Source: Antedon mediterranea
Lineage: Eukaryota; Echinodermata; Crinoidea; Comatulida; Antedonidae
Direction of reading: 5' to 3'
DNA length: 64,000 nucleotides
Assembly: GCF_964355755.1 (NCBI RefSeq)
Contig: NC_092680.1
Span: 1,589,001-1,653,000, forward strand
In this document: positions 1-64,000 of the stretch, one piece after another
Numbering within the stretch: position 1 is the first letter of the stretch
Layout: every line of letters begins with the position of its first letter
The notes under the pieces: generated by a model
Told to the model about the DNA's origin: nothing
What the model saw: only the letters and a program-made list of their open reading frames with translations
Database searches by the model: none
Program-made: the position numbers and the translations under genes

Positions 1-380
1 GGGGTGTCTCCGGAGACACTCCGGAGTTTTGGTGTGAAAGGGGTATATGTGCACAATGAGTTAAGTTAAATTGTTCAAATTGTTTTTGTTGAATATATCT
101 AACACATAATAGTTGACCAAAAACTGGATAAAAAAAAATAAAAAATTCTACAAAAAAAAATGTAATTTAAAGTAAAATATACCTAAATTGTCTGTCAGAC
201 AATGATTTTTGGTTAAAATTACCCAATTGTGCTGTTATAAGTGAAATAATTATTTTTGTTGATTTTTTTTTCTACAGAAGTGAATAACTTTGTTAAAACT
301 GCAAAATGGCCTATTCAAAATCTCATTATATTGATCTTTATTTGTCATGTTTTTGGGGGACAAAACATTTTAAACTCACG
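1..380 (+). repeat. Degenerate copy of a TTAA-flanked MITE family
   Basis: This stretch is clearly similar to 24037-24405. Shared blocks include AACATAATAGTT-like, AATGTAATTTAAAG, GATTTTTGGTTAAA and a block around AAGTTATTAACTTTGTTAAA. In this copy the left terminus lies at or beyond the window edge, and the right terminus has decayed to about CAAAACATTTTAAA near 375. The 88-codon open frame inside it (256-522) is therefore best read as repeat sequence, not a gene. Confidence 0.55.
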
Positions 381-1775
381 GACTGTTAAACAATATAGCA
401 TATCAAAAGAAATCTATTTTTTTTTTAAGATGCACCTTATATCGATGGCACTAGAAATCAATAGTTTGTTTATAAAAAAAGAGAGATCAAACTATATACC
501 TACCATCTTTGAATACCTTTAAATTCTCAACTTGTATTTGTGATGAGTCTAAACCAGCAGTAGATCTAAATTAATACAGGTTTATATTTAATACAATTTA
601 TCAACATGTTTGCTATTATATTATTCAATTTATTCAAAAATATCTAAATTCAATTTCTTTATTGCTGCAAATACCATCAAGGGCTATAACATACTACATC
701 ATACAAACATATACATATTTACATTTAAAGTTTAAACACATACAAATTATAGTCATTACTACTGTTGTAATTATTATTTTTTTAAATTACTGTTATTATG
801 ATTATTGTAATTGTTAAAGATGAGAGATAATACAAACACTACATCAAAATAGATAATCATAAACAAAAAAGCAATCAAAATGTTGATCATAAATCAAAAT
901 ATATGTAATTAAACCAGTTAAAACACCCTATTACAGAATTTTGTTTAACAACAGCAGTTCACAGCAGAAAGAGTTTAATATCGTAAGTTAAAATTATAAA
1001 AAGAAATTTTAGATTTTTAAATGGGTTTTGGAAACTACTGTAGAATAATTTGCCATGTTAAAATGTAGAATGATTACATTATAGACTTTAAACACTAAAA
1101 GGGCATACTTTATCAATTAGTATAAACAGTGTATACAATGTATATAGAATGTCAAAGATAACAATTGGTCAAAAGTCAAGCAAAGAAAGCAAGTGTCATC
1201 TATTATACAGGGAAAAATTTCATTAAAAAATTTTGTTTTGCAAAATTGCTAATCAAACTGATTGTTGAGTCGGCAAACATAGTTTTGTATTGCATTATTT
1301 GCTACACAATTTGCGAAATGTGTAGCAATAAGGTTGTTTTGTATAGCTTTTTGCTATGCTACACTGGCGAAATTATTCTCTGCTATGGTACTTTGCAATG
1401 TTTGATGCTTAAAGAATTAACATACCACTTGTATTATCTCATACTCTACATTCTTTTTTGACATTTATTTTGTGATAAAAAATGGTCATGCATAAGACTT
1501 GCGCTAAATGCGTGACAAATGTGTGATCGCGCATGTATCTGTGCAAAATGCGTGTTTCATTCAAAATCACTCGAAAATACAGGACCGTCTCACATTGTGC
1601 GAATTGGTATAAAATATTGTAACCATCTTGTATGAAAATGAAAGACAGTTGAGAAACAGAATGAAGTCAGTGGTTCGTTGATTAATTCCAGTACAGTAGT
1701 AGTAGGATACCTTGACCTACCACACGTCACATATTACTTTAAAAGGACTAAAATTGCACTAAGTAGAGTACTTAC
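381..1775. other. Non-coding stretch without recognisable gene
   Basis: AT-rich sequence with only short chance open frames. I looked on the minus strand for the exon that should follow the start exon at 1776-1892 and found no convincing one, so the gene probably continues beyond the left edge of the window. Confidence 0.4.
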
Positions 1776-1892
1776 TGTGTTTCCTGTGTCCCTGATGCAT
1801 CATGTGCAATGTTAGTGGTTGAACCATTGTTCAACTTGTGTGATGATTCATCTGTATTTTCTGTTGCCATTTTTTTTCAACCTAAAGTATAC
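1776..1892 (-). CDS. Probable first coding exon of an unidentified minus-strand gene (partial)
   Basis: Read on the minus strand, an acceptor (polypyrimidine run then CAG at about 1895-1893) opens an exon with a short leader and an ATG at 1870 in good context (A at -3, G at +4). The frame stays open for 31 codons plus two bases and ends at a good donor (ACA then GTAAG at 1775). The encoded N-terminus begins MATENTDESSHKLNNGS and is polar, Ser/Thr/Asn-rich and free of hydrophobic segments, as in many cytosolic or nuclear proteins. The acceptor implies a non-coding 5' exon further right, perhaps in the GC-rich stretch near 4.85-5.1 kb. I do not recognise the protein. No later exon was found inside the window. 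Confidence 0.45.
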
Positions 1893-4176
1893 CTGAAAAA
1901 AAACAAAATAAAATGTCATTATACATATTGTACTGTACTACTGTAATAATAAACATTAATGTAAAGAGAGAACTTTGCTGTAACTTTGAATTGGTTCAAA
2001 AGTTAATGCTAAACTTATAATCAGTAGTGTTCAAATTATGCCTACAGTACTATTCCAAGTCCATTGACCAATGGTCAGTAAAACCCCCAACTACCCTCAT
2101 TTGGCCAAGTAACTTTCACCAAAAAAGGGTTAACTAATAGTATCAAACATACTGATGGCAAAAAAAATTGAATATGCCGGATACTGCAAGTAAAAAACTG
2201 GTTGACGGCTCCAGCGGGGTCAGTTAAAAATAACCTTAAAGATGACCGCTCTTGAATATTAAGGTAGGTCAGATGCATTTATAAAAGTATACATTTTTTC
2301 GGTGTTGAAATAAGTGTAAAGAAGATAATTCTGGGAAAGTGACAAATGTTAGATCACATTTTTATAGTAAATCCGAGTTGCACAGAAAATTCCAAAACAC
2401 AATACAAACTTGTTAACATTGACAACAACCACAATTTTCGACCATGTTTTGTTTATTAATTAGTATTTACAAAAGAATTAAGTTTAATATTTACCATAGT
2501 AAACTATGATAGTTTAATTTCTATTATCCCGGTTTCATATTTCAGTTCTAAACTGACAAACTTTTCCATTGACCCAAGTGCATGCCAATTGTCAGTATAC
2601 CGACCATAAACAGGATCCCAATAAAAGGAACCACAAATTTAAATATTTGGACAAAGGCTGAGCCATACACTTTAATGTACACTGATGCATGGTGATCACA
2701 TATTTGCCTTTTGTTAGGTTTACCAGGGAAGAGTCTGGTTATACCATAGAGATATTTATAATATCTCTATGGTTATACCCACTGAGTTTTATACCAGCAC
2801 ACTTGCATCATAATTATTGTAGAAAAAGGCAACAGTAGCTTGATTATATTTTAAGTAGTTAATTAGTAAACTGTAATTGTTTAAAAAGAAAAAACAGATG
2901 TCAATCAAACAACATAAAGTATGTTCATAATATTTTAGTAAGTAACAACATCAAAATCATAGATTTTTTTAATAGCATGTTTTTTTTCTTCTTTTATTTG
3001 GCTATGAATAATGTTTCATAAAGTAAATGTTAGCTCATAAATTTGGTATCCGAACAAGACCTAAAGTTTAAAATCTTTTCTTTACACATGGTTTTACCAT
3101 AAACACTTTACAATTATTCAATTTTTATAGTTATTAATCAATATATTAAACAGATTTGTAAATCTCCTTGTGCAAGCCCCTAAAGTATTTTTAAGTCACA
3201 TGCCTTTAGGGACAGACAACATAGATGAAATAATTAAAGTACAGGCCTAGTATATTTAATACATACAGTTTGTCTGGAGTCCTTCCCGGCAGTACGGTAG
3301 GTCACCATACTGGGAATGCGACAGGATGGGATTAATAACAGTCAGGACTTTTCTCTACTGATACAAACTTTTTCTTACAAGAAAAAAAAGTATTGCTGCC
3401 CCCATTCCAAAAAAAGTTTTAATTGTTTAAGTGGTCATGCAAGAAAAAAAGGAAAACAAATTCACAGAGAAAAATTTGTCAAAGAAATTGTACATTTTTT
3501 TTTATTACTGTATAATAAGTGGCTTTTCTGGCTGTTTTACTATAGGCCTATCGTTTTGATTTAGCTTTTCCCTTTTTTTTTTCTCTCCATTGAGATCCAG
3601 CCATTGATATCCACAGCATTGTCATTTTTCAGTTATTTGCCTTTGGAATTATAATAATTGTGTATAAATATATCATAGTAGTATTTTGTAATAAAGTTTT
3701 TATTTAACATAAATAATTATTCTAAATAGAAAACTACTAATCACAAAGATAGTCTTGTAGTAATTTATGGCACTCATTCTTTTTCTTCTAACCTAATGTT
3801 GGCAAAGGTAGGATGATATACATTTATTTACTTTTAATTATGTTTTCTATAACCTTGACAAAGCAATTGCCAGCATATAGTAGGTCATAGGATTGTATAA
3901 GAAATACTAATGTACATTGTGGCTTCTAGTAATCTTCTGAAGTAGGAAGAATTTCAATTGAGGGTTTGTGAATTATTCCGTTTCAGATAAATTGAATAGC
4001 CGGATTCTAGAAAACACTTTTGGTATTTTTTTTTGTCCTTGAATTAGATACTATGTTTTGTCTTGTTCCTTACTTTAAGTTTAAGTAGAATAAAATGGTA
4101 TATGCAAAAAAAAAGTGGGTTTAAGGTTAAATAAACTGGAAAGTAAACCAATATTAAATGAATATTCTCCTCTATT
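1893..4176. other. Intergenic or 5' intron sequence
   Basis: AT-rich sequence with one short hairpin (2739-2780) and no supported gene. If the start exon at 1776-1892 is real, this stretch is its first intron. Confidence 0.4.
2739..2780. repeat. Short perfect hairpin
   Basis: TACCATAGAGATAT and its reverse complement ATATCTCTATGGTTA face each other across a few bases, giving a stem of about 15 bp. It looks like a foldback relic. No coding context. Confidence 0.5.
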
Positions 4177-4497
4177 ATGCACTTGTCAATTGTACAGTAT
4201 GACTCACTATATGACCCACGAGGGCCCAATGTGCGTCATGAATACCATGACGTACCCCTGCGTCAAAAAAGTGACTTGCCTTAGGAAACCATGATGCCCC
4301 CATTTCACAGCATTGTGACCATGTTGTTCATATGGGTGGTAAAGTGACGGACAATGACACACCATTTTTCATTGATGTGATATATCATATGTCTATGTTT
4401 TTTTATGCACCTCTGCATCAGTAATTATTTGTAAATGATGCACCTCTCCCGGGGGTCATATCATATAGTGGGTCATACACAAATTGACAAGTGCATC
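4177..4497. mobile_element. MITE with ~50 bp imperfect terminal inverted repeats
   Basis: The left end ATGCACTTGTCAATT, followed by a CACTATATGACCC block, is mirrored at the right end by GGGTCATAC, then AAATTGACAAGTGCAT. The arms are about 50 bp with small indels and the element is about 320 bp. It encodes nothing. The interior has a second small palindrome around CATGAATACCATGACG. Confidence 0.6.
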
Positions 4498-4839
4498 AAA
4501 AAATACAATGCTTATACAAATAAACTTATTACCTAGGCCTAGAAGTGGTGCTTAATGAACTCATGGGCAGTAAATCTGGCTTGGAACATTCTAGATTTAC
4601 AGATACAGTCAGTAGTGAAAATGAAAGGTTAAAAATGGTGTTACAAAAACAAATTGTGGTGTATAACTATAAAAAGCTTAGGCCTAGTTGCCTAGGCCTA
4701 TTAATATTATATGAGTCATTTTCAAGTACTGTACATATCAAGTATTAATAATGTAGAAATGTGGTGACGAGTGGGTGGCACGACCAGTCAAGATCCTAGC
4801 TAGGCCCTAGGCCTAGACTGATCTTAGAACACAAAACGA

Positions 4840-5130
4840 CAGCAGCCGTTATTTCTCGCGGGCGACACCGATTAAGGAATGCACATCAGCAGGCAGGGGG
4901 TCTCCGCCTATCTAAAGTTAACATAATTTTCCACTAAAATCATATAGGCCTAGGCTAGGCCTAGTGTAATATCAAAGATAGTATAACAATTAGTAAGCTA
5001 AAAACAAGTAAAATCGATAGTTACTGTAAATATTTATTCGAATAAACTATGAATAAAATGCTAGGCTAGTCTTCTTCTCCTCCTCGGCGGCGGCGAGGGG
5101 GGCGTGCAGAAGGTGTGTGTTTTGTTTTGA
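4840..5130. promoter_or_regulatory. GC/CpG-rich patch, candidate housekeeping-type promoter
   Basis: This is the GC-richest non-repetitive patch in the first 9 kb, with CTCGCGGGCGACACCG near 4856 and a CGGCGGCGGCGAGG run near 5087. Its position upstream of the minus-strand start exon at 1776-1892 would suit that gene's promoter and untranslated first exon. No transcript evidence is available and strand cannot be set. Confidence 0.3.
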
Positions 5131-6699
5131 CGAATGAAGCGCAATTTTGTGTGACGCGTTTAATTTTTAGTAGTAAAATTGACCTTGAAAAGAAGGTCAT
5201 TTGATCATACGATTTTCCGGTCGCCTACGCACTTACCGCCTAGATATTCGCACTATAATCGTACTAAAGTACCAAAGATCTGATTAATAATTTTGTAATA
5301 ATAATAATAATGTTGGATTAAGGAATATTCCTTGGTATAACTCAAGGCCTATAGATAAAGTGAACATTTTATTTATTTAGAATAAAATGTTATATTTTTA
5401 TAACGTTTATGAAAGCTTTATACTTACGTAAGCCTACAAGAGCTATTTTGATTGCGAATAAGGCAACAATGGTCCTTCTGCAATTAAGTTTAAGGCCTCA
5501 TCTCACCAAGTCAATCTCTAAAAACTTGCATGCTTTGAAAAAAATTCAGAGATTTTTTTTCTAGATTTTGTTCTTAGTAGCCCTACAATCGATGTTGATT
5601 TACTTTGACGCGTGGTTATAAAACCGTTATGGATTTAACGAAAGTTTTTCTTTGCGGTCATATACCAAGGCTTTAAATACCACCAATATTTATGTTATTT
5701 AATATAGGCCTACCCACCCATAATGTGTGTAATTTCAATTTTCGCGCCAATAGGTTGGAAGAAAATCACGATATCTTACCTTTTAGCCCCGCTTTTAGCC
5801 TAATTTTTTCTTGAACTAAAGAACTCGACGATTGTCTTTTAAGACACTACTAAAAACAAAAATATAAGTGCCTATATAGGCCTAATACTTATTTTTATTT
5901 GGCCTCATTCATTTAGAGTTAATCATAGACCCAACTCTATGGATCTATAAAAACATAGCGCCTATCTTCACTCACAAAAATCATAAAGAAATCAATAAGG
6001 CCGCGGGCCGACTAAATTCTCCTATCCCGAGTCTCGTGACATAATTGCTATATATATAAATTAAACTTTGACTCCCCCATTCCTTATACGACATCCTACC
6101 TTAATTTATTCTGGAGTAGACTCTTTCCCAGAACCCTTTTAGACAATCAATGGCAAAAATTAACAGCTACGTAGTATACAGCATTTACATAACCAATATA
6201 ATTGTATAGGGTGGCATTATACACTAACCGAATCTACTGTCAGTACAAACACAGTTTATGACGACATCATGATGATTAATATGCATGACCTGATTCTATA
6301 ATATGATTGGTCAAAACCATATACGGTTTTAATTATAAAAAATAAACCCGGATGCTATTAAAATGAATAATATTGATTGAAGTAAAAATTATATTAATTT
6401 GGATTTTTTTGATAATTTATTATCTGCTTATAATGATGATATAGTCAAATTAAATAAATTAACCATACGAAAAGACTGTTTTAAATTGATGATGTCGTAA
6501 ACCTATAGGCCTATTGATTCACATTTCATGTTTTGCCTGAAAGAAGTACATTGGGAACAACCCAATAATTTAAATTCTTCGCACCTCACCCCTCCCAACA
6601 CCACAGGCTATATAATTCAAAATATCTGGGTCATATAACACACTGCTCCATTTTCTGAACAGGTTTGTTTAGGCCTTCATCCAGAATACAGGGGGCGTT

Positions 6700-6880
6700 A
6701 AGCTTGGTTCCCACTAGAACGTAACGCAAGGACGTAAACGCAACGTAAGCGTTTTAACCAAACAAGAGAAGTTGTAGACAGTTAGCGACCACAAGCGAAT
6801 AAGCCATCGCTTGTGATTGGTCAAAATTCACCTGTGTTGCGTTACGTCCTTGTGTTGCGTCGCTAGTGTGAACCACGCTT
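6700..6880. mobile_element. MITE, 'AAGCTTGGTTCCCACTAG' family, copy 1
   Basis: The ends AAGCTTGGTTCCCACTAGA and CTAGTGTGAACCACGCTT are imperfect inverted repeats. The interior has the family hallmarks GACGTAAACGCAACG and GCTTGTGATTGGTC. No coding capacity. Related copies lie at 13729-13898, 33034-33266, 38505-38597, 47741-48033 and 54826-54957. Confidence 0.7.
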
Positions 6881-8649
6881 CAATGTGCAAAAAGTGTTGA
6901 TCAGAGATATTAAAACCAGAAGAAGAAGAACTAAAACATGTTTGGGCTCTTTAAATTCATTGGCTCGCCACGAATGTATTTACTACACACAGACCTGGGT
7001 ATAGGCTATATGTATCCATCATTGTCATAAACATGCAGACGCAACGATGACGTTACGTATGAAAATGTATATTATTTCCATTTTAATTGGCAAAATAAAA
7101 TTGAATCTTAAATCTTGAGTATTCAATTAAAATAATATAATATTTTAAGACCAACAATTCTAAAACAATTAGATACAATTCGGCGCCTAACTTGTTATTG
7201 AATGGTCCTATTTACGTCACTTTAACGCGGTGAGCAAATTAGGAAAAATCCGCTTGCAAATTTGATTGAATATCCGGACAAAAACACTTTATATTTAATT
7301 ACTTAATGAGCCTAGATATATCTTATCTCTGATAGCCTACCATCACGGTCATGTCCGAAATAACTTAAGCACCCCTCGGGCTTGTGGCAGCGTACTGTAT
7401 GCCTACAAAATGTAATAAACACAGATATAAACAAGTAAAATAGAATTCATTCATTCATTAATTTTTTATTTAGCCTTTAAAATCGAAATACATTTAAAAC
7501 AAGGTAACAAAAACAAGACAGGTGGAAATCTAAGGAGGCAAGGATAAGCAAAAGCAATTAAATTGCTGTAGCTCGCAGGCTTGCTTATCCATCCTTAGAC
7601 ATCAGATCATAAATAATTATCATTGTCATCCCGTGACTCCAGTATTGACCTGACCCGATAATGTCATAGCTTGGGATGTGCGTACTATGACAATACACCA
7701 GGGAAGATATTACAGTTGTAACATATTTTGTTAGAAGACATAGGCTACAGGTCCAATAACATATTTTACAAGGTAAGTTACACGTGACGAAGGAAGACGC
7801 GAACGCACAGTTTAAACTTCTTTATACGATTTGCAATGTTTTAACGGTGACATTTTCCGTTACGTAAAACGGAAGATGACAGAAGTTTCATTGGTAGGGT
7901 AGTAGATATCGTTATATCAATGGTAAGTCGTGTCTAAATTTAAATGCAACTACCGTCCCTTGTGTATAAAATGAGAGGCCGACTACGGACTATAACTGCA
8001 GCAAAAGTACAAGAGAAAGACATGTTCATTAATTAACTAATTCTTTATTAGAATTCAGTATTACATTAATAAGGTTTATCGCAAATAGCTTTCGTGATGA
8101 AAGTCATAATATTTAGCTGGTGGACTTTACCTGAATTGATCCTTGACATGGCGTGAATCATGTTGAATCATAGCGTTGCCAAATTATATTGAATGTAATA
8201 ATACAGATAAATGTAATTCTTCATTTGGATTTAGTACTTAAAAGTATACACAAAAAAAAAAAAAAAAAATGTCTTCTATGTAATGGTTTTAATTACTACA
8301 TATATATTGTGTTTATGCAGGAGTCACACACATTATATTTTATATAATTATTGTCATCAGTATTTTTCCTTCCTTCTTATACCTACTTTGATCTTTCTTT
8401 TTTATTTTATTTTATTTATTTTATTTTCAATCTTTCTACATAGCAAAAAAACAAACATATAAGTATAACAGGGGAGTAGCGGAAAAGCAAAAGTATAAAA
8501 CTGTCATCTTGTGATGTGCTTGATATCACTTCCTTTTCAATGGCTCTCTGTCTATTAAACTGTTAAGAACCTGGGGAAATCAGAAAGGGATTTGGGAAGG
8601 AACCTGGCCCGGGCCGCGATTTTTTTTAACGTAAGTTTGGGGATCCTTA

Positions 8650-8800
8650 TGTGAAAGATAGCCGAACTAATTCATAAATAAACCTAACCCTCTAAATTAT
8701 CTCTCTCTAAGTAAAAATAAGTTGCATAAGATTCGAACCCCATACATGTAAATTCCATGTCACCGCAATTCGGAGGCTTACGATGCATGCTCCAAACAGC
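8650..8800 (-). repeat. tRNA-like SINE copy 1
   Basis: On the minus strand a B-box-like GGGGTTCGAATC is followed by a tail reading AGAGAGATAATTTAGAGGG. Similar tails and B-box-like sequences occur at 12990-13175 (plus) and 19185-19320 (minus), which suggests one SINE family with an RNA polymerase III-type internal promoter. Confidence 0.4.
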
Positions 8801-9146
8801 TCTTTCTTTCCTAACCCAATAATTAAATTGGAAACAATATTAAATCTTCCTGCCGCCATAAAATTACTTTTTTTTCAAGCTCGCAATTCAACCGCGTAAC
8901 CATTATTTTATAATGTTCTTTTTATGATTATCAAATCGATGTACTCGCTTAATTAAATTACCATTATAAATGAATCGGCCAAAAGTTACTAACGTAGCCC
9001 TACATTATGTATCCTTATTACCATTAAAGGCACACATCTATAACTCGATAATACTCTAGTACTAGTTTGTACCGTAATACCTTCCTTTTGTAAATTTATA
9101 AATTACAGGCAAGAACGGAAAAGGAAATCAGTAAACGCAGTGCGTA

Positions 9147-9156
9147 CTCTATTTAC
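9147..9156 (+). promoter_or_regulatory. TATA-like element of gene A
   Basis: CTCTATTTAC lies about 45 bases upstream of the gene A start codon. Similar CTATTTA or TATATATTTA elements occur just upstream of E, F and G. The sequence is AT-rich, so chance occurrence is possible. Confidence 0.3.
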
Positions 9157-9194
9157 ACTCACATCAGACGATAACATTTTGCAAGCAAAATAAA

Positions 9195-12100
9195 ATGGAA
9201 CTACAATGTTTAAAAACGATCTTCTTCTTGGCCATTTTTGGTGAGTATAAACCGTTAATTAATTATGATGGGTAACTGTGTAGACCTACTTATCTATTGG
9301 TTAATTGTGTTAGTTAGTTTGATTGTAGTCTGTTACCAATCGTTTGAGTTCGGTGACAGCACTTAGCAACAACTTGTCTTCATGATTTAGTTCGGGTTGT
9401 GGATACAAGCCAACAATACACTGAATGTACTGCCTTTCGCACATTAATGTGATTAAATACTAATAGTTACTGTAGGCCTACATAGACATTTGTTAAGTAT
9501 TTCAGTACATTAAGTAGGAGTTCCTAACTTTTTTTTGTTATTCCATAACACAGTACGCACTCTTGGGAAAATTACAGGACATTTATTTTCCGTACGGTGA
9601 TACTCAAAAAGGCAAATGATCTTTTAATACCAACTAATATAATATGTAGAGACAAAACGTTGATTAAAATGATGCACTTTTAAATAATAAAACCAGATAG
9701 ATTAAGGAAGATTACTGCTATTTGATTATCCCATTCATGATGTTTATTATATATTTCTTTATTTTTTATTTAACCAGGTTAACAATAACCAGGTTAACAA
9801 CTCTTATTGACAGTGACTCTCAACATATATTTATCTTTAAAATGCCTGTCCTCTCCTAATAAATGTATGAAGGTAAACACCACTGCAAAGTCACAAAACA
9901 AAACAGATACTAAAAGGCTGATGATTATTTAAATTTAAATTAAATTATTAATTAAAATGTAGGACATTTTTAATGAAGAAAACTGACCTTTATTAACAAT
10001 TTACTGTATAACATTAAGCTCTGTCAACACTATCAAACTTTATATGAATGCGAAGTGCCCATAGACATGATGTCATATCACTACCATAGTTAGGCATATA
10101 ACTACCATATTTGGACACATCACACTTTTTTTGTCAACTAGTTTGATAGTGTAGACAGAGCTTTACATAATATGTAAATTAACGTCATCTTTCGGTAACT
10201 ACCCAAGTTAGGCCTACAGATGAATCAAAATGGCAACCGAATGTTTTTAATTGGTCTCAAACGTATGTAGACGAATAATTCTAAATTTAGCCTTGTTAAT
10301 TATCAATAAGGCTTCGTAACATTACTCAACAGCATCAACGCACAGCATTATTTACAAAAACAACTGTGTATGGTTGAAATCAAGAGAACACAGTCGTCGT
10401 ATTTCTAACAATCTCCGTACTTGTTGTGATGTTTGTCAGGATATGCCTTTAACTACACGCGCTCCAAGTTATCACTATTCCTCAGGATACCAAAATTAGA
10501 AACTTCCGTCTTCAAAGTAGGCCTATTTGAAAAGAAATTTTTGTAAGTTATTTTGAGTTTATGGGGGTGGGAAAAACAGGCATTAAAATATATGTCAAAA
10601 AAGCTAAAAACGCCGAGGCCTCTAGAGTTGGAGGGCCACTTACGGTTCCTAAACCAGGGGCTGCGTTACTCCACTGCTGTAAACCAAAACTACGTCATCA
10701 GAATTTCTCCACATGTGCATCTAACTGCAACGGGGTCTTGTACCCGATAAGGGGCAGAGCGTGTGTGTTTCCCTATTTCAATCGTCAACATTGATTATTC
10801 ATAATTTTGATAAAGTAACTTTCTCATGAGAACCTAATATGTGTTACTAATTAAGCTGTCGCAGAAACTTATGAGCATGCGCAGAGTAAAACTGGATGGA
10901 TACAAATGTACTTAAAGTTATGAATATCAGTTAATTTCTTCTTTTTAAATAATTACAAAACCTGTTTAAGACAAATGCCATAATTTGGTTCGGAAACAGA
11001 AAAGGAGAGTCATACATAAGAATCAGTGCTCTATCAGTTATTGAACTCAGACTTGTTTCATTTTATTAAGAGTAGGCCTATGCATATTAGCGGATGTGCT
11101 ATATAAAACTGAAAACAAAACACACATTCTAAAACCAGAGGATCATTCTTTACCAATATTTTTTTCTAACGGTTACCGTTTTATAATAAGGCTCTTTTTT
11201 AACAAGTGAACTGTTCTTGAGATTTTATCTTTTTATCAAGTTTTTCAATTTGGCAAAGTTAGATAATATTATCATAGTCACATAATGGTAAATGTGTATG
11301 TTTTTACATCTCTGTTTGTGATGTTCCGTTAAAATGTGTATCTCTGACTTAAATAAACCCTTGATTCTATAACGTAAATGTAAATGGAGGAATAACCTGC
11401 AACTTGCAGCCTGGCGATACGTTTCTATTAGTTTTACATTTATTGTCTTGGAAATTGTAATACTATAGTTCGATAAGAGTACCAGAAGGAAAGCACGTAC
11501 AAAATGCTTAGAAAAAATTTGGAAACCATGTATTGACCGTCTCGTTAAATTCATTCATCTTCAAAGAGAAGTCATCATATCATTTGTTACCCAATAATCA
11601 CAAGCAGGTTTACCAATTGTGGTATTCACATTTACAGCACTATTATCGTGATCGTTGATTTCCTATGTTCTACTTTAAAAGGTGCGTCAAATTAGTACCG
11701 TACACAAGAAGGCAACTTATTGAACAAAGAAAGATATTCTGTAGCTGAAAGAAGACTTATTAGTATCACTATATCCACCAAGATGCTACGCCTACTACAT
11801 TTTCCGTTTTATTTCGTATCATTGACAGAATCTTAATACTCTTAATGCTTATATTTCTGTTTCATGTTCGTTCGACCCAGTTTTTGTCATCTGCGACACT
11901 TCATATCAAAATACTGCATTAACATTTCATTTTTAGTTTTGCCTTATTGGACAGCTCGTAATAGGATAACGTCTCGGCAACGGAAATATGAAAATATTCA
12001 TTACATAATATTACAACAATCACCCAACCACAGATACATACAATGAAACAATTCTGAATGAAGCCAGAACATAGCATTAAGAAAGCTTGGCTACCAATCT

Positions 12101-14714
12101 CAGGGTCCAACAATCCACAGTACCACAGTGTACCAGGAAAACAGTAAACTACATTTACCAGACGAGTTTAGCCTCGTCCTAAAGTCGTTCGTGCATATAG
12201 AAATCATATTATGCACGTCATATTACTGTATAATTTAATAAAGTCAGGGGTGTATCTGGGGCTGGAAGTGGATTACAGGGTACGAAACAGAGGCTCACAT
12301 GGAGGGTGCGAAAGACATTTTGAAAAAAAAGGGCTACTAGGTCTCCGGAAATTGCAATATGAAACGAAATAATTTAAGTAAACATAATCAGCTCTATGGT
12401 GAGTGTGGCCAAAGTGCGAGCCAGTAAAGCATGCAATGCATGAAATTCATACCGGCAATTCCACAGAACAAAATTAATAAAATATAAACAGCGTGAGCCG
12501 GCCACACACAAAAGCCTAATCGATAATTTGAATTGTACAATTCATAAAACAATTACAATAAATCACCTACGATAATTATGGTGATAGGTTTACACGGGTG
12601 TTCTTAAAATTGAGGGCGCCAAACATACAATTTACGAGATCGAATACAGGTTGACAAAAAAATTAGATAAAAAAAAGATGTTAAATGTGCTCTCCCTGCC
12701 TCAGCACTAAGGCCCTGCCACAGCCTTTTGGGGTCGTTTCCAGCACATCGCCAGATGCATTGATGTTGTCGCCTCATGATGTGTGGTGGAAAGGAGGACG
12801 TATAATTCTGTGAACCCCAAACACAGTGGTCGCATACCTTTAACTCTATTCCACCGACCAGCATGGGGATCGAACCCACGACATACGTGTTGTCAAACTA
12901 ACTCGTCATTTTGATTGTAAACAGGGTAATACAAGCTTCGTTTCCACATGATGACGGTCATGAATATGCATATTTTTGACATAGCGATGAATTACGTAAT
13001 GTGAAGCACAAATAAATAGACTATTGTCACCTGTTCAGTCATCACTGTATGACGTAACGGGTAATGCTCAGTTTCGAGTACTCGCAGCTTGGGTTCCAAT
13101 CTCTTGTTTTTTTTAATGGAAAATAAATATTGTTTTTTTTAAAAGAGAGATATTTAGAGGGTTAAGAGAGATATTCAAGTTAATTTAAGAAATTAAATAG
13201 GTAAGCTATCTTTGCGATTTCTACCGTCATAAATGCATAGTCAACTGTCATGTATTCACAGTATTCGCTATATAGGGGATGCGTCTTGTCACCGTAAGCC
13301 TTCTGACACAGACTTCCATCAATTTGAGGGATGCGAAATTCATTAAAAAGGGTGGGTATCTATTTTCTGACGTTGCGTTTCTTGGAACATTTTATTTGGA
13401 ACAAAATTCAGAAAATCAATCGCAATATAAATAAGGCTAAACATAAATTGGCTAATGTGAAAGAAAGATTATTAAATTATATTTCTGTACTTCAACTTAT
13501 TAAAATTGATTATAATATAAATTGAGAATTCGTCGGCAAAATTATAAATGCTTTATGGTAGATGTTTTAGTTCTAAATTGAATTCCCGTTGTATGATATA
13601 TCAACTATCATTGATAGTATTATAATGTCACCGTACGTCATAATTACATCATAACAGTCATAATTTCCTTTTTTTTTAGAGCAAGTCCATAGATCGTAAT
13701 TACGTGCTGACAGAGCTTGTCATAACTTAAGCTTGGTTCCCACTAGAACGCAGTGGGGGGAACCGACGACCAACAAAGCTGCAAAAATCGCATGTTTGAT
13801 TTCACGCAAACGGCGGGCAAACACAATTATTAGAATAGAAGTTTGTTACGTTGCGTAGATTGCGTTACGTTGCATCGCTAGTGGGAACCAAACTTTACCA
13901 TCCATCCATCGTATCGTGATTGGCTCAAATTACTTGCGACGCGCTTACGCCTTGTTCTGTGGAAAACAATGGATGGATGTCACGATATTGTAAACAACAT
14001 TTTTTTAAATACTAAAGATTAAAAAAAGATATGTTTTCTTTTCTGTTAATTTTAGGAATAAGCCACTGGAATGTCCTAATACTAGTCAATGCCGGCATCA
14101 TACCACACAGACTACCATCAGGACAAATCAACGAAAACTTAAATTATAAACAACGGTATTCGGAAAGTGATAGTGGAGAATCAAAGACTTCCAAATCTAA
14201 TGTACGAACAAATATCCCAGATGCTGCAGCAGAGAAATATCCACAATTTAATCCAAACGGTACAGACGAACGGAGAGAAGAACGGAGAGACGATAGCCGA
14301 TCAGGTGGCCGAACCGGTGGTGGCACAGATTCATTCTATACGACCGGGTATCCCACTTATACAAGGTTAGGTAGACCAGTCACATGGGAACCGCCACTAC
14401 CGACGACAAAAATGCCACCACCTCCTCTACCACCTCAACCTGGAACGACAGTTCCCCACCAACCTCGCGTAGGTGGAAACAATCCAAAAAGACCTAGGCC
14501 TACAATAATTGTTGGAAACATGCCTGCACAGATTAAAGGTCATAATTCCAGACAAGAATCGGTGGATTCCAGCATAAACGGTCAAACAGAGTCAAGTATA
14601 GGACTCGTAGCTGGAGTTTTTGTCGGAATCTTTCTAATTGTTGGAGTGTTGACTGTGTTTAATATCCAATGTGTTAAATCACGATTTCGACAATTTCAAC
14701 ATTTACAACTATAG
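9195..14714 (+). CDS. Gene A: predicted type I single-pass membrane protein, 234 aa (2 exons)
   Basis: Exons are 9195-9240 and 14056-14714, joined across a 4.8 kb phase-1 intron (donor G|GTGAGT, acceptor TTTTAG). Exon 1 gives MELQCLKTIFFLAIF, the hydrophobic start of a signal peptide; exon 2 completes it (through about VNAG) and carries the rest. The ectodomain starts polar and Ser-rich (ESDSGES), has a charged stretch (ERREERRDDSR), one N-glycosylation sequon (NGT), then a Gly/Thr and Pro-rich part (PPPPLPPQPG). A membrane helix spans about residues 196-219 (GLVAGVFVGIFLIVGVLTVF), followed by a short basic tail of about 15 residues. The exon layout matches genes B-F, so I treat it as a divergent paralogue. 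It is the least acidic member. A polyadenylation signal AATAAA occurs at 15323. No known family domain was recognised; function unknown. Confidence 0.72.
10015..10164. mobile_element. MITE, 'AAGCTCTGTCTACACTATCAAA' family, copy 1
   Basis: About 150 bp bounded by inverted repeats AAGCTCTGTCAACACTATC and GATAGTGTAGACAGAGCTT, with TA at the ends. It lies in gene A intron 1. The interior includes GACATGATGTCATATCACTACC, seen in the sister copies. Confidence 0.8.
12600..12900 (-). repeat. tRNA-derived SINE-like element
   Basis: On the minus strand there is a clear B-box-like GGGTTCGATCCCC near 12872-12860, preceded by tRNA-like sequence and followed by a ~200 bp body that ends near an A-rich stretch (12655-12680). 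It differs in body from the AGAGAGATA-tailed SINE family. The 91-codon open frame on this strand is inside the repeat and not supported as a gene. Confidence 0.4.
12990..13175 (+). repeat. tRNA-like SINE copy 2
   Basis: It shares AATAGACTATTGTCA, GTAACGGGTA, ATGCTC..GTTTCGAGTACTC and AGCTTGGGTTC with the reverse complement of 19185-19320, and the tail AGAGATATTTAGAGGGTTA with 8650-8800. It lies in gene A intron 1. Confidence 0.5.
13729..13898. mobile_element. MITE, 'AAGCTTGGTTCCCACTAG' family, copy 2
   Basis: Starts AAGCTTGGTTCCCACTAGA and ends CTAGTGGGAACCAAACTTTA, with TTGCGTTACGTTGCATCG just inside the right arm. It lies about 160 bp upstream of gene A exon 2. Confidence 0.75.
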
Positions 14715-17700
14715 GTCTTTATGCGTTTAACTTGCTACTGTCATTTGGATCCTTGCTTGTAAGGAATCAAAGTACCCATCATGATTGTTTATGACAATAA
14801 TTGAGCTTGTTTGTCTTGAAATTCTCGTTGATCCGAGGCAATGAGAACATAAAAATTGAACAATACTACTAACAACTACTTTGCTTTAATATAAGTGTAT
14901 GAAAAATACGATTCAATTTTGTTCATTTTGTTTATGATGTCAATGTTGTATTGTAGACGTTTTACAAATATCAATATATTTAATCAGCAATTCTTCCTTA
15001 AAGGAAGTTGATTAGATGAAAAAATCAATCAAACTTAATATTTTTTTACGAACTATTTGCTTAAACCCATTCTATTGTTGTTTATTAAGAACTCCAAGTT
15101 TGTATTATATTGGAAATATTGATATTAAAGTGATTCTTGCATGGTTATCTTGCAGACAGGATCTGTATTCAAATGATATACCATCTGAATGAATAATTTA
15201 TTAATAATTTGTACTGTATTAATATACATAACTATGTAAGATGTACGTATATAGATTTGTATCTATGTATGCGCTGGACGTTCTCCTATTAACCAAATAT
15301 GTGGAAAATGTTTAAATATCAGAATAAATTTATGGTTTAATTGAACACATATCTTATATTATATTAAACTAACATTTTTATTTTCTTAATTTTCTCCCTC
15401 ATTATTCCTTGACTCAGTGGTTTCACTATCCATGCGACGGCCGACAACACATCAACAATGTGACGTAGGTCCTTTGTCGTCGCAAATTAAAATCACTACA
15501 TTTGGTCCTTGTTTAAAATGTATTTACTATACAAGAACTAAAACAAGAACCACCATTTAGTTTATTTAGAGTTTAGTTTAAGCTTACATGTAACTTAAAA
15601 ACTATTTAAAATGTCAATAAAAATGTTAGTTTTCTAATATTGTTATGCGTTACATTTCTAATCATAATATTTTTGTTGAACAAAAAGATATTACTTGCGT
15701 TTCTGAAGAAGAATAGCTTGTAATTAACAAGATTCAGTAAGCAGAATGTACATACTAATTTGTTGTTATTTACTGTGATTATTATACTATGTTTTATATG
15801 TATATTATAAAAGAGTTTACAAATAAAAAGTAAAATTGTTTGCATATTTATTACCAAATTACATTGAAATTAAATGGAGAAAACTAAGCGAAGCATTATG
15901 TAAATTTATCAATTTAGAAATTCTCAATGGGCAGTTTCTTTGAATTTAAAGATGATCTCACTTGAGGCTATTTTTGTCAGAAGTGGTCAGGCAGATTAAG
16001 GTTTAGAAACTGTTCTTTCAGGTGAGTAATATGTAGTTATCAATTCATCCTACTTGGGTAAGATCCAACTAATGATTCCTAGGGTTCGTTCTGTACACAA
16101 CACTACGCAATTAATATGTATTTGAATTGATGTTCGCAGTATAATTCTCTATGCATTTTATGGTGTACTTTGTGCTATAGTCAATACGGTTTTACAATCT
16201 ACTTGATGATTGGAGCAGCATTTTATAGCATTAATATGATATTGTTGAATACCGATAAAATAAGATCATTATTAACTCAGAACAGCTACCATACAGCGTG
16301 CATTCATAATGCATGCATGATAATTATTTTACAGAGTTTTCACTGCAGATCCTCAAAAGGAAACAATGTAATTCAGATAACATTTTGGCCTAGCGCGCCT
16401 AAATAGGTTGGTGAAATTTCGTCTGCATTAATCATTTGAAGAAAAGAAAACCCAAGTTAGGAAAACAATTTTTCTCATAATTTTATTTTGTTAACCTAAG
16501 TTAGCATAGAAATACATTACACACGTTATGTAGTTATTACAAGTTAGGATTACAATAAATGAATATCTTAGTTCTTACTTACAACGATCAATCAGTTTTG
16601 TTGCTGAGGTATGACACCTTCCTTGTCTATGAGGTTGATGTGAGGTGTAATTACTACGTTCCTCAACAAATCTAAACGGGGATACACCTGGATAGTTCTA
16701 TGCAAATAACCCTTTTCGTTCGGTTTATGCTACCCGTCACTTATGACTGTGACAGATAACATAGCAACAGCTCTCGTCAGTAACTGAAAGAAAGTTCAGT
16801 TTATCGTATTATAGAGGGCGATATAGATTGTATTTTCAAGTTGATTCTAACTTTGTTCTTCGGCCAATCGGGTGTTGGACATGTATTACATTTTCTTGGG
16901 CCTCGTATTGACGAGTGGACAATTGATATTAATGCACAATATCAGCTTTTTAACTAGTCTTGTAAAACGCGTAGTTTTGTCAAAGCTACGACAGTTGGTT
17001 TAATGTCTGGTTATATTATATTATATGTTGAAGGTCTGGCAGCTGAAATGTTGTACAGTCATCTTAAAAAATATCCATCACTATTATAGACCTCGATTAT
17101 GTCTAATAAATTCCTATAAAATACAACAAAAGCTGATATAATAAGCCTAAATCGTGACAATCTGATTATGAGTATAAAAGTGGTTAAAACTTTATGACTA
17201 AGTATCTATTTGTATACCCTTTGTACAAAAATGTTCATTATCATGTGTTTTAAGCCCACCATAATGTGATGTGTCATAATGTCATTCCCAATGTTTGTTT
17301 AATCCTAAAAGTTATAAACTATAAGGGATGTCCAAAAGCAGCCTTCATATCTTATCCACTAACCGACTGCTTCTTCTTAAAGTTGGATGTCATAATTCAA
17401 AATAGCATAACTAGAATTGAATAACAATTTTTTTAAAGAGTTACAATAAGATGGTCATTTTCTTGGTTTAGCCTACAGTAGTATGCCAAATATAGGCAGT
17501 TTTTGGAGCGCGGCCCATATTTATTCAAAATACCAAGATTATTTAATATTCGTTCATAAACTTTCCTTTGACAATTATACATAAATATAAATACATTAAA
17601 ACTCAAAAAATCAAGTGATTATATAAAAAAAAATTCTTCTTAAGATGGCAAAAGTAGATTCGGGAGCAGCCCACCTTTATTCAAGATTCGTGTATTTACC

Positions 17701-18361
17701 TGTCTGGAACAGTTTCGAGGCAGCTTATTTTGTTTCTATTTTTGTTTTAATTGTTTTTCTTTCTTGCTTTATAATACCACATTTCATTTCCTATGTTTAC
17801 ATTTGTTTTCATTGAAGATTCGACTCATAAAAAATGGAAAGTGACGGCAACATTTTTAGTCGCGTTTAAACACGACTCTACAGTTCACTATGTCGGTCGG
17901 TTGGTCGGTCGGTAAACAATAAGTCAAATTTGAGCACGCGACTGCAGCCATATATATGGCCTTGTTCCATTGTATCTAACTTTGAATTGGCATAGCTTTG
18001 AGGGTGCTATATTCTTTTGAAATTATTCAATGATAAAATCAGAACCTGCGGCCTACACAGATTAGGTAATTAGTGACAATTTCCATGTGACGGTGATCGT
18101 TTCAATTTTAATAGTCCTAATCGTCTTGACAATCAAGTGGGAGTGACGATTTAAAAAGTTTTGGTGATAGATTGCTCAGTGATGCGTGACTTTGAACTTT
18201 GAACTCGAAGAGAATTGTATTAGTAAGACAAGTACACCGACGACCGCATATTATCTGAAGACTCGTTGAATTTCCCCTCTTTTAATTTTCCTGTAAAGTT
18301 CTTTGTTAAAAGTTTCACAAGGCTAAAATTATTTGAGAGATTTTTCAAAGTTTGCAAATTC
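14715..18361. other. Intergenic region between genes A and B
   Basis: The first ~650 bp is probably the gene A 3' UTR (AATAAA at 15323). The remainder is AT-rich with small chance frames (for example 15606-15857 minus, 16170-16406 plus). Towards its end lies one half of an inverted repeat pair that brackets gene B (17853-17967). The last few hundred bases are the presumed gene B promoter. Confidence 0.4.
17853..17967. repeat. Left half of an inverted repeat pair flanking gene B
   Basis: A block running from TTTTAGTCGCGTTTAAACACGACTCTACAG through CACTATGTCGGTCGGTTGG to TATATGGCCTTGTT. Its reverse complement recurs at 21136-21264 with a longer (GGTC)n core. The two copies face each other across 3.2 kb and enclose all of gene B. 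Confidence 0.7.
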
Positions 18362-19916
18362 ATGATGCATTATTTCAAAACGTTACTACTCATCGGTCTG
18401 TTATGTTTTGGTAAGTGTCACATTTATTAATATTTTAAATCGTCTGACAAATTGTCTGGGTTTATATTATAATAGAATACCATATTCTTCTTTAAAGACT
18501 GTAAACTTCTGTCTCGTAATCCATTTTATTCATTTAGTTACTAATAATACTTTTAATAGATGTACATTCATCATCGAAAAAAGTTCACTTATAATGTTAC
18601 TATGTGGATTAGACGAGATAATGGTTCCATGTGTTGATTCGTCACTCCCTCTATGTTACAACAATAAGTTCATATTATTGATGTTAATTGAATGTCATTC
18701 GCTTTGTACTCATCGACAATTTCTATACCACGCCCCGACACTATCCCCCTCTGACGTCACAAGTGCTATGGTGAATATCTTTACGTTTCCTCATCTTCCG
18801 TTCCGATCGAAGTATTAATGTGCGAAATGGTGATTACGTTGACAGTTTAATTAAAACGCAACATTTAATTACAAAACTTCATTTTATAAAATTTATTTTA
18901 AAAAAGTGTATTAGATTAAACGTTATAGCTTGTAATTAATTTGACCTTCCTGTATTTGATAAGCATGTATAGTGACCTGTGATTGCGTTTACATCATTTA
19001 ATACTTTAGGCCTAACATCGGTTATGACTATTCATTGAAATACCGTTTTATATTATTACGTATTAAATTGTGTATATAAAGAACAAAATAGACGTAAAAA
19101 ACCATAAATGCATTTTTATACCATTTATGTATTTATTACGGTAGTAATCGCAAAGATAGAAAAACAATATTTCTTTTCATTAAAAAAAATATATAAAATT
19201 CGAACCCAAGCTGAAGCTTAGGAGTACTCGAAACAGAGCATTAGGCTACCCGTTACGACACAGTACATACTGAACATCTGACAATAGTCTATTTATACGT
19301 GCTTTAATTTTCTGTGGCTCTCGACACCTGTATTTTTTATGCTATAAATGTTATGTTTAGTGATTATGTGATAGTGATTATGTATGCATCATCACAATAT
19401 TTCAATTGGATTTTCAAATTATTTATTTACAAGATACAATTTTAATTTATAAATGCAATATAAGTTGATTGTAAATAACCCGAATTCAATCTTTATATAC
19501 TTAAATTATTTTTTCTTATATTTGTTTAAGCTTACACAAAGGCCCAATCAGAAATTGACTTCGAAAATACAAACCCGTCATCTTTGGTCGGCCTATCATC
19601 TTTATCTCAGTTAGAAGGCAACGAGGGCGACTCAGCTGAGAGTAGTGAAATCGAAAGCGAGAGTGAGGGTTCTGATGGCGGCGGGGACGCCCCTGAATCC
19701 AGTGCTACAAACATGGGCAATAATATCGAGGACACTAACACTTTAGCACCGCCCTCGGGGGACATTAATTATATGGGCACAATAGAAAGTACTACTTCAG
19801 TCGTTATAGGTGCTATCATCGCCGCTGTTGGCATCGTGTCGATAAGCGCCGCAGTTGCCGTATTTGTGATGGTTCAGCGGAGAAAACAAAGATTGGGAGA
19901 CGAAGAGGTCGAGTAA
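18362..19916 (+). CDS. Gene B: acidic type I single-pass membrane protein, 144 aa (2 exons)
   Basis: Exons are 18362-18410 and 19531-19916 with a 1.1 kb phase-1 intron (G|GTAAGT; acceptor TTGTTTAAG). Exon 1 gives MMHYFKTLLLIGLLCF; exon 2 adds AYTKA, so signal cleavage before the Gln at about residue 22 is likely. The short ectodomain is strongly acidic and Ser/Glu/Gly-rich (SAESSEIESESEGSDGGG), with many S-x-E motifs. A membrane helix follows at about residues 106-131 (Ala/Ile/Val-rich), then a 13-residue tail with a basic stop-transfer (QRRKQR) and an acidic end (DEEVE). Two in-frame ATGs (18362, 18365) are possible starts; this affects one residue. A polyadenylation signal is at 20211. Size and composition resemble sea urchin P16-type proteins; this is inferred, not aligned. 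Confidence 0.8.
18411..19530 (+). other. Intron 1 of gene B
   Basis: Contains an open frame (to 18818) that is an unspliced read-through of exon 1 sequence in another frame, and a tRNA-like SINE copy at 19185-19320 on the minus strand. Confidence 0.6.
19185..19320 (-). repeat. tRNA-like SINE copy 3
   Basis: On the minus strand: AATAGACTATTGTCAG, GTAACGGGTAGCCTAATGCT, TTTCGAGTACTCCTAAG, then AGCTTGGGTTCGAATTTTAT. This is the most tRNA-like copy of the three and lies in gene B intron 1. Confidence 0.55.
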
Positions 19917-20210
19917 ATAAATGAATTTGAGTACATCACCATGTTGACATGATAGGAACACAAAGTTCATTTTGTTTCTTAATTGACAATATTGATAAAT
20001 GTATGTATCAATTTCACGATGAGTCATAGCCTATAAGAAGTTTCACATTAACTTGATGGATTGATCTATTTATCTAACTGAATTTTCTTATTGGTCATAT
20101 GGAGTTGTAAGAGAATAATAACGTTCTTTTTTGGCCAAAATTTTTACAAATTTATACAGTCAATATTGAATATTTAAACGACAGAGCAAAACAAAAATAG
20201 TTACAAACGT

Positions 20211-20216
20211 AATAAA
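20211..20216 (+). terminator. Polyadenylation signal of gene B
   Basis: AATAAA about 295 bp after the gene B stop codon, followed by a T-rich stretch. There is also an AATAAA overlapping the stop region at 19916-19921, so a very short 3' UTR is an alternative. Confidence 0.4.
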
Positions 20217-20423
20217 GAAAAAACCTTATTTTTCTGGAATTTATTTTATAGTAAAATGTTGAAAATTAAAAAGAAATGTTTGTATCATCTTAATCATAAA
20301 GTTTGGTTTTATTTCACCGAATATTAGAGTAATATAATGACGTATAGTGATGCTTGGGTTTAAAAGGTGATGTATGCACATTATTTAGTAAATTATACCT
20401 TTACGAAATACGCAAAACGTTTT

Positions 20424-20697
20424 GCAATTTGTTTAAATACCTAGTTTATATCTGCTGGCTTTTACGGATTTTTTCGAGAGCTTTTCCAACTTTCATAAGT
20501 CCTTGATTTTCACCGAAGTGTCATAAAACTCAAGTTTATCTTAATTTTACCATTCTGTTGGAAGTTCGGCAACATTATTCATGACATCACCTTAAACACT
20601 TCGGTGTCAATCAAGGACATATGAAAGTTGGAAAAGCTCTCGAAAAAATCCGTAAAATCAGCCAGCAGATATAAACTAGGTACTTACAACAAATTGC
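20424..20697. mobile_element. MITE with ~95 bp terminal inverted repeats
   Basis: The left arm runs from GCAATTTGTTTAAATACCTAG through TATCTGCTGGC and TTTTTTCGAGAGCTTTTCC to CACCGAAGTGT. The right arm repeats this in reverse with few changes. The central spacer is about 80 bp. No coding capacity. Only one copy was seen in this window. Confidence 0.8.
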
Positions 20698-21135
20698 AGC
20701 TGATACAAACTACTTAAAAAACTGTATAACAAATGTTTCTAATATAGACAATTCTGGGAAACACATAACATGAGACCAATCACGATCATAATATTTTGTA
20801 AAATGCCGTTGAAAAATATTTATTAATTCTCTCTAAATTCGGTTTAAAAATGTCCGTAAACACGTAGTAGGAACGTGAAATCGATGATGTTGGCATCGTA
20901 TGGATAAACTCATCTATTGGCTAAAACCAATCATAATATTAGCGGACCGCCCTAACAGCTGACGTCACTGTGAAATGTTCACTCCCATGCGCAAAACAGT
21001 AATATTGCAGAACAACATGTAGACGTCACTGATAATCTACAGTATTGTTTTTATAATATCTGTTTATTTGAAACTAATTGAGATGGTTTTTTACCTCAAA
21101 CACTTTCTATGGATGTCGATATCTATTTTACAAAT

Positions 21136-21264
21136 AAACAAGGCCATATACATGGGTGCAGTCACGTGCACAAATTTGAGTTGGTGTTGACCGACCAACC
21201 GACAGACCGACCGACCGACCGACATAGTGAGCTGTAGAGTCACGTTTGCACTCTACTAAAAATA
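21136..21264. repeat. Right half of an inverted repeat pair flanking gene B
   Basis: Reverse complement of the block at 17853-17967. It contains a (GACC)n-type run, GACCGACCGACCGACCGAC, and ends in CTACTAAAAATAGA. Confidence 0.7.
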
Positions 21265-21720
21265 GAACGTATTAGAAAATACATTTAATGTTTGCTAGTG
21301 TAGGCTAGGCTTGAGTATTATTTTGTCTAGGCCTACACATTATCTGCGCTCAGAACCAACCAAGATATAAACTATCATTCCATCTTTTTGTCACGTTGAA
21401 TAATATATTTAAAAAATATAGAAATAGAGATAAATTGTTGGCATTAACTGCTTGATTGTGAATTGCTGTCAGAATGATCAAATCACCAAGTATCATACCA
21501 GGGATAACACTATTATACTGTATGTCAGAGGTCCTGTATTTGGATGAATCATGCTTGGCAAGTATAGCCTAAAACATAATTAATTCAATCAACATTATAT
21601 TAGGGCCATTTGCGCAACTTACGGAAATTTCCTAAGTTTATTACGAAAGATGTTACCAAAGCATGCATTGATATTGTTCCTTGCCAATCTAGAGATCGTT
21701 CTTGCTGTTCGCACAAAAAG

Positions 21721-21809
21721 AGGTATAATGGCCCTCTGAGTGACCAATACTTGGCAGTGTACGCACCTAATGAGGTATAAGGGCCTTTTGGGTGAACCAT
21801 ACTTGGCAG
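21721..21809. repeat. Imperfect two-copy repeat
   Basis: AGGTATAATGGCCCTCTGAG.. ACCAATACTTGGCAG is followed 52 bp later by AGGTATAAGGGCCTTTTGGG.. ACCATACTTGGCAG. The 84-codon frame on the minus strand here is repeat-derived. Confidence 0.5.
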
Positions 21810-24036
21810 CAAGAAGTGCAGCCTAATTAATATAACATCTATTATTGCATTCATTCAAGTGACTTTGTATACAATAACCTACAGAAATAGTGCCTAAGGT
21901 GTTTTTGAGATGGTTTACTTGTAAATGAAACATGTTAAGAACGTGTTACTGAAGCGTCGTATTGACAATGTTTCCGCCAAGTCAGGGACAGAGGACGGGA
22001 CTTCTTCCCCAACCAGCCTTGCCTAGTCTATATAGTCTAATTAATGAGCTGACGTTATTCTATCAATGCATTTTACTTACAACGGGGCCAATCTTGGGGA
22101 AAATTATCCAGTAAATTTCGAAAAAAACACAGAAAGGTTTCTCCATTTGAAAAATGTACTGAAGTACCGTTGGTTACGGAGCAGCTGTCAAGTCAGCGAC
22201 CATTAATTTATTCATAAATATAAATATATAATGCGGGATTTTTAATGAAGGTAAAATCAAGTACTTATAACTAATCAACGGACATTAAAAGCACATGAGC
22301 ATCTTTCTTGTGTTTTCCTTCGGCAAGCCTTCCACATTGTTTAATAATGTTGCCAAACATATCTTGCCAGGACGTTGAGGCTTAACAATAGGAGTTGGAC
22401 CTTAATAAATAAAATTTTGCAAATATAGTTTAACCCACTTAAATGAAGGTGATTTTTTTTTCAGGGGGCCATTTTAAACTCCTTGGCTCAGATCACTAAA
22501 GCATTAGAAACTGAACTATTGGTCACGCAACACTGTGTAATATGATTGACATCATGCAATATAACAACTAATTTATGGGATTATTCAATTAAAGACTGAC
22601 CAGGATCTACAAATCATGATTCATCTGTATCTTTACCCTAAATCTATAATTGATAAAGCCATTGTAGCATGTCTGTCCAGACCGTGCAATCTGTCCTATA
22701 TTTACTTCACATGCGTAGTAATGATTCCACTGCAAAAAAAAAAAACATTGAGGTTTTTGTTTGCCTATCAATCCCAGAAAATTGCCTACCACTAACAGGG
22801 TATTGGGTTCAAATCCTGTTTAAAGATGATTCCATTATACTACTTATTTTCCCTTATAGGCCTACAGAACAACTTATTTAAATCAAATGTTTAAATCAAA
22901 TGTTTTAAGGTACGTTACGATAGGTAAATACAAAGTTCGTTATTGGACATTTCTGGTTTGCAACTAAAACGAATAATAATAATATTTATTTATTGATCAT
23001 ATTTTAATTAAATTGACCCTTTAGATACTTAAAAGTTTAAGTAGGGGAAAGCATTTACATGAATAATAACATAGAATACATTATTTTGACCTAGATAGAT
23101 GACAGCTATTTCCACAACACGTGTCGATATAAATATACATATGAAATTATAGACAATCAACAACGCATCAAAGTTGATGTAAATATCAATTAATCAATGA
23201 CAATACAATTTATAATCTTAATGAACAGAAATGTATTAATCAACGTGTCGTCATTATTATTATCATTGTTGAGTAAAGATGCATTTAGTAAACATCAATG
23301 TAAATAGTTACAAAGTTAACTCAAACTCGGGCCTATATTAACTAAATAAGCATGGTCCACAATTACATAGAAAGTAAATGTAATATTTATTGGACAACAC
23401 GTTGGTATCAAAACGATCACAGGTTATACAATAGAAACGGAGCGTACAAAAGACTAAGGAAAAGGTGGAAAATGGATCTATTGCACACGTTAGACAATAC
23501 TTAAAAGTGCACTAAATGAAGCAAAGCTAAGATAATAATAGTTGTGGTAAATAATTTTATTATTTCAGTGTGAACACATCATGCTGTATAATGTCTATAT
23601 GTTGTCCAACTTTGTTAAACTTTTTTTTTATTTTTTTCCAGGAATATATATTTTTTGTGTGAATCAGTATTTAAAAAACCCTATTTCCAATTAGAAAAAA
23701 TAAATCCAATACCAATTTGCGACATTTCTTCTTCTAATTTGGAAAAGTTGGAACCACGGTCTATTAAAGCTTCCACCTTAAGCCTTTTTCTGCTTTCTAG
23801 TCATGTTAGTCACATGCTCATCTTTTTGGGCGTATGTTAAAAATTGCTAAAAATAATCTTGGTTAACTTAATTATCTTAGTAGGCTTTTAAAAGCATGTT
23901 CGTAATTAGATGAAACAAAATAAATGTATCGTTAAATTGAACTGACATGGTGCACGTTAAAGGAGGAAGCAACGCAATCAATTCAACTATGTTATTGAAC
24001 TACCCTGGAAAATTCACAAATCAACAGATATGTTAA

Positions 24037-24405
24037 CATTAAAGATGTATTGTCCCCTGAAAAATAATTCTTAAAACATTTTTTTAATATTCCATTTTAA
24101 CGTAACATAATAGTTATCCACCTTAACCAAAAATTGGATCGAAAAAATGTATTTACCTGAAAAATGTAATTTAAAGCAAAAAATTGTCAAATTGGCTGCC
24201 AGCCTATAGATTTTTGGTTGAATTTAACCATTTATTTTGTCATTTTACAAGTGAAAACATTGTTTTTTCGGTTTTCTTTCTATGGAAGTTATTAACTTTA
24301 TTAAATCTACAAAATAACATATTTAAAGTCTGATTTAATTAATCTTCATTTTTTTGTGGTTTTTTTTGGGAGGTGGGAGGGGGTGGGGTGCAATACATCT
24401 TTAAT
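24037..24405. mobile_element. MITE with TTAA-flanked termini, piggyBac-like
   Basis: The ends read TTAA AGATGTATTG on the left (within ACATTAAAGATGTATTGTC) and CAATACATCT TTAA on the right. TTAA flanks are the known target-site signature of piggyBac-type elements. Length is about 370 bp with no open frame. A decayed copy lies at 1-380. Confidence 0.7.
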
Positions 24406-27400
24406 GGGCGGTGTATGAGACGCTTACGTTTGAATCCCTGCTAAGAAGATTGTGTTAACCTGTTATTCCCACTTAAGCTGACGGTTATCAATTGATACAT
24501 CTGTTCTCTGTCTCATGCATGATATTTATGTTTGATAAGGAATGCCCTGATGCTGGATCTTAATGCAAATATTAGGCATTTCCGAAAACAGTTGGAAAAG
24601 TTACTTTCGATTGTTGACTGATGGAGACTGTTTTCTCTTTGTATATCATACATCTCTGCAAGTACAAATAAGTAACAACAACATAGGTTGAATTCCCGAA
24701 TATACTAAATAGTATTATGTTTAAGTAAGAGTCTTTTGTACATAGGGCCAATAGCGCAAAATAGCATAATGATAAGGTTTTTTTAGTGTTGAATAAAAAT
24801 AGATAACAAAAACATTAGACAAATTTATAAGACAAACGAACGAACATACATGGTTGAAAACCCTTTGGCCGATTTATATAATAATTAGTCATAATTGTAT
24901 TTGCTTTTTTTTTATTTGTTTATTATTGTAGCCACATAATAATTACTAAACATTGGAAAACCACCTGCAGTATTCTAATAATGATAGCTTAAATTGATGC
25001 ACAGATCTATGCGAATAATATAATCTAAATAACTCTAATCTTTGAGATATCAAATTAAAATTAACCTATTATTATTATTATTTTATTTTTGTTATTGTAG
25101 ATTTGTATCCAGGTACGCACTACGGGGTTTGTCATTGTCATTGCTTTACGTAATATAAAAAACGTTCTCATTATGACACAATTCTATGTATTTACATGAG
25201 GTATCATATGCATGAATGTTATACACAGCCCCCGCTACCCTTAATGTGTCATATACCTACTAAACCTTCCGAGCCCGCATCATCATCAATAATAATAATA
25301 ACAATAACAATAAGTATAAATTCGTCAATACTTATGTAACATGAGTCAGAATCGAAAGGAAACGGTTAGTAATAAGTTGGACAGTTTCAAGACACGGGCC
25401 ATGCTATTTAAGTAAGCATTTGTAAGCCGTGCATGGTACAGGGTTCCGCATACAAAACAAATGTATAATCGTCACAGCGATGAAGGGGCTTTTATTACGG
25501 AGAAAACTGTGCACTTTCAAAATGAGTGTTATAGTTCAAATCGAGGCCTTGTGGCTGTGTGAGGGGGTTTTATGCTGTCAGCAATATTTTCTTTGAAATT
25601 GGCATTATTTAATATTCGAAGGTTGAACTTAGTATTGAAATGTAGAATGCAAAATTGTTTTCCCTTAAACTTCTTGAAATTAGAAATTGTTAGAAAATAA
25701 TACATATAATTATAATAGTATGAAACAATCATTTTAGTATTATAATTTATTACTTTGTAATAAATTACTGTACTGACATTTTAAAATTGTCTGATATGTT
25801 TATACATCATCATTAGCTTATTTACCAAATTATTGGTAGAGTATCTATAATGTGTACAGTATCAGGCGAATTATGTAATCAATCAATCAGTCTTTTATTT
25901 CGGAATCTCTGGTCCATAGAAAGTAAAAATACATTTAATACAACTAAATAAAATAAACGAGACTAATTACTAATACTCATCTCAGGATGGCATTCCACCT
26001 GGAGAGCATCTTTAACTTAAGACGTTGCCTGTAATCGTTGAGACTAAAACATTTTCACCTTTTTTTTAGGGTTATATCGATTTTCTTAAAAATAATAATA
26101 CAGTCTCAATTACTTTTACAAGAAAAACGCCAGACACATAGTTTATATCAAAACAATTAAAGGAATTATCCGGAGCCTTCAAAAGGGCAATTTCGAGAAC
26201 CTTAATAACTTTTGCCAAATATTATTATTTTATCGCAAAAGTTGGCAAAGTACATTGATTAATGAAATTATATCGTTATCGTAAAAATTATATCGACATA
26301 AACATTAATTAATTTAACTAAACAATTTAAAGGTATAAATTTGAAAAAAAATAAGAAGGTTGAACGATGTATTCATTGTTTAAGGTAGGGTTATAAAAAG
26401 GAATTTTTAGCGGAAAATTAAAGAAGAAAAAATGTTCGGGAGAAAATGTTAAGCAAGCTTTCTTTAATACATTAAAACATCAAAGCGCACAGAATAACTC
26501 AAATCGCATTGGGAAACGTTTTAAACCATTTTGAGCATTTCCATAAAACTTTTTCACAAACGATGGCTAAGGAGTTAGGAGTTATTTTTCTTTTTTAAAA
26601 GCTGTTCCTCTTAATTTCATTCATTTCACCGGACAGGTATTTGATTAGTAGCTGTTCCCTGTTGAGACGGGATATTTTATTTTGAATGAGAAAGCATATT
26701 CAATAGTTATATAAGATTTCACTATCGACCAATTTAATTAACTTCTATTAGAAATGATATATTTATTTATATTAAAACAAAGACGACCAGATTATAATTT
26801 TTTCAAAAACAACCTCAGTTAAATTATATGTCCGATTTATAGAGTGCTTATCTAAAATTGTATATTAGTTTTCTAAGCGTCAATTTCGTATTTTATATGT
26901 TTGTGTCTGTGCTCTCAAAATATTCTATTACATGTTAAATTAACAAAAATAAATAGGATATTTTAAATAATATTATAGGCCCTAATAATATTAATAATAA
27001 AAATACTAAAAAATAAATGTATTGTTTTTATTTATACCAGAACAATAATTCTCAGCTAAAAAATCTATGATGATAACATTATAGCTAACATTTTAGAGGA
27101 AAAGATGAAGATTGTGAAATATAAAAATAAGTTTATACATAATAGATAATTGGATGTTTACATAAAAGTTGCAAGATTACAAAAACAATGATGCGTAAAA
27201 TTATGCACCGTTGATTGACGTCAAAAATTAAGTCGGCTCAGCGGGATTAGTCAGATTTCTAGGTGTAGGAGATACAACCTGTTGCAGCAAGACATGACCC
27301 AACGCTTTCCTTTGCTGCTTATGACAGACCTTGTTAATAACGATGAGAAATCATTGACGAAACATTTTCACGTTGTCGTTTGGTTCTGGCGAATATTTTG

Positions 27401-27525
27401 CTTCAAAAGCGCAAGGCTTGACCTCCAAGCACCATAACAACTCATTTTCCGACTGAGTGCAAGTAATACACGTTTTCTCTGATTTTCATTCACAAGTTTT
27501 GTTAGCAAATTATCTACTATTTAAC

Positions 27526-30500
27526 ATGAAGATCGCAATCAACTTTCTGCTTCTGGCACTATGCGGTATGTATCATTGTCAAGTTAGTTGCATGCTATGC
27601 TAGCCTGAACGAAGTACACTTGTACTTTACCATATGCAAACACATGTTTTGCAAGTGTCACGCACGTGTTTAGGCCTACTAGTGATAAATAATTAAAAAA
27701 ATATATTTAAATTGTATGGTTTTAGATTTAACTTAGGACTCGTTGAAAACGCCAACTAATAGCCATGCATCTAATTAGTCACGTGTTAACATAACACATT
27801 TTCAACAATGGCATGGTATAGACTTATTGCATATTATGAGATATGTTTGTTAAATTAATAATTTCTTTAATTTATTTTTTGATTAGTTTAAATTAATTGA
27901 TAATCATGTCTTAATTTTGACGTCTAGATTGATAGGGAGTTTGTTGTAATATTGGATTGATTTGAATTTATTTTTTTAAATGAGAGTACATGCAGTAGGC
28001 CTATGTAGGCCTATATATTATGCTGTAAAAATATCATCTGTACAATTTATTTTAAAGAATGATTTTGCAAGAATCAATTATAGTTTACAAGTCCATGACA
28101 ATGTGTCAACATTGTAGATTTTTCTATTTTTTAAATTCTGCCATTCAACCTCAATATCGTGTAGTACTATTTATGGAATGGCAAATCGCCAGCACTTGCT
28201 ACCGGTACTAACAGCTGTTTTATCCGAGTATCCTACCTACTATATATAGTACTTGTTAGCTCTAATAATTATATACCTTTATCGACATTTATAGAAACAC
28301 ATTAGCACATTTGTATTTATGTTTTAATCGTTTGCTTTAGAATTCCATTTTTATCAATATCAAGTTAACAAATTATATTAAAACAAACTTAGTTGAAATG
28401 TGAAAATGAGAACTGGTAGAAGTTATATAAATTTTTTATTTTACATTAAATAAATTGTTTCAAAAGGATTAAAGATAAACAAAAAACGAATTAAAATGTC
28501 GAATTTTGATAGTGTTGTATGAGATTTAACGTTTTGTTACATAAAATAAATCATAAGCAATACATTGATACGGTTAACACATCAAATAGAAACGAATGTT
28601 AAAATTAACTACATTCCTTTTCCAGTCATGTTATATGAAATTAATACATTATTATTTAGTAGTGAAAATTTTAATTTGGTTCACTATATTATATTTGTTA
28701 GGATTTATTCTGCTGATCCAACCATGGAGGTAATTATTTTTACTTCCATGATCTAATAAACAATATTTTAATAGTTTAAGCATGAAGGTAAAAATAATGG
28801 TTTAAGTATTTATTGACAAAAAAGAGAATCCCCACTCCTCTACCCCCTTCAGCATATTATAAAATATGAGCATGTTGTAACTGCGATAACTTTTACAGCA
28901 TACAGTACAAAATATATAACATTGGTATACTGGGCAAGCTACAACTGTAGGAGTATTAACTTAAAATTACCCGCTGTTTCAGTAATATATAAATAGCAAT
29001 CGAAAAGCAAAAATAAGTTTAAATGTAAAAGTTACTGCTTGTGTGTTTTTTCTTTCTTGTTGCTGAATCACCCTCGGATTACGAGGTATTAGACGATAGG
29101 GGTAGCCTAGTCAGTGTAGTTATCAATATCAGGTCGCATAATAACAATGAGTCATAATTAATATCTATAATTTATTATCAATTACACACTAATATTATGC
29201 CTCATGGGTGTATTTGGTCGATAATTGAATAGTAAAATTTCAATTTATAAGATATAGAGTGATTTTAGTAGCATATCCTAGAAATAAATAGCCTACAGGA
29301 CTGTGGACGATGGAATAAAAACAATAAGAAATCACAATGTATTTACACTTGTAAATACGTAAGCATTCTTGCTTTTTTGTTAAACATTTAGGAATAGTAT
29401 TGTATTTAGTTTATAGGTAAACGTACAATGTGATGGGTATACTGCTTCCCTACGCGTAAATATTAACAAAGGTTTAATATGTTTGGTGATTTTGGATTTT
29501 TACGATTTTTGTTATTGTTTTTTATTATTTTTATATCTTTAAATGTTAACTCTCTCACAAATTGTATGTAACAATAAAAGTGAGATACGCCCAAATATGG
29601 TAGTGATATGATATATATATGGGTACATCATATTTTTTTGTTACATAAAGTTTGATAGTGTAGACATAGTTTATCTTTCTTGCATTTAGCCAACAGGGTT
29701 ATTTTTATTCTGGAATGTCCTGATGTCAGTCAGTACAAGTCTATAATATATCCTCCAGTGGATTATTTATTTGTTCCATAATCTGGAATCAAGTTCCTAC
29801 AGGTCACTATGTTTTAATTTTAGCTCCTACTCCATCGAAAGTGCCTACGTCATATTCAACAACACTAATTGTCAGGGGTGTTTGGAGGTCATTCAAAAAT
29901 CATTTTTTTAAGTTTATGCCTTTTTGTTGTGTAATAAATTATATATTTGTCATGGGGAATCTCATTACTGTTTGGTGTGCGAGAGCTTATATCTCATGCA
30001 ATAGAAAAATATGCAAGATGATGAGGCTGTGTTTGCTCACTAACTTATTTTCTTTCTCGTTACTGCAATTTACACGGCAGGAAAACACCTTATTTATATC
30101 ATTAAACGACAATAAAAACACCAGATACCATACACTATAATATGGTCACTATAATTATATATTGAAAATATATCAAGTTAAATACTCACAGTATCGGCGA
30201 CAATTCACATCTTAAAAAACAAAACGATATATAAGGACTTACTAAAATTCTTCTGCCGAAACAACGCTCTTACGCAGCCTATTCAATATAAACCTTCACT
30301 TGATATGTAAATTAAATACGCGCGACCAATAGCAATGGAATGCAACATAACACGCCACCAATCATGCCTTTATAACAGAAACTTCTAAAAACTTTCCGGT
30401 CCATCACATATTGCAAAATGGTCGTCATAATCTCAATTAGAATATAATTTTCAAATTATTGGCTAATACAATATAAAAAATAATTTTGATCTAATAATAA

Positions 30501-31037
30501 ATGATGAATTAAGTTGTTATGTTTTTTCTTTCAGTATTTTCCGTACGGGTTTCAACTCAACCAACACCAACTGTTGTCCCTGATGTATCTGAATTTGAAT
30601 CTGAGAGTGAGCTTTCTGAAGCTGGCGAGAACGCCGCAGAAGCTGCAGAAGAAGGCAATTTACCAATAGGTGCAACATCCCAACCAGATCCCGATTCAGA
30701 CAGCAGCTCAAGCGAGGAAGAAGAGGTAGACGTAACAGACCCAAATGCAGTAGATGGTACAGATGCTCCTGACGCAGAGGATACCACTCCAGCACCCTTT
30801 GGAGGACTAGCTGGCGCAGGAGGAGGAGCCGCTGGAAATAACTTCAATGTCAACGGCAATGCGGTAGAGGCTGATGCAGGCGATTCTTCTGGAGCTGTTC
30901 TCGGAATGAAGGCTAGTGATCAAGCTGTAAGAGCTGGTGGATTCAGTGCCACGGCAGTTGGTGTAGCTACAACTCTTGGAATCGTCGGTGCTCTGGCGGC
31001 AGCTGCAGGAATTATTCTGTACATAAGAAAGAAGTAA
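27526..31037 (+). CDS. Gene C: acidic type I single-pass membrane protein, 180 aa, P16-like in architecture (2 exons)
   Basis: Exons are 27526-27565 and 30535-31037, with a 3 kb phase-1 intron (G|GTATGT; acceptor TTTCTTTCAG). Exon 1 encodes MKIAINFLLLALC and exon 2 continues VFSVRVSTQ, so cleavage before Gln at about residue 22-23 is likely. The mature ectodomain is very acidic (FESESELSEAGE; SDSSSSEEEEVDVTD), with Ala/Gly-rich linkers (GGLAGAGGGAAG) and no Cys. A long Ala/Gly/Ile helix at about 154-177 is the membrane segment, leaving only RKK as cytoplasmic tail. At 180 aa this is close to the ~170 aa of sea urchin P16, which has the same order: signal, acidic Ser/Gly-rich ectodomain, one helix, tiny tail. 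A polyadenylation signal AATAAA at 31418 is followed by a GT-rich stretch. Confidence 0.82.
27566..30534 (+). other. Intron 1 of gene C
   Basis: AT-rich; contains a partial MITE (29581-29672) and several short chance frames (28565-28756, 29841-30140) with no signal or domain features. Confidence 0.6.
29581..29672. mobile_element. Truncated MITE, 'AAGCTCTGTCTACACTATCAAA' family, copy 2
   Basis: Holds CCCAAATATGGTAGTGATATG and the right end ACATAAAGTTTGATAGTGTAGACATAGTTT. The left arm is missing. Confidence 0.7.
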
Positions 31038-31417
31038 TTAATGTATTCACATAAAGACAATTCCCTACGTTCCATCTAAAATCTAAATATCTTTTAAACA
31101 TATTATATATAGCCTACGTTGTATATATTACTTACGTTCTATATTGATTATTTGACTTGATGTAATGATTAAAATACAGTACGTAATTACAGATAGTTGG
31201 CTGCAATATATTGTAAATATTAGCAAATCTTTATTGGTATTATTAGAGCGTATTTGTGACGTCATGATTTATAAAAATGAAGATGTCAGATTCAAGTATA
31301 TGCTGCACCTACGATACACCTAGCAATGACGACATTGAATGTATTATGTTCTCTTTCGTAAACAGAATTTATAGATATTGTATGAATGAATACTATTGTG
31401 TTAAGTACGTGTTTGTC

Positions 31418-31423
31418 AATAAA
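31418..31423 (+). terminator. Polyadenylation signal of gene C
   Basis: AATAAA followed within 15-30 bases by TTTTGTGATTGTTTTGTTGG, a typical GT-rich downstream element. Gives a 3' UTR of about 0.4 kb. Confidence 0.65.
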
Positions 31424-33033
31424 TAATATATTTTGTGATTGTTTTGTTGGAATTACTTCAATTGTTTAAAGAAATGCATATTATGATTTATAATGATTTT
31501 AATAATAATCTGCATGGTTACCAGTCCCAGGGACCTAGGTTCAAATTATGACTCTGTCACATTACCAGGAAAAAATATAACCACCACGTGACTCGTCCAC
31601 ATTGGCACGCTGTTTGACGTATGAAAACAAAAACAATATGACCATGTCCAAACCAATCATTTAAATAACTTAAACTGACTTTTTCAATCTACTTTCTTAT
31701 ACAGTACTTTCAAAACAATTACAATTATTAGATATGTTATATATATTTAGAAACAAAAAACAAAAATGAAACAAAAATGAAACAAAAATGAAACTTAAAA
31801 ACGCAAATTATTATTTAACGTAAACGTAACAAAAATGTTTTTTAATGAGAATGGAATGTCTGCCATATGATATGTTGTGATGTGACAAGCTTTTAATATC
31901 GGAATAGGATTCCTAGTTTGTTACAATAATGGTATGCCAAGCATTGGTAGATATACTGTATGTACAGATGGTCAATTCTAGTAATTAGATTGCCCAAACG
32001 GGTTGCAATGGGAGTGGTCAATGTACCCAAGCACAGACAGGTAGGCCTATATAGTTACTGGCGCAGATAGCTACCCCAGGCTTCAATCTCACGAAATCTA
32101 ACATATTATGAATGATTTTCAGTGTACGTCAGGTTTTATATGGCAACTTAGCAGGCGGCGATGAGAGGTAATCGATTGAAAGGTATGTGAAGCTAGCGAA
32201 ACATGGCCGTTGACTCAGGACGATTCGGTATGATTAGCTGTTTACACATACTATAGGGACATATCGTTTATACATGTTTAAATGTGCCTCTGAGAGTATC
32301 TACTATAATATTTTAACGTGGATTGTTGTTAAGTTGATGTATGGAACTATGTGGACATAATGGTGTTGTAGGAACAGTATTCTTATGTCAATGTACCGAT
32401 GCTCCATGTTTGGACGCCCCTAGTTCATTTATACTACTTATTGCCAAGCTATCAAATACATAATAAAGCTAATTCAACTCACAAAATAAAAAATTTCGCT
32501 TGTTTTCTGAAGTTTCAGCAGATTAAAAATACTGATGAAAACATGTAGGTATTTAACACGAATATCAACACATTATAATGTTCACGTACGTCTCGCAGTT
32601 GTTTGTATTCATACCAAAACATTGCCAATAATATCCCAATGGCAGTTGGCCAATAAAGAAAGAATAAATATAAATAAAGAATTATCGTCAATATTTCCCG
32701 CTCCGATGCGTCATAATAGAATCTTGGCAGCCATTTGTAATTATTAGGTTTAGTCACTAACAAACTTATAACCACAAATAAGTGATAGAATTAGAAAAAG
32801 ACCGGATAACGATTTATAAAGGTGAACAGTTTACTTGATGAATAAAGTGAAGATAACGAAAAGGACGCAACACACGTACGGATAAAACAAGTAATTTAGC
32901 AATGGATCATTCGAACTTCGATCATTCGAACTTCGATCTTTCGATTGTAAAACTAATTACGCCATTGAATCAACGCAAGTGAGTTGACAAATCACAGGCC
33001 CCGTCACATTCAATTGGTTAAATTACTTTCGTA

Positions 33034-33266
33034 CAGCGTGGTTCCCACTAGCGACGCAACGCAAGGACGTAACGCAACGCAAGTGAATTGACCAATCACA
33101 AGCGATGGCTAACTGTCTATAACTTCGCTTGTCATTGGTTAAAACGCTTGCGTTGCGTTTACGTCCTTGCGTGTACGTTCTAGTGGAAACCAAGCTTAAA
33201 CCCGTGCGCGTCAACCGTACGTCTTTGCGTTACGTATGGGTTTCGTTTAAGTGGGAACTAAGCTTA
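33034..33266. mobile_element. MITE, 'AAGCTTGGTTCCCACTAG' family, copy 3
   Basis: Left arm GCGTGGTTCCCACTAGCGACGC; the matching right arm ends at 33198 (CTAGTGGAAACCAAGCTTA). A second, shorter right-arm-like block ends at 33266 (GTGGGAACTAAGCTTA), so this may be a nested or partly duplicated copy. Confidence 0.7.
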
Positions 33267-34018
33267 TGCTATAATTCGCAGATTTAAAAACCATAACATA
33301 AATGTTCTTATAATTTGTTTGTGTTAATTTAACTTTATGCAATAGTTGAAAGATCGTTAAGCTACTTATACAATGAGCACGGGGTTTCTGTGTGAGCCGT
33401 GGAAATTTGGGCTACGTTTTTTTTTTTCGAACACGATCAAAAGTTAAAAATTGATGATGCGCTAAGCATTGGTCTGTCATAATAACACAGGTGAAATTAT
33501 ATATTATTATAATACCTATATCATCAACCTACACACGCAACTACGACGTCAGCTAAAAGTTTCTGCGTGTCCGAAACCTCGATTTTGTGAGTCAACCATC
33601 ATCCCACAAGTTCTTAATAAACTTAAAATGTTTACTAAAACGCCCGCTATATATACACATCGAAAATACGCTTTTGTATTTTTGTAAACTCACAATTATC
33701 CGCAAAAAAAACCACTCATTTATAATTAACCCCGGGAGGATGTTGAATAGACCTAATACTTCTTCGCGAGGTCACCGGGATGAGGCCTAATATCTCAACT
33801 TTTATTTTCAGATTAAATTTATTGTAATTATGGAATGAACTAATATCGGCTCAATATGGATAACAAACTATAGTACATTAACAAAAAATAATGTCTGGAT
33901 ACCAACCATTTATACTGTAGTCCTAATGGCGTTGATAATAATACTATTATTAATTGTTAATATATTTAGATCAGAAAGAAAATAATCCAACAATGATATA
34001 TCTGGTAATATACTGTAT

Positions 34019-34174
34019 AAAGCTCTGTCTACATTATCAAACTAGTTTGACAACAAATAGTGTGAAGTTCTCTATGGTAGTGCTATGCCCAAATATGGTA
34101 GTAATATGACATCATCATGTCCATATATGGGCACATCACATTTGTTGTCACTTTTAATAATGTACTGTAGACAA
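34019..34174. mobile_element. MITE, 'AAGCTCTGTCTACACTATCAAA' family, copy 3
   Basis: Left end TAAAGCTCTGTCTACATTATC; interior ATGTCCATATATGGGCACATC; right end partly decayed (AATGTACTGTAGACAAGG). Confidence 0.75.
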
Positions 34175-34498
34175 GGATTAATAACAAATGGTAAAACTGA
34201 GAAAGTGAAAAGTACCAAGTAGTCAAGTCGTTTGCTTGCTGGTATTATGAATACATTGTTGTAATTATTATCTTCCGTTGTTGTATTAGTAATAGTATCG
34301 AGATGGGGGAGACGGGGGGGGGGGGTGTTTTTCGCTGTAAAATGTAGAAACAGTTGTAAATTACCGAAAGAGGTACCAGATGCGTAGGCATTATTAGGAT
34401 GGGATCTAGAATCAAGCAAAGATTGAAACTTGGAAAAAGAGCATGGATAACTACCCAATAAGATATAAGAACATCAGTGTATGACGCACTTACTATTT

Positions 34499-34528
34499 CC
34501 TCTGCGTGAAATTAAATTTACGCAGAGG
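34499..34528. promoter_or_regulatory. 30-bp palindrome upstream of gene D
   Basis: CCTCTGCGT and ACGCAGAGG form a perfect 9-bp inverted repeat around an AT core that is itself nearly symmetric (AAATT/ATTT). It sits about 95 bp upstream of the gene D start codon, in or near the 5' UTR or core promoter. It could be a dimeric transcription factor site or an RNA hairpin. Confidence 0.4.
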
Positions 34529-34622
34529 TTTCAGGCTTTTTTTAGCGAGTCAGTAGACACAGTTTTGTTTTGTAAATCGGCAACAAAACCTCTCTAATAA
34601 TATTCATCAATCAATCAGTAAG

Positions 34623-36324
34623 ATGAAGTGGTTTCTGTATTTGGCGATTCTTGGACTAGTTTGTAAGTATAATAACTTGTTTTCTCATTTTATTTAAAGT
34701 GCAGTTTTGCGAAATTATCAATCAATTTGTATATTTTCTTTAAAATACGTATAGGCCTATTGGAAGAAAGTGTCATTTTTTTTAATGTACGGAAATTGAG
34801 AAAAAGTTCAATTTTGTTGACAATTTAAGTCCATTTCAGAACAATATAGATTAGTTATCAGTTATATTACAGACTCGTTTAGTGTTTGTAAATCTTACAA
34901 AATTGAAAACGTCATAAGAAATGGAAAAAGTGAATTTGAATTATAACGACTATACGGGATGCATGTTCATTAATAATATACTGTTTGTTATATTTCTTTG
35001 ATTATGTTTAAACAGTTATACAGTACCGTATGCTAATGAAACATTATTATTATAATATAGTTTGAAATGCAAATTTAGTTAAAACTTATAATTGTTACAT
35101 TGAATCAAAATGACCCAAATAATTACATGACTCAACAATACATGTAATTGTTTAATCAATAAGGTATTGAATGATTATATTAAGGATGTGTGTAAGACGC
35201 TTTAAATGTATGTGCTTATGTCAAAGGTCAAATACAAGATAACCAATAACAAACAATCTAACAAACGTGTAACAGTTAGTTATTTTATTTTTGTTTAAAA
35301 TAATATTTTGCTTATCATAATTTTTTACTAAAGATTATATTTTACCATAGTATCTATATATACTACTATATTTTTGGCCTGTGTACATTGATTTATTAAC
35401 CAGGTCTTGAGTGTAAAGTTTACTAAAGTATACTTTATTCAGGAAGATTAATGTTTACTTTGTTGATGTATTTTAATAGTTTAGAACATTAAATAAGAAT
35501 TATTTTTGTTTTCAGTAACGAGAATCGAAGGACAGTCTGAATTTGGTAATGAAGTAGATTATGAATCTGATCCTAATTCACCAGAAGAACAGGAAACACC
35601 AGAAGTAGAGTCGTCCGAACCCACCGAGCCTCCTGAGATGCAGGAGGCTGAATCTTCAGAGCCTTCAGAGCCTCCTGAGATGCAAGATGTTGAGTCTTCA
35701 GACCCCGCAGAGATAGTACCGCAAGATATACAACCATCTGAGAGTGATGGAACTTTTGAATCATCTGTGCCAGCTGGACAGGCAGTACAAAGTAGCTCAC
35801 AACTCGTCTTGGGTGGTGGTGGTGACGAAGAAAGTAATTCAGAAGAAGCGGGGGGACAAGGTGCAGCGATGAACAATGCCGAATTAGCTGGAGGTGATTC
35901 GTCACAAGAAGATGTTGGAGGAGGTGGTGTTGATGGAGGCGCCGGGCTTGGTGGCGTTCCCGTAGATTCAGAAGAAGTGACTAATGCAATAGGCAATGAA
36001 ATAGGCACCGAACCAATACCTACACAGCTCATTCAGAGTACAGTGGGATATATAGTTTCAACAGGAAGTCCTATCAGAGAGGCTACTTCAAACATAATTA
36101 ATCCTAACCGCGGAGACGCTTTCTTTGCTGATTTTGGACCACAGGAGGGTGCCAAGGACAGACAAGGAAGTGAGCCAGGAGACACTGAATCTGCAGCTTC
36201 TCCTCAAAAGATTGGACTGATTGTCGGAGCTACCACTGCTGGTACAGTAGCAGTTGCCGCAGGGTTAGCAATTGCTTATGTGAAATTGAAGGGAGCGGGT
36301 TCAGCTGCTGCCGGAGGCGTCTAA
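34623..36324 (+). CDS. Gene D: acidic Ser/Glu/Pro-rich type I membrane protein, 282 aa (2 exons)
   Basis: Exons are 34623-34662 and 35516-36324, with a 0.85 kb phase-1 intron (T|GTAAGT; acceptor TTTTCAG). Exon 1 encodes MKWFLYLAILGLV; exon 2 continues LTRIEGQ, so cleavage before Gln at about residue 20 is likely. The ectodomain opens with an acidic region holding an internal repeat: ESSEPTEPPEMQEA and ESSEPSEPPEMQDV, then ESSDPAE. After this come Gly/Glu-rich stretches (LGGGGDEESNSEEAGG) and a less biased middle part. A membrane helix lies at about 246-268 (GLIVGATTAGTVAVAAGLAIAYV), followed by a short Lys/Gly/Ala tail. S-x-E motifs are frequent. It is the largest of the acidic trio B, C, D and lies head-to-tail after C. 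Polyadenylation signals at 36388 and 36393. Confidence 0.85.
34663..35515 (+). other. Intron 1 of gene D
   Basis: AT-rich, no open frame or repeat recognised beyond one TAGGCCTA motif. Confidence 0.6.
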
Positions 36325-36387
36325 AACTATTGATTTTGTTTATTGACGTTCACTTGAAAATTATGAATTCATTTATTATTAGTTTAT

Positions 36388-36398
36388 AATAAAATAAA
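36388..36398 (+). terminator. Polyadenylation signals of gene D
   Basis: Two overlapping AATAAA hexamers about 65 bp after the stop codon, giving a very short 3' UTR if used. Confidence 0.5.
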
Positions 36399-38504
36399 CA
36401 AGAACACAAAGACAATAGGCAATGGAGAGTTGATACAGTCCTATAAATACGCCTACTCACACCCAACAAGAACGGCAAGACGTGATCACTTTAATGCATT
36501 GGGATCCATACTACAAATAATAGTCATTATGGAACCAATTGAAGCACATTGTGTCACCAAGTTGATAATAATTATTATATCATCTTTATTTTAGCCCCTT
36601 TTGAAGAATAATGTTTTTTTATCAGTAATTTGTGTAATTAATACACTTTGTACATTTGTGACTTAAATTGTTAGATATGCATGATGTTTGTTGAATAGTT
36701 TTATTGCACGTGATACGTGTAATAACCGTAAACATGCGTGTGATAATCGCGTGCGACAAGCCAATAAAGACAGAAACTGCGAATATGCTCTTTTAAGCAA
36801 TTGACTTGCAAAGTACTGATATATGCGCACAACTAGAATACGCACAACTTGAATACGCACAACATGACATTTTAATTCAGTACACATAATTTAAAATTAC
36901 ATAGCGTTTCATTAGGCGGTTATGTTGATTCATTTGTTGAAATAAATGTTTTCATAAAGAAATTGTGGATATAATTGTATGTGTTTTATTTTTTATTTGA
37001 TAACGTTTCCTTTGTTGGAAAGAACGGAAGCTTATGTCCTCGTGTTAATTAATCATAGCAACGGTAATTATAACAAGATTGTAAGGCAGACTTCATACGC
37101 ATGATGCGTAAGTAATAATATAGATGACTGCTGCATTGGTGGCGTTGTGCTATGTATGTCAGAGGGCAGCAGACTGTGAAAAACAAAATATTTGAGTGGA
37201 TTTATCTGTTTTGCCATCTTTTTTTTTTAAGTCAAAAGAAATTGTTTATACCATAAATATTTCCCTGATTTGAAACTCGGCTGGTTTATGCAAATGAGAT
37301 TTATTTGTTAAATATTTTGTACTAATTTCTGTATCTGTAGTATAAACCAAGGAGGTATAAAAATAATATTTATTTTTATACCTTCCTGGTAAAACTGTCT
37401 CAGAGTCCAAAAATTTACAAATTATATACTGTATAATAAATGAAAATAGTAACCGATTTATTCAACTACCAATAGCAACGTCACAGCACAGGAACGATCT
37501 GAAATAAACGTTATACACACAAAAACACATTAAATCGTGACGTGCGTTTAACTCGTGTTTCTTTTGTGCGCATGTGTGACAATTTTGTGTGGAAGTTGTC
37601 GTATTCGAGTACTCAACGAAAGTTCCCAATCGAATACGACAAATGAGTAAGATGTTAAAATTAAGACGTTCGACTCTCAAAAATCTAATACTTACACTTT
37701 CCTTTTGGGAAATGTAATCCTAGTCACAATCAATTACCTGAATTCATAAATAATTAAAAAAATGGAAAAATAAATCCTATAAAATGACTTGTGTTTATAG
37801 ATATAGACCTGATACTTTTGAAATGTCATTGTGATTAGGTCAAATTGACTAGCTGTCTGTGACCTCATTTCCGAACATGTGACTTAATCTACAAGTCAAC
37901 AGCGCCGATTTAAAATATTTGATAGGCTACGTACGAATAATCCCATAGTGCTTTGTGAAGTTGTATTTAGATTGGAAACTAGTGACTCTGTCGAGTATGA
38001 TGTTGGCACAGGTGTTATACCAAAGAATATATATCATTTGGTTATACGTGTTATAAAGCGTATGCTTTATATTATATTCATGTGGGGGAGAGCGTGAGGG
38101 TTGCGTAAGGTTCTCTAACTATTCGCCACGATAAGGCGAGATTTTCTAGAAGAAACCTTTGTCAACTAAGATAATACTATGACAATATTATAATAATATA
38201 CATATTTATGTATATAGATATGAAATTTTATAAATAAATTAGATTGAAACGGTAAACATACAGTATTAAAAAAACACAGATTCTATAATGCAATTATAAA
38301 GGAAAAATATAGGCCTACAGTCTGTTCATTGGAAAATATTTCAATCAACTTATCTGGAAATAACGGAAGACGACTTATTAATGAAAAATGAATCTGTAAA
38401 ACAAACGTTGTCGGATGTTTTCTGAGAATGTATTACTCACAACATTGTTCAGAAGACATTTTCTGCTGTAAGTCCATGATAAGTAATGTGACCAGATCAG
38501 TACG

Positions 38505-38597
38505 CGATGGGCCATTCTTACTGTCACTTGTGATTGGTCAACTAACTTGTTTTGCGCCTACGTCGTTGCGTTGCGTCCAAGTGTGAACCCAGCTTTA
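38505..38597. mobile_element. Partial MITE, 'AAGCTTGGTTCCCACTAG' family, copy 4
   Basis: Only the right half is recognisable: CACTTGTGATTGGTCAACTA, GTCGTTGCGTTGCGTCCAAG, ending TGTGAACCCAGCTTTA. Confidence 0.6.
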
Positions 38598-38960
38598 TAT
38601 AAAATACAGTAATAACACAATACACAATCATGTAATGATATACGCAATGCCAGCATTGTTTTTAATAAATTCTATTTTTGTCAAGTAGGCCTACTATCAC
38701 AATATTTTTTATAAATTCATGTACAAAATAAACTTGTTAGTCCAATTTCTTGAAAAAGTTTGTACAACATACAAAAAATCATATTTTTATAATCAACAAA
38801 AAGAAAAAATAAAGCTCGATTGACACTACAATATGATCAGAAATGTTTTTATCTAATGTTTTTCCCAAATTAACTACAGTATAAAAAAATACTCTAGTGA
38901 AAAAGTAGTGTGAAAAGAGCTTTACATTATGGAAAGTATAATATTTCTCTCTATTTTAAT

Positions 38961-41900
38961 TTACATAATTTGTGTGTAAACAGGGCCGAATTTTGTCCAT
39001 AGTAAGTATCCACCGCCAATAATAACAGAAAGTCCAATGGCAGCTGAAAACACAACGATTGTTATTGTTCCTGAAGATATTTTTTTATTGCCCACTTCTT
39101 GATCGTTCTCCTCTTCCAGAATTCTAGGAGTTGTCTGTTTTGGAAACATTATGTCCTTTTCATTGTTGTTATTATTATTGAAATTATTATTGAAATTATT
39201 ATTATTAACATTGTTAAATCTTCTACGTGTGACCACTACTGGTCTTGACGTTACATCAGTTCCTAAATATTCTTTACCAGTATTAGGTTGATCACTGCCG
39301 ATGTAAGGATTGTTAGGCGCGTTTCCAGCGCCTCCATTAGGTCTCTGTGCAACAGGAACTTCCATTCCAGGCCAACCAATGTTTGGTTTGGCTACGCCTG
39401 GGATACCATTAGCTCCATTGAAACCAGTACCAGCGTCACCTCTTCCTCGATCGCGGACTCCAGGGCCGCCACCTACTCCAGTACCACCACCTACTCCAGT
39501 ACCGCCACCGACACCCGTACCGCCACCTACTCCGGTGCCACCGCCTACTCCAGTGCCGCCGCCTACTTCAGTGCCGCCGCCTAATCCAGTACCTCCACCG
39601 ATTCCAGTACCGCCACCTACTCCAGTGCCGCCACCTACTCCAGTGCCGCCACCGAAACCATTACCACCACCTACTCCAGTGCCGCCACCGACTCCAGTGC
39701 CGCCACCTACTCCAGTGCCGCCACCTACTCCAGTGCCGCCACCTACTCCAGTGCCGCCACCTACTCCAGTGCCGCCACCTACTCCAGTGCCGCCGCCTAC
39801 TCCATTACCGCCGCCTACTCCAGTACCGCCACCGACTCCAGTACCGCCACCACCTACTCCAGTACCGCCACCTACTCCAGTACCACCACCGACTCCAGTA
39901 CCACCACCGCCTCCAGTACCTTCACTGACTCCGGTACCACCACCGACTCCGGTACCGCCGCCTACCCCAGCACCTCCACCTACCCCGGCACCTCCACCGA
40001 CTCCGGTACCGCCACCGAGTCCAGGGCCACTACCGCCTACACCAGTACCTCCTCCTCCACCAGTACCAACTACCCCTGGGCTTCCACCCCACACACTATT
40101 GCCGCCTCCAGTACCACCGCCTACACCAGCGCCTCCTCCGCCAACACCAGTACCACCTCCATTTCCTCCTGGACCACCTGCTCCACCATTTACACCAGTA
40201 CCGCCTCCACCACCTACACCAGTACCGCCTCCACCTACACCAGTACCGCCTCCACCTACGCCAGTACCGCCTCCACCTACACCAGTACCGCCTCCACCTA
40301 CTCCAGTACCGCCTCCACCTACGCCAGTACCGCCTCCACCTACGCCAGTACCGCCTCCACCTACGCCAGTACCGCCTCTACCTACGCCAGTACCGCCTCC
40401 ACCTAATCCAGTACCGCCTCCACCTACGCCAGTACCGCCTCTACCTACGCCAGTACCGACTCCACCTACGCCAGTACCGACTCCACCTACGCCAGTACCG
40501 CCTCCACCTACGCCAGTACCTCCTCCATCTACGCCAGTACCGACTCCAATTCCTGTCCCTCCGTGAAAGGCACTATCTATACTACTATATCCAGTAGGGC
40601 TATTTCCTTCAGCCATTCCAGGTGAATCTATGCCGTTTAATGGGGTTCCTGAGTCTTGTTCTGTTTCTGACGGTAATTCATTTTCTTGCATTACCAGATC
40701 TGATGATGAGTCCTCTCCAGAATTACTATCGGGTGGTCCTCCTGCCAGGTATGCGTTAACCTTTTTCTTGTAAATAACTTCTCCGTACAAGACACCTCTT
40801 TTGATCCTTAGTGCGTCATTACATTCTACGGCAACTGCAAAATAATGAAAATGTATTGAACAAAATTAGTATATGTTGTCCTATACTCAGTGTAGCTAAT
40901 AAACCTTTACATCTATTAAATGGGCGTGGGATTTTATAATGCGGTTATATTGATTCTATGATGATTGTCTATTATTGTAACCATTCTAAAGCATTGAGTC
41001 AATCCTGTCAAAAAAACGTGTGATAATGTGGAAGAAAAACGTGTGATAATGTGGAAGAAAAACGTGTGATAATGTGGAAGAATAACGTGTGATAATGTGG
41101 AAGAAAAACGTGTGATAATGTGGAAGAAAAACGTGTGATAATGTGGAAGAAAAACGTGTGATAATGTGGAAGAAAAACGTGTGATAATGTGGAAGAAAAA
41201 CGTGTGATAATGTGGAAGAAAAACGTGTGATAATGTGGAAGAATAACGTGTGTCTGATCTTATTGCACACACAATGACTGTGAACGAAACATAAAACATC
41301 TTCTTAAGCTCTGTTTACACTATCAATCTAATTTGACAAAAAAGTGTGATGTGCCCAAATATGGTAGTGATATGACATCATCATATCCATATATGGTCAC
41401 AACATTTTGTGTAACATAAAGTTTGATAGTGTAGACAGAGCTTACGGGTCTCTTCGTGTCGTACAGCTTCCGCCAAACGGCGCTCATTCGATCGTCTGTC
41501 CACAACGATAAACTACTCTACACCTAATACTCAATACTACTACTCATTGCCATGTAGAGTACCGTATGTTTGTATTCATGTGTTTGTTTCTCAAGATACA
41601 TAAAGTCGTACCTGTACGTTAGCCTATATGTAATATGATTACAGTTCAGATTATGATAAAATATGATAATTAAGTACAGGCTTGTATGATTCATTTCTGA
41701 ATCATATGACTTTAACAGTTCAATGGTTTTTCCAAAAAAGGAGAGATGTCCTTTATTCATTTCGTAATCTTCAATATAAGCATAATTTATATATAGATGT
41801 CGTTCTTCCTTTCTTATCGAATTACTGTGCCTGGCACGGAATTTATGTCAGATTTGGGGTCAATCCAATAAAGTTACAATGTATAATCCAACTTTATATC

Positions 41901-42281
41901 TTCCACCAAAGCATAAACCTCATTACTTTAACTATTATTTAAATTGTCATTGGCTTATTATTATTGATAATAGATTTTAAACATTTGAAATATTAGGATT
42001 TTTAAATAAGTAAAAATCATGTATAAATGTTACCAATAAATAAGATCACGTCTTAATCAATAAAAAGATAGACATGCACTAAATAAATATTTCTCTAATC
42101 TTAATATGAAACTTATCTTAATTGAAACTCATTGTTCCAAGGTAAAAGGATCAGGACTAAGATCGAACCAAGCACCTTGAAATTGATAACATATATTAAA
42201 CGCATATATATCGAATAACATTAAATTTTATAACTTACCGAGCAGTAAAAATGATAGTGTCCACAATATTTTCGACGCCAT
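38961..42281 (-). CDS. Gene E: Gly-rich repeat type I membrane protein, 638 aa (2 exons)
   Basis: Minus-strand exons are 42281-42239 and 40834-38961, phase-1 intron (CTCG|GTAAG; acceptor TTTTGCAG). Exon 1 gives MASKILWTLSFLLL; exon 2 adds VAVECND, completing a signal peptide. Next comes LRIKRGV, a furin-like R-x-K-R site, then an acidic Ser-rich stretch (SGEDSSSDLVMQENELPSE). About 360 residues follow of tandem GGGGTGVG heptads (N-terminal part) and GGTGVG hexads (C-terminal part). After these come an Asn-rich stretch (FNNNFNNNNNN), a charged stretch, a membrane helix at about 603-627 (TITIVVFSAAIGLSVIIGGG region) and an 11-residue tail. The repeats are 21- and 18-bp units in the DNA at 39465-40560. 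The plus strand is open over the repeats too, but lacks signal peptide, membrane helix and splice sites. A TATA-like TATATATTTA lies about 30 bp upstream of the ATG. Confidence 0.85.
39465..40560 (-). repeat. Coding minisatellite of gene E (18/21-bp units)
   Basis: On the plus strand the units read CCACCTACTCCAGTACCG (18 bp, roughly 39465-40020) and CCTCCACCTACGCCAGTACCG (21 bp, roughly 40200-40560), with a less regular stretch between. Most changes are synonymous (ACT/ACG/ACC, GTA/GTG), but unit number is likely to vary between alleles. The coding strand is strongly G-rich. Confidence 0.9.
41012..41252. repeat. 23-bp minisatellite, about 10.5 copies
   Basis: Unit AACGTGTGATAATGTGGAAGAAA repeated nearly without change; two units carry AATAACG instead of AAAAACG. 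The last partial unit runs into GTGTGTCTGATC. It lies in gene E intron 1. The units abut with no spacers and no CRISPR-like pattern. Confidence 0.95.
41305..41444. mobile_element. MITE, 'AAGCTCTGTCTACACTATCAAA' family, copy 4
   Basis: Complete copy of about 140 bp: TTAAGCTCTGTTTACACTATC at the left and GATAGTGTAGACAGAGCTTA at the right, interior CCCAAATATGGTAGTGATATGACATC. It lies in gene E intron 1, 50 bp from the minisatellite. Confidence 0.85.
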
Positions 42282-42307
42282 TTTCTTAAATCTGTGGCGT
42301 AGGTAAA

Positions 42308-42320
42308 TATATAGAAGGCA
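42308..42320 (-). promoter_or_regulatory. TATA-like element of gene E
   Basis: CTATATATTTACC on the minus strand, about 30-40 bp upstream of the start codon. If used, the 5' UTR would be very short. Confidence 0.35.
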
Positions 42321-45300
42321 ATGTTGGTTTAACAAAAGCCTGTAGAAAACTAAGTTAGTGATAAACTTTATATTGGTTGGTTATTAGTTTTAGTTAATCT
42401 TACGTCATAGTGCTGTCATCCGTGTCAGGAGGTTGATTCGTCATATCTGCTCGGTGCCTTTCGATACAATTTCCTATCTAATTATGCACTAGTTCAGCAG
42501 CACGACTGGAGGGAAGTTTCTGGTGACTGATATGACACAGGATACGCCGTATTAACCGTAAATCTCGATTGAGTTTATACAGGGTGCGTTCACATGGGCT
42601 CCCAAATTGTTTTAATCTTTAAATTATACTTTGTTAACTTAAATTACCAACACATCAAAGATCAAAGTCAGCCTAATGGCAAATACAGACATACGTAACT
42701 TAATTTACTCTTTAAATTGCATTAAACTGCATTTATTAAATATTTAAATCAAATGACCTGATTAGCAAAATTCGACGACTAGACGATAACTTATTTAAAA
42801 GGCTAAAAATAATATTTTAGATTTCAGGAAAAAATGACTTATGTGAAGCAAATTTTAAGATATTATAGTTATGAATTTTGATTAGATCAAGGTTAGGTCC
42901 GTCCATTCAATTACGATATATTTCTTGTTCTCATTTATTTAGTGTTATATAATAACATAATAGAAACATTCCGACTATTCTTCGCTAGTCCATTTAAATT
43001 CAATTTCTATTATTTCCAAAATCACATATCCATTACAATATTAAAACTGATGTTCTATGTTGATGCAAACATTGTAATTTGTTAATAAGAAAATATGACG
43101 TTTATAATATTATAGTAATACATTTGCATTAATAAATGTACCGCGAAAAAGAAAGTTCTGTCGTCGATTCTAAGAAAAATTTAACTGATATTCATATTTT
43201 CTTGTTGTTCAGGATGTAAGTACGGTATCTCAATCTCAACATTACTATATATTAAAATCTGTACTTTCTGTTTGCCGATTACATAAATGGTAAAAATGTA
43301 TATAAAGGGTAAATAATAATGAATATAAATATTCATTCATTTCGTAAAATCAATTTCAATAAATATAAACAGAACAAGATTACAAGCAATAAACTAGAAA
43401 CGTAAACTTAAACATTAAAAACTTGAAACAACAAATCAAGAAAACAGTTATGAAATTATTAGTAACATGATTACTGATTTTAAAGAAAACAAACAATAAA
43501 TGAAAAACTGAAAATAACATGTAACTAATTTAGTGACTAGCAGTATCTCCTAAGTTAAATAAAATTAAATTAGTAAGTGAGATAATTGTTTCCTGTTCAC
43601 CAAGAAACAATTTGTTTCAAGATTCACCAAAACGGTTTGTTTTACATTTAATGGATTTTAAAACCATATATGCAGTACTAAAGAACAAAACTTGTTTTTC
43701 TTTTTTGTTCGTTTGTGAGTTTGTCATTTTGATAGCAATAATACTAAAACATTACATTGTAAAAATAATTATACTAAACACCAGACTCTAGTATAAATCT
43801 ACATGTCCTAATTTTTTCCTAAGTATACATATTTTATTTTGGGTTAATTTAATTAAGAATAATTCTTTATTTTGAATCTATATTCATATATAAATCTAGT
43901 GATATAAGTTTACGCCTTTTATTTAGTACCTTTAGCATTTAATTTTTTTTAACAATAACTTGTTTGTCTTTTAATTGCCTAATGTTTAAAATACATTGTT
44001 TCGCTTTGGTACAGTAACTTATTGGTAAAGAAGTATGCTGATGAAGAAATGGAAGTAGTGGCATGGTCATAGATCACACTCACGTCATATTGCGAATTTT
44101 GGACAAAAAGTGTTTTGAGAGCGCTTTTGATTTAAACATTAGCGCGAGCCTATCTTTACCGCTGAGAATTGTATTGAGAAACCCGAAGACTTCACGCGAG
44201 CGAGGCGAACTGACTAAGAACATTATTACTATAGATTTTCACTTCATACACGCTTATTATTGAACAATAGTTAGTATAAATATCTGCTAGTTAATTAGAG
44301 ACATTCGATGTTACTAAGAATACTAAAGAAATTACTTATAATACAAATTTAAAAGATTTATAACGATTCTAGTTTAGGTAACATTCGCCCATTAACAATG
44401 AAAACAAACAAATCCTGCGTAGGAAATCGCGGAACTCTAAAAACTTTGTTTTAATATCACGCTAAAATTGTTTCCGAATTTTTAAATACATATTTGTAAA
44501 TATTATGTTAAATTTCAATATCTTTACTTTTAATCCTCAAAAAATCAAAATGTTGATATTTTTTAAAAGAATTTTATGATCATTTGAAATCGGGTATATT
44601 TACTATCGATCGCGCTCCGCCGGTGCCCGAGTAGGTGTGTACGCGTCGCTTTTGCAGGCTCTATTCCCAGTAGCGAGTTTCGGTCGCGCTAACATAAGCA
44701 ATGTTTTCTACATGTACATGCATTAGGGGTAAATTATGTTTAATTGTTTTTACCGCATAACAAAATTCCCAAATTTATTTCTTTTCTTGCCTAACCGTTT
44801 CTGTCACCCTAAAATCAAATGCTTTAACTGCATAATTTTAAGCGACAATAACATACAAATAGGCCTACTATAATTTGATCACTTCTGCGCAATACTTTAA
44901 AGTTGTTGTATACAATTATTTTAAGAATATAAATAAAAAAACACAGAAACTAATAAAATGGCAACTAATTGAAAAGTCAAACTCATTTATTTCATCAATT
45001 AAATATTTGAAAAAAATCAAATCAAGTAAGGTACTGCTGTGTAGGCCTTAAATATGATTACTGTATTTTTTTAGTTTTAATTTGTATAATGGCCTAGGCC
45101 TAATAATATAGTACTAACAACATGTTTATTTCTAAAGGCAAGTATAACAAACAGCTTTATTTATTTACCTTCAATATTAAATCTATGAGAAACCTCAATT
45201 ATGAGAATCATTTAAATTTCTGTCACCGTACATTTCATTATAATGAAAACCTTTAATTTAAAAGACATTTAATTAATAAGAGCTGGTCACATTTTTTTTA

Positions 45301-47416
45301 ATGTCAACATGCTGTCCATAAATAGCCGCTTTCTCAAGTGATGCAAATGTTTTCTGGAGTCAGATCCTATAAAAAATATAGAAATATAAAAAGTATGTTA
45401 ATTTAAATATGTATTTGAAAGATGGGCTAGAGGTATAGGCCTACTGCATGATAAATTAGGCTGAAAAACCTAGCATGTGGTCCTAGGCCTACTACAAGGC
45501 CTAGCTTGATGTTTTTTATCCCATAAAACGTTTGAATTTAATACAAGTACAAAATCTAATTTATATAGAGTTGTAAAGTGTGGTACATTCAGTACATTAA
45601 TTAAAATAAATGAGAATGGGGCCTAATATTAATAAATAAACATGTAAAAAAATTGGCCTAAACGACTACGTGTGTATCTTATACGCATTGATTAACACGC
45701 AGTACGCGTTGGACCATCAAGGCTAGGCCCAGCTTCGCACAAACCACCGTTATACATGTGATTTGTTTACCTATTTCAATCGCCATTTAAAAAATACCTG
45801 AAAATATCAACATGCCCATTTTTTGTCAAACGAATATTTACATTACATAGTAACTTTTTATTTAGTCAATCGTTTACTCAAAAATTGAGGAATTTTTTTA
45901 TGGTCTCGTAAAAATGTACAATATTATTATTGATAAAAACCGTATAAAATCTAACAAAAAGAAGAGCAAATTCAATGATTACCTGACACGATCATAACTG
46001 CTATCCTGTTCCAAAAACCAAGTCACATGCTTCTTCAACCCTTGCTTTAATTATTCTCATGAATTATTCATAAGGAACTATAATTTAAGGCTTTCAATTG
46101 GTTAAAAGAGTTTAACCCTATTAAAATTTTAAATTCACATCATTTCCGGGTGATGTTGTCGCGCTTCGATGAATCTCAGAAATCACAAATGACCGCTAGA
46201 GGGCTCACTACTTTTTGTCTAGTCTAAATGAATGTGAGATGTGTTTAAAATTAATACAATATTATAAACAGCAAAGTTTAGTTTAGAATCCCGCAGCTGT
46301 CTAATTTCCTACGAAAGAGACGAGCGAATGACAGATTGCAATAGCAGAAACACGATTACATTGACATTTTGAATATGAAGAGGAATATAACAAAAATTGA
46401 TTGACCTTTGACACAAAAGACAAAGAGGAAAAAGAAAGTTCTAAAGATGAAAGTAGAGGCAAAAAAACCAAACACTTTTGAATCTAGTTTCGTTAGATGT
46501 TTATACTTTCTGCTGTTCTTTGATAAGGAAAGATGAGATAGATTATGAAGGTTCATACAATACAGCATTTGATCTATATACTTAAATAGTCCCTACATGT
46601 TTAATAGTTATGTAATTTTAAGTGACTTTTTTCATTTGCTGTTTCCTTACTTTTTTTTATTAAATTCTTATTTAAAAATATAAATGTGATGGTCCATTGA
46701 ATTCAGATGTTATATCTTTTTTTTAGATTAAAAAAAATGATACCATAATATCTGGAATAGAATTAAGTCTGTAATATCCTGCAAATGTTACTAATACTAC
46801 TTCCTTCATGGTACAATTTAGCCAATAATATCTTAATATGCAGTCTAGTCTAATAATATTAATGTAGGATGTACGCGTATTTGTAAACTTTCAAACTTTG
46901 TTCCGTAGTACAGTACACACTCACACACACATCATACCACGTGCGACACGTGTAAATATCCGTGAAACATTCATTCTATAAATACCCCCTTGAATAAATT
47001 TTTATTGATACGAATTATGAGCTGGACAATCATCAGCCATTATATAATTATATTATTAGAATACTAGGCCTACACTTGTAAAAATGTATTATTTTAAATC
47101 CACACAAACCCATTATGGCTCTGAATCCACAGTTGCAACAGCGCCCCCATCGTTCAAAACGTTAAAACTTTGAATAAAATCTTATACCATTCAACTATTA
47201 AAGTACAAGTATAGTTCTATGTTAAATTTGCATTATAGCAAATTATACAGTTTCTATAACTTATCTAAAGTAATTACACATTTTCTCTTATAATTATGCA
47301 AAATTGACCCTTTTTGAAGTTAAAAAGTCTTAATTGTTCCTCTCTCTATGTAAATAATTAGGTGTTCCGACATTAATGGATACCCCAAATACTAATTATA
47401 ATACATTCAGCCACGG

Positions 47417-47520
47417 GAAAGAGATATCTATCTGTTTGTGTTAGTCATTCCTCATTCATTATTTGATCCAGAAAGAGATATCTGTTTGTGTTAGTCATTC
47501 CTCATATCATTATTTGATCC
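47417..47520. repeat. Two-copy tandem repeat of ~50 bp
   Basis: GAAAGAGATATCT.. CTGTTTGTGTTAGTCATTCC.. ATTATTTGATCCA occurs twice in a row with small indels. Confidence 0.8.
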
Positions 47521-47740
47521 AAAAATGGTTAATGTTTCAATTGTCTTTTTAAAAGACTATCATGAAAATAATACCTTTCCAAACTTTATTTATTAGTCCA
47601 TTAATAAAAGCCCTTTGCTAATTCCAAGTGAATTCAGATTTCATTATGGACAATTTAATTGGTCGCCACCAATGTTTTAAATCATGGAAACATTGAACAA
47701 ATCATTGAAATGTTGATCTTATTTTAGAGATTTTAATATG

Positions 47741-48033
47741 ACTCTACGCAACGCAAAGACGTACGCGCAAGTCAAGTAATTTTAACAATCAAAAGTGGAT
47801 TATCCGTCGCTTGCGATTGGTTATATTCTTGTGGTGGTGCGGGTGCACGTTTCCCTTAAGCTTGGTTCTCATTTAGACGAATTGACATTATGGCCAACTC
47901 AATTCGGATGGTAACGCTTCGTTATTGGTCCAATTACTTGCGGCTGGTTGAGTTCTTTCTTTACGTCCAAGCGGGAACCAATACACTACGTCCAAGTTGG
48001 GAACCAATACGCTAAGTTGGGGAACCAAGCTTA
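47741..48033. mobile_element. MITE, 'AAGCTTGGTTCCCACTAG' family, copy 5 (compound)
   Basis: A compound, partly rearranged copy. CTACGCAACGCAAAGACGTA near 47741 and GCTTGCGATTGGTTAT near 47810 are followed by a second start (TTAAGCTTGGTTCTCATTTAG, 47858) and three tandem right ends (GGGAACCAA blocks) finishing AACCAAGCTTA at 48033. Confidence 0.65.
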
Positions 48034-48957
48034 AAATCGATTCTGTAAAGTCCATCAGTAGGAAGACGAAGCTCTTTTAGAGTTGAACTCGATACAAATT
48101 TAGGAGCAATTAACCATTCATAATTGTTGCTGACGCCTACACACAAAAATGACTACAACACAAATGCAACGTTAAAGGTTTCGTTTATTAATAAATGTAA
48201 CCTTGTTAGTAATAAAGTGTTTCTCTTTTTTGACCGATAGATGAATGACTAACACACTTTCAAATGTGAATACTAGTCATTCATTTCCTGCATCCTGCTC
48301 TACCATTTCCACTTTTGCCAACTTTGCAAAAACAACTTTTCAAAAATATAATCTTAATTAAAAAAAGATAAACGCAAATAATCATATTAGTAATCTAATG
48401 TCATAAAATAAGGCACAAAATCCAAAAATATTAACAGATTAAAATCAGAATAAATGTATTCTAGTAGTATGTTGATAGAGATTATTGCATATACAATAAT
48501 ATCTGCACGTTTTTAAATATTTAAACATTAATAAATTACTAGAGCATCATATAGCATAGTTTATTTATATAACATAACACAACATTACTGTTGTTATTTT
48601 ATAATAGATTATAGACAGAGTTAGTATTATATAATTATTTATTAGCTGTCTTAGATACAGTGCAGCGTCTTTCTTGGTTACAATTTCTAGCCAAATTGAA
48701 CAAAATATCTGTTCAATTAAACATCGCAAATAGTATGCTACGTTACTTTTATATTTTTATTATAAAATACATACTGTTTTTTAAAGTTTTTTTGGTTCGT
48801 ACTATAGTATTATAAAAACCATAAGTTATTAATGCCACAAGCGTTTAGCCTCAGCAAATAGGCCAGCCTATTTGTAAACTTAATAATTAGACTAAAACAG
48901 TATTTTAAATTAGATTTTCGTGAATAAGTTTATAAAGTTTTTAGAGTTGAAATTGAT

Positions 48958-50249
48958 CTATGCTGAAGTTGCTTGAACTTGCTCTCTGAGGGCCTGAGCT
49001 CTCTTTCGTCGTACAAGGAACACAAGCAGAACAGCAACACCGATTACCATTAAAATAGCTACAAAACTAATGGCGAATTGTCCACCGCCGCTCATTGACT
49101 GCTGTGCATTAGCTCCGTTTCCATTTCCATTAGGATTCATTGTGGTAGAGTCTTCGAATGAGTTATCATCGTCGGCGCTACTTGGCTGATACGTAGGATT
49201 TGGCAATGAAGTTGAACCGTAACCGTAGTCTGGTTGTCCAGCTCCTCCTACACCACCTTGGTTGTTGTTGAATCCACCACCGAATCCATTTCCAGTACCG
49301 GTTCCGACGCCACCAGCACCACCACCGGCACCATTAAACGGTGGTGTTGTAGTCATTATTGGAACAATTTGTCCATTTATGTATGCGCATAAGCATGCTG
49401 AAAATGGAAAGAAAGAACACATTAGTTATAATCATTATATTGCACGTTCAGCTATAAAATATGTTATAAAATATGTTTTAAAATTGGTGAATCGCCGCCG
49501 CGCGGTAGGATAGCATTGCTCGACCGAACCCCATCTTTAACTGAACTGAACTCCTCGGCCAACATAGGAGTGCCGAAGTTTCTCCTGGCATAGCATTCGT
49601 TTCAAGTGGGAAACGGCGGATTATTATTATTGAATAAAATGTTTATGTTTAAATGACCAATATTTTGTATTCGTTAAAATTGGAGAATTTGTTTGAAAGA
49701 TTCAACTCATTCGTTCAATATCGTTGACAGTTAATCTAATTAAAATATGCTCCCCAATTAACTAATTAACATTGATTACCTGTACATTGACATTTCTTTC
49801 AATAATTATTTAGGCCAACGTTGTTGTTGTAAACCACCTACATATTATGCGAACGGTAACTTATACGCCTACTAAGTACAATACAAAATGTTCATTATAC
49901 TGTTTGCTTTCAAATGGCGTTGCTTTAACTATTAATCATAAAAAAACGTTAAGCATTATAATAATCGATGTTAGTTTAAGGTCGATCAGTCTTTCTAGCA
50001 ATACACTAATATAATAATCACAAATATAAGCAATTTAGCAAGTTTTTTAGAAAGATTCACCTCTCAATTACACGTTTATTAATTTGCGTACAATTTAAAT
50101 AAGCATGCCGGTTCCTCCGGTGGTTATTATCTTGCTAAACTTTGTCAGGTTGTTTGTGGCGTTTTAGTCGTGGGTTTTTTCTTGGAAATACGGTAGAAAA
50201 AAAAATGGTACTTACCAAGAGTAATCGTGATGATCAATGTGTACTTCAT
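48958..50249 (-). CDS. Gene F: Gly/Asn-rich type I single-pass membrane protein, 157 aa (2 exons)
   Basis: Minus-strand exons are 50249-50216 and 49397-48958, phase-1 intron of 0.8 kb (CTTG|GTAAG; acceptor TTTTCAG). Exon 1 has only 34 nt, MKYTLIITITL; exon 2 adds ACLCAYINGQ, giving a signal peptide likely cleaved before that Gln. The ectodomain has a Thr/Pro start (IMTTTPPFNG), a Gly/Asn-rich core (GAGGGAGGVGTGTGNGFGGG), a Tyr/Ser/Pro part and an acidic DDDNSFEDS. The membrane helix is at about 119-140 (FAISFVAILMVIGVAVLLVF) and the tail is basic then polar (RRKRAQALREQ). The GVGTG motif and minus-strand placement make F the nearest relative of gene E. A CTATTTAACC TATA-like element lies about 90 bp upstream of the ATG. 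A separate frame that starts inside the intron is not needed once exon 1 is included. Confidence 0.85.
49398..50215 (-). other. Intron 1 of gene F
   Basis: Contains a GC-richer block (about 49490-49625) that looks like a dispersed repeat fragment, otherwise AT-rich with nothing recognised. Confidence 0.55.
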
Positions 50250-50335
50250 GGTTGGCTGCTAGGTTCTGTCGGTAACGTTTCGGCTTCAATCAGTGAATCT
50301 TTCAAGTCGAATGTCTTTGAAACTGAAGAAAGTTG

Positions 50336-50346
50336 CTGGTTAAATA
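50336..50346 (-). promoter_or_regulatory. TATA-like element of gene F
   Basis: CACTATTTAACC on the minus strand, followed upstream by the near-palindrome GATGATGTCATCATC (about 50367-50381 region), which resembles a CRE/AP-1 type site. Confidence 0.35.
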
Positions 50347-51159
50347 GTGATTTTCATTTCCGCAGTGGATGATGACATCATCCTGGAGCATTGGATGACT
50401 CAAATAGCCTGAACTGGGGAAGTGTTTCCTACAAGCAAGATGTTGAACATGACAAAGTATTTCTCATTAGTTTTGGTCCAAATAAGGCTTCAAAGTTCGT
50501 GAAATTTTGTCCAAGATTACAGATATTTAATCTAGTGTATTTAGCGTGCTTCCTTAAAAAAATATCAATATGTAAATTTATCATCGTGTGAAAATCTTTT
50601 TGAAAGATTTTTAGTTAATTTACTGATTACATAGTATAGGCCTATAAACAGAAATAATCTTCTTTAATTGTGTGTTTATTCCCGTTAACTTATAAATGAC
50701 ATTGATTCTTGTTTCAGTTGTATGTAAACAATCTCTATATGCCACTCATTTTTTTAAAATGAAATATTTGAAAATGTGACCTACTTTGTTTCACATTATG
50801 ACTTAATAAATGAATAAGTGATATCACGTTGTAATAGTTAGCATCTAAAGACCCGGCCTAATAATCTTTACTTCCTTCAACTGACCGTTTAGTTGGTACC
50901 ATTAAGCCGCGTGAAGTCAAAAAGTCACCATAAATTAAAACACTTTTCATATCAGTTTTTTAACTAGAAATTAATTTAATTTATTGTTTGTGGTTAATTA
51001 TATTAAGGATGTGTAGGCCTACTCTTGATGTTTACGCGAGACGATGTCATGCCTTTATCATGAAACTACTAAATGTCATTCTTGGCTAGTAGGCCTTCAT
51101 TTGAAAATGTCTTTATGGAGTCCAAAATAAGCTGAGTATAACGTATATATCACCATTAA

Positions 51160-51280
51160 AAAACTCCAAACTTTACACACACCGGGGCATTAACGCCGGC
51201 GTTTTATATGATGTGCGTAAACTCCAAAGTTTACACACACCACCGGGGCATTAACGCCGGCGTTCTTTATATGGTGTGCG
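51160..51280. repeat. Two-copy tandem repeat of ~60 bp
   Basis: AAACTCCAAACTTTACACAC.. CCGGGGCATTAACGCCGGCG.. TATGRTGTGCG occurs twice in tandem with a few changes. Each unit includes the palindrome CGCCGGCG. Confidence 0.85.
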
Positions 51281-51971
51281 TCCCAGTGCTTGGTGATATT
51301 ATAATCTCTCCGTAGTTTTGCAAGGCAATGTGGAGGGGGTATTTAATTCTGGCAAAAATTAAACACCAGATATGAGGGCTGTTAATGGTCAGTATCTAAT
51401 GAGTTAATGGGCGAAAGTTCGGCGCCTAAATAGATAATTTCCTCCTAATTAAACGTGTTTATTTGAGGCCATTGTATTTTATAGTTTGCCTAAATTGACT
51501 ATCTAAAATTGTGTTGAACAGTATTGAAAAAATAATTGTTTTTGTATTATGCTTGTGAATATTCTTAAATTTTTTTTATGTAATATGAAAGAAAGAGAAA
51601 GTTGCACATTAATGAATCATCGACCTTTTAGCCTAAACTTTCAATTCATTAACCCGTATTCCCAATGTTAAAAAAAACACTTTTTTTCCTACTCAATAGG
51701 TTTTGTCTTCAAATGTTTACTTTATTAGGCCTATTACTGGATAAAATAATGCCAGTTAATATTTAGGAGCACTCTAAATTTATAGGAAATATCAGGGAAT
51801 TTCACTATTTCCTTTCGAAATACAAATGATAAAAAAGTGCATTCTTTTTTGTGTTTTCATTGTTGTAATATGCATGACGGGATTTACTATTTTTGGATAG
51901 TTTTTAAATACATGTATGTGTTCCGTCATCAAAACGTATGTCTGTCAAAAGTACATTTAAAGTCATAGTAG

Positions 51972-52044
51972 TCTGTTTACACCTAGAATATCACTATAGT
52001 GATATTTTGAATATTACTGTAGTGATATTTTGGGTGTAAACAGA
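51972..52044. mobile_element. Foldback element, 73 bp
   Basis: TCTGTTTACACCTAGAATATC and its counterpart GATATTTTGGGTGTAAACAGA are inverted. Two inner palindromes, ATATCACTATAGTGATAT and ATTACTGTAGTGATAT, fill the centre. Almost the whole length can pair. Confidence 0.65.
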
Positions 52045-52750
52045 ATGCCAGGAAATGATGATCACCACCACCTAGTCAGCCTTATAAGTTAAATTAAAAC
52101 AGCCGTTGCTAGTCATACTGTCCTATGAAGAAAGGTCAGGTTGTCTTATGGGTTCTACTTTAAAATGGAAAAGAAGTAGTAGGCCTATCGCTTATCATAC
52201 ACTTAAATATGTTGTGACTGTATAGTTAGCATTGGTGTATAGCAACTTTATGTCTTCAATCGAGTCTACATTTGCAAGTTTTGTTTGCAAACTCGAGTAA
52301 ACTCAAGTTTGCTATTTGTGTAGACTTCTGAAAATTTGTTTTCTGCAGTTTGCTGACGTTTGTCAACACATGCAAACTTTAGAAAAACTCGTTTGCAAGC
52401 AGAGGTTAGATTAGCTTACAATGGTATGTTGGAAGCAAGTAGGTACTTGTGACTGAAAAGGATGGATAAAGGATGATAGGGAAGATCTGGTCATCATGCT
52501 TATGTGTATCGCATTCTCTAGTCATATTTTAATTATACTTTTTATTGATGGCTACAGTCATATTTAGCATTCATACGTACCAGTTTTTGAATACCAAGTT
52601 TGTGAGATCCAAGTAATAATATTGTAATAAAACCAATAGTATTAAAGTAAATTGTATTAAACGCAATATAGCCTAGTATTAAAATAAAATCTTAATTCTT
52701 CTTGATCATGTTTCGAATTCAAATTAGTATTGTTGTCAATCTTTCTTTAT

Positions 52751-52902
52751 TAAGCTCTGTCTACACTATCAAACTTTATGTGACAAAAAAATGTGAAGTG
52801 CCTATGGACATGATGATGTTATATCACTACCCTATTTGTGTATATAACTATTCATCACATTTTTTTGTCACATAAAGTTTGATAGTGTAGACAGAGCTTT
52901 AG
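52751..52902. mobile_element. MITE, 'AAGCTCTGTCTACACTATCAAA' family, copy 5
   Basis: Best-preserved copy: TTAAGCTCTGTCTACACTATC at the left and GATAGTGTAGACAGAGCTTTA at the right, with inner arms ACTTTATGTGACAAAAAAATG and its complement. Confidence 0.9.
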
Positions 52903-53318
52903 GTCACACAATCCTTATTTATGGCGTTATCTCCGTTATAAAATATTAACCAGATTTTCTGTAATAATCTTCCTTTTTTAAATTCAGTCAGAATATTTTC
53001 ATATACTGTATAATGTAAGCAAATTATTATGTCTCTATACAATTCATTTTCATTAACAAATAATTCAAATAACAAACACAAACGGTTGATTGATAAAACA
53101 CATCTTTTATTTTAAAGACTTCGCTGAGTAAAATATAGAAAGCAATTACGATATATTTGCCTAAGAATCTATAAGCATCATTAGAACGTTAAGAAGTTTT
53201 TAGCAAATAAAATTTTTAGTACAACGGCGAATCATTTCAGACTTTAATTACATAGACATCGTTGATTATAATACTAGGCTGCAACGACTACATACTGCGT
53301 TGCACATAATTTCGATCG

Positions 53319-56300
53319 TTAGGCTCTGGTGTTGATCGAAATTGCCATCACACTGGCGCTGGAAGGGCTATCTGTGGATACAAGTAAATCAGTAAATGAG
53401 TACCGTGGTGTGAAATATGTCTACTTTTTATGTATTTACGATATTGACAGTTTGGACATCAATAGAAGGAAAACGAAGCAGGAGATTGACGACAGTAGAA
53501 ATATTGAAGAGAAATCGAACACAATTGGGAATACTCTATAGGGCCTACTGCTATCAGATAGATCGATACTTCTGGAAACGACATACTATGGTATTCTTCT
53601 AGCAGTTGATAACGACTGGATACATATTTTACAAAGGTTAATGACATGCAAGATATCCTATTTACGTACCTGATTCCCAAACATTGGCACCACCCCTGCT
53701 GGAATACACAAACTGAGGTGCTTCACCAAATATTCTGTCCCAGACACAGGCATTATGTGAAGTGACAGCTACCCAGCCTTTATCGACATTACATCCGCCA
53801 TGATTCTTACTGATGTACCACATGCGACAGATAGGGCATGGCCTGTTTTAAAACGAATGTAAATCATTACATTAGGTCTATACATTCTGTTACAAAAATG
53901 TAAGAATACATAGGCAACGGAAACACGCCTACTGGTTAATTGTTTGTTTATGTATTTATACATGTACATGTTAATCATGTGTTCTAATGATGATGAAACC
54001 ATTAAAAGATATAAGGGAATTTATAGCTACCTGAGCTTATCTTGTTTGACTATTATTTGATACTACTAGAAATCTGTGAATATAATTTGGTTATAACCTC
54101 AAATAGAGGCCTACATTTAGATATTTTAATAATATGAACGTAATATAGGCCTAATATATAATGACTGTAATCTAGTAGTATACTACAAATAGTTGAAACA
54201 TTGAATTTAAAGTAAAAAAGAAAAATTTACCCTATAACTGGGCCGATCTCAAAGTGATTGAATGTAGATGTCAGCATATCTGGATACGGTGTTTGTAAAA
54301 GACGGTCCTTGTCAAACCAGTTCATTTTGTTACTTCCAATGCCGTTAAATATCAACGTCATCACCTCTTCACCATCGTTGTAAAAAGTAAACTTGACCTA
54401 CAATTTTTAGCGCTTAATTAGTTTTTGTAAACAGTAATTAACAGTACATGCATGCCTTATGATTACATGTCATATGCCCCGCCCTAAAATAACAATTACA
54501 ATGGCAAAATAAAGGACATGTACTGATCAGTTTAGCAATGTTTAGGCCCTCGCTCTCCTCCTCCACCCACTAAATCGAAATTCTTACACTGTGTACCCTC
54601 TCGTTAGACTCTTTTCCAAAATCCGGGATCTGCTCCTGCAACACATTTCCGTAATATTTTATTATCCCCGGCCACCGGTATGAGGGGGATTTCGAATGGC
54701 GATGCGGGTAGTTGAGATGAGGACTTGCCCTCAAGGCAACGCCAACAGTCGTCCAAATCTCGGTGCCTGTGCAACAGTAGTCAGTGGCCGTTTTCTTGCA
54801 AGAAATGTACCCGCATGCGCACTGTTAAGATGGTTTCCCACTAGGACGCAACGCAATTAGGTAAGCGCAACGGCAGCGTGTTGACCAATGACAAGCGACA
54901 GTTCGAATAATCCATCGCTTGTGATTGGTCAACTACTTACGTTGCGTTACATCCTTGTGTGGGGATTAATCTAATCATGTGATAATTAAATACTGCCCCC
55001 TATAGGTGTTGCTGCCCCCTATAATTGTAACAGTCTTTTTCAAATGATTTGCTTTCTTTTGTATTCATGAACCGGTCAAGGAAGCAGATAGTTTTGTCTC
55101 TTACTTAATTAAAGATCTGATTAAAAGGTAATTGCTCTACTTTTTACATATATTACTTTGTTATACATTTATAAGATTCTGTTATGTTTAAGAAACATTA
55201 ATGTTGTATTTTAAGATGATTGCATTCATAGGCCTAGACATTTGTTTTGGGTTAACCTTGACTCATGGAATGTGCAGTTAGGAAGCCTATTGAATAGTAT
55301 TGTGTTACAATCTTTGAACTAGGATTTTATGCCATATAATGTTATAATATATACTTTTGTGATAAACCTTCTTTGTATTAACAAAATATGTTTAGATAGA
55401 TTTAGTAATGTTTAGTTTATAGAAGATAGTTTCTAGTTAACAGTTTGTATAAAATAGTTCATCCTACAGTTCACACTTGATTAATTTGTACACACGAGGC
55501 TACCATGCTCGTGATAGATCGTCATGTAGTGCGCCCTCTATTTATCATACAAAATGGCTGCGCCCATGGATTTGTTATTGTTTATATATTTTACACAAAC
55601 CTAAGATTATAACTCCTTGATTCAATGAATAGACTAAGTTTAGTATTCAAATAGTGTGAGTAAATTCCAACATGCATTTGTTCTAGTAATATAATAGTAA
55701 TATTCAGGCACTTATGATGCAATTGTGTAGGTAATTAATTAGGTATTTGTATACTCTAACAAAGTATACAGAGGCTGTTTAGGTAGACGTGCCGTTTGAC
55801 GTAATAGTCGCAGTCCTCAGAGAGAATCCTTTTTATTAGAGTCGCCTGTTAAGTTGAGGTCGTTACTAAGAATTGGCTTGTATTTTAGAATATTATTTAC
55901 TTTTGTTTCTCATTGTATTTATTTTGTGGTTTTCAGGACCATACTGATCTCTATTGTTATGCTAAAAACAAATTAAAACCAAATACACCACCGGACCGTG
56001 GTAAAAGTGAGAAAAGGCGTGTTTTTCCTTTTGTGTTGTCGTCCACATCCTTACAATTTGGTGTCAGAAGTGGGATCGTGGATCGTATTTGGCTTTAACA
56101 TTAGAGATCAGTGATGGCAAGCAAGGCATCGTTGCGAGATGTGCAGAGGACGGTTGATGAGCTAAGAGCCGAACTAGAAGCAACTAGGCGTGCTGCCCAT
56201 GGTAATGGAAACACAGTATATGTTCTCCCAGAGAAGAAGATGAGACACTTTGTGGGAGCCGAAGGGGAATGTGTAGAGTCCTTTGTTGAAGACGATGGTA

Positions 56301-58445
56301 CTGGGGACGTTTACCCTGACTGGCCTGATGATGCTGGCATTGACTCTGAAAATACTGAAAAGATTCTTCTTGTTGTGAATAATATTAAGTTTGAGGACAA
56401 ACTCAGCTTAAACAGGGGAGTGTGGGGATTAATCTAATCATGTGATAATTAAATACTGCCCCCTATAGGTGTTGCTGCCCCCTATAATTGTAACAGTCTT
56501 TTTCAAATGATTTGCTTTCTTTTGTATTCATGAACCGGTCAAGGAAGCAGATAGTTTTGTCTCTTACTTAATTAAAGATCTGATTAAAAGGTAATTGCTC
56601 TACTTTTTACATATATTACTTTGTTATACATTTATAAGATTCTGTTATGTTTAAGAAACATTAATGTTGTATTTTAAGATGATTGCATTCATAGGCCTAG
56701 ACATTTGTTTTGGGTTAACCTTGACTCATGGAATGTGCAGTTAGGAAGCCTATTGAATAGTATTGTGTTACAATCTTTGAACTAGGATTTTATGCCATAT
56801 AATGTTATAATATATACTTTTGTGATAAACCTTCTTTGTATTAACAAAATATGTTTAGATAGATTTAGTAATGTTTAGTTTATAGAAGATAGTTTCTAGT
56901 TAACAGTTTGTATAAAATAGTTCATCCTACAGTTCACACTTGATTAATTTGTACACACGAGGCTACCATGCTCGTGATAGATCGTCATGTAGTGCGCCCT
57001 CTATTTATCATACAAAATGGCTGCGCCCATGGATTTGTTATTGTTTATATATTTTACACAAACCTAAGATTATAACTCCTTGATTCAATGAATAGACTAA
57101 GTTTAGTATTCAAATAGTGTGAGTAAATTCCAACATGCATTTGTTCTAGTAATATAATAGTAATATTCAGGCACTTATGATGCAATTGTGTAGGTAATTA
57201 ATTAGGTATTTGTATACTCTAACAAAGTATACAGAGGCTGTTTAGGTAGACGTGCCGTTTGACGTAATAGTCGCAGTCCTCAGAGAGAATCCTTTTTATT
57301 AGAGTCGCCTGTTAAGTTGAGGTCGTTACTAAGAATTGGCTTGTATTTTAGAATATTATTTACTTTTGTTTCTCATTGTATTTATTTTGTGGTTTTCAGG
57401 ACCATACTGATCTCTATTGTTATGCTAAAAACAAATTAAAACCAAATACACCACCGGACCGTGGTAAAAGTGAGAAAAGGCGTGTTTTTCCTTTTGTGTT
57501 GTCGTCCACATCCTTACACTTGTGTTGTTGCGTGTCACCTGTTTCGAAAGCTCGCTATATTCAGATTGCCATTTTTTCTGAGTAAGCAAAGATAAGTGAT
57601 CAGTTACCTTTTTAATGTCAAGGATACCCCATTGCTCCACGAGTGAGCTTTTATAAGTTTCTTCAAAACTACCATCCACTTTCTTGGCCTCTGGAATACC
57701 GTCATTTAATGATGTTATCCCTTCCCACAATTCAAGTAGGTTCTGACCACCGTTTCCTGCATTAGCTCTGAATACAACTTCCCAATCTTATATGAAATAT
57801 AACAAACCATTAATTGAATCGATAATATCAAGCTTAATGTCATTAAAATCAAACCATTTTCAGATCATATCAGAGATTAGTCTCATATGTCTATTAATGT
57901 TTCACGTATGTAGTATCAGTATTGGTTCAATATAAGTGCATCCCGAAGAGAATTAGGCGGTATTTATTCTTATTTATTTCAACAATATTTTACAAGAGTG
58001 GTCCATTCAGCCTAAGCTGATCATTAGGGACCCTCACAAAAATGCATCATGACGAGCCACAAACATGAAACAATAAAAATTTAATTAAAATAAATATAAT
58101 TTTTAATTTTTAATTTGTTATTCACTGTTTGACTGTAATAATAATATTATAACAATACATTTTACCTAGCTACATAATGCTATGCTAACCTGTAAAGGTG
58201 AGTCCATAACTGTTGCTATTGTTCAGCTTGCTTTCAATATTGGATAGTTGACTGGACATAGCATCGAGTTTAGAGGAGATCTCGGAGCACTCGCCTCCGT
58301 TAGTATTTGAACCGCCACCACTGGCACCATTAATACCACCACCACCACTACAACTACCGTATACGTTGACAACGGGGCTACTACAATCATCTGAAGATGC
58401 AAGAGATAAGCAATAACAGAGAAGCACTGCAAATGTCAATTTCAT
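53319..58445 (-). CDS. Gene G: secreted USOMP5/fibrinogen-like domain protein, 275 aa (5 exons)
   Basis: Minus-strand exons: 58445-58190, 57786-57608, 54397-54231, 53842-53670, 53371-53319. All introns are GT-AG and the frame stays open to TAA at 53321. The N-terminus MKLTFAVLLCYCLSLASS is a signal peptide. Then come a Cys-containing Gly-rich linker, a short heptad-like helix (ISSKLDAMSSQLSNIESKL) and a C-terminal domain of about 190 residues. Landmarks are DWEVVFRANAGNG, LLELWEG, SSLVEQWGI, LIFNGIGSNKMNWFD, WYISKNHGGCNVDKGW, CVWD and FVYSSRGGANVW. This order matches, from memory, the domain in cnidarian 'uncharacterized skeletal organic matrix protein 5-like' and related marine invertebrate proteins. 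The GGC..D.GW motif resembles the fibrinogen-like fold. No membrane segment, so secreted. A TCTATTTAAAT TATA-like element lies about 100 bp upstream. Intron 2 carries an LTR element. Confidence 0.9.
54826..54957. mobile_element. MITE, 'AAGCTTGGTTCCCACTAG' family, copy 6, interrupted
   Basis: Left arm GATGGTTTCCCACTAGGACGC and inner right arm ATCGCTTGTGATTGGTCAAC.. GTTGCGTTACATCCTTG. The element is cut at CTTG by the LTR element; a short rest of the right arm (TGTTGTTGCG) resumes at about 57523. Confidence 0.75.
54958..56055 (+). repeat. 5' LTR
   Basis: Begins TGTGGGGATTAATCTAATC and ends CACATCCTTACA. Contains AATAAA-poor, AT-rich sequence; a short open frame near 55913 is repeated identically in the 3' LTR and is not a gene. 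Confidence 0.93.
56059..56076 (+). other. tRNA primer binding site
   Basis: TGGTGTCAGAAGTGGGAT, three bases after the LTR end. Its complement reads like the acceptor and T-arm end of a tRNA ending in CCA (Leu-like by eye). Confidence 0.75.
56114..56437 (+). pseudogene. Gag-like start fused to 3' element sequence (107 aa remnant)
   Basis: The ATG at 56114 opens a frame with a heptad-like coiled coil (LRDVQRTVDELRAELEATRR) and a stretch RHFVG.. VESFVED that resembles the N-terminus of Gag in Ty3/gypsy elements. From about residue 70 the sequence changes character, as expected if an internal deletion joined gag to the 3' end of the parent element. The stop lies inside the 3' LTR. It may have no function or may only help packaging. 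Confidence 0.6.
56421..57518 (+). repeat. 3' LTR
   Basis: Same sequence as 54958-56055, offset by 1463 bp, with no difference seen on visual comparison. Confidence 0.93.
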
Positions 58446-58545
58446 GATGGGTGTCGTTTATTGTTGATCAGTCTCAGATAGAAATAGATACGTCAGATTG
58501 CAATCTGGAACCAGCGGAAAAAACAGCACCTTCTCTTGGTGCAGT

Positions 58546-58557
58546 CAATTTAAATAG
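58546..58557 (-). promoter_or_regulatory. TATA-like element of gene G
   Basis: GTCTATTTAAATTG on the minus strand, about 105 bp upstream of the start codon. Confidence 0.4.
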
Positions 58558-60640
58558 ACCTCATCTTGAATACCAGATCTGGTTGAATGATTTCATCAAA
58601 TCATAGAGCAGGATTTATTTGGGCAGTACCACTACATAAGATCCAATAAAACAACAATAATATTAAAAAATAACAGACACCGTTCTTTTGTTAGAAATTT
58701 GCTTTAAAAGAAAACAAAAAGGCCAAGGTCTGTTATAAACCGTTCATTGTTTTTTATATTCCAACGTTTCAGTCAGGGGGAGAAATAGCAAAATTTTTCC
58801 TACTTTTGCCATTTTTCCTCTATATAACTGGTTTCACTTTTATCCTTTATTCAAACACATTGGTATTTGATTCTATTATAGTTCGTCCGCACGTCCGCAT
58901 TCCTCAGAATTTATTGACTCGATTTTTATAACAGAGAACTATAATAAAAGTGGGACGAACCCACGCAAGACAACAAAAAAATTGCAATAAATTAGGCCTA
59001 CCATACGTTACAAGCTTATTTGATGAAATATAATCGTTGTGGCTAGAAGCCAAAGGTACAACATTAAACAACTACAAATAAATGCAAGGTACTAATTTTG
59101 AATAAGCGCCAGGATTTGATTAGGCCGCAAGTTTAATTAAATGTTATAGTTATATTTGACATTTTAAAGAGACCCTCTGGATATCAGCTGGAAGGGTCAT
59201 CCTCTCTAAATAAATTTGAAATAAATTAAATAAAAAATAACAAACAAAGTTAGAGAAATACAAATACAAACAAAACAAAACAAACAAAATGCCAAATTGT
59301 ACTTTGCCATTTTACATTATTCAATTGATTGTAAAAACGTCAAATTCATAATAACATCATAAATGCGTGCCAAATGTTCAAGTCTATAATTCAACAAACG
59401 TTAACTTGACCTAAGAATTAACCACCATTGTGACCAACAAACTAAGTTCAAATTACGATACAATAGGCCTCATTTTTATTCACAACTTTTAGCAGTACAA
59501 ATGTATTTTATCTTCACAATGAACAATTAAAAAGAGGAAACATAGGCGGTTTATAGGAAATCTATGTATCCGTTGGCAACATGGCCATCCTGCCCACAAA
59601 TTCGACCAAAATAACTCGCGTTGATAGCTGGGTTCGATCGTGTCCTCCCCTGAGTCATAGGAATATCTTACTAACATTGCAATTAAGGATGGTGACATTT
59701 CTCAGGATACTAATCAGATCATATTCGCGGAATTTTCATTTTGTATTGTAGAGGTATTGTAAAGAACGATACGGTGGCGTATAGAGATCAATCAACTCAA
59801 CGCAGACAAAAGTCCAAAAGTATGTACAATTTATTTACAAGACTTCTGTGCTGCTGACTAAAATATAAATGAATACTAACATTAGTATTAGGTTTATGGT
59901 TTACTAACAATCAACATTCAATTCAACTAATTTATCGGGACAGATATCTATCATCTACAACGTTATATATCTTATCTAAGGTAATATGATGTGGCTATAA
60001 AATAATGGTTAAAACACAAGGAAATAATAACATTCATCAATAAAGGTAAACCAGTCAACGCTATTGTATGCAATGTGTCAAATGTTGTTGAATACGAAAT
60101 ATATTAATAGTACATTAACTGACGTCTCAAGTACTTTATCCCAGTTGCAAACAGCTGCAATACAAACAAATCAAGCCATTTATATTTTGCTAATGGCAAC
60201 GGACTTAAATTGGCCCGCTTTGAATCAAATGAGGTCCAATACGGGACTTACAAAAGATGTATACAATATCCATGTACAAAACTATAAATAACTAAATATA
60301 CAATAATATATATTACTACGGTAATGTCAGTTATGCTAAAGAAACATCACAATTAATAATACAAAAACTTAAAATATTGAAAACAAATATATATGTAAAC
60401 ATGTTCAGTAGCTTGTAAATATAGACAAGAAATATTTCTTACAAAAAACGCTGCTCGACATTTTAAAATTAATCATTGTTCTTTCTTCAGATATATTTAT
60501 GATTAATTATTAAAAAGATGTCCTTTAATCGCAAAAATACATACAAATCAAAGATAGTTCTTTAATTATAATTCACATGCCCATTTAAAAATGGTCAATT
60601 TTGAACTTTATAATGTGCTATGTGTGTGTGACCTCAACCT

Positions 60641-60653
60641 GTTGCCATGCAAC
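60641..60653. promoter_or_regulatory. RFX/X-box-like motif
   Basis: GTTGCCATGCAAC, a near-palindrome one base shorter than the ideal X-box. RFX sites mark ciliary gene promoters. No ciliary gene was identified next to it. Confidence 0.3.
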
Positions 60654-61314
60654 TGAATACCCTCTAGTCGAGACTAGTGACTCGTGACTTCACAAAAATT
60701 CTTCCCAGTCTGTTGATTCGCGTCAACCAATCAAAGGGCGAGAATCCAAAATCGTTCAACCGTGAGCTCTCATAGACTCTCTTTTCCCAGACGTTTTTTG
60801 GGTCCAGCAGCTGGGATCTATAAAATTATAGTCGAGTTTACAAAGTCGCAAAACTGTCGGCCTTATACTATAACTGCTGCTTGCTTTAGCTTATGAATGA
60901 GTAGTTCTCATGGGACGTAGCTGGCTAGAGCAGCAGCGTAAAAAAAAAGAAAATTTATTTTAAAAAAGGAGGTAATTCGGAATGCAAAGTGAATTTACAA
61001 GATTTAAAATGTTACTGATGAAGCTTATAAAATTATATAACATTAGAAATTAACAAAATGTGATAAATAGTATGATTTTTTGGTAATGACTTGAAAGATA
61101 ATATTTATGTGAATAAAAATGGTGTTTACGCCACAAAAAAGAAAAAAGCTTGTAAACATTGAGAATTAGAGCTAAAATCTTATTTGACCATCTTGTATTA
61201 GAAAATGCAAGAATAGCGTGTCATAAAAATGATACTTGGTGGCGCTCACACAAAAACAAAACAAATTGTTATATTGGACTATCTAGGCTGCTAGGCTAGG
61301 CCTATAACGTGAAA

Positions 61315-61638
61315 ATGGAAGAAAATTCATTATGTTTGGTCAAAAATGACACGGATAATGGATCAAAAGTAGAAGCTTCGAGAAACAGTGATATGGAAGA
61401 TGGCGAATTACCCGATTCAGATGATGACCTTAATTGCAAGGTTCGTGTTAGGCCTAGCCTAGCCTATCTACCTAGAGGCTAGCTAGGCCTAGCTGGGGCT
61501 TCCGCATAGTGTAGTAATATCCTCAACAAGAGGCAAGCACCGCCGCCTCCCTGCACTGTCTGTGTGTAGCTCGCGCGCCGATCGCCCCAGGCCTTGTATA
61601 TATACAGCTGCTTTCTTGTCCTCTTTTCTTGAAAAATC

Positions 61639-61678
<40 letters not shown>

Positions 61679-63197
61679 ATATGTATATTATAAATATCAA
61701 ACAACAAGGCCATGGCATGGCCTAGCATATAATTATAGGCCTCCTACTGTAGGCCTATTATAGAATTGAAAAAAAGAAAAAGGCCTAGGCCTAACTACTA
61801 GGCCCTAGCTAGTAGGCCTATTTACATTATAATATTAATAATTAAAACTCCTGTGTGTACTTTGATTGTCACTTGTCAGGTAACTTATCAAATATAATTT
61901 ATAGAATCACTAGCTAGGCCTATTGAGTATAGTATAGTATAGACTATATACTAGCTATACATTGCATACTAACATTCAACTGAGCTAGTTAGCGCCCTCA
62001 ACTTCCAAAGCAGGAATAACAGTGTCAGTAAAAACGCATGAATTTGTTTGTTTTGTAGAAAAACCAGGCTTCAGCAGCATATGCAAAGTTCCGTCAAAAC
62101 AGCTATAGGAATGCAATAGATACAGATGATGATGATGATTCAGATGATGAGAATTTATGGAAAAGAAAAAAACAAAAAGTATTTCAACCTCCAAAAATCA
62201 AGGATGATAAAAATAGTGTTCGTAATCCTGTGATAGCAAAAAGGACTGGTGATAAAAAAGTGAATAACATATGGGGAGCGGTCATGCTTGAACAAACACA
62301 GGACATGGTGTCATCCAGATTGACAACAGTGGGGCTAGATTTCAGTGCCAATCGTGGCGTTGAAAGTTACAATCATCAGAGAGACTTAGAAACAGAGACG
62401 CATCTACCCTTTGGTACCCACACACAATGTCAACAACCCCGCAGAGATATCCCGCAAGTGGCCGACGATTTATTTTCAGAACAGATTGATCCAGTTGAAG
62501 TTAAAGAGGATGAGAATATTGATGATAATGATGGCGAAAATAGAAAACAGAATGTAAAGGAAAGACTAGGAAAGCGGCCACAACATCTTTCATCCGTAAC
62601 TGCCAAAAAAATTGATATAAATCCCGATGACGGAGTTAAAATCGTGGCCGGGAATATTGCTTACAGTTTGTGGGAACCAAAAAGACATCTTGTACGCAAG
62701 ACAGTTGAAATGATAGGAACAGAAAAGTCTGTTGAGATTTATAATCAAGTGATTGAAATTGAAGAAAGTGGCGGTCTGTTGATTAATGTAAGAGTAATAT
62801 TTAATTAAAAATAATTCTCTAGGATCTTCTTTTTAAAGCTCTGTCTACACTATCAAATAAGTTTGACAAAAAATGTGTGATGTTCCCAAATATGATATTT
62901 AATAATACAGTATTAAAATAATAATAAAAATTAATAATTAATTATATACATTGTATTGATTTTTTTTTTTTACAGAATAAACGGCGAAGGAGGTCACCAG
63001 GTGGTGTTTTCTTTCACTTGCTTAGAAATTCATACGGTATAGAAACTGAAATATTGGAAGAAATATTTGCAGTAGATGCTGAGTATCCACAGTATAAACA
63101 AAAAGAGAAGAAAGATAAAAAGAAACGAAAGAAAAGTAACAATATCAAAATGGAAGTATCAGAAACAAAGGTTGAACTTCTGGACAGTATTATTTAA
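61315..63197 (+). CDS. PHAX: PHAX, phosphorylated adaptor for snRNA nuclear export, 358 aa (3 exons)
   Basis: Exons are 61315-61440, 62059-62787 and 62976-63197, both introns phase 0. PHAX bridges capped U snRNA (through the cap-binding complex) to CRM1/RanGTP for export from the nucleus. The N-terminus has the conserved MEDGELPDSDDDL block (residues 27-39). A strongly acidic, Ser/Asp stretch (about 64-75, candidate casein kinase 2 sites) is followed by a basic KRKKQK. The RNA-binding domain spans about residues 225-320: DDGVKIVAGNIAYSLWEPKR, then IEESGGLL, then RRRSPGGVFFHLLRN across the exon 2/3 join. The C-terminus is Lys-rich. The human protein is about 394 aa, so this one is complete and slightly short. 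AATAAA overlaps the stop (63196-63201). Starting at the ATG in exon 1 is supported by the conserved N-terminal block. Confidence 0.95.
61441..62058 (+). other. Intron 1 of PHAX
   Basis: Holds a (GATT)n microsatellite (61639-61676) and an unusual density of TAGGCCTA-type motifs (61470-61500 and 61740-61830). Confidence 0.75.
61639..61676. repeat. (GATT)n microsatellite
   Basis: About nine GATT units. The two overlapping minus-strand frames with an INQS repeat come from it. Confidence 0.95.
62834..62902. mobile_element. Truncated MITE, 'AAGCTCTGTCTACACTATCAAA' family, copy 6
   Basis: Left half only: TAAAGCTCTGTCTACACTATC through TGTGATGTTCCCAAATATG. It lies in PHAX intron 2, less than 80 bp before exon 3. 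Confidence 0.8.
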
Positions 63198-63314
63198 TAA
63201 ATGTGTCGAATTGTGTTTTATAGCAAAAGGAGTACTATTTTTTTAGTTTTAATTCTTATTCTTTCTGTGGTGGAATTTTTAATTTAATTTTTAAAAAGCA
63301 TTGTTTTGTTGAGA

Positions 63315-63458
63315 ATCATGGCAAAATATCAAGAAATTCTAGCAAATTGAGGGCGCTATGTTTTGGCAAAACAGGTGAACAATTTTTTAATTACCTATTT
63401 GGCCAAAGCATAGCGTCTAAATTTACTCACAATTTCGGCATATTTTGCTATGATACAC
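63315..63458. mobile_element. MITE-like inverted repeat downstream of PHAX
   Basis: TCATGGCAAAATATC.. GGGCGCTATGTTTTGGC is mirrored by GGCCAAAGCATAGCGTC.. GCATATTTTGCTATGAT. The arms are about 65 bp and imperfect. Confidence 0.6.
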
Positions 63459-63779
63459 TAGCCCAAATGTTAATTTTTTTAATAATCTGGGGTTACTATA
63501 GAAATTGCTGATGAAATATAATAAATAAAAAAAAAATATATTGTATCGATTTGTTAATGCTGTTATAAATGTCATAAAATACACATCTAGAATTTATTTC
63601 AGAAAAATCATCTTTTATTTGGCCAAAATTTAACATACAAAAGAAAAAGAATACAGATATGTATGCCCATAACCCGCCAAAGTTTAAAAAACTGAGTCCA
63701 TTGAATATCTGTGAGGCAAAATCCACAAATGTTATTCTGTGAATTATTCTATAAAATGTCTTAATTACAAAAAATTAAG

Positions 63780-63960
63780 AAGGGTGTCCAACCTAGTTAC
63801 CCAGAGACCAACTCGGGGGAAAGAAGGTGGTGAGAAGACATGATGACCTACGTTGATCAGCTTCAAGAAGACGGACAGAGATCTATAAATCCGTATGCAG
63901 AATAGACATGATTGGAGAACCTTCAGAGTCCGTCAGAGTTAGTGAGTGACTAAAAAAAAA
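63780..63960 (+). pseudogene. Possible 3' remnant of a non-LTR retrotransposon ORF
   Basis: Fragments of a frame read MMTYVDQLQEDGQRSINPYA and, one frameshift later, HDWRTFRVRQS followed by two stops. This resembles the tail of reverse transcriptase-endonuclease ORFs of RTE-like elements, where a DW..F motif closes the ORF. An A-rich tract follows. Decayed and non-functional. Confidence 0.35.
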
Positions 63961-64000
63961 TTGTTTTACTTATTTACAATCTCTTAATTAGTTTTTGTTC

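Follow-up and report, generated by a model that had tools for sequence, protein, structure and literature searches.

A cluster of six two-exon genes for predicted single-pass membrane proteins in the crinoid Antedon mediterranea, a candidate counterpart of the echinoderm P16 locus

What do six neighbouring genes encode that share one odd exon design but have little sequence in common? This question is raised by a window of 64,000 nucleotides, the whole stretch of DNA analysed here, from the genome of the crinoid Antedon mediterranea (C11:1589001-1653000 in an assembly of 354 Mb and 18 contigs, in which the whole-genome searches were also performed). The cluster comprises six two-exon genes, A to F, at window positions 9195-50249, and all six gene models were reproduced. 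The features are listed below by window position, and their signal peptides, ectodomains, helices and tails are predictions from the translated exons.

9195..9240, plus strand: gene A, exon 1, 46 nt, signal-peptide start, donor GTGAGT
14056..14714, plus strand: gene A, long exon, Pro-rich basic ectodomain, one helix, 15-residue tail; joined protein 234 aa
18362..18410, plus strand: gene B, exon 1, 49 nt, donor GTAAGT
19531..19916, plus strand: gene B, long exon, acidic Ser/Glu-rich ectodomain, helix, 12-residue tail; 144 aa joined; acceptor AAG, not YAG
27526..27565, plus strand: gene C, exon 1, 40 nt, donor GTATGT
30535..31037, plus strand: gene C, long exon, acidic ectodomain, helix, tail RKK; 180 aa joined
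34623..34662, plus strand: gene D, exon 1, 40 nt, donor GTAAGT
35516..36324, plus strand: gene D, long exon, acidic ectodomain, helix, 14-residue tail; 282 aa joined
35601-35712, plus strand: gene D, 42-nt in-frame repeats inside the long exon
42239..42281, minus strand: gene E, exon 1, 43 nt, donor GTAAGT
38961..40834, minus strand: gene E, long exon, ectodomain with 46% Gly, GTGVGG(G) repeats (18/21-nt units), helix, 13-residue tail; 638 aa joined
50216..50249, minus strand: gene F, exon 1, 34 nt, donor GTAAGT
48958..49397, minus strand: gene F, long exon, Gly/Asn-rich ectodomain, helix, 16-residue tail; 157 aa joined

Every gene begins with an ATG in a coding first exon of 34-49 nt, which is followed by a GT donor, an intron of 0.8-4.8 kb and one long terminal exon. 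The first exons encode 11-16 residues of the signal peptide each, and their length is 1 mod 3 in all six cases, so that the intron is always in phase 1. The original prediction had proposed just this arrangement, and it was recovered in full within the same coordinates. In three genes an in-frame ATG lies within the pyrimidine tract before the acceptor (A, 14031-14055; C, 30519-30534; F, just upstream of 49397 on the minus strand), and an unspliced, intron-retaining or alternative transcript of these genes could therefore also encode a signal-like hydrophobic N-terminus. The intron of gene E contains a 23-bp minisatellite (window 41012-41252, 10.5 copies, 98% match).

The predicted proteins are consistent in form and diverse in composition. 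Each long exon encodes one C-terminal hydrophobic helix with a 19-residue mean Kyte-Doolittle value of 1.9-3.1, and the predicted helix is followed by a tail of 3-16 residues in all six, which agrees with the earlier description of single-pass proteins with tiny tails. The ectodomains of B, C and D contain 20-22% Asp+Glu and at most 2% Lys+Arg, and their pI is 4.05, the lowest value that the calculation can give. In these three, phosphorylation motifs of the SxE and CK2 types are not enriched beyond composition. Gly makes up 46% of the ectodomain in E and 26% in F. The ectodomain of A, the odd one among the six, has 13% Pro and is basic with a pI of 9.6. The division into acidic (B, C, D), Gly-rich (E, F) and Pro-rich (A) types made in the original prediction is thus borne out, with the basic character of A in addition. 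A Pfam search with A, B, C, D and F (the repetitive E was left out) gave no match above the curated cut-off, and weak matches to Plasmodium_Vir, CEND1 and keratin were rejected as compositional. A silk-type (H-fibroin-like) reading, prompted by the tiny first exon and the one long exon, was also dropped because the organism is a crinoid and all six proteins have a C-terminal anchor.

Among known echinoderm systems, the P16 locus comes closest to this layout. Illies 2002 and Cheers & Ettensohn 2005 are said to describe P16 as a small, acidic, type I protein, and sea urchins also possess the P16-related genes p16rel1 and p16rel2. P16 is a transmembrane protein on the surface of skeletogenic cells (PMC13200730; PMC9811153). 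It has been described as a regulator of, or as essential for, skeletogenesis, and the protein encoded right beside it in S. purpuratus has 30% Gly and 10% Pro, is predicted to be disordered with a C-terminal TM helix, ranks with the most abundant matrix proteins of spicule and tooth, and also occurs in test and spine (PMC2909932; PMC2614417; PMC2527298). The P16 homologue of starfish is up-regulated by Alx1 (PMC4750990). High conservation across four classes was reported for the gene category that includes P16, a crinoid arm transcriptome being among the sources; this transcriptome yielded no spicule-matrix genes (PMC5831733). For another feather star, a sampling of the skeletal proteome already exists (PMC7351957).

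The crinoid cluster resembles the P16 locus in several respects. B, C and D are each predicted to have a signal peptide, an acidic ectodomain, one C-terminal helix and a short tail (3-14 residues), and E, F and A provide Gly- or Pro-rich proteins with a C-terminal helix within the same 41 kb. Compared by description, Sp-P16, p16rel1 and p16rel2 are cell-surface transmembrane proteins in a gene neighbourhood, a make-up that B, C and D are predicted to have; unlike the sea urchin group, the crinoid cluster has six genes on both strands. The Gly/Pro-rich neighbour of Sp-P16, Sp-Hypp_2998/2999 (Glean3:18406/18407), is like E and F in being Gly-rich and disordered, with a C-terminal helix, and in standing beside an acidic transmembrane gene. 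Again by description, it is a protein of about 36 kDa with 30% Gly and 10% Pro, whereas E has 638 aa, 46% Gly and a GTGVGG repeat of its own. The skeletogenic proteins P58-A and P58-B of echinoderms are also type I transmembrane proteins, a character shared with our reading of the cluster (PMC13200730).

As for the host, it is an echinoderm, as for P16, namely a crinoid. The genome contains one match to a degenerate DNA pattern for the crinoid L-type SALMFamide GLRFHKGAPFG, followed by KR as the precursor requires; the peptide GLRFHKGAPF-amide was reported in all three crinoids examined (PMC9793003). It also contains one exact match to the kisspeptin-type stretch LRIKKKPK-QTSSCSHNACLRILPF of Antedon mediterranea, followed by GKR, and the context of this match, LRIKKKPKQTSSCSHNACLRILPFGKR, is identical to the published parts. 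The chance expectation for each neuropeptide pattern is about 1e-5, and the two matches together mark the genome as that of a crinoid close to Antedon. A search for COX1, intended for reading the mitochondrial code, gave no match in the assembly.

Because acidic and Gly-rich proteins lie side by side here, each on a single C-terminal helix, we read A-F as most likely a crinoid P16-type biomineralization cluster, the counterpart of the echinoderm P16 locus, a reading that we hold with moderate confidence. The regulatory sequences are less telling: Alx1-type palindromes occur at 0.31/kb in the cluster, 0.21/kb in the flanks and 0.11/kb in control DNA, so that the flanks are raised too, and comparison of the promoters of A-F for Alx1/Ets1 sites revealed no common site. 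Enriched phosphorylation motifs would have strengthened the P16-type reading, and their absence counts against it, as do the basic character of A, the scant similarity among the six members and the lack of relatives of A, B, C, D and F elsewhere in the genome.

The best surviving alternative, which we regard as rather unlikely, is that A-F are crinoid-specific mucin-like or adhesive surface proteins of an epidermal, podial or coelomocyte coat, unrelated to P16, with low-complexity ectodomains that serve as spacers or glue. A short disordered ectodomain on a single helix is common in surface-coat proteins, and it would fit this alternative that the members are unlike each other and show no significant Pfam similarity. 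However, Cys is absent from the ectodomains of A-F, N-glycosylation sites number at most one, and B, C and D are acidic where mucin repeats would be of the Ser/Thr/Pro type. Moreover, the neighbourhood of acidic and Gly-rich proteins that are anchored C-terminally is the pattern of the P16 locus.

Whether the six genes form one family is a separate matter. We used a design detector with three requirements: the first exon had to be hydrophobic and 28-70 nt long, whatever its phase; an acceptor with a pyrimidine tract had to follow within 6 kb; and the terminal exon had to stay open for at least 100 aa and to encode a helix close to its end. On the window it returned exactly genes A-F, with gene B once more through a nested ATG; the own acceptor of B is AAG, so the detector chose a downstream acceptor for this gene. 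It found no match in 80 kb of flanking DNA (40 kb per side), where the original prediction had suggested a search for further members past the window edges, nor in 160 kb of control DNA (contigs C3 and C7), nor in ten first-order Markov shuffles of the window, and since its thresholds were set after seeing the six genes, this is a comparison of density rather than a blind test.

The sequences themselves show little of such a relationship. Pairwise similarity of the N-terminal 35 residues and of the helix region was compared with segment-wise shuffles that keep the composition of each segment, and 4 of 30 tests gave p < 0.05, where one or two are expected by chance; the lowest p values were 0.010, for the C-terminal regions of B and C, and 0.014, for the N-terminal regions of B and D. 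When A, B, C, D and F were searched against the whole genome (E was left out because of its repeats), only self-matches and matches at chance level came up. Among proteins with signal peptides, phase 1 is the most frequent intron phase, and it is usual near cleavage sites (PMC1626468), so that phase 1 in six of six genes is weak evidence of common descent. The original prediction had inferred common descent from the shared exon logic; the shared design itself holds, and the "strong evidence" drawn from phase 1 was overstated. Duplication would still be the likeliest origin of A-F, judging from their tandem position and identical architecture. It is clearly less probable that the cluster is real without being one family, with independent short genes for secreted-membrane proteins gathered or selected in a shared chromatin domain and phase 1 being simply the usual phase of signal-peptide introns. 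The commonness of this phase and the lack of significance in most pairwise tests are in favour of such an origin, but against it stand six instances of the full design within 41 kb, compared with none in the 240 kb that flanks and control DNA make up together.

The long exons bear marks of translation. In each of the six, the period-3 power is higher than in any of 200 shuffles. The 52 repeat units of gene E, which were delimited on the DNA sequence, are all in one frame, and their 118 differences from the consensus fall 97 times on codon position 3, 13 times on position 1 and 8 times on position 2. In gene D, most differences among the three copies of the 42-nt repeat are at third positions (9 of 11 between the first two copies). 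This concentration of repeat substitutions at third codon positions argues that both genes are translated, and it is the trace of repeat growth under constraint at the protein level. As the longest ORF in shuffled windows averages 127 aa, ORF length alone gives no evidence for gene B. A prediction artefact, in which some long ORFs are driven by repeats and the small exons are chance matches, might be suspected from the E array, which is also open in other frames, from the ORFs of about 127 aa in shuffled windows and from the in-frame ATG that A, C and F have ahead of the acceptor, but it is very improbable in view of the codon-position bias within the E and D repeats, the period-3 signal in all six exons and the absence of design matches in shuffles and controls.

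The surroundings of the cluster offer position markers for a comparison of synteny in other echinoderms. To the left, beyond the window, are a gene for an AMP-binding enzyme on the minus strand (L004), which we read as ACSBG-like, and a glutaredoxin-like (DUF836) exon (L003:4415-4642). The right-hand side has PHAX (plus strand, from window position 62059 onwards), L005 with its repeated MAM domains, and L006, which encodes a protein kinase. The human relatives of the glutaredoxin-like exon and of PHAX both lie on 5q23, and the pair may therefore represent an old linkage.

Several other elements were observed in and around the window. A LINE-type endonuclease/reverse transcriptase-like open frame of 1007 aa is present at L003:470-3490 on the minus strand. 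An ORF at window 58188-58457 on the minus strand, starting with MKLTFAVLLCYCLSLASSDD, has a signal peptide, then a Gly/Ser-rich stretch and then a segment of heptad-like character, and would encode part of a secreted protein close outside the cluster. One and the same ORF (NIIYFCFSLYLFCGFQDHTDLYCYAKNKL...) occurs twice on the plus strand, at 55889-56095 and 57352-57582, about 1.46 kb apart, flanking an ORF at 56105-56434; the pair looks like the direct repeats of a small mobile element. A short MITE-like element with ends like AAGCTCTGTCTACACTATCAAACT and an inner GCCCAAATATGGTAGTGATATGA also recurs within the cluster, its copies being read by eye at these window positions:

about 10017-10165: copy of the MITE-like element
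about 29560-29670: copy of the MITE-like element
about 34017-34170: copy of the MITE-like element
about 41345-41445: copy of the MITE-like element

If A-F form a P16-type cluster, their products would probably be membrane-anchored, disordered mineralization proteins, which is a more specific reading than the original prediction of a retained display scaffold with quickly changing displayed sequences. The short signal peptide would send each protein to the secretory pathway and the one C-terminal helix would keep it anchored, so that the disordered ectodomain would be exposed to the calcite-forming space. Since there is almost no cytoplasmic part, the proteins are unlikely to signal alone. The acidic B, C and D (pI about 4) may serve to bind Ca2+ or to keep amorphous CaCO3 at the mineralizing cell's membrane, and the Gly-rich E and F and the Pro-rich A may form a flexible matrix that could be shed into the mineral. 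Shedding is proposed because the positional counterpart beside sea urchin P16 is found in skeletal matrices. Expression of A-F would be expected in skeletogenic cells. P58-A and P58-B, the other type I proteins mentioned above, are larger and not of low complexity.

Crinoids are the sister group of all other living echinoderms. It is a fair possibility, slightly short of an even one, that the P16-type locus is an ancient array, in which acidic and Gly/Pro-rich anchored mineralization proteins were already adjacent in the ancestor of crinoids and the other living echinoderms, with one two-exon design, freely diverging ectodomains, and orthology kept in design and position rather than in sequence. 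The cluster also provides six concrete, apparently single-copy candidates for membrane-bound mineralization in crinoids. Finally, if a P16-type cluster with the acidic and Gly-rich layout exists in crinoids, that part of the skeletal toolkit would predate the split of the five living classes and would be traceable by position and gene design where sequence fails.
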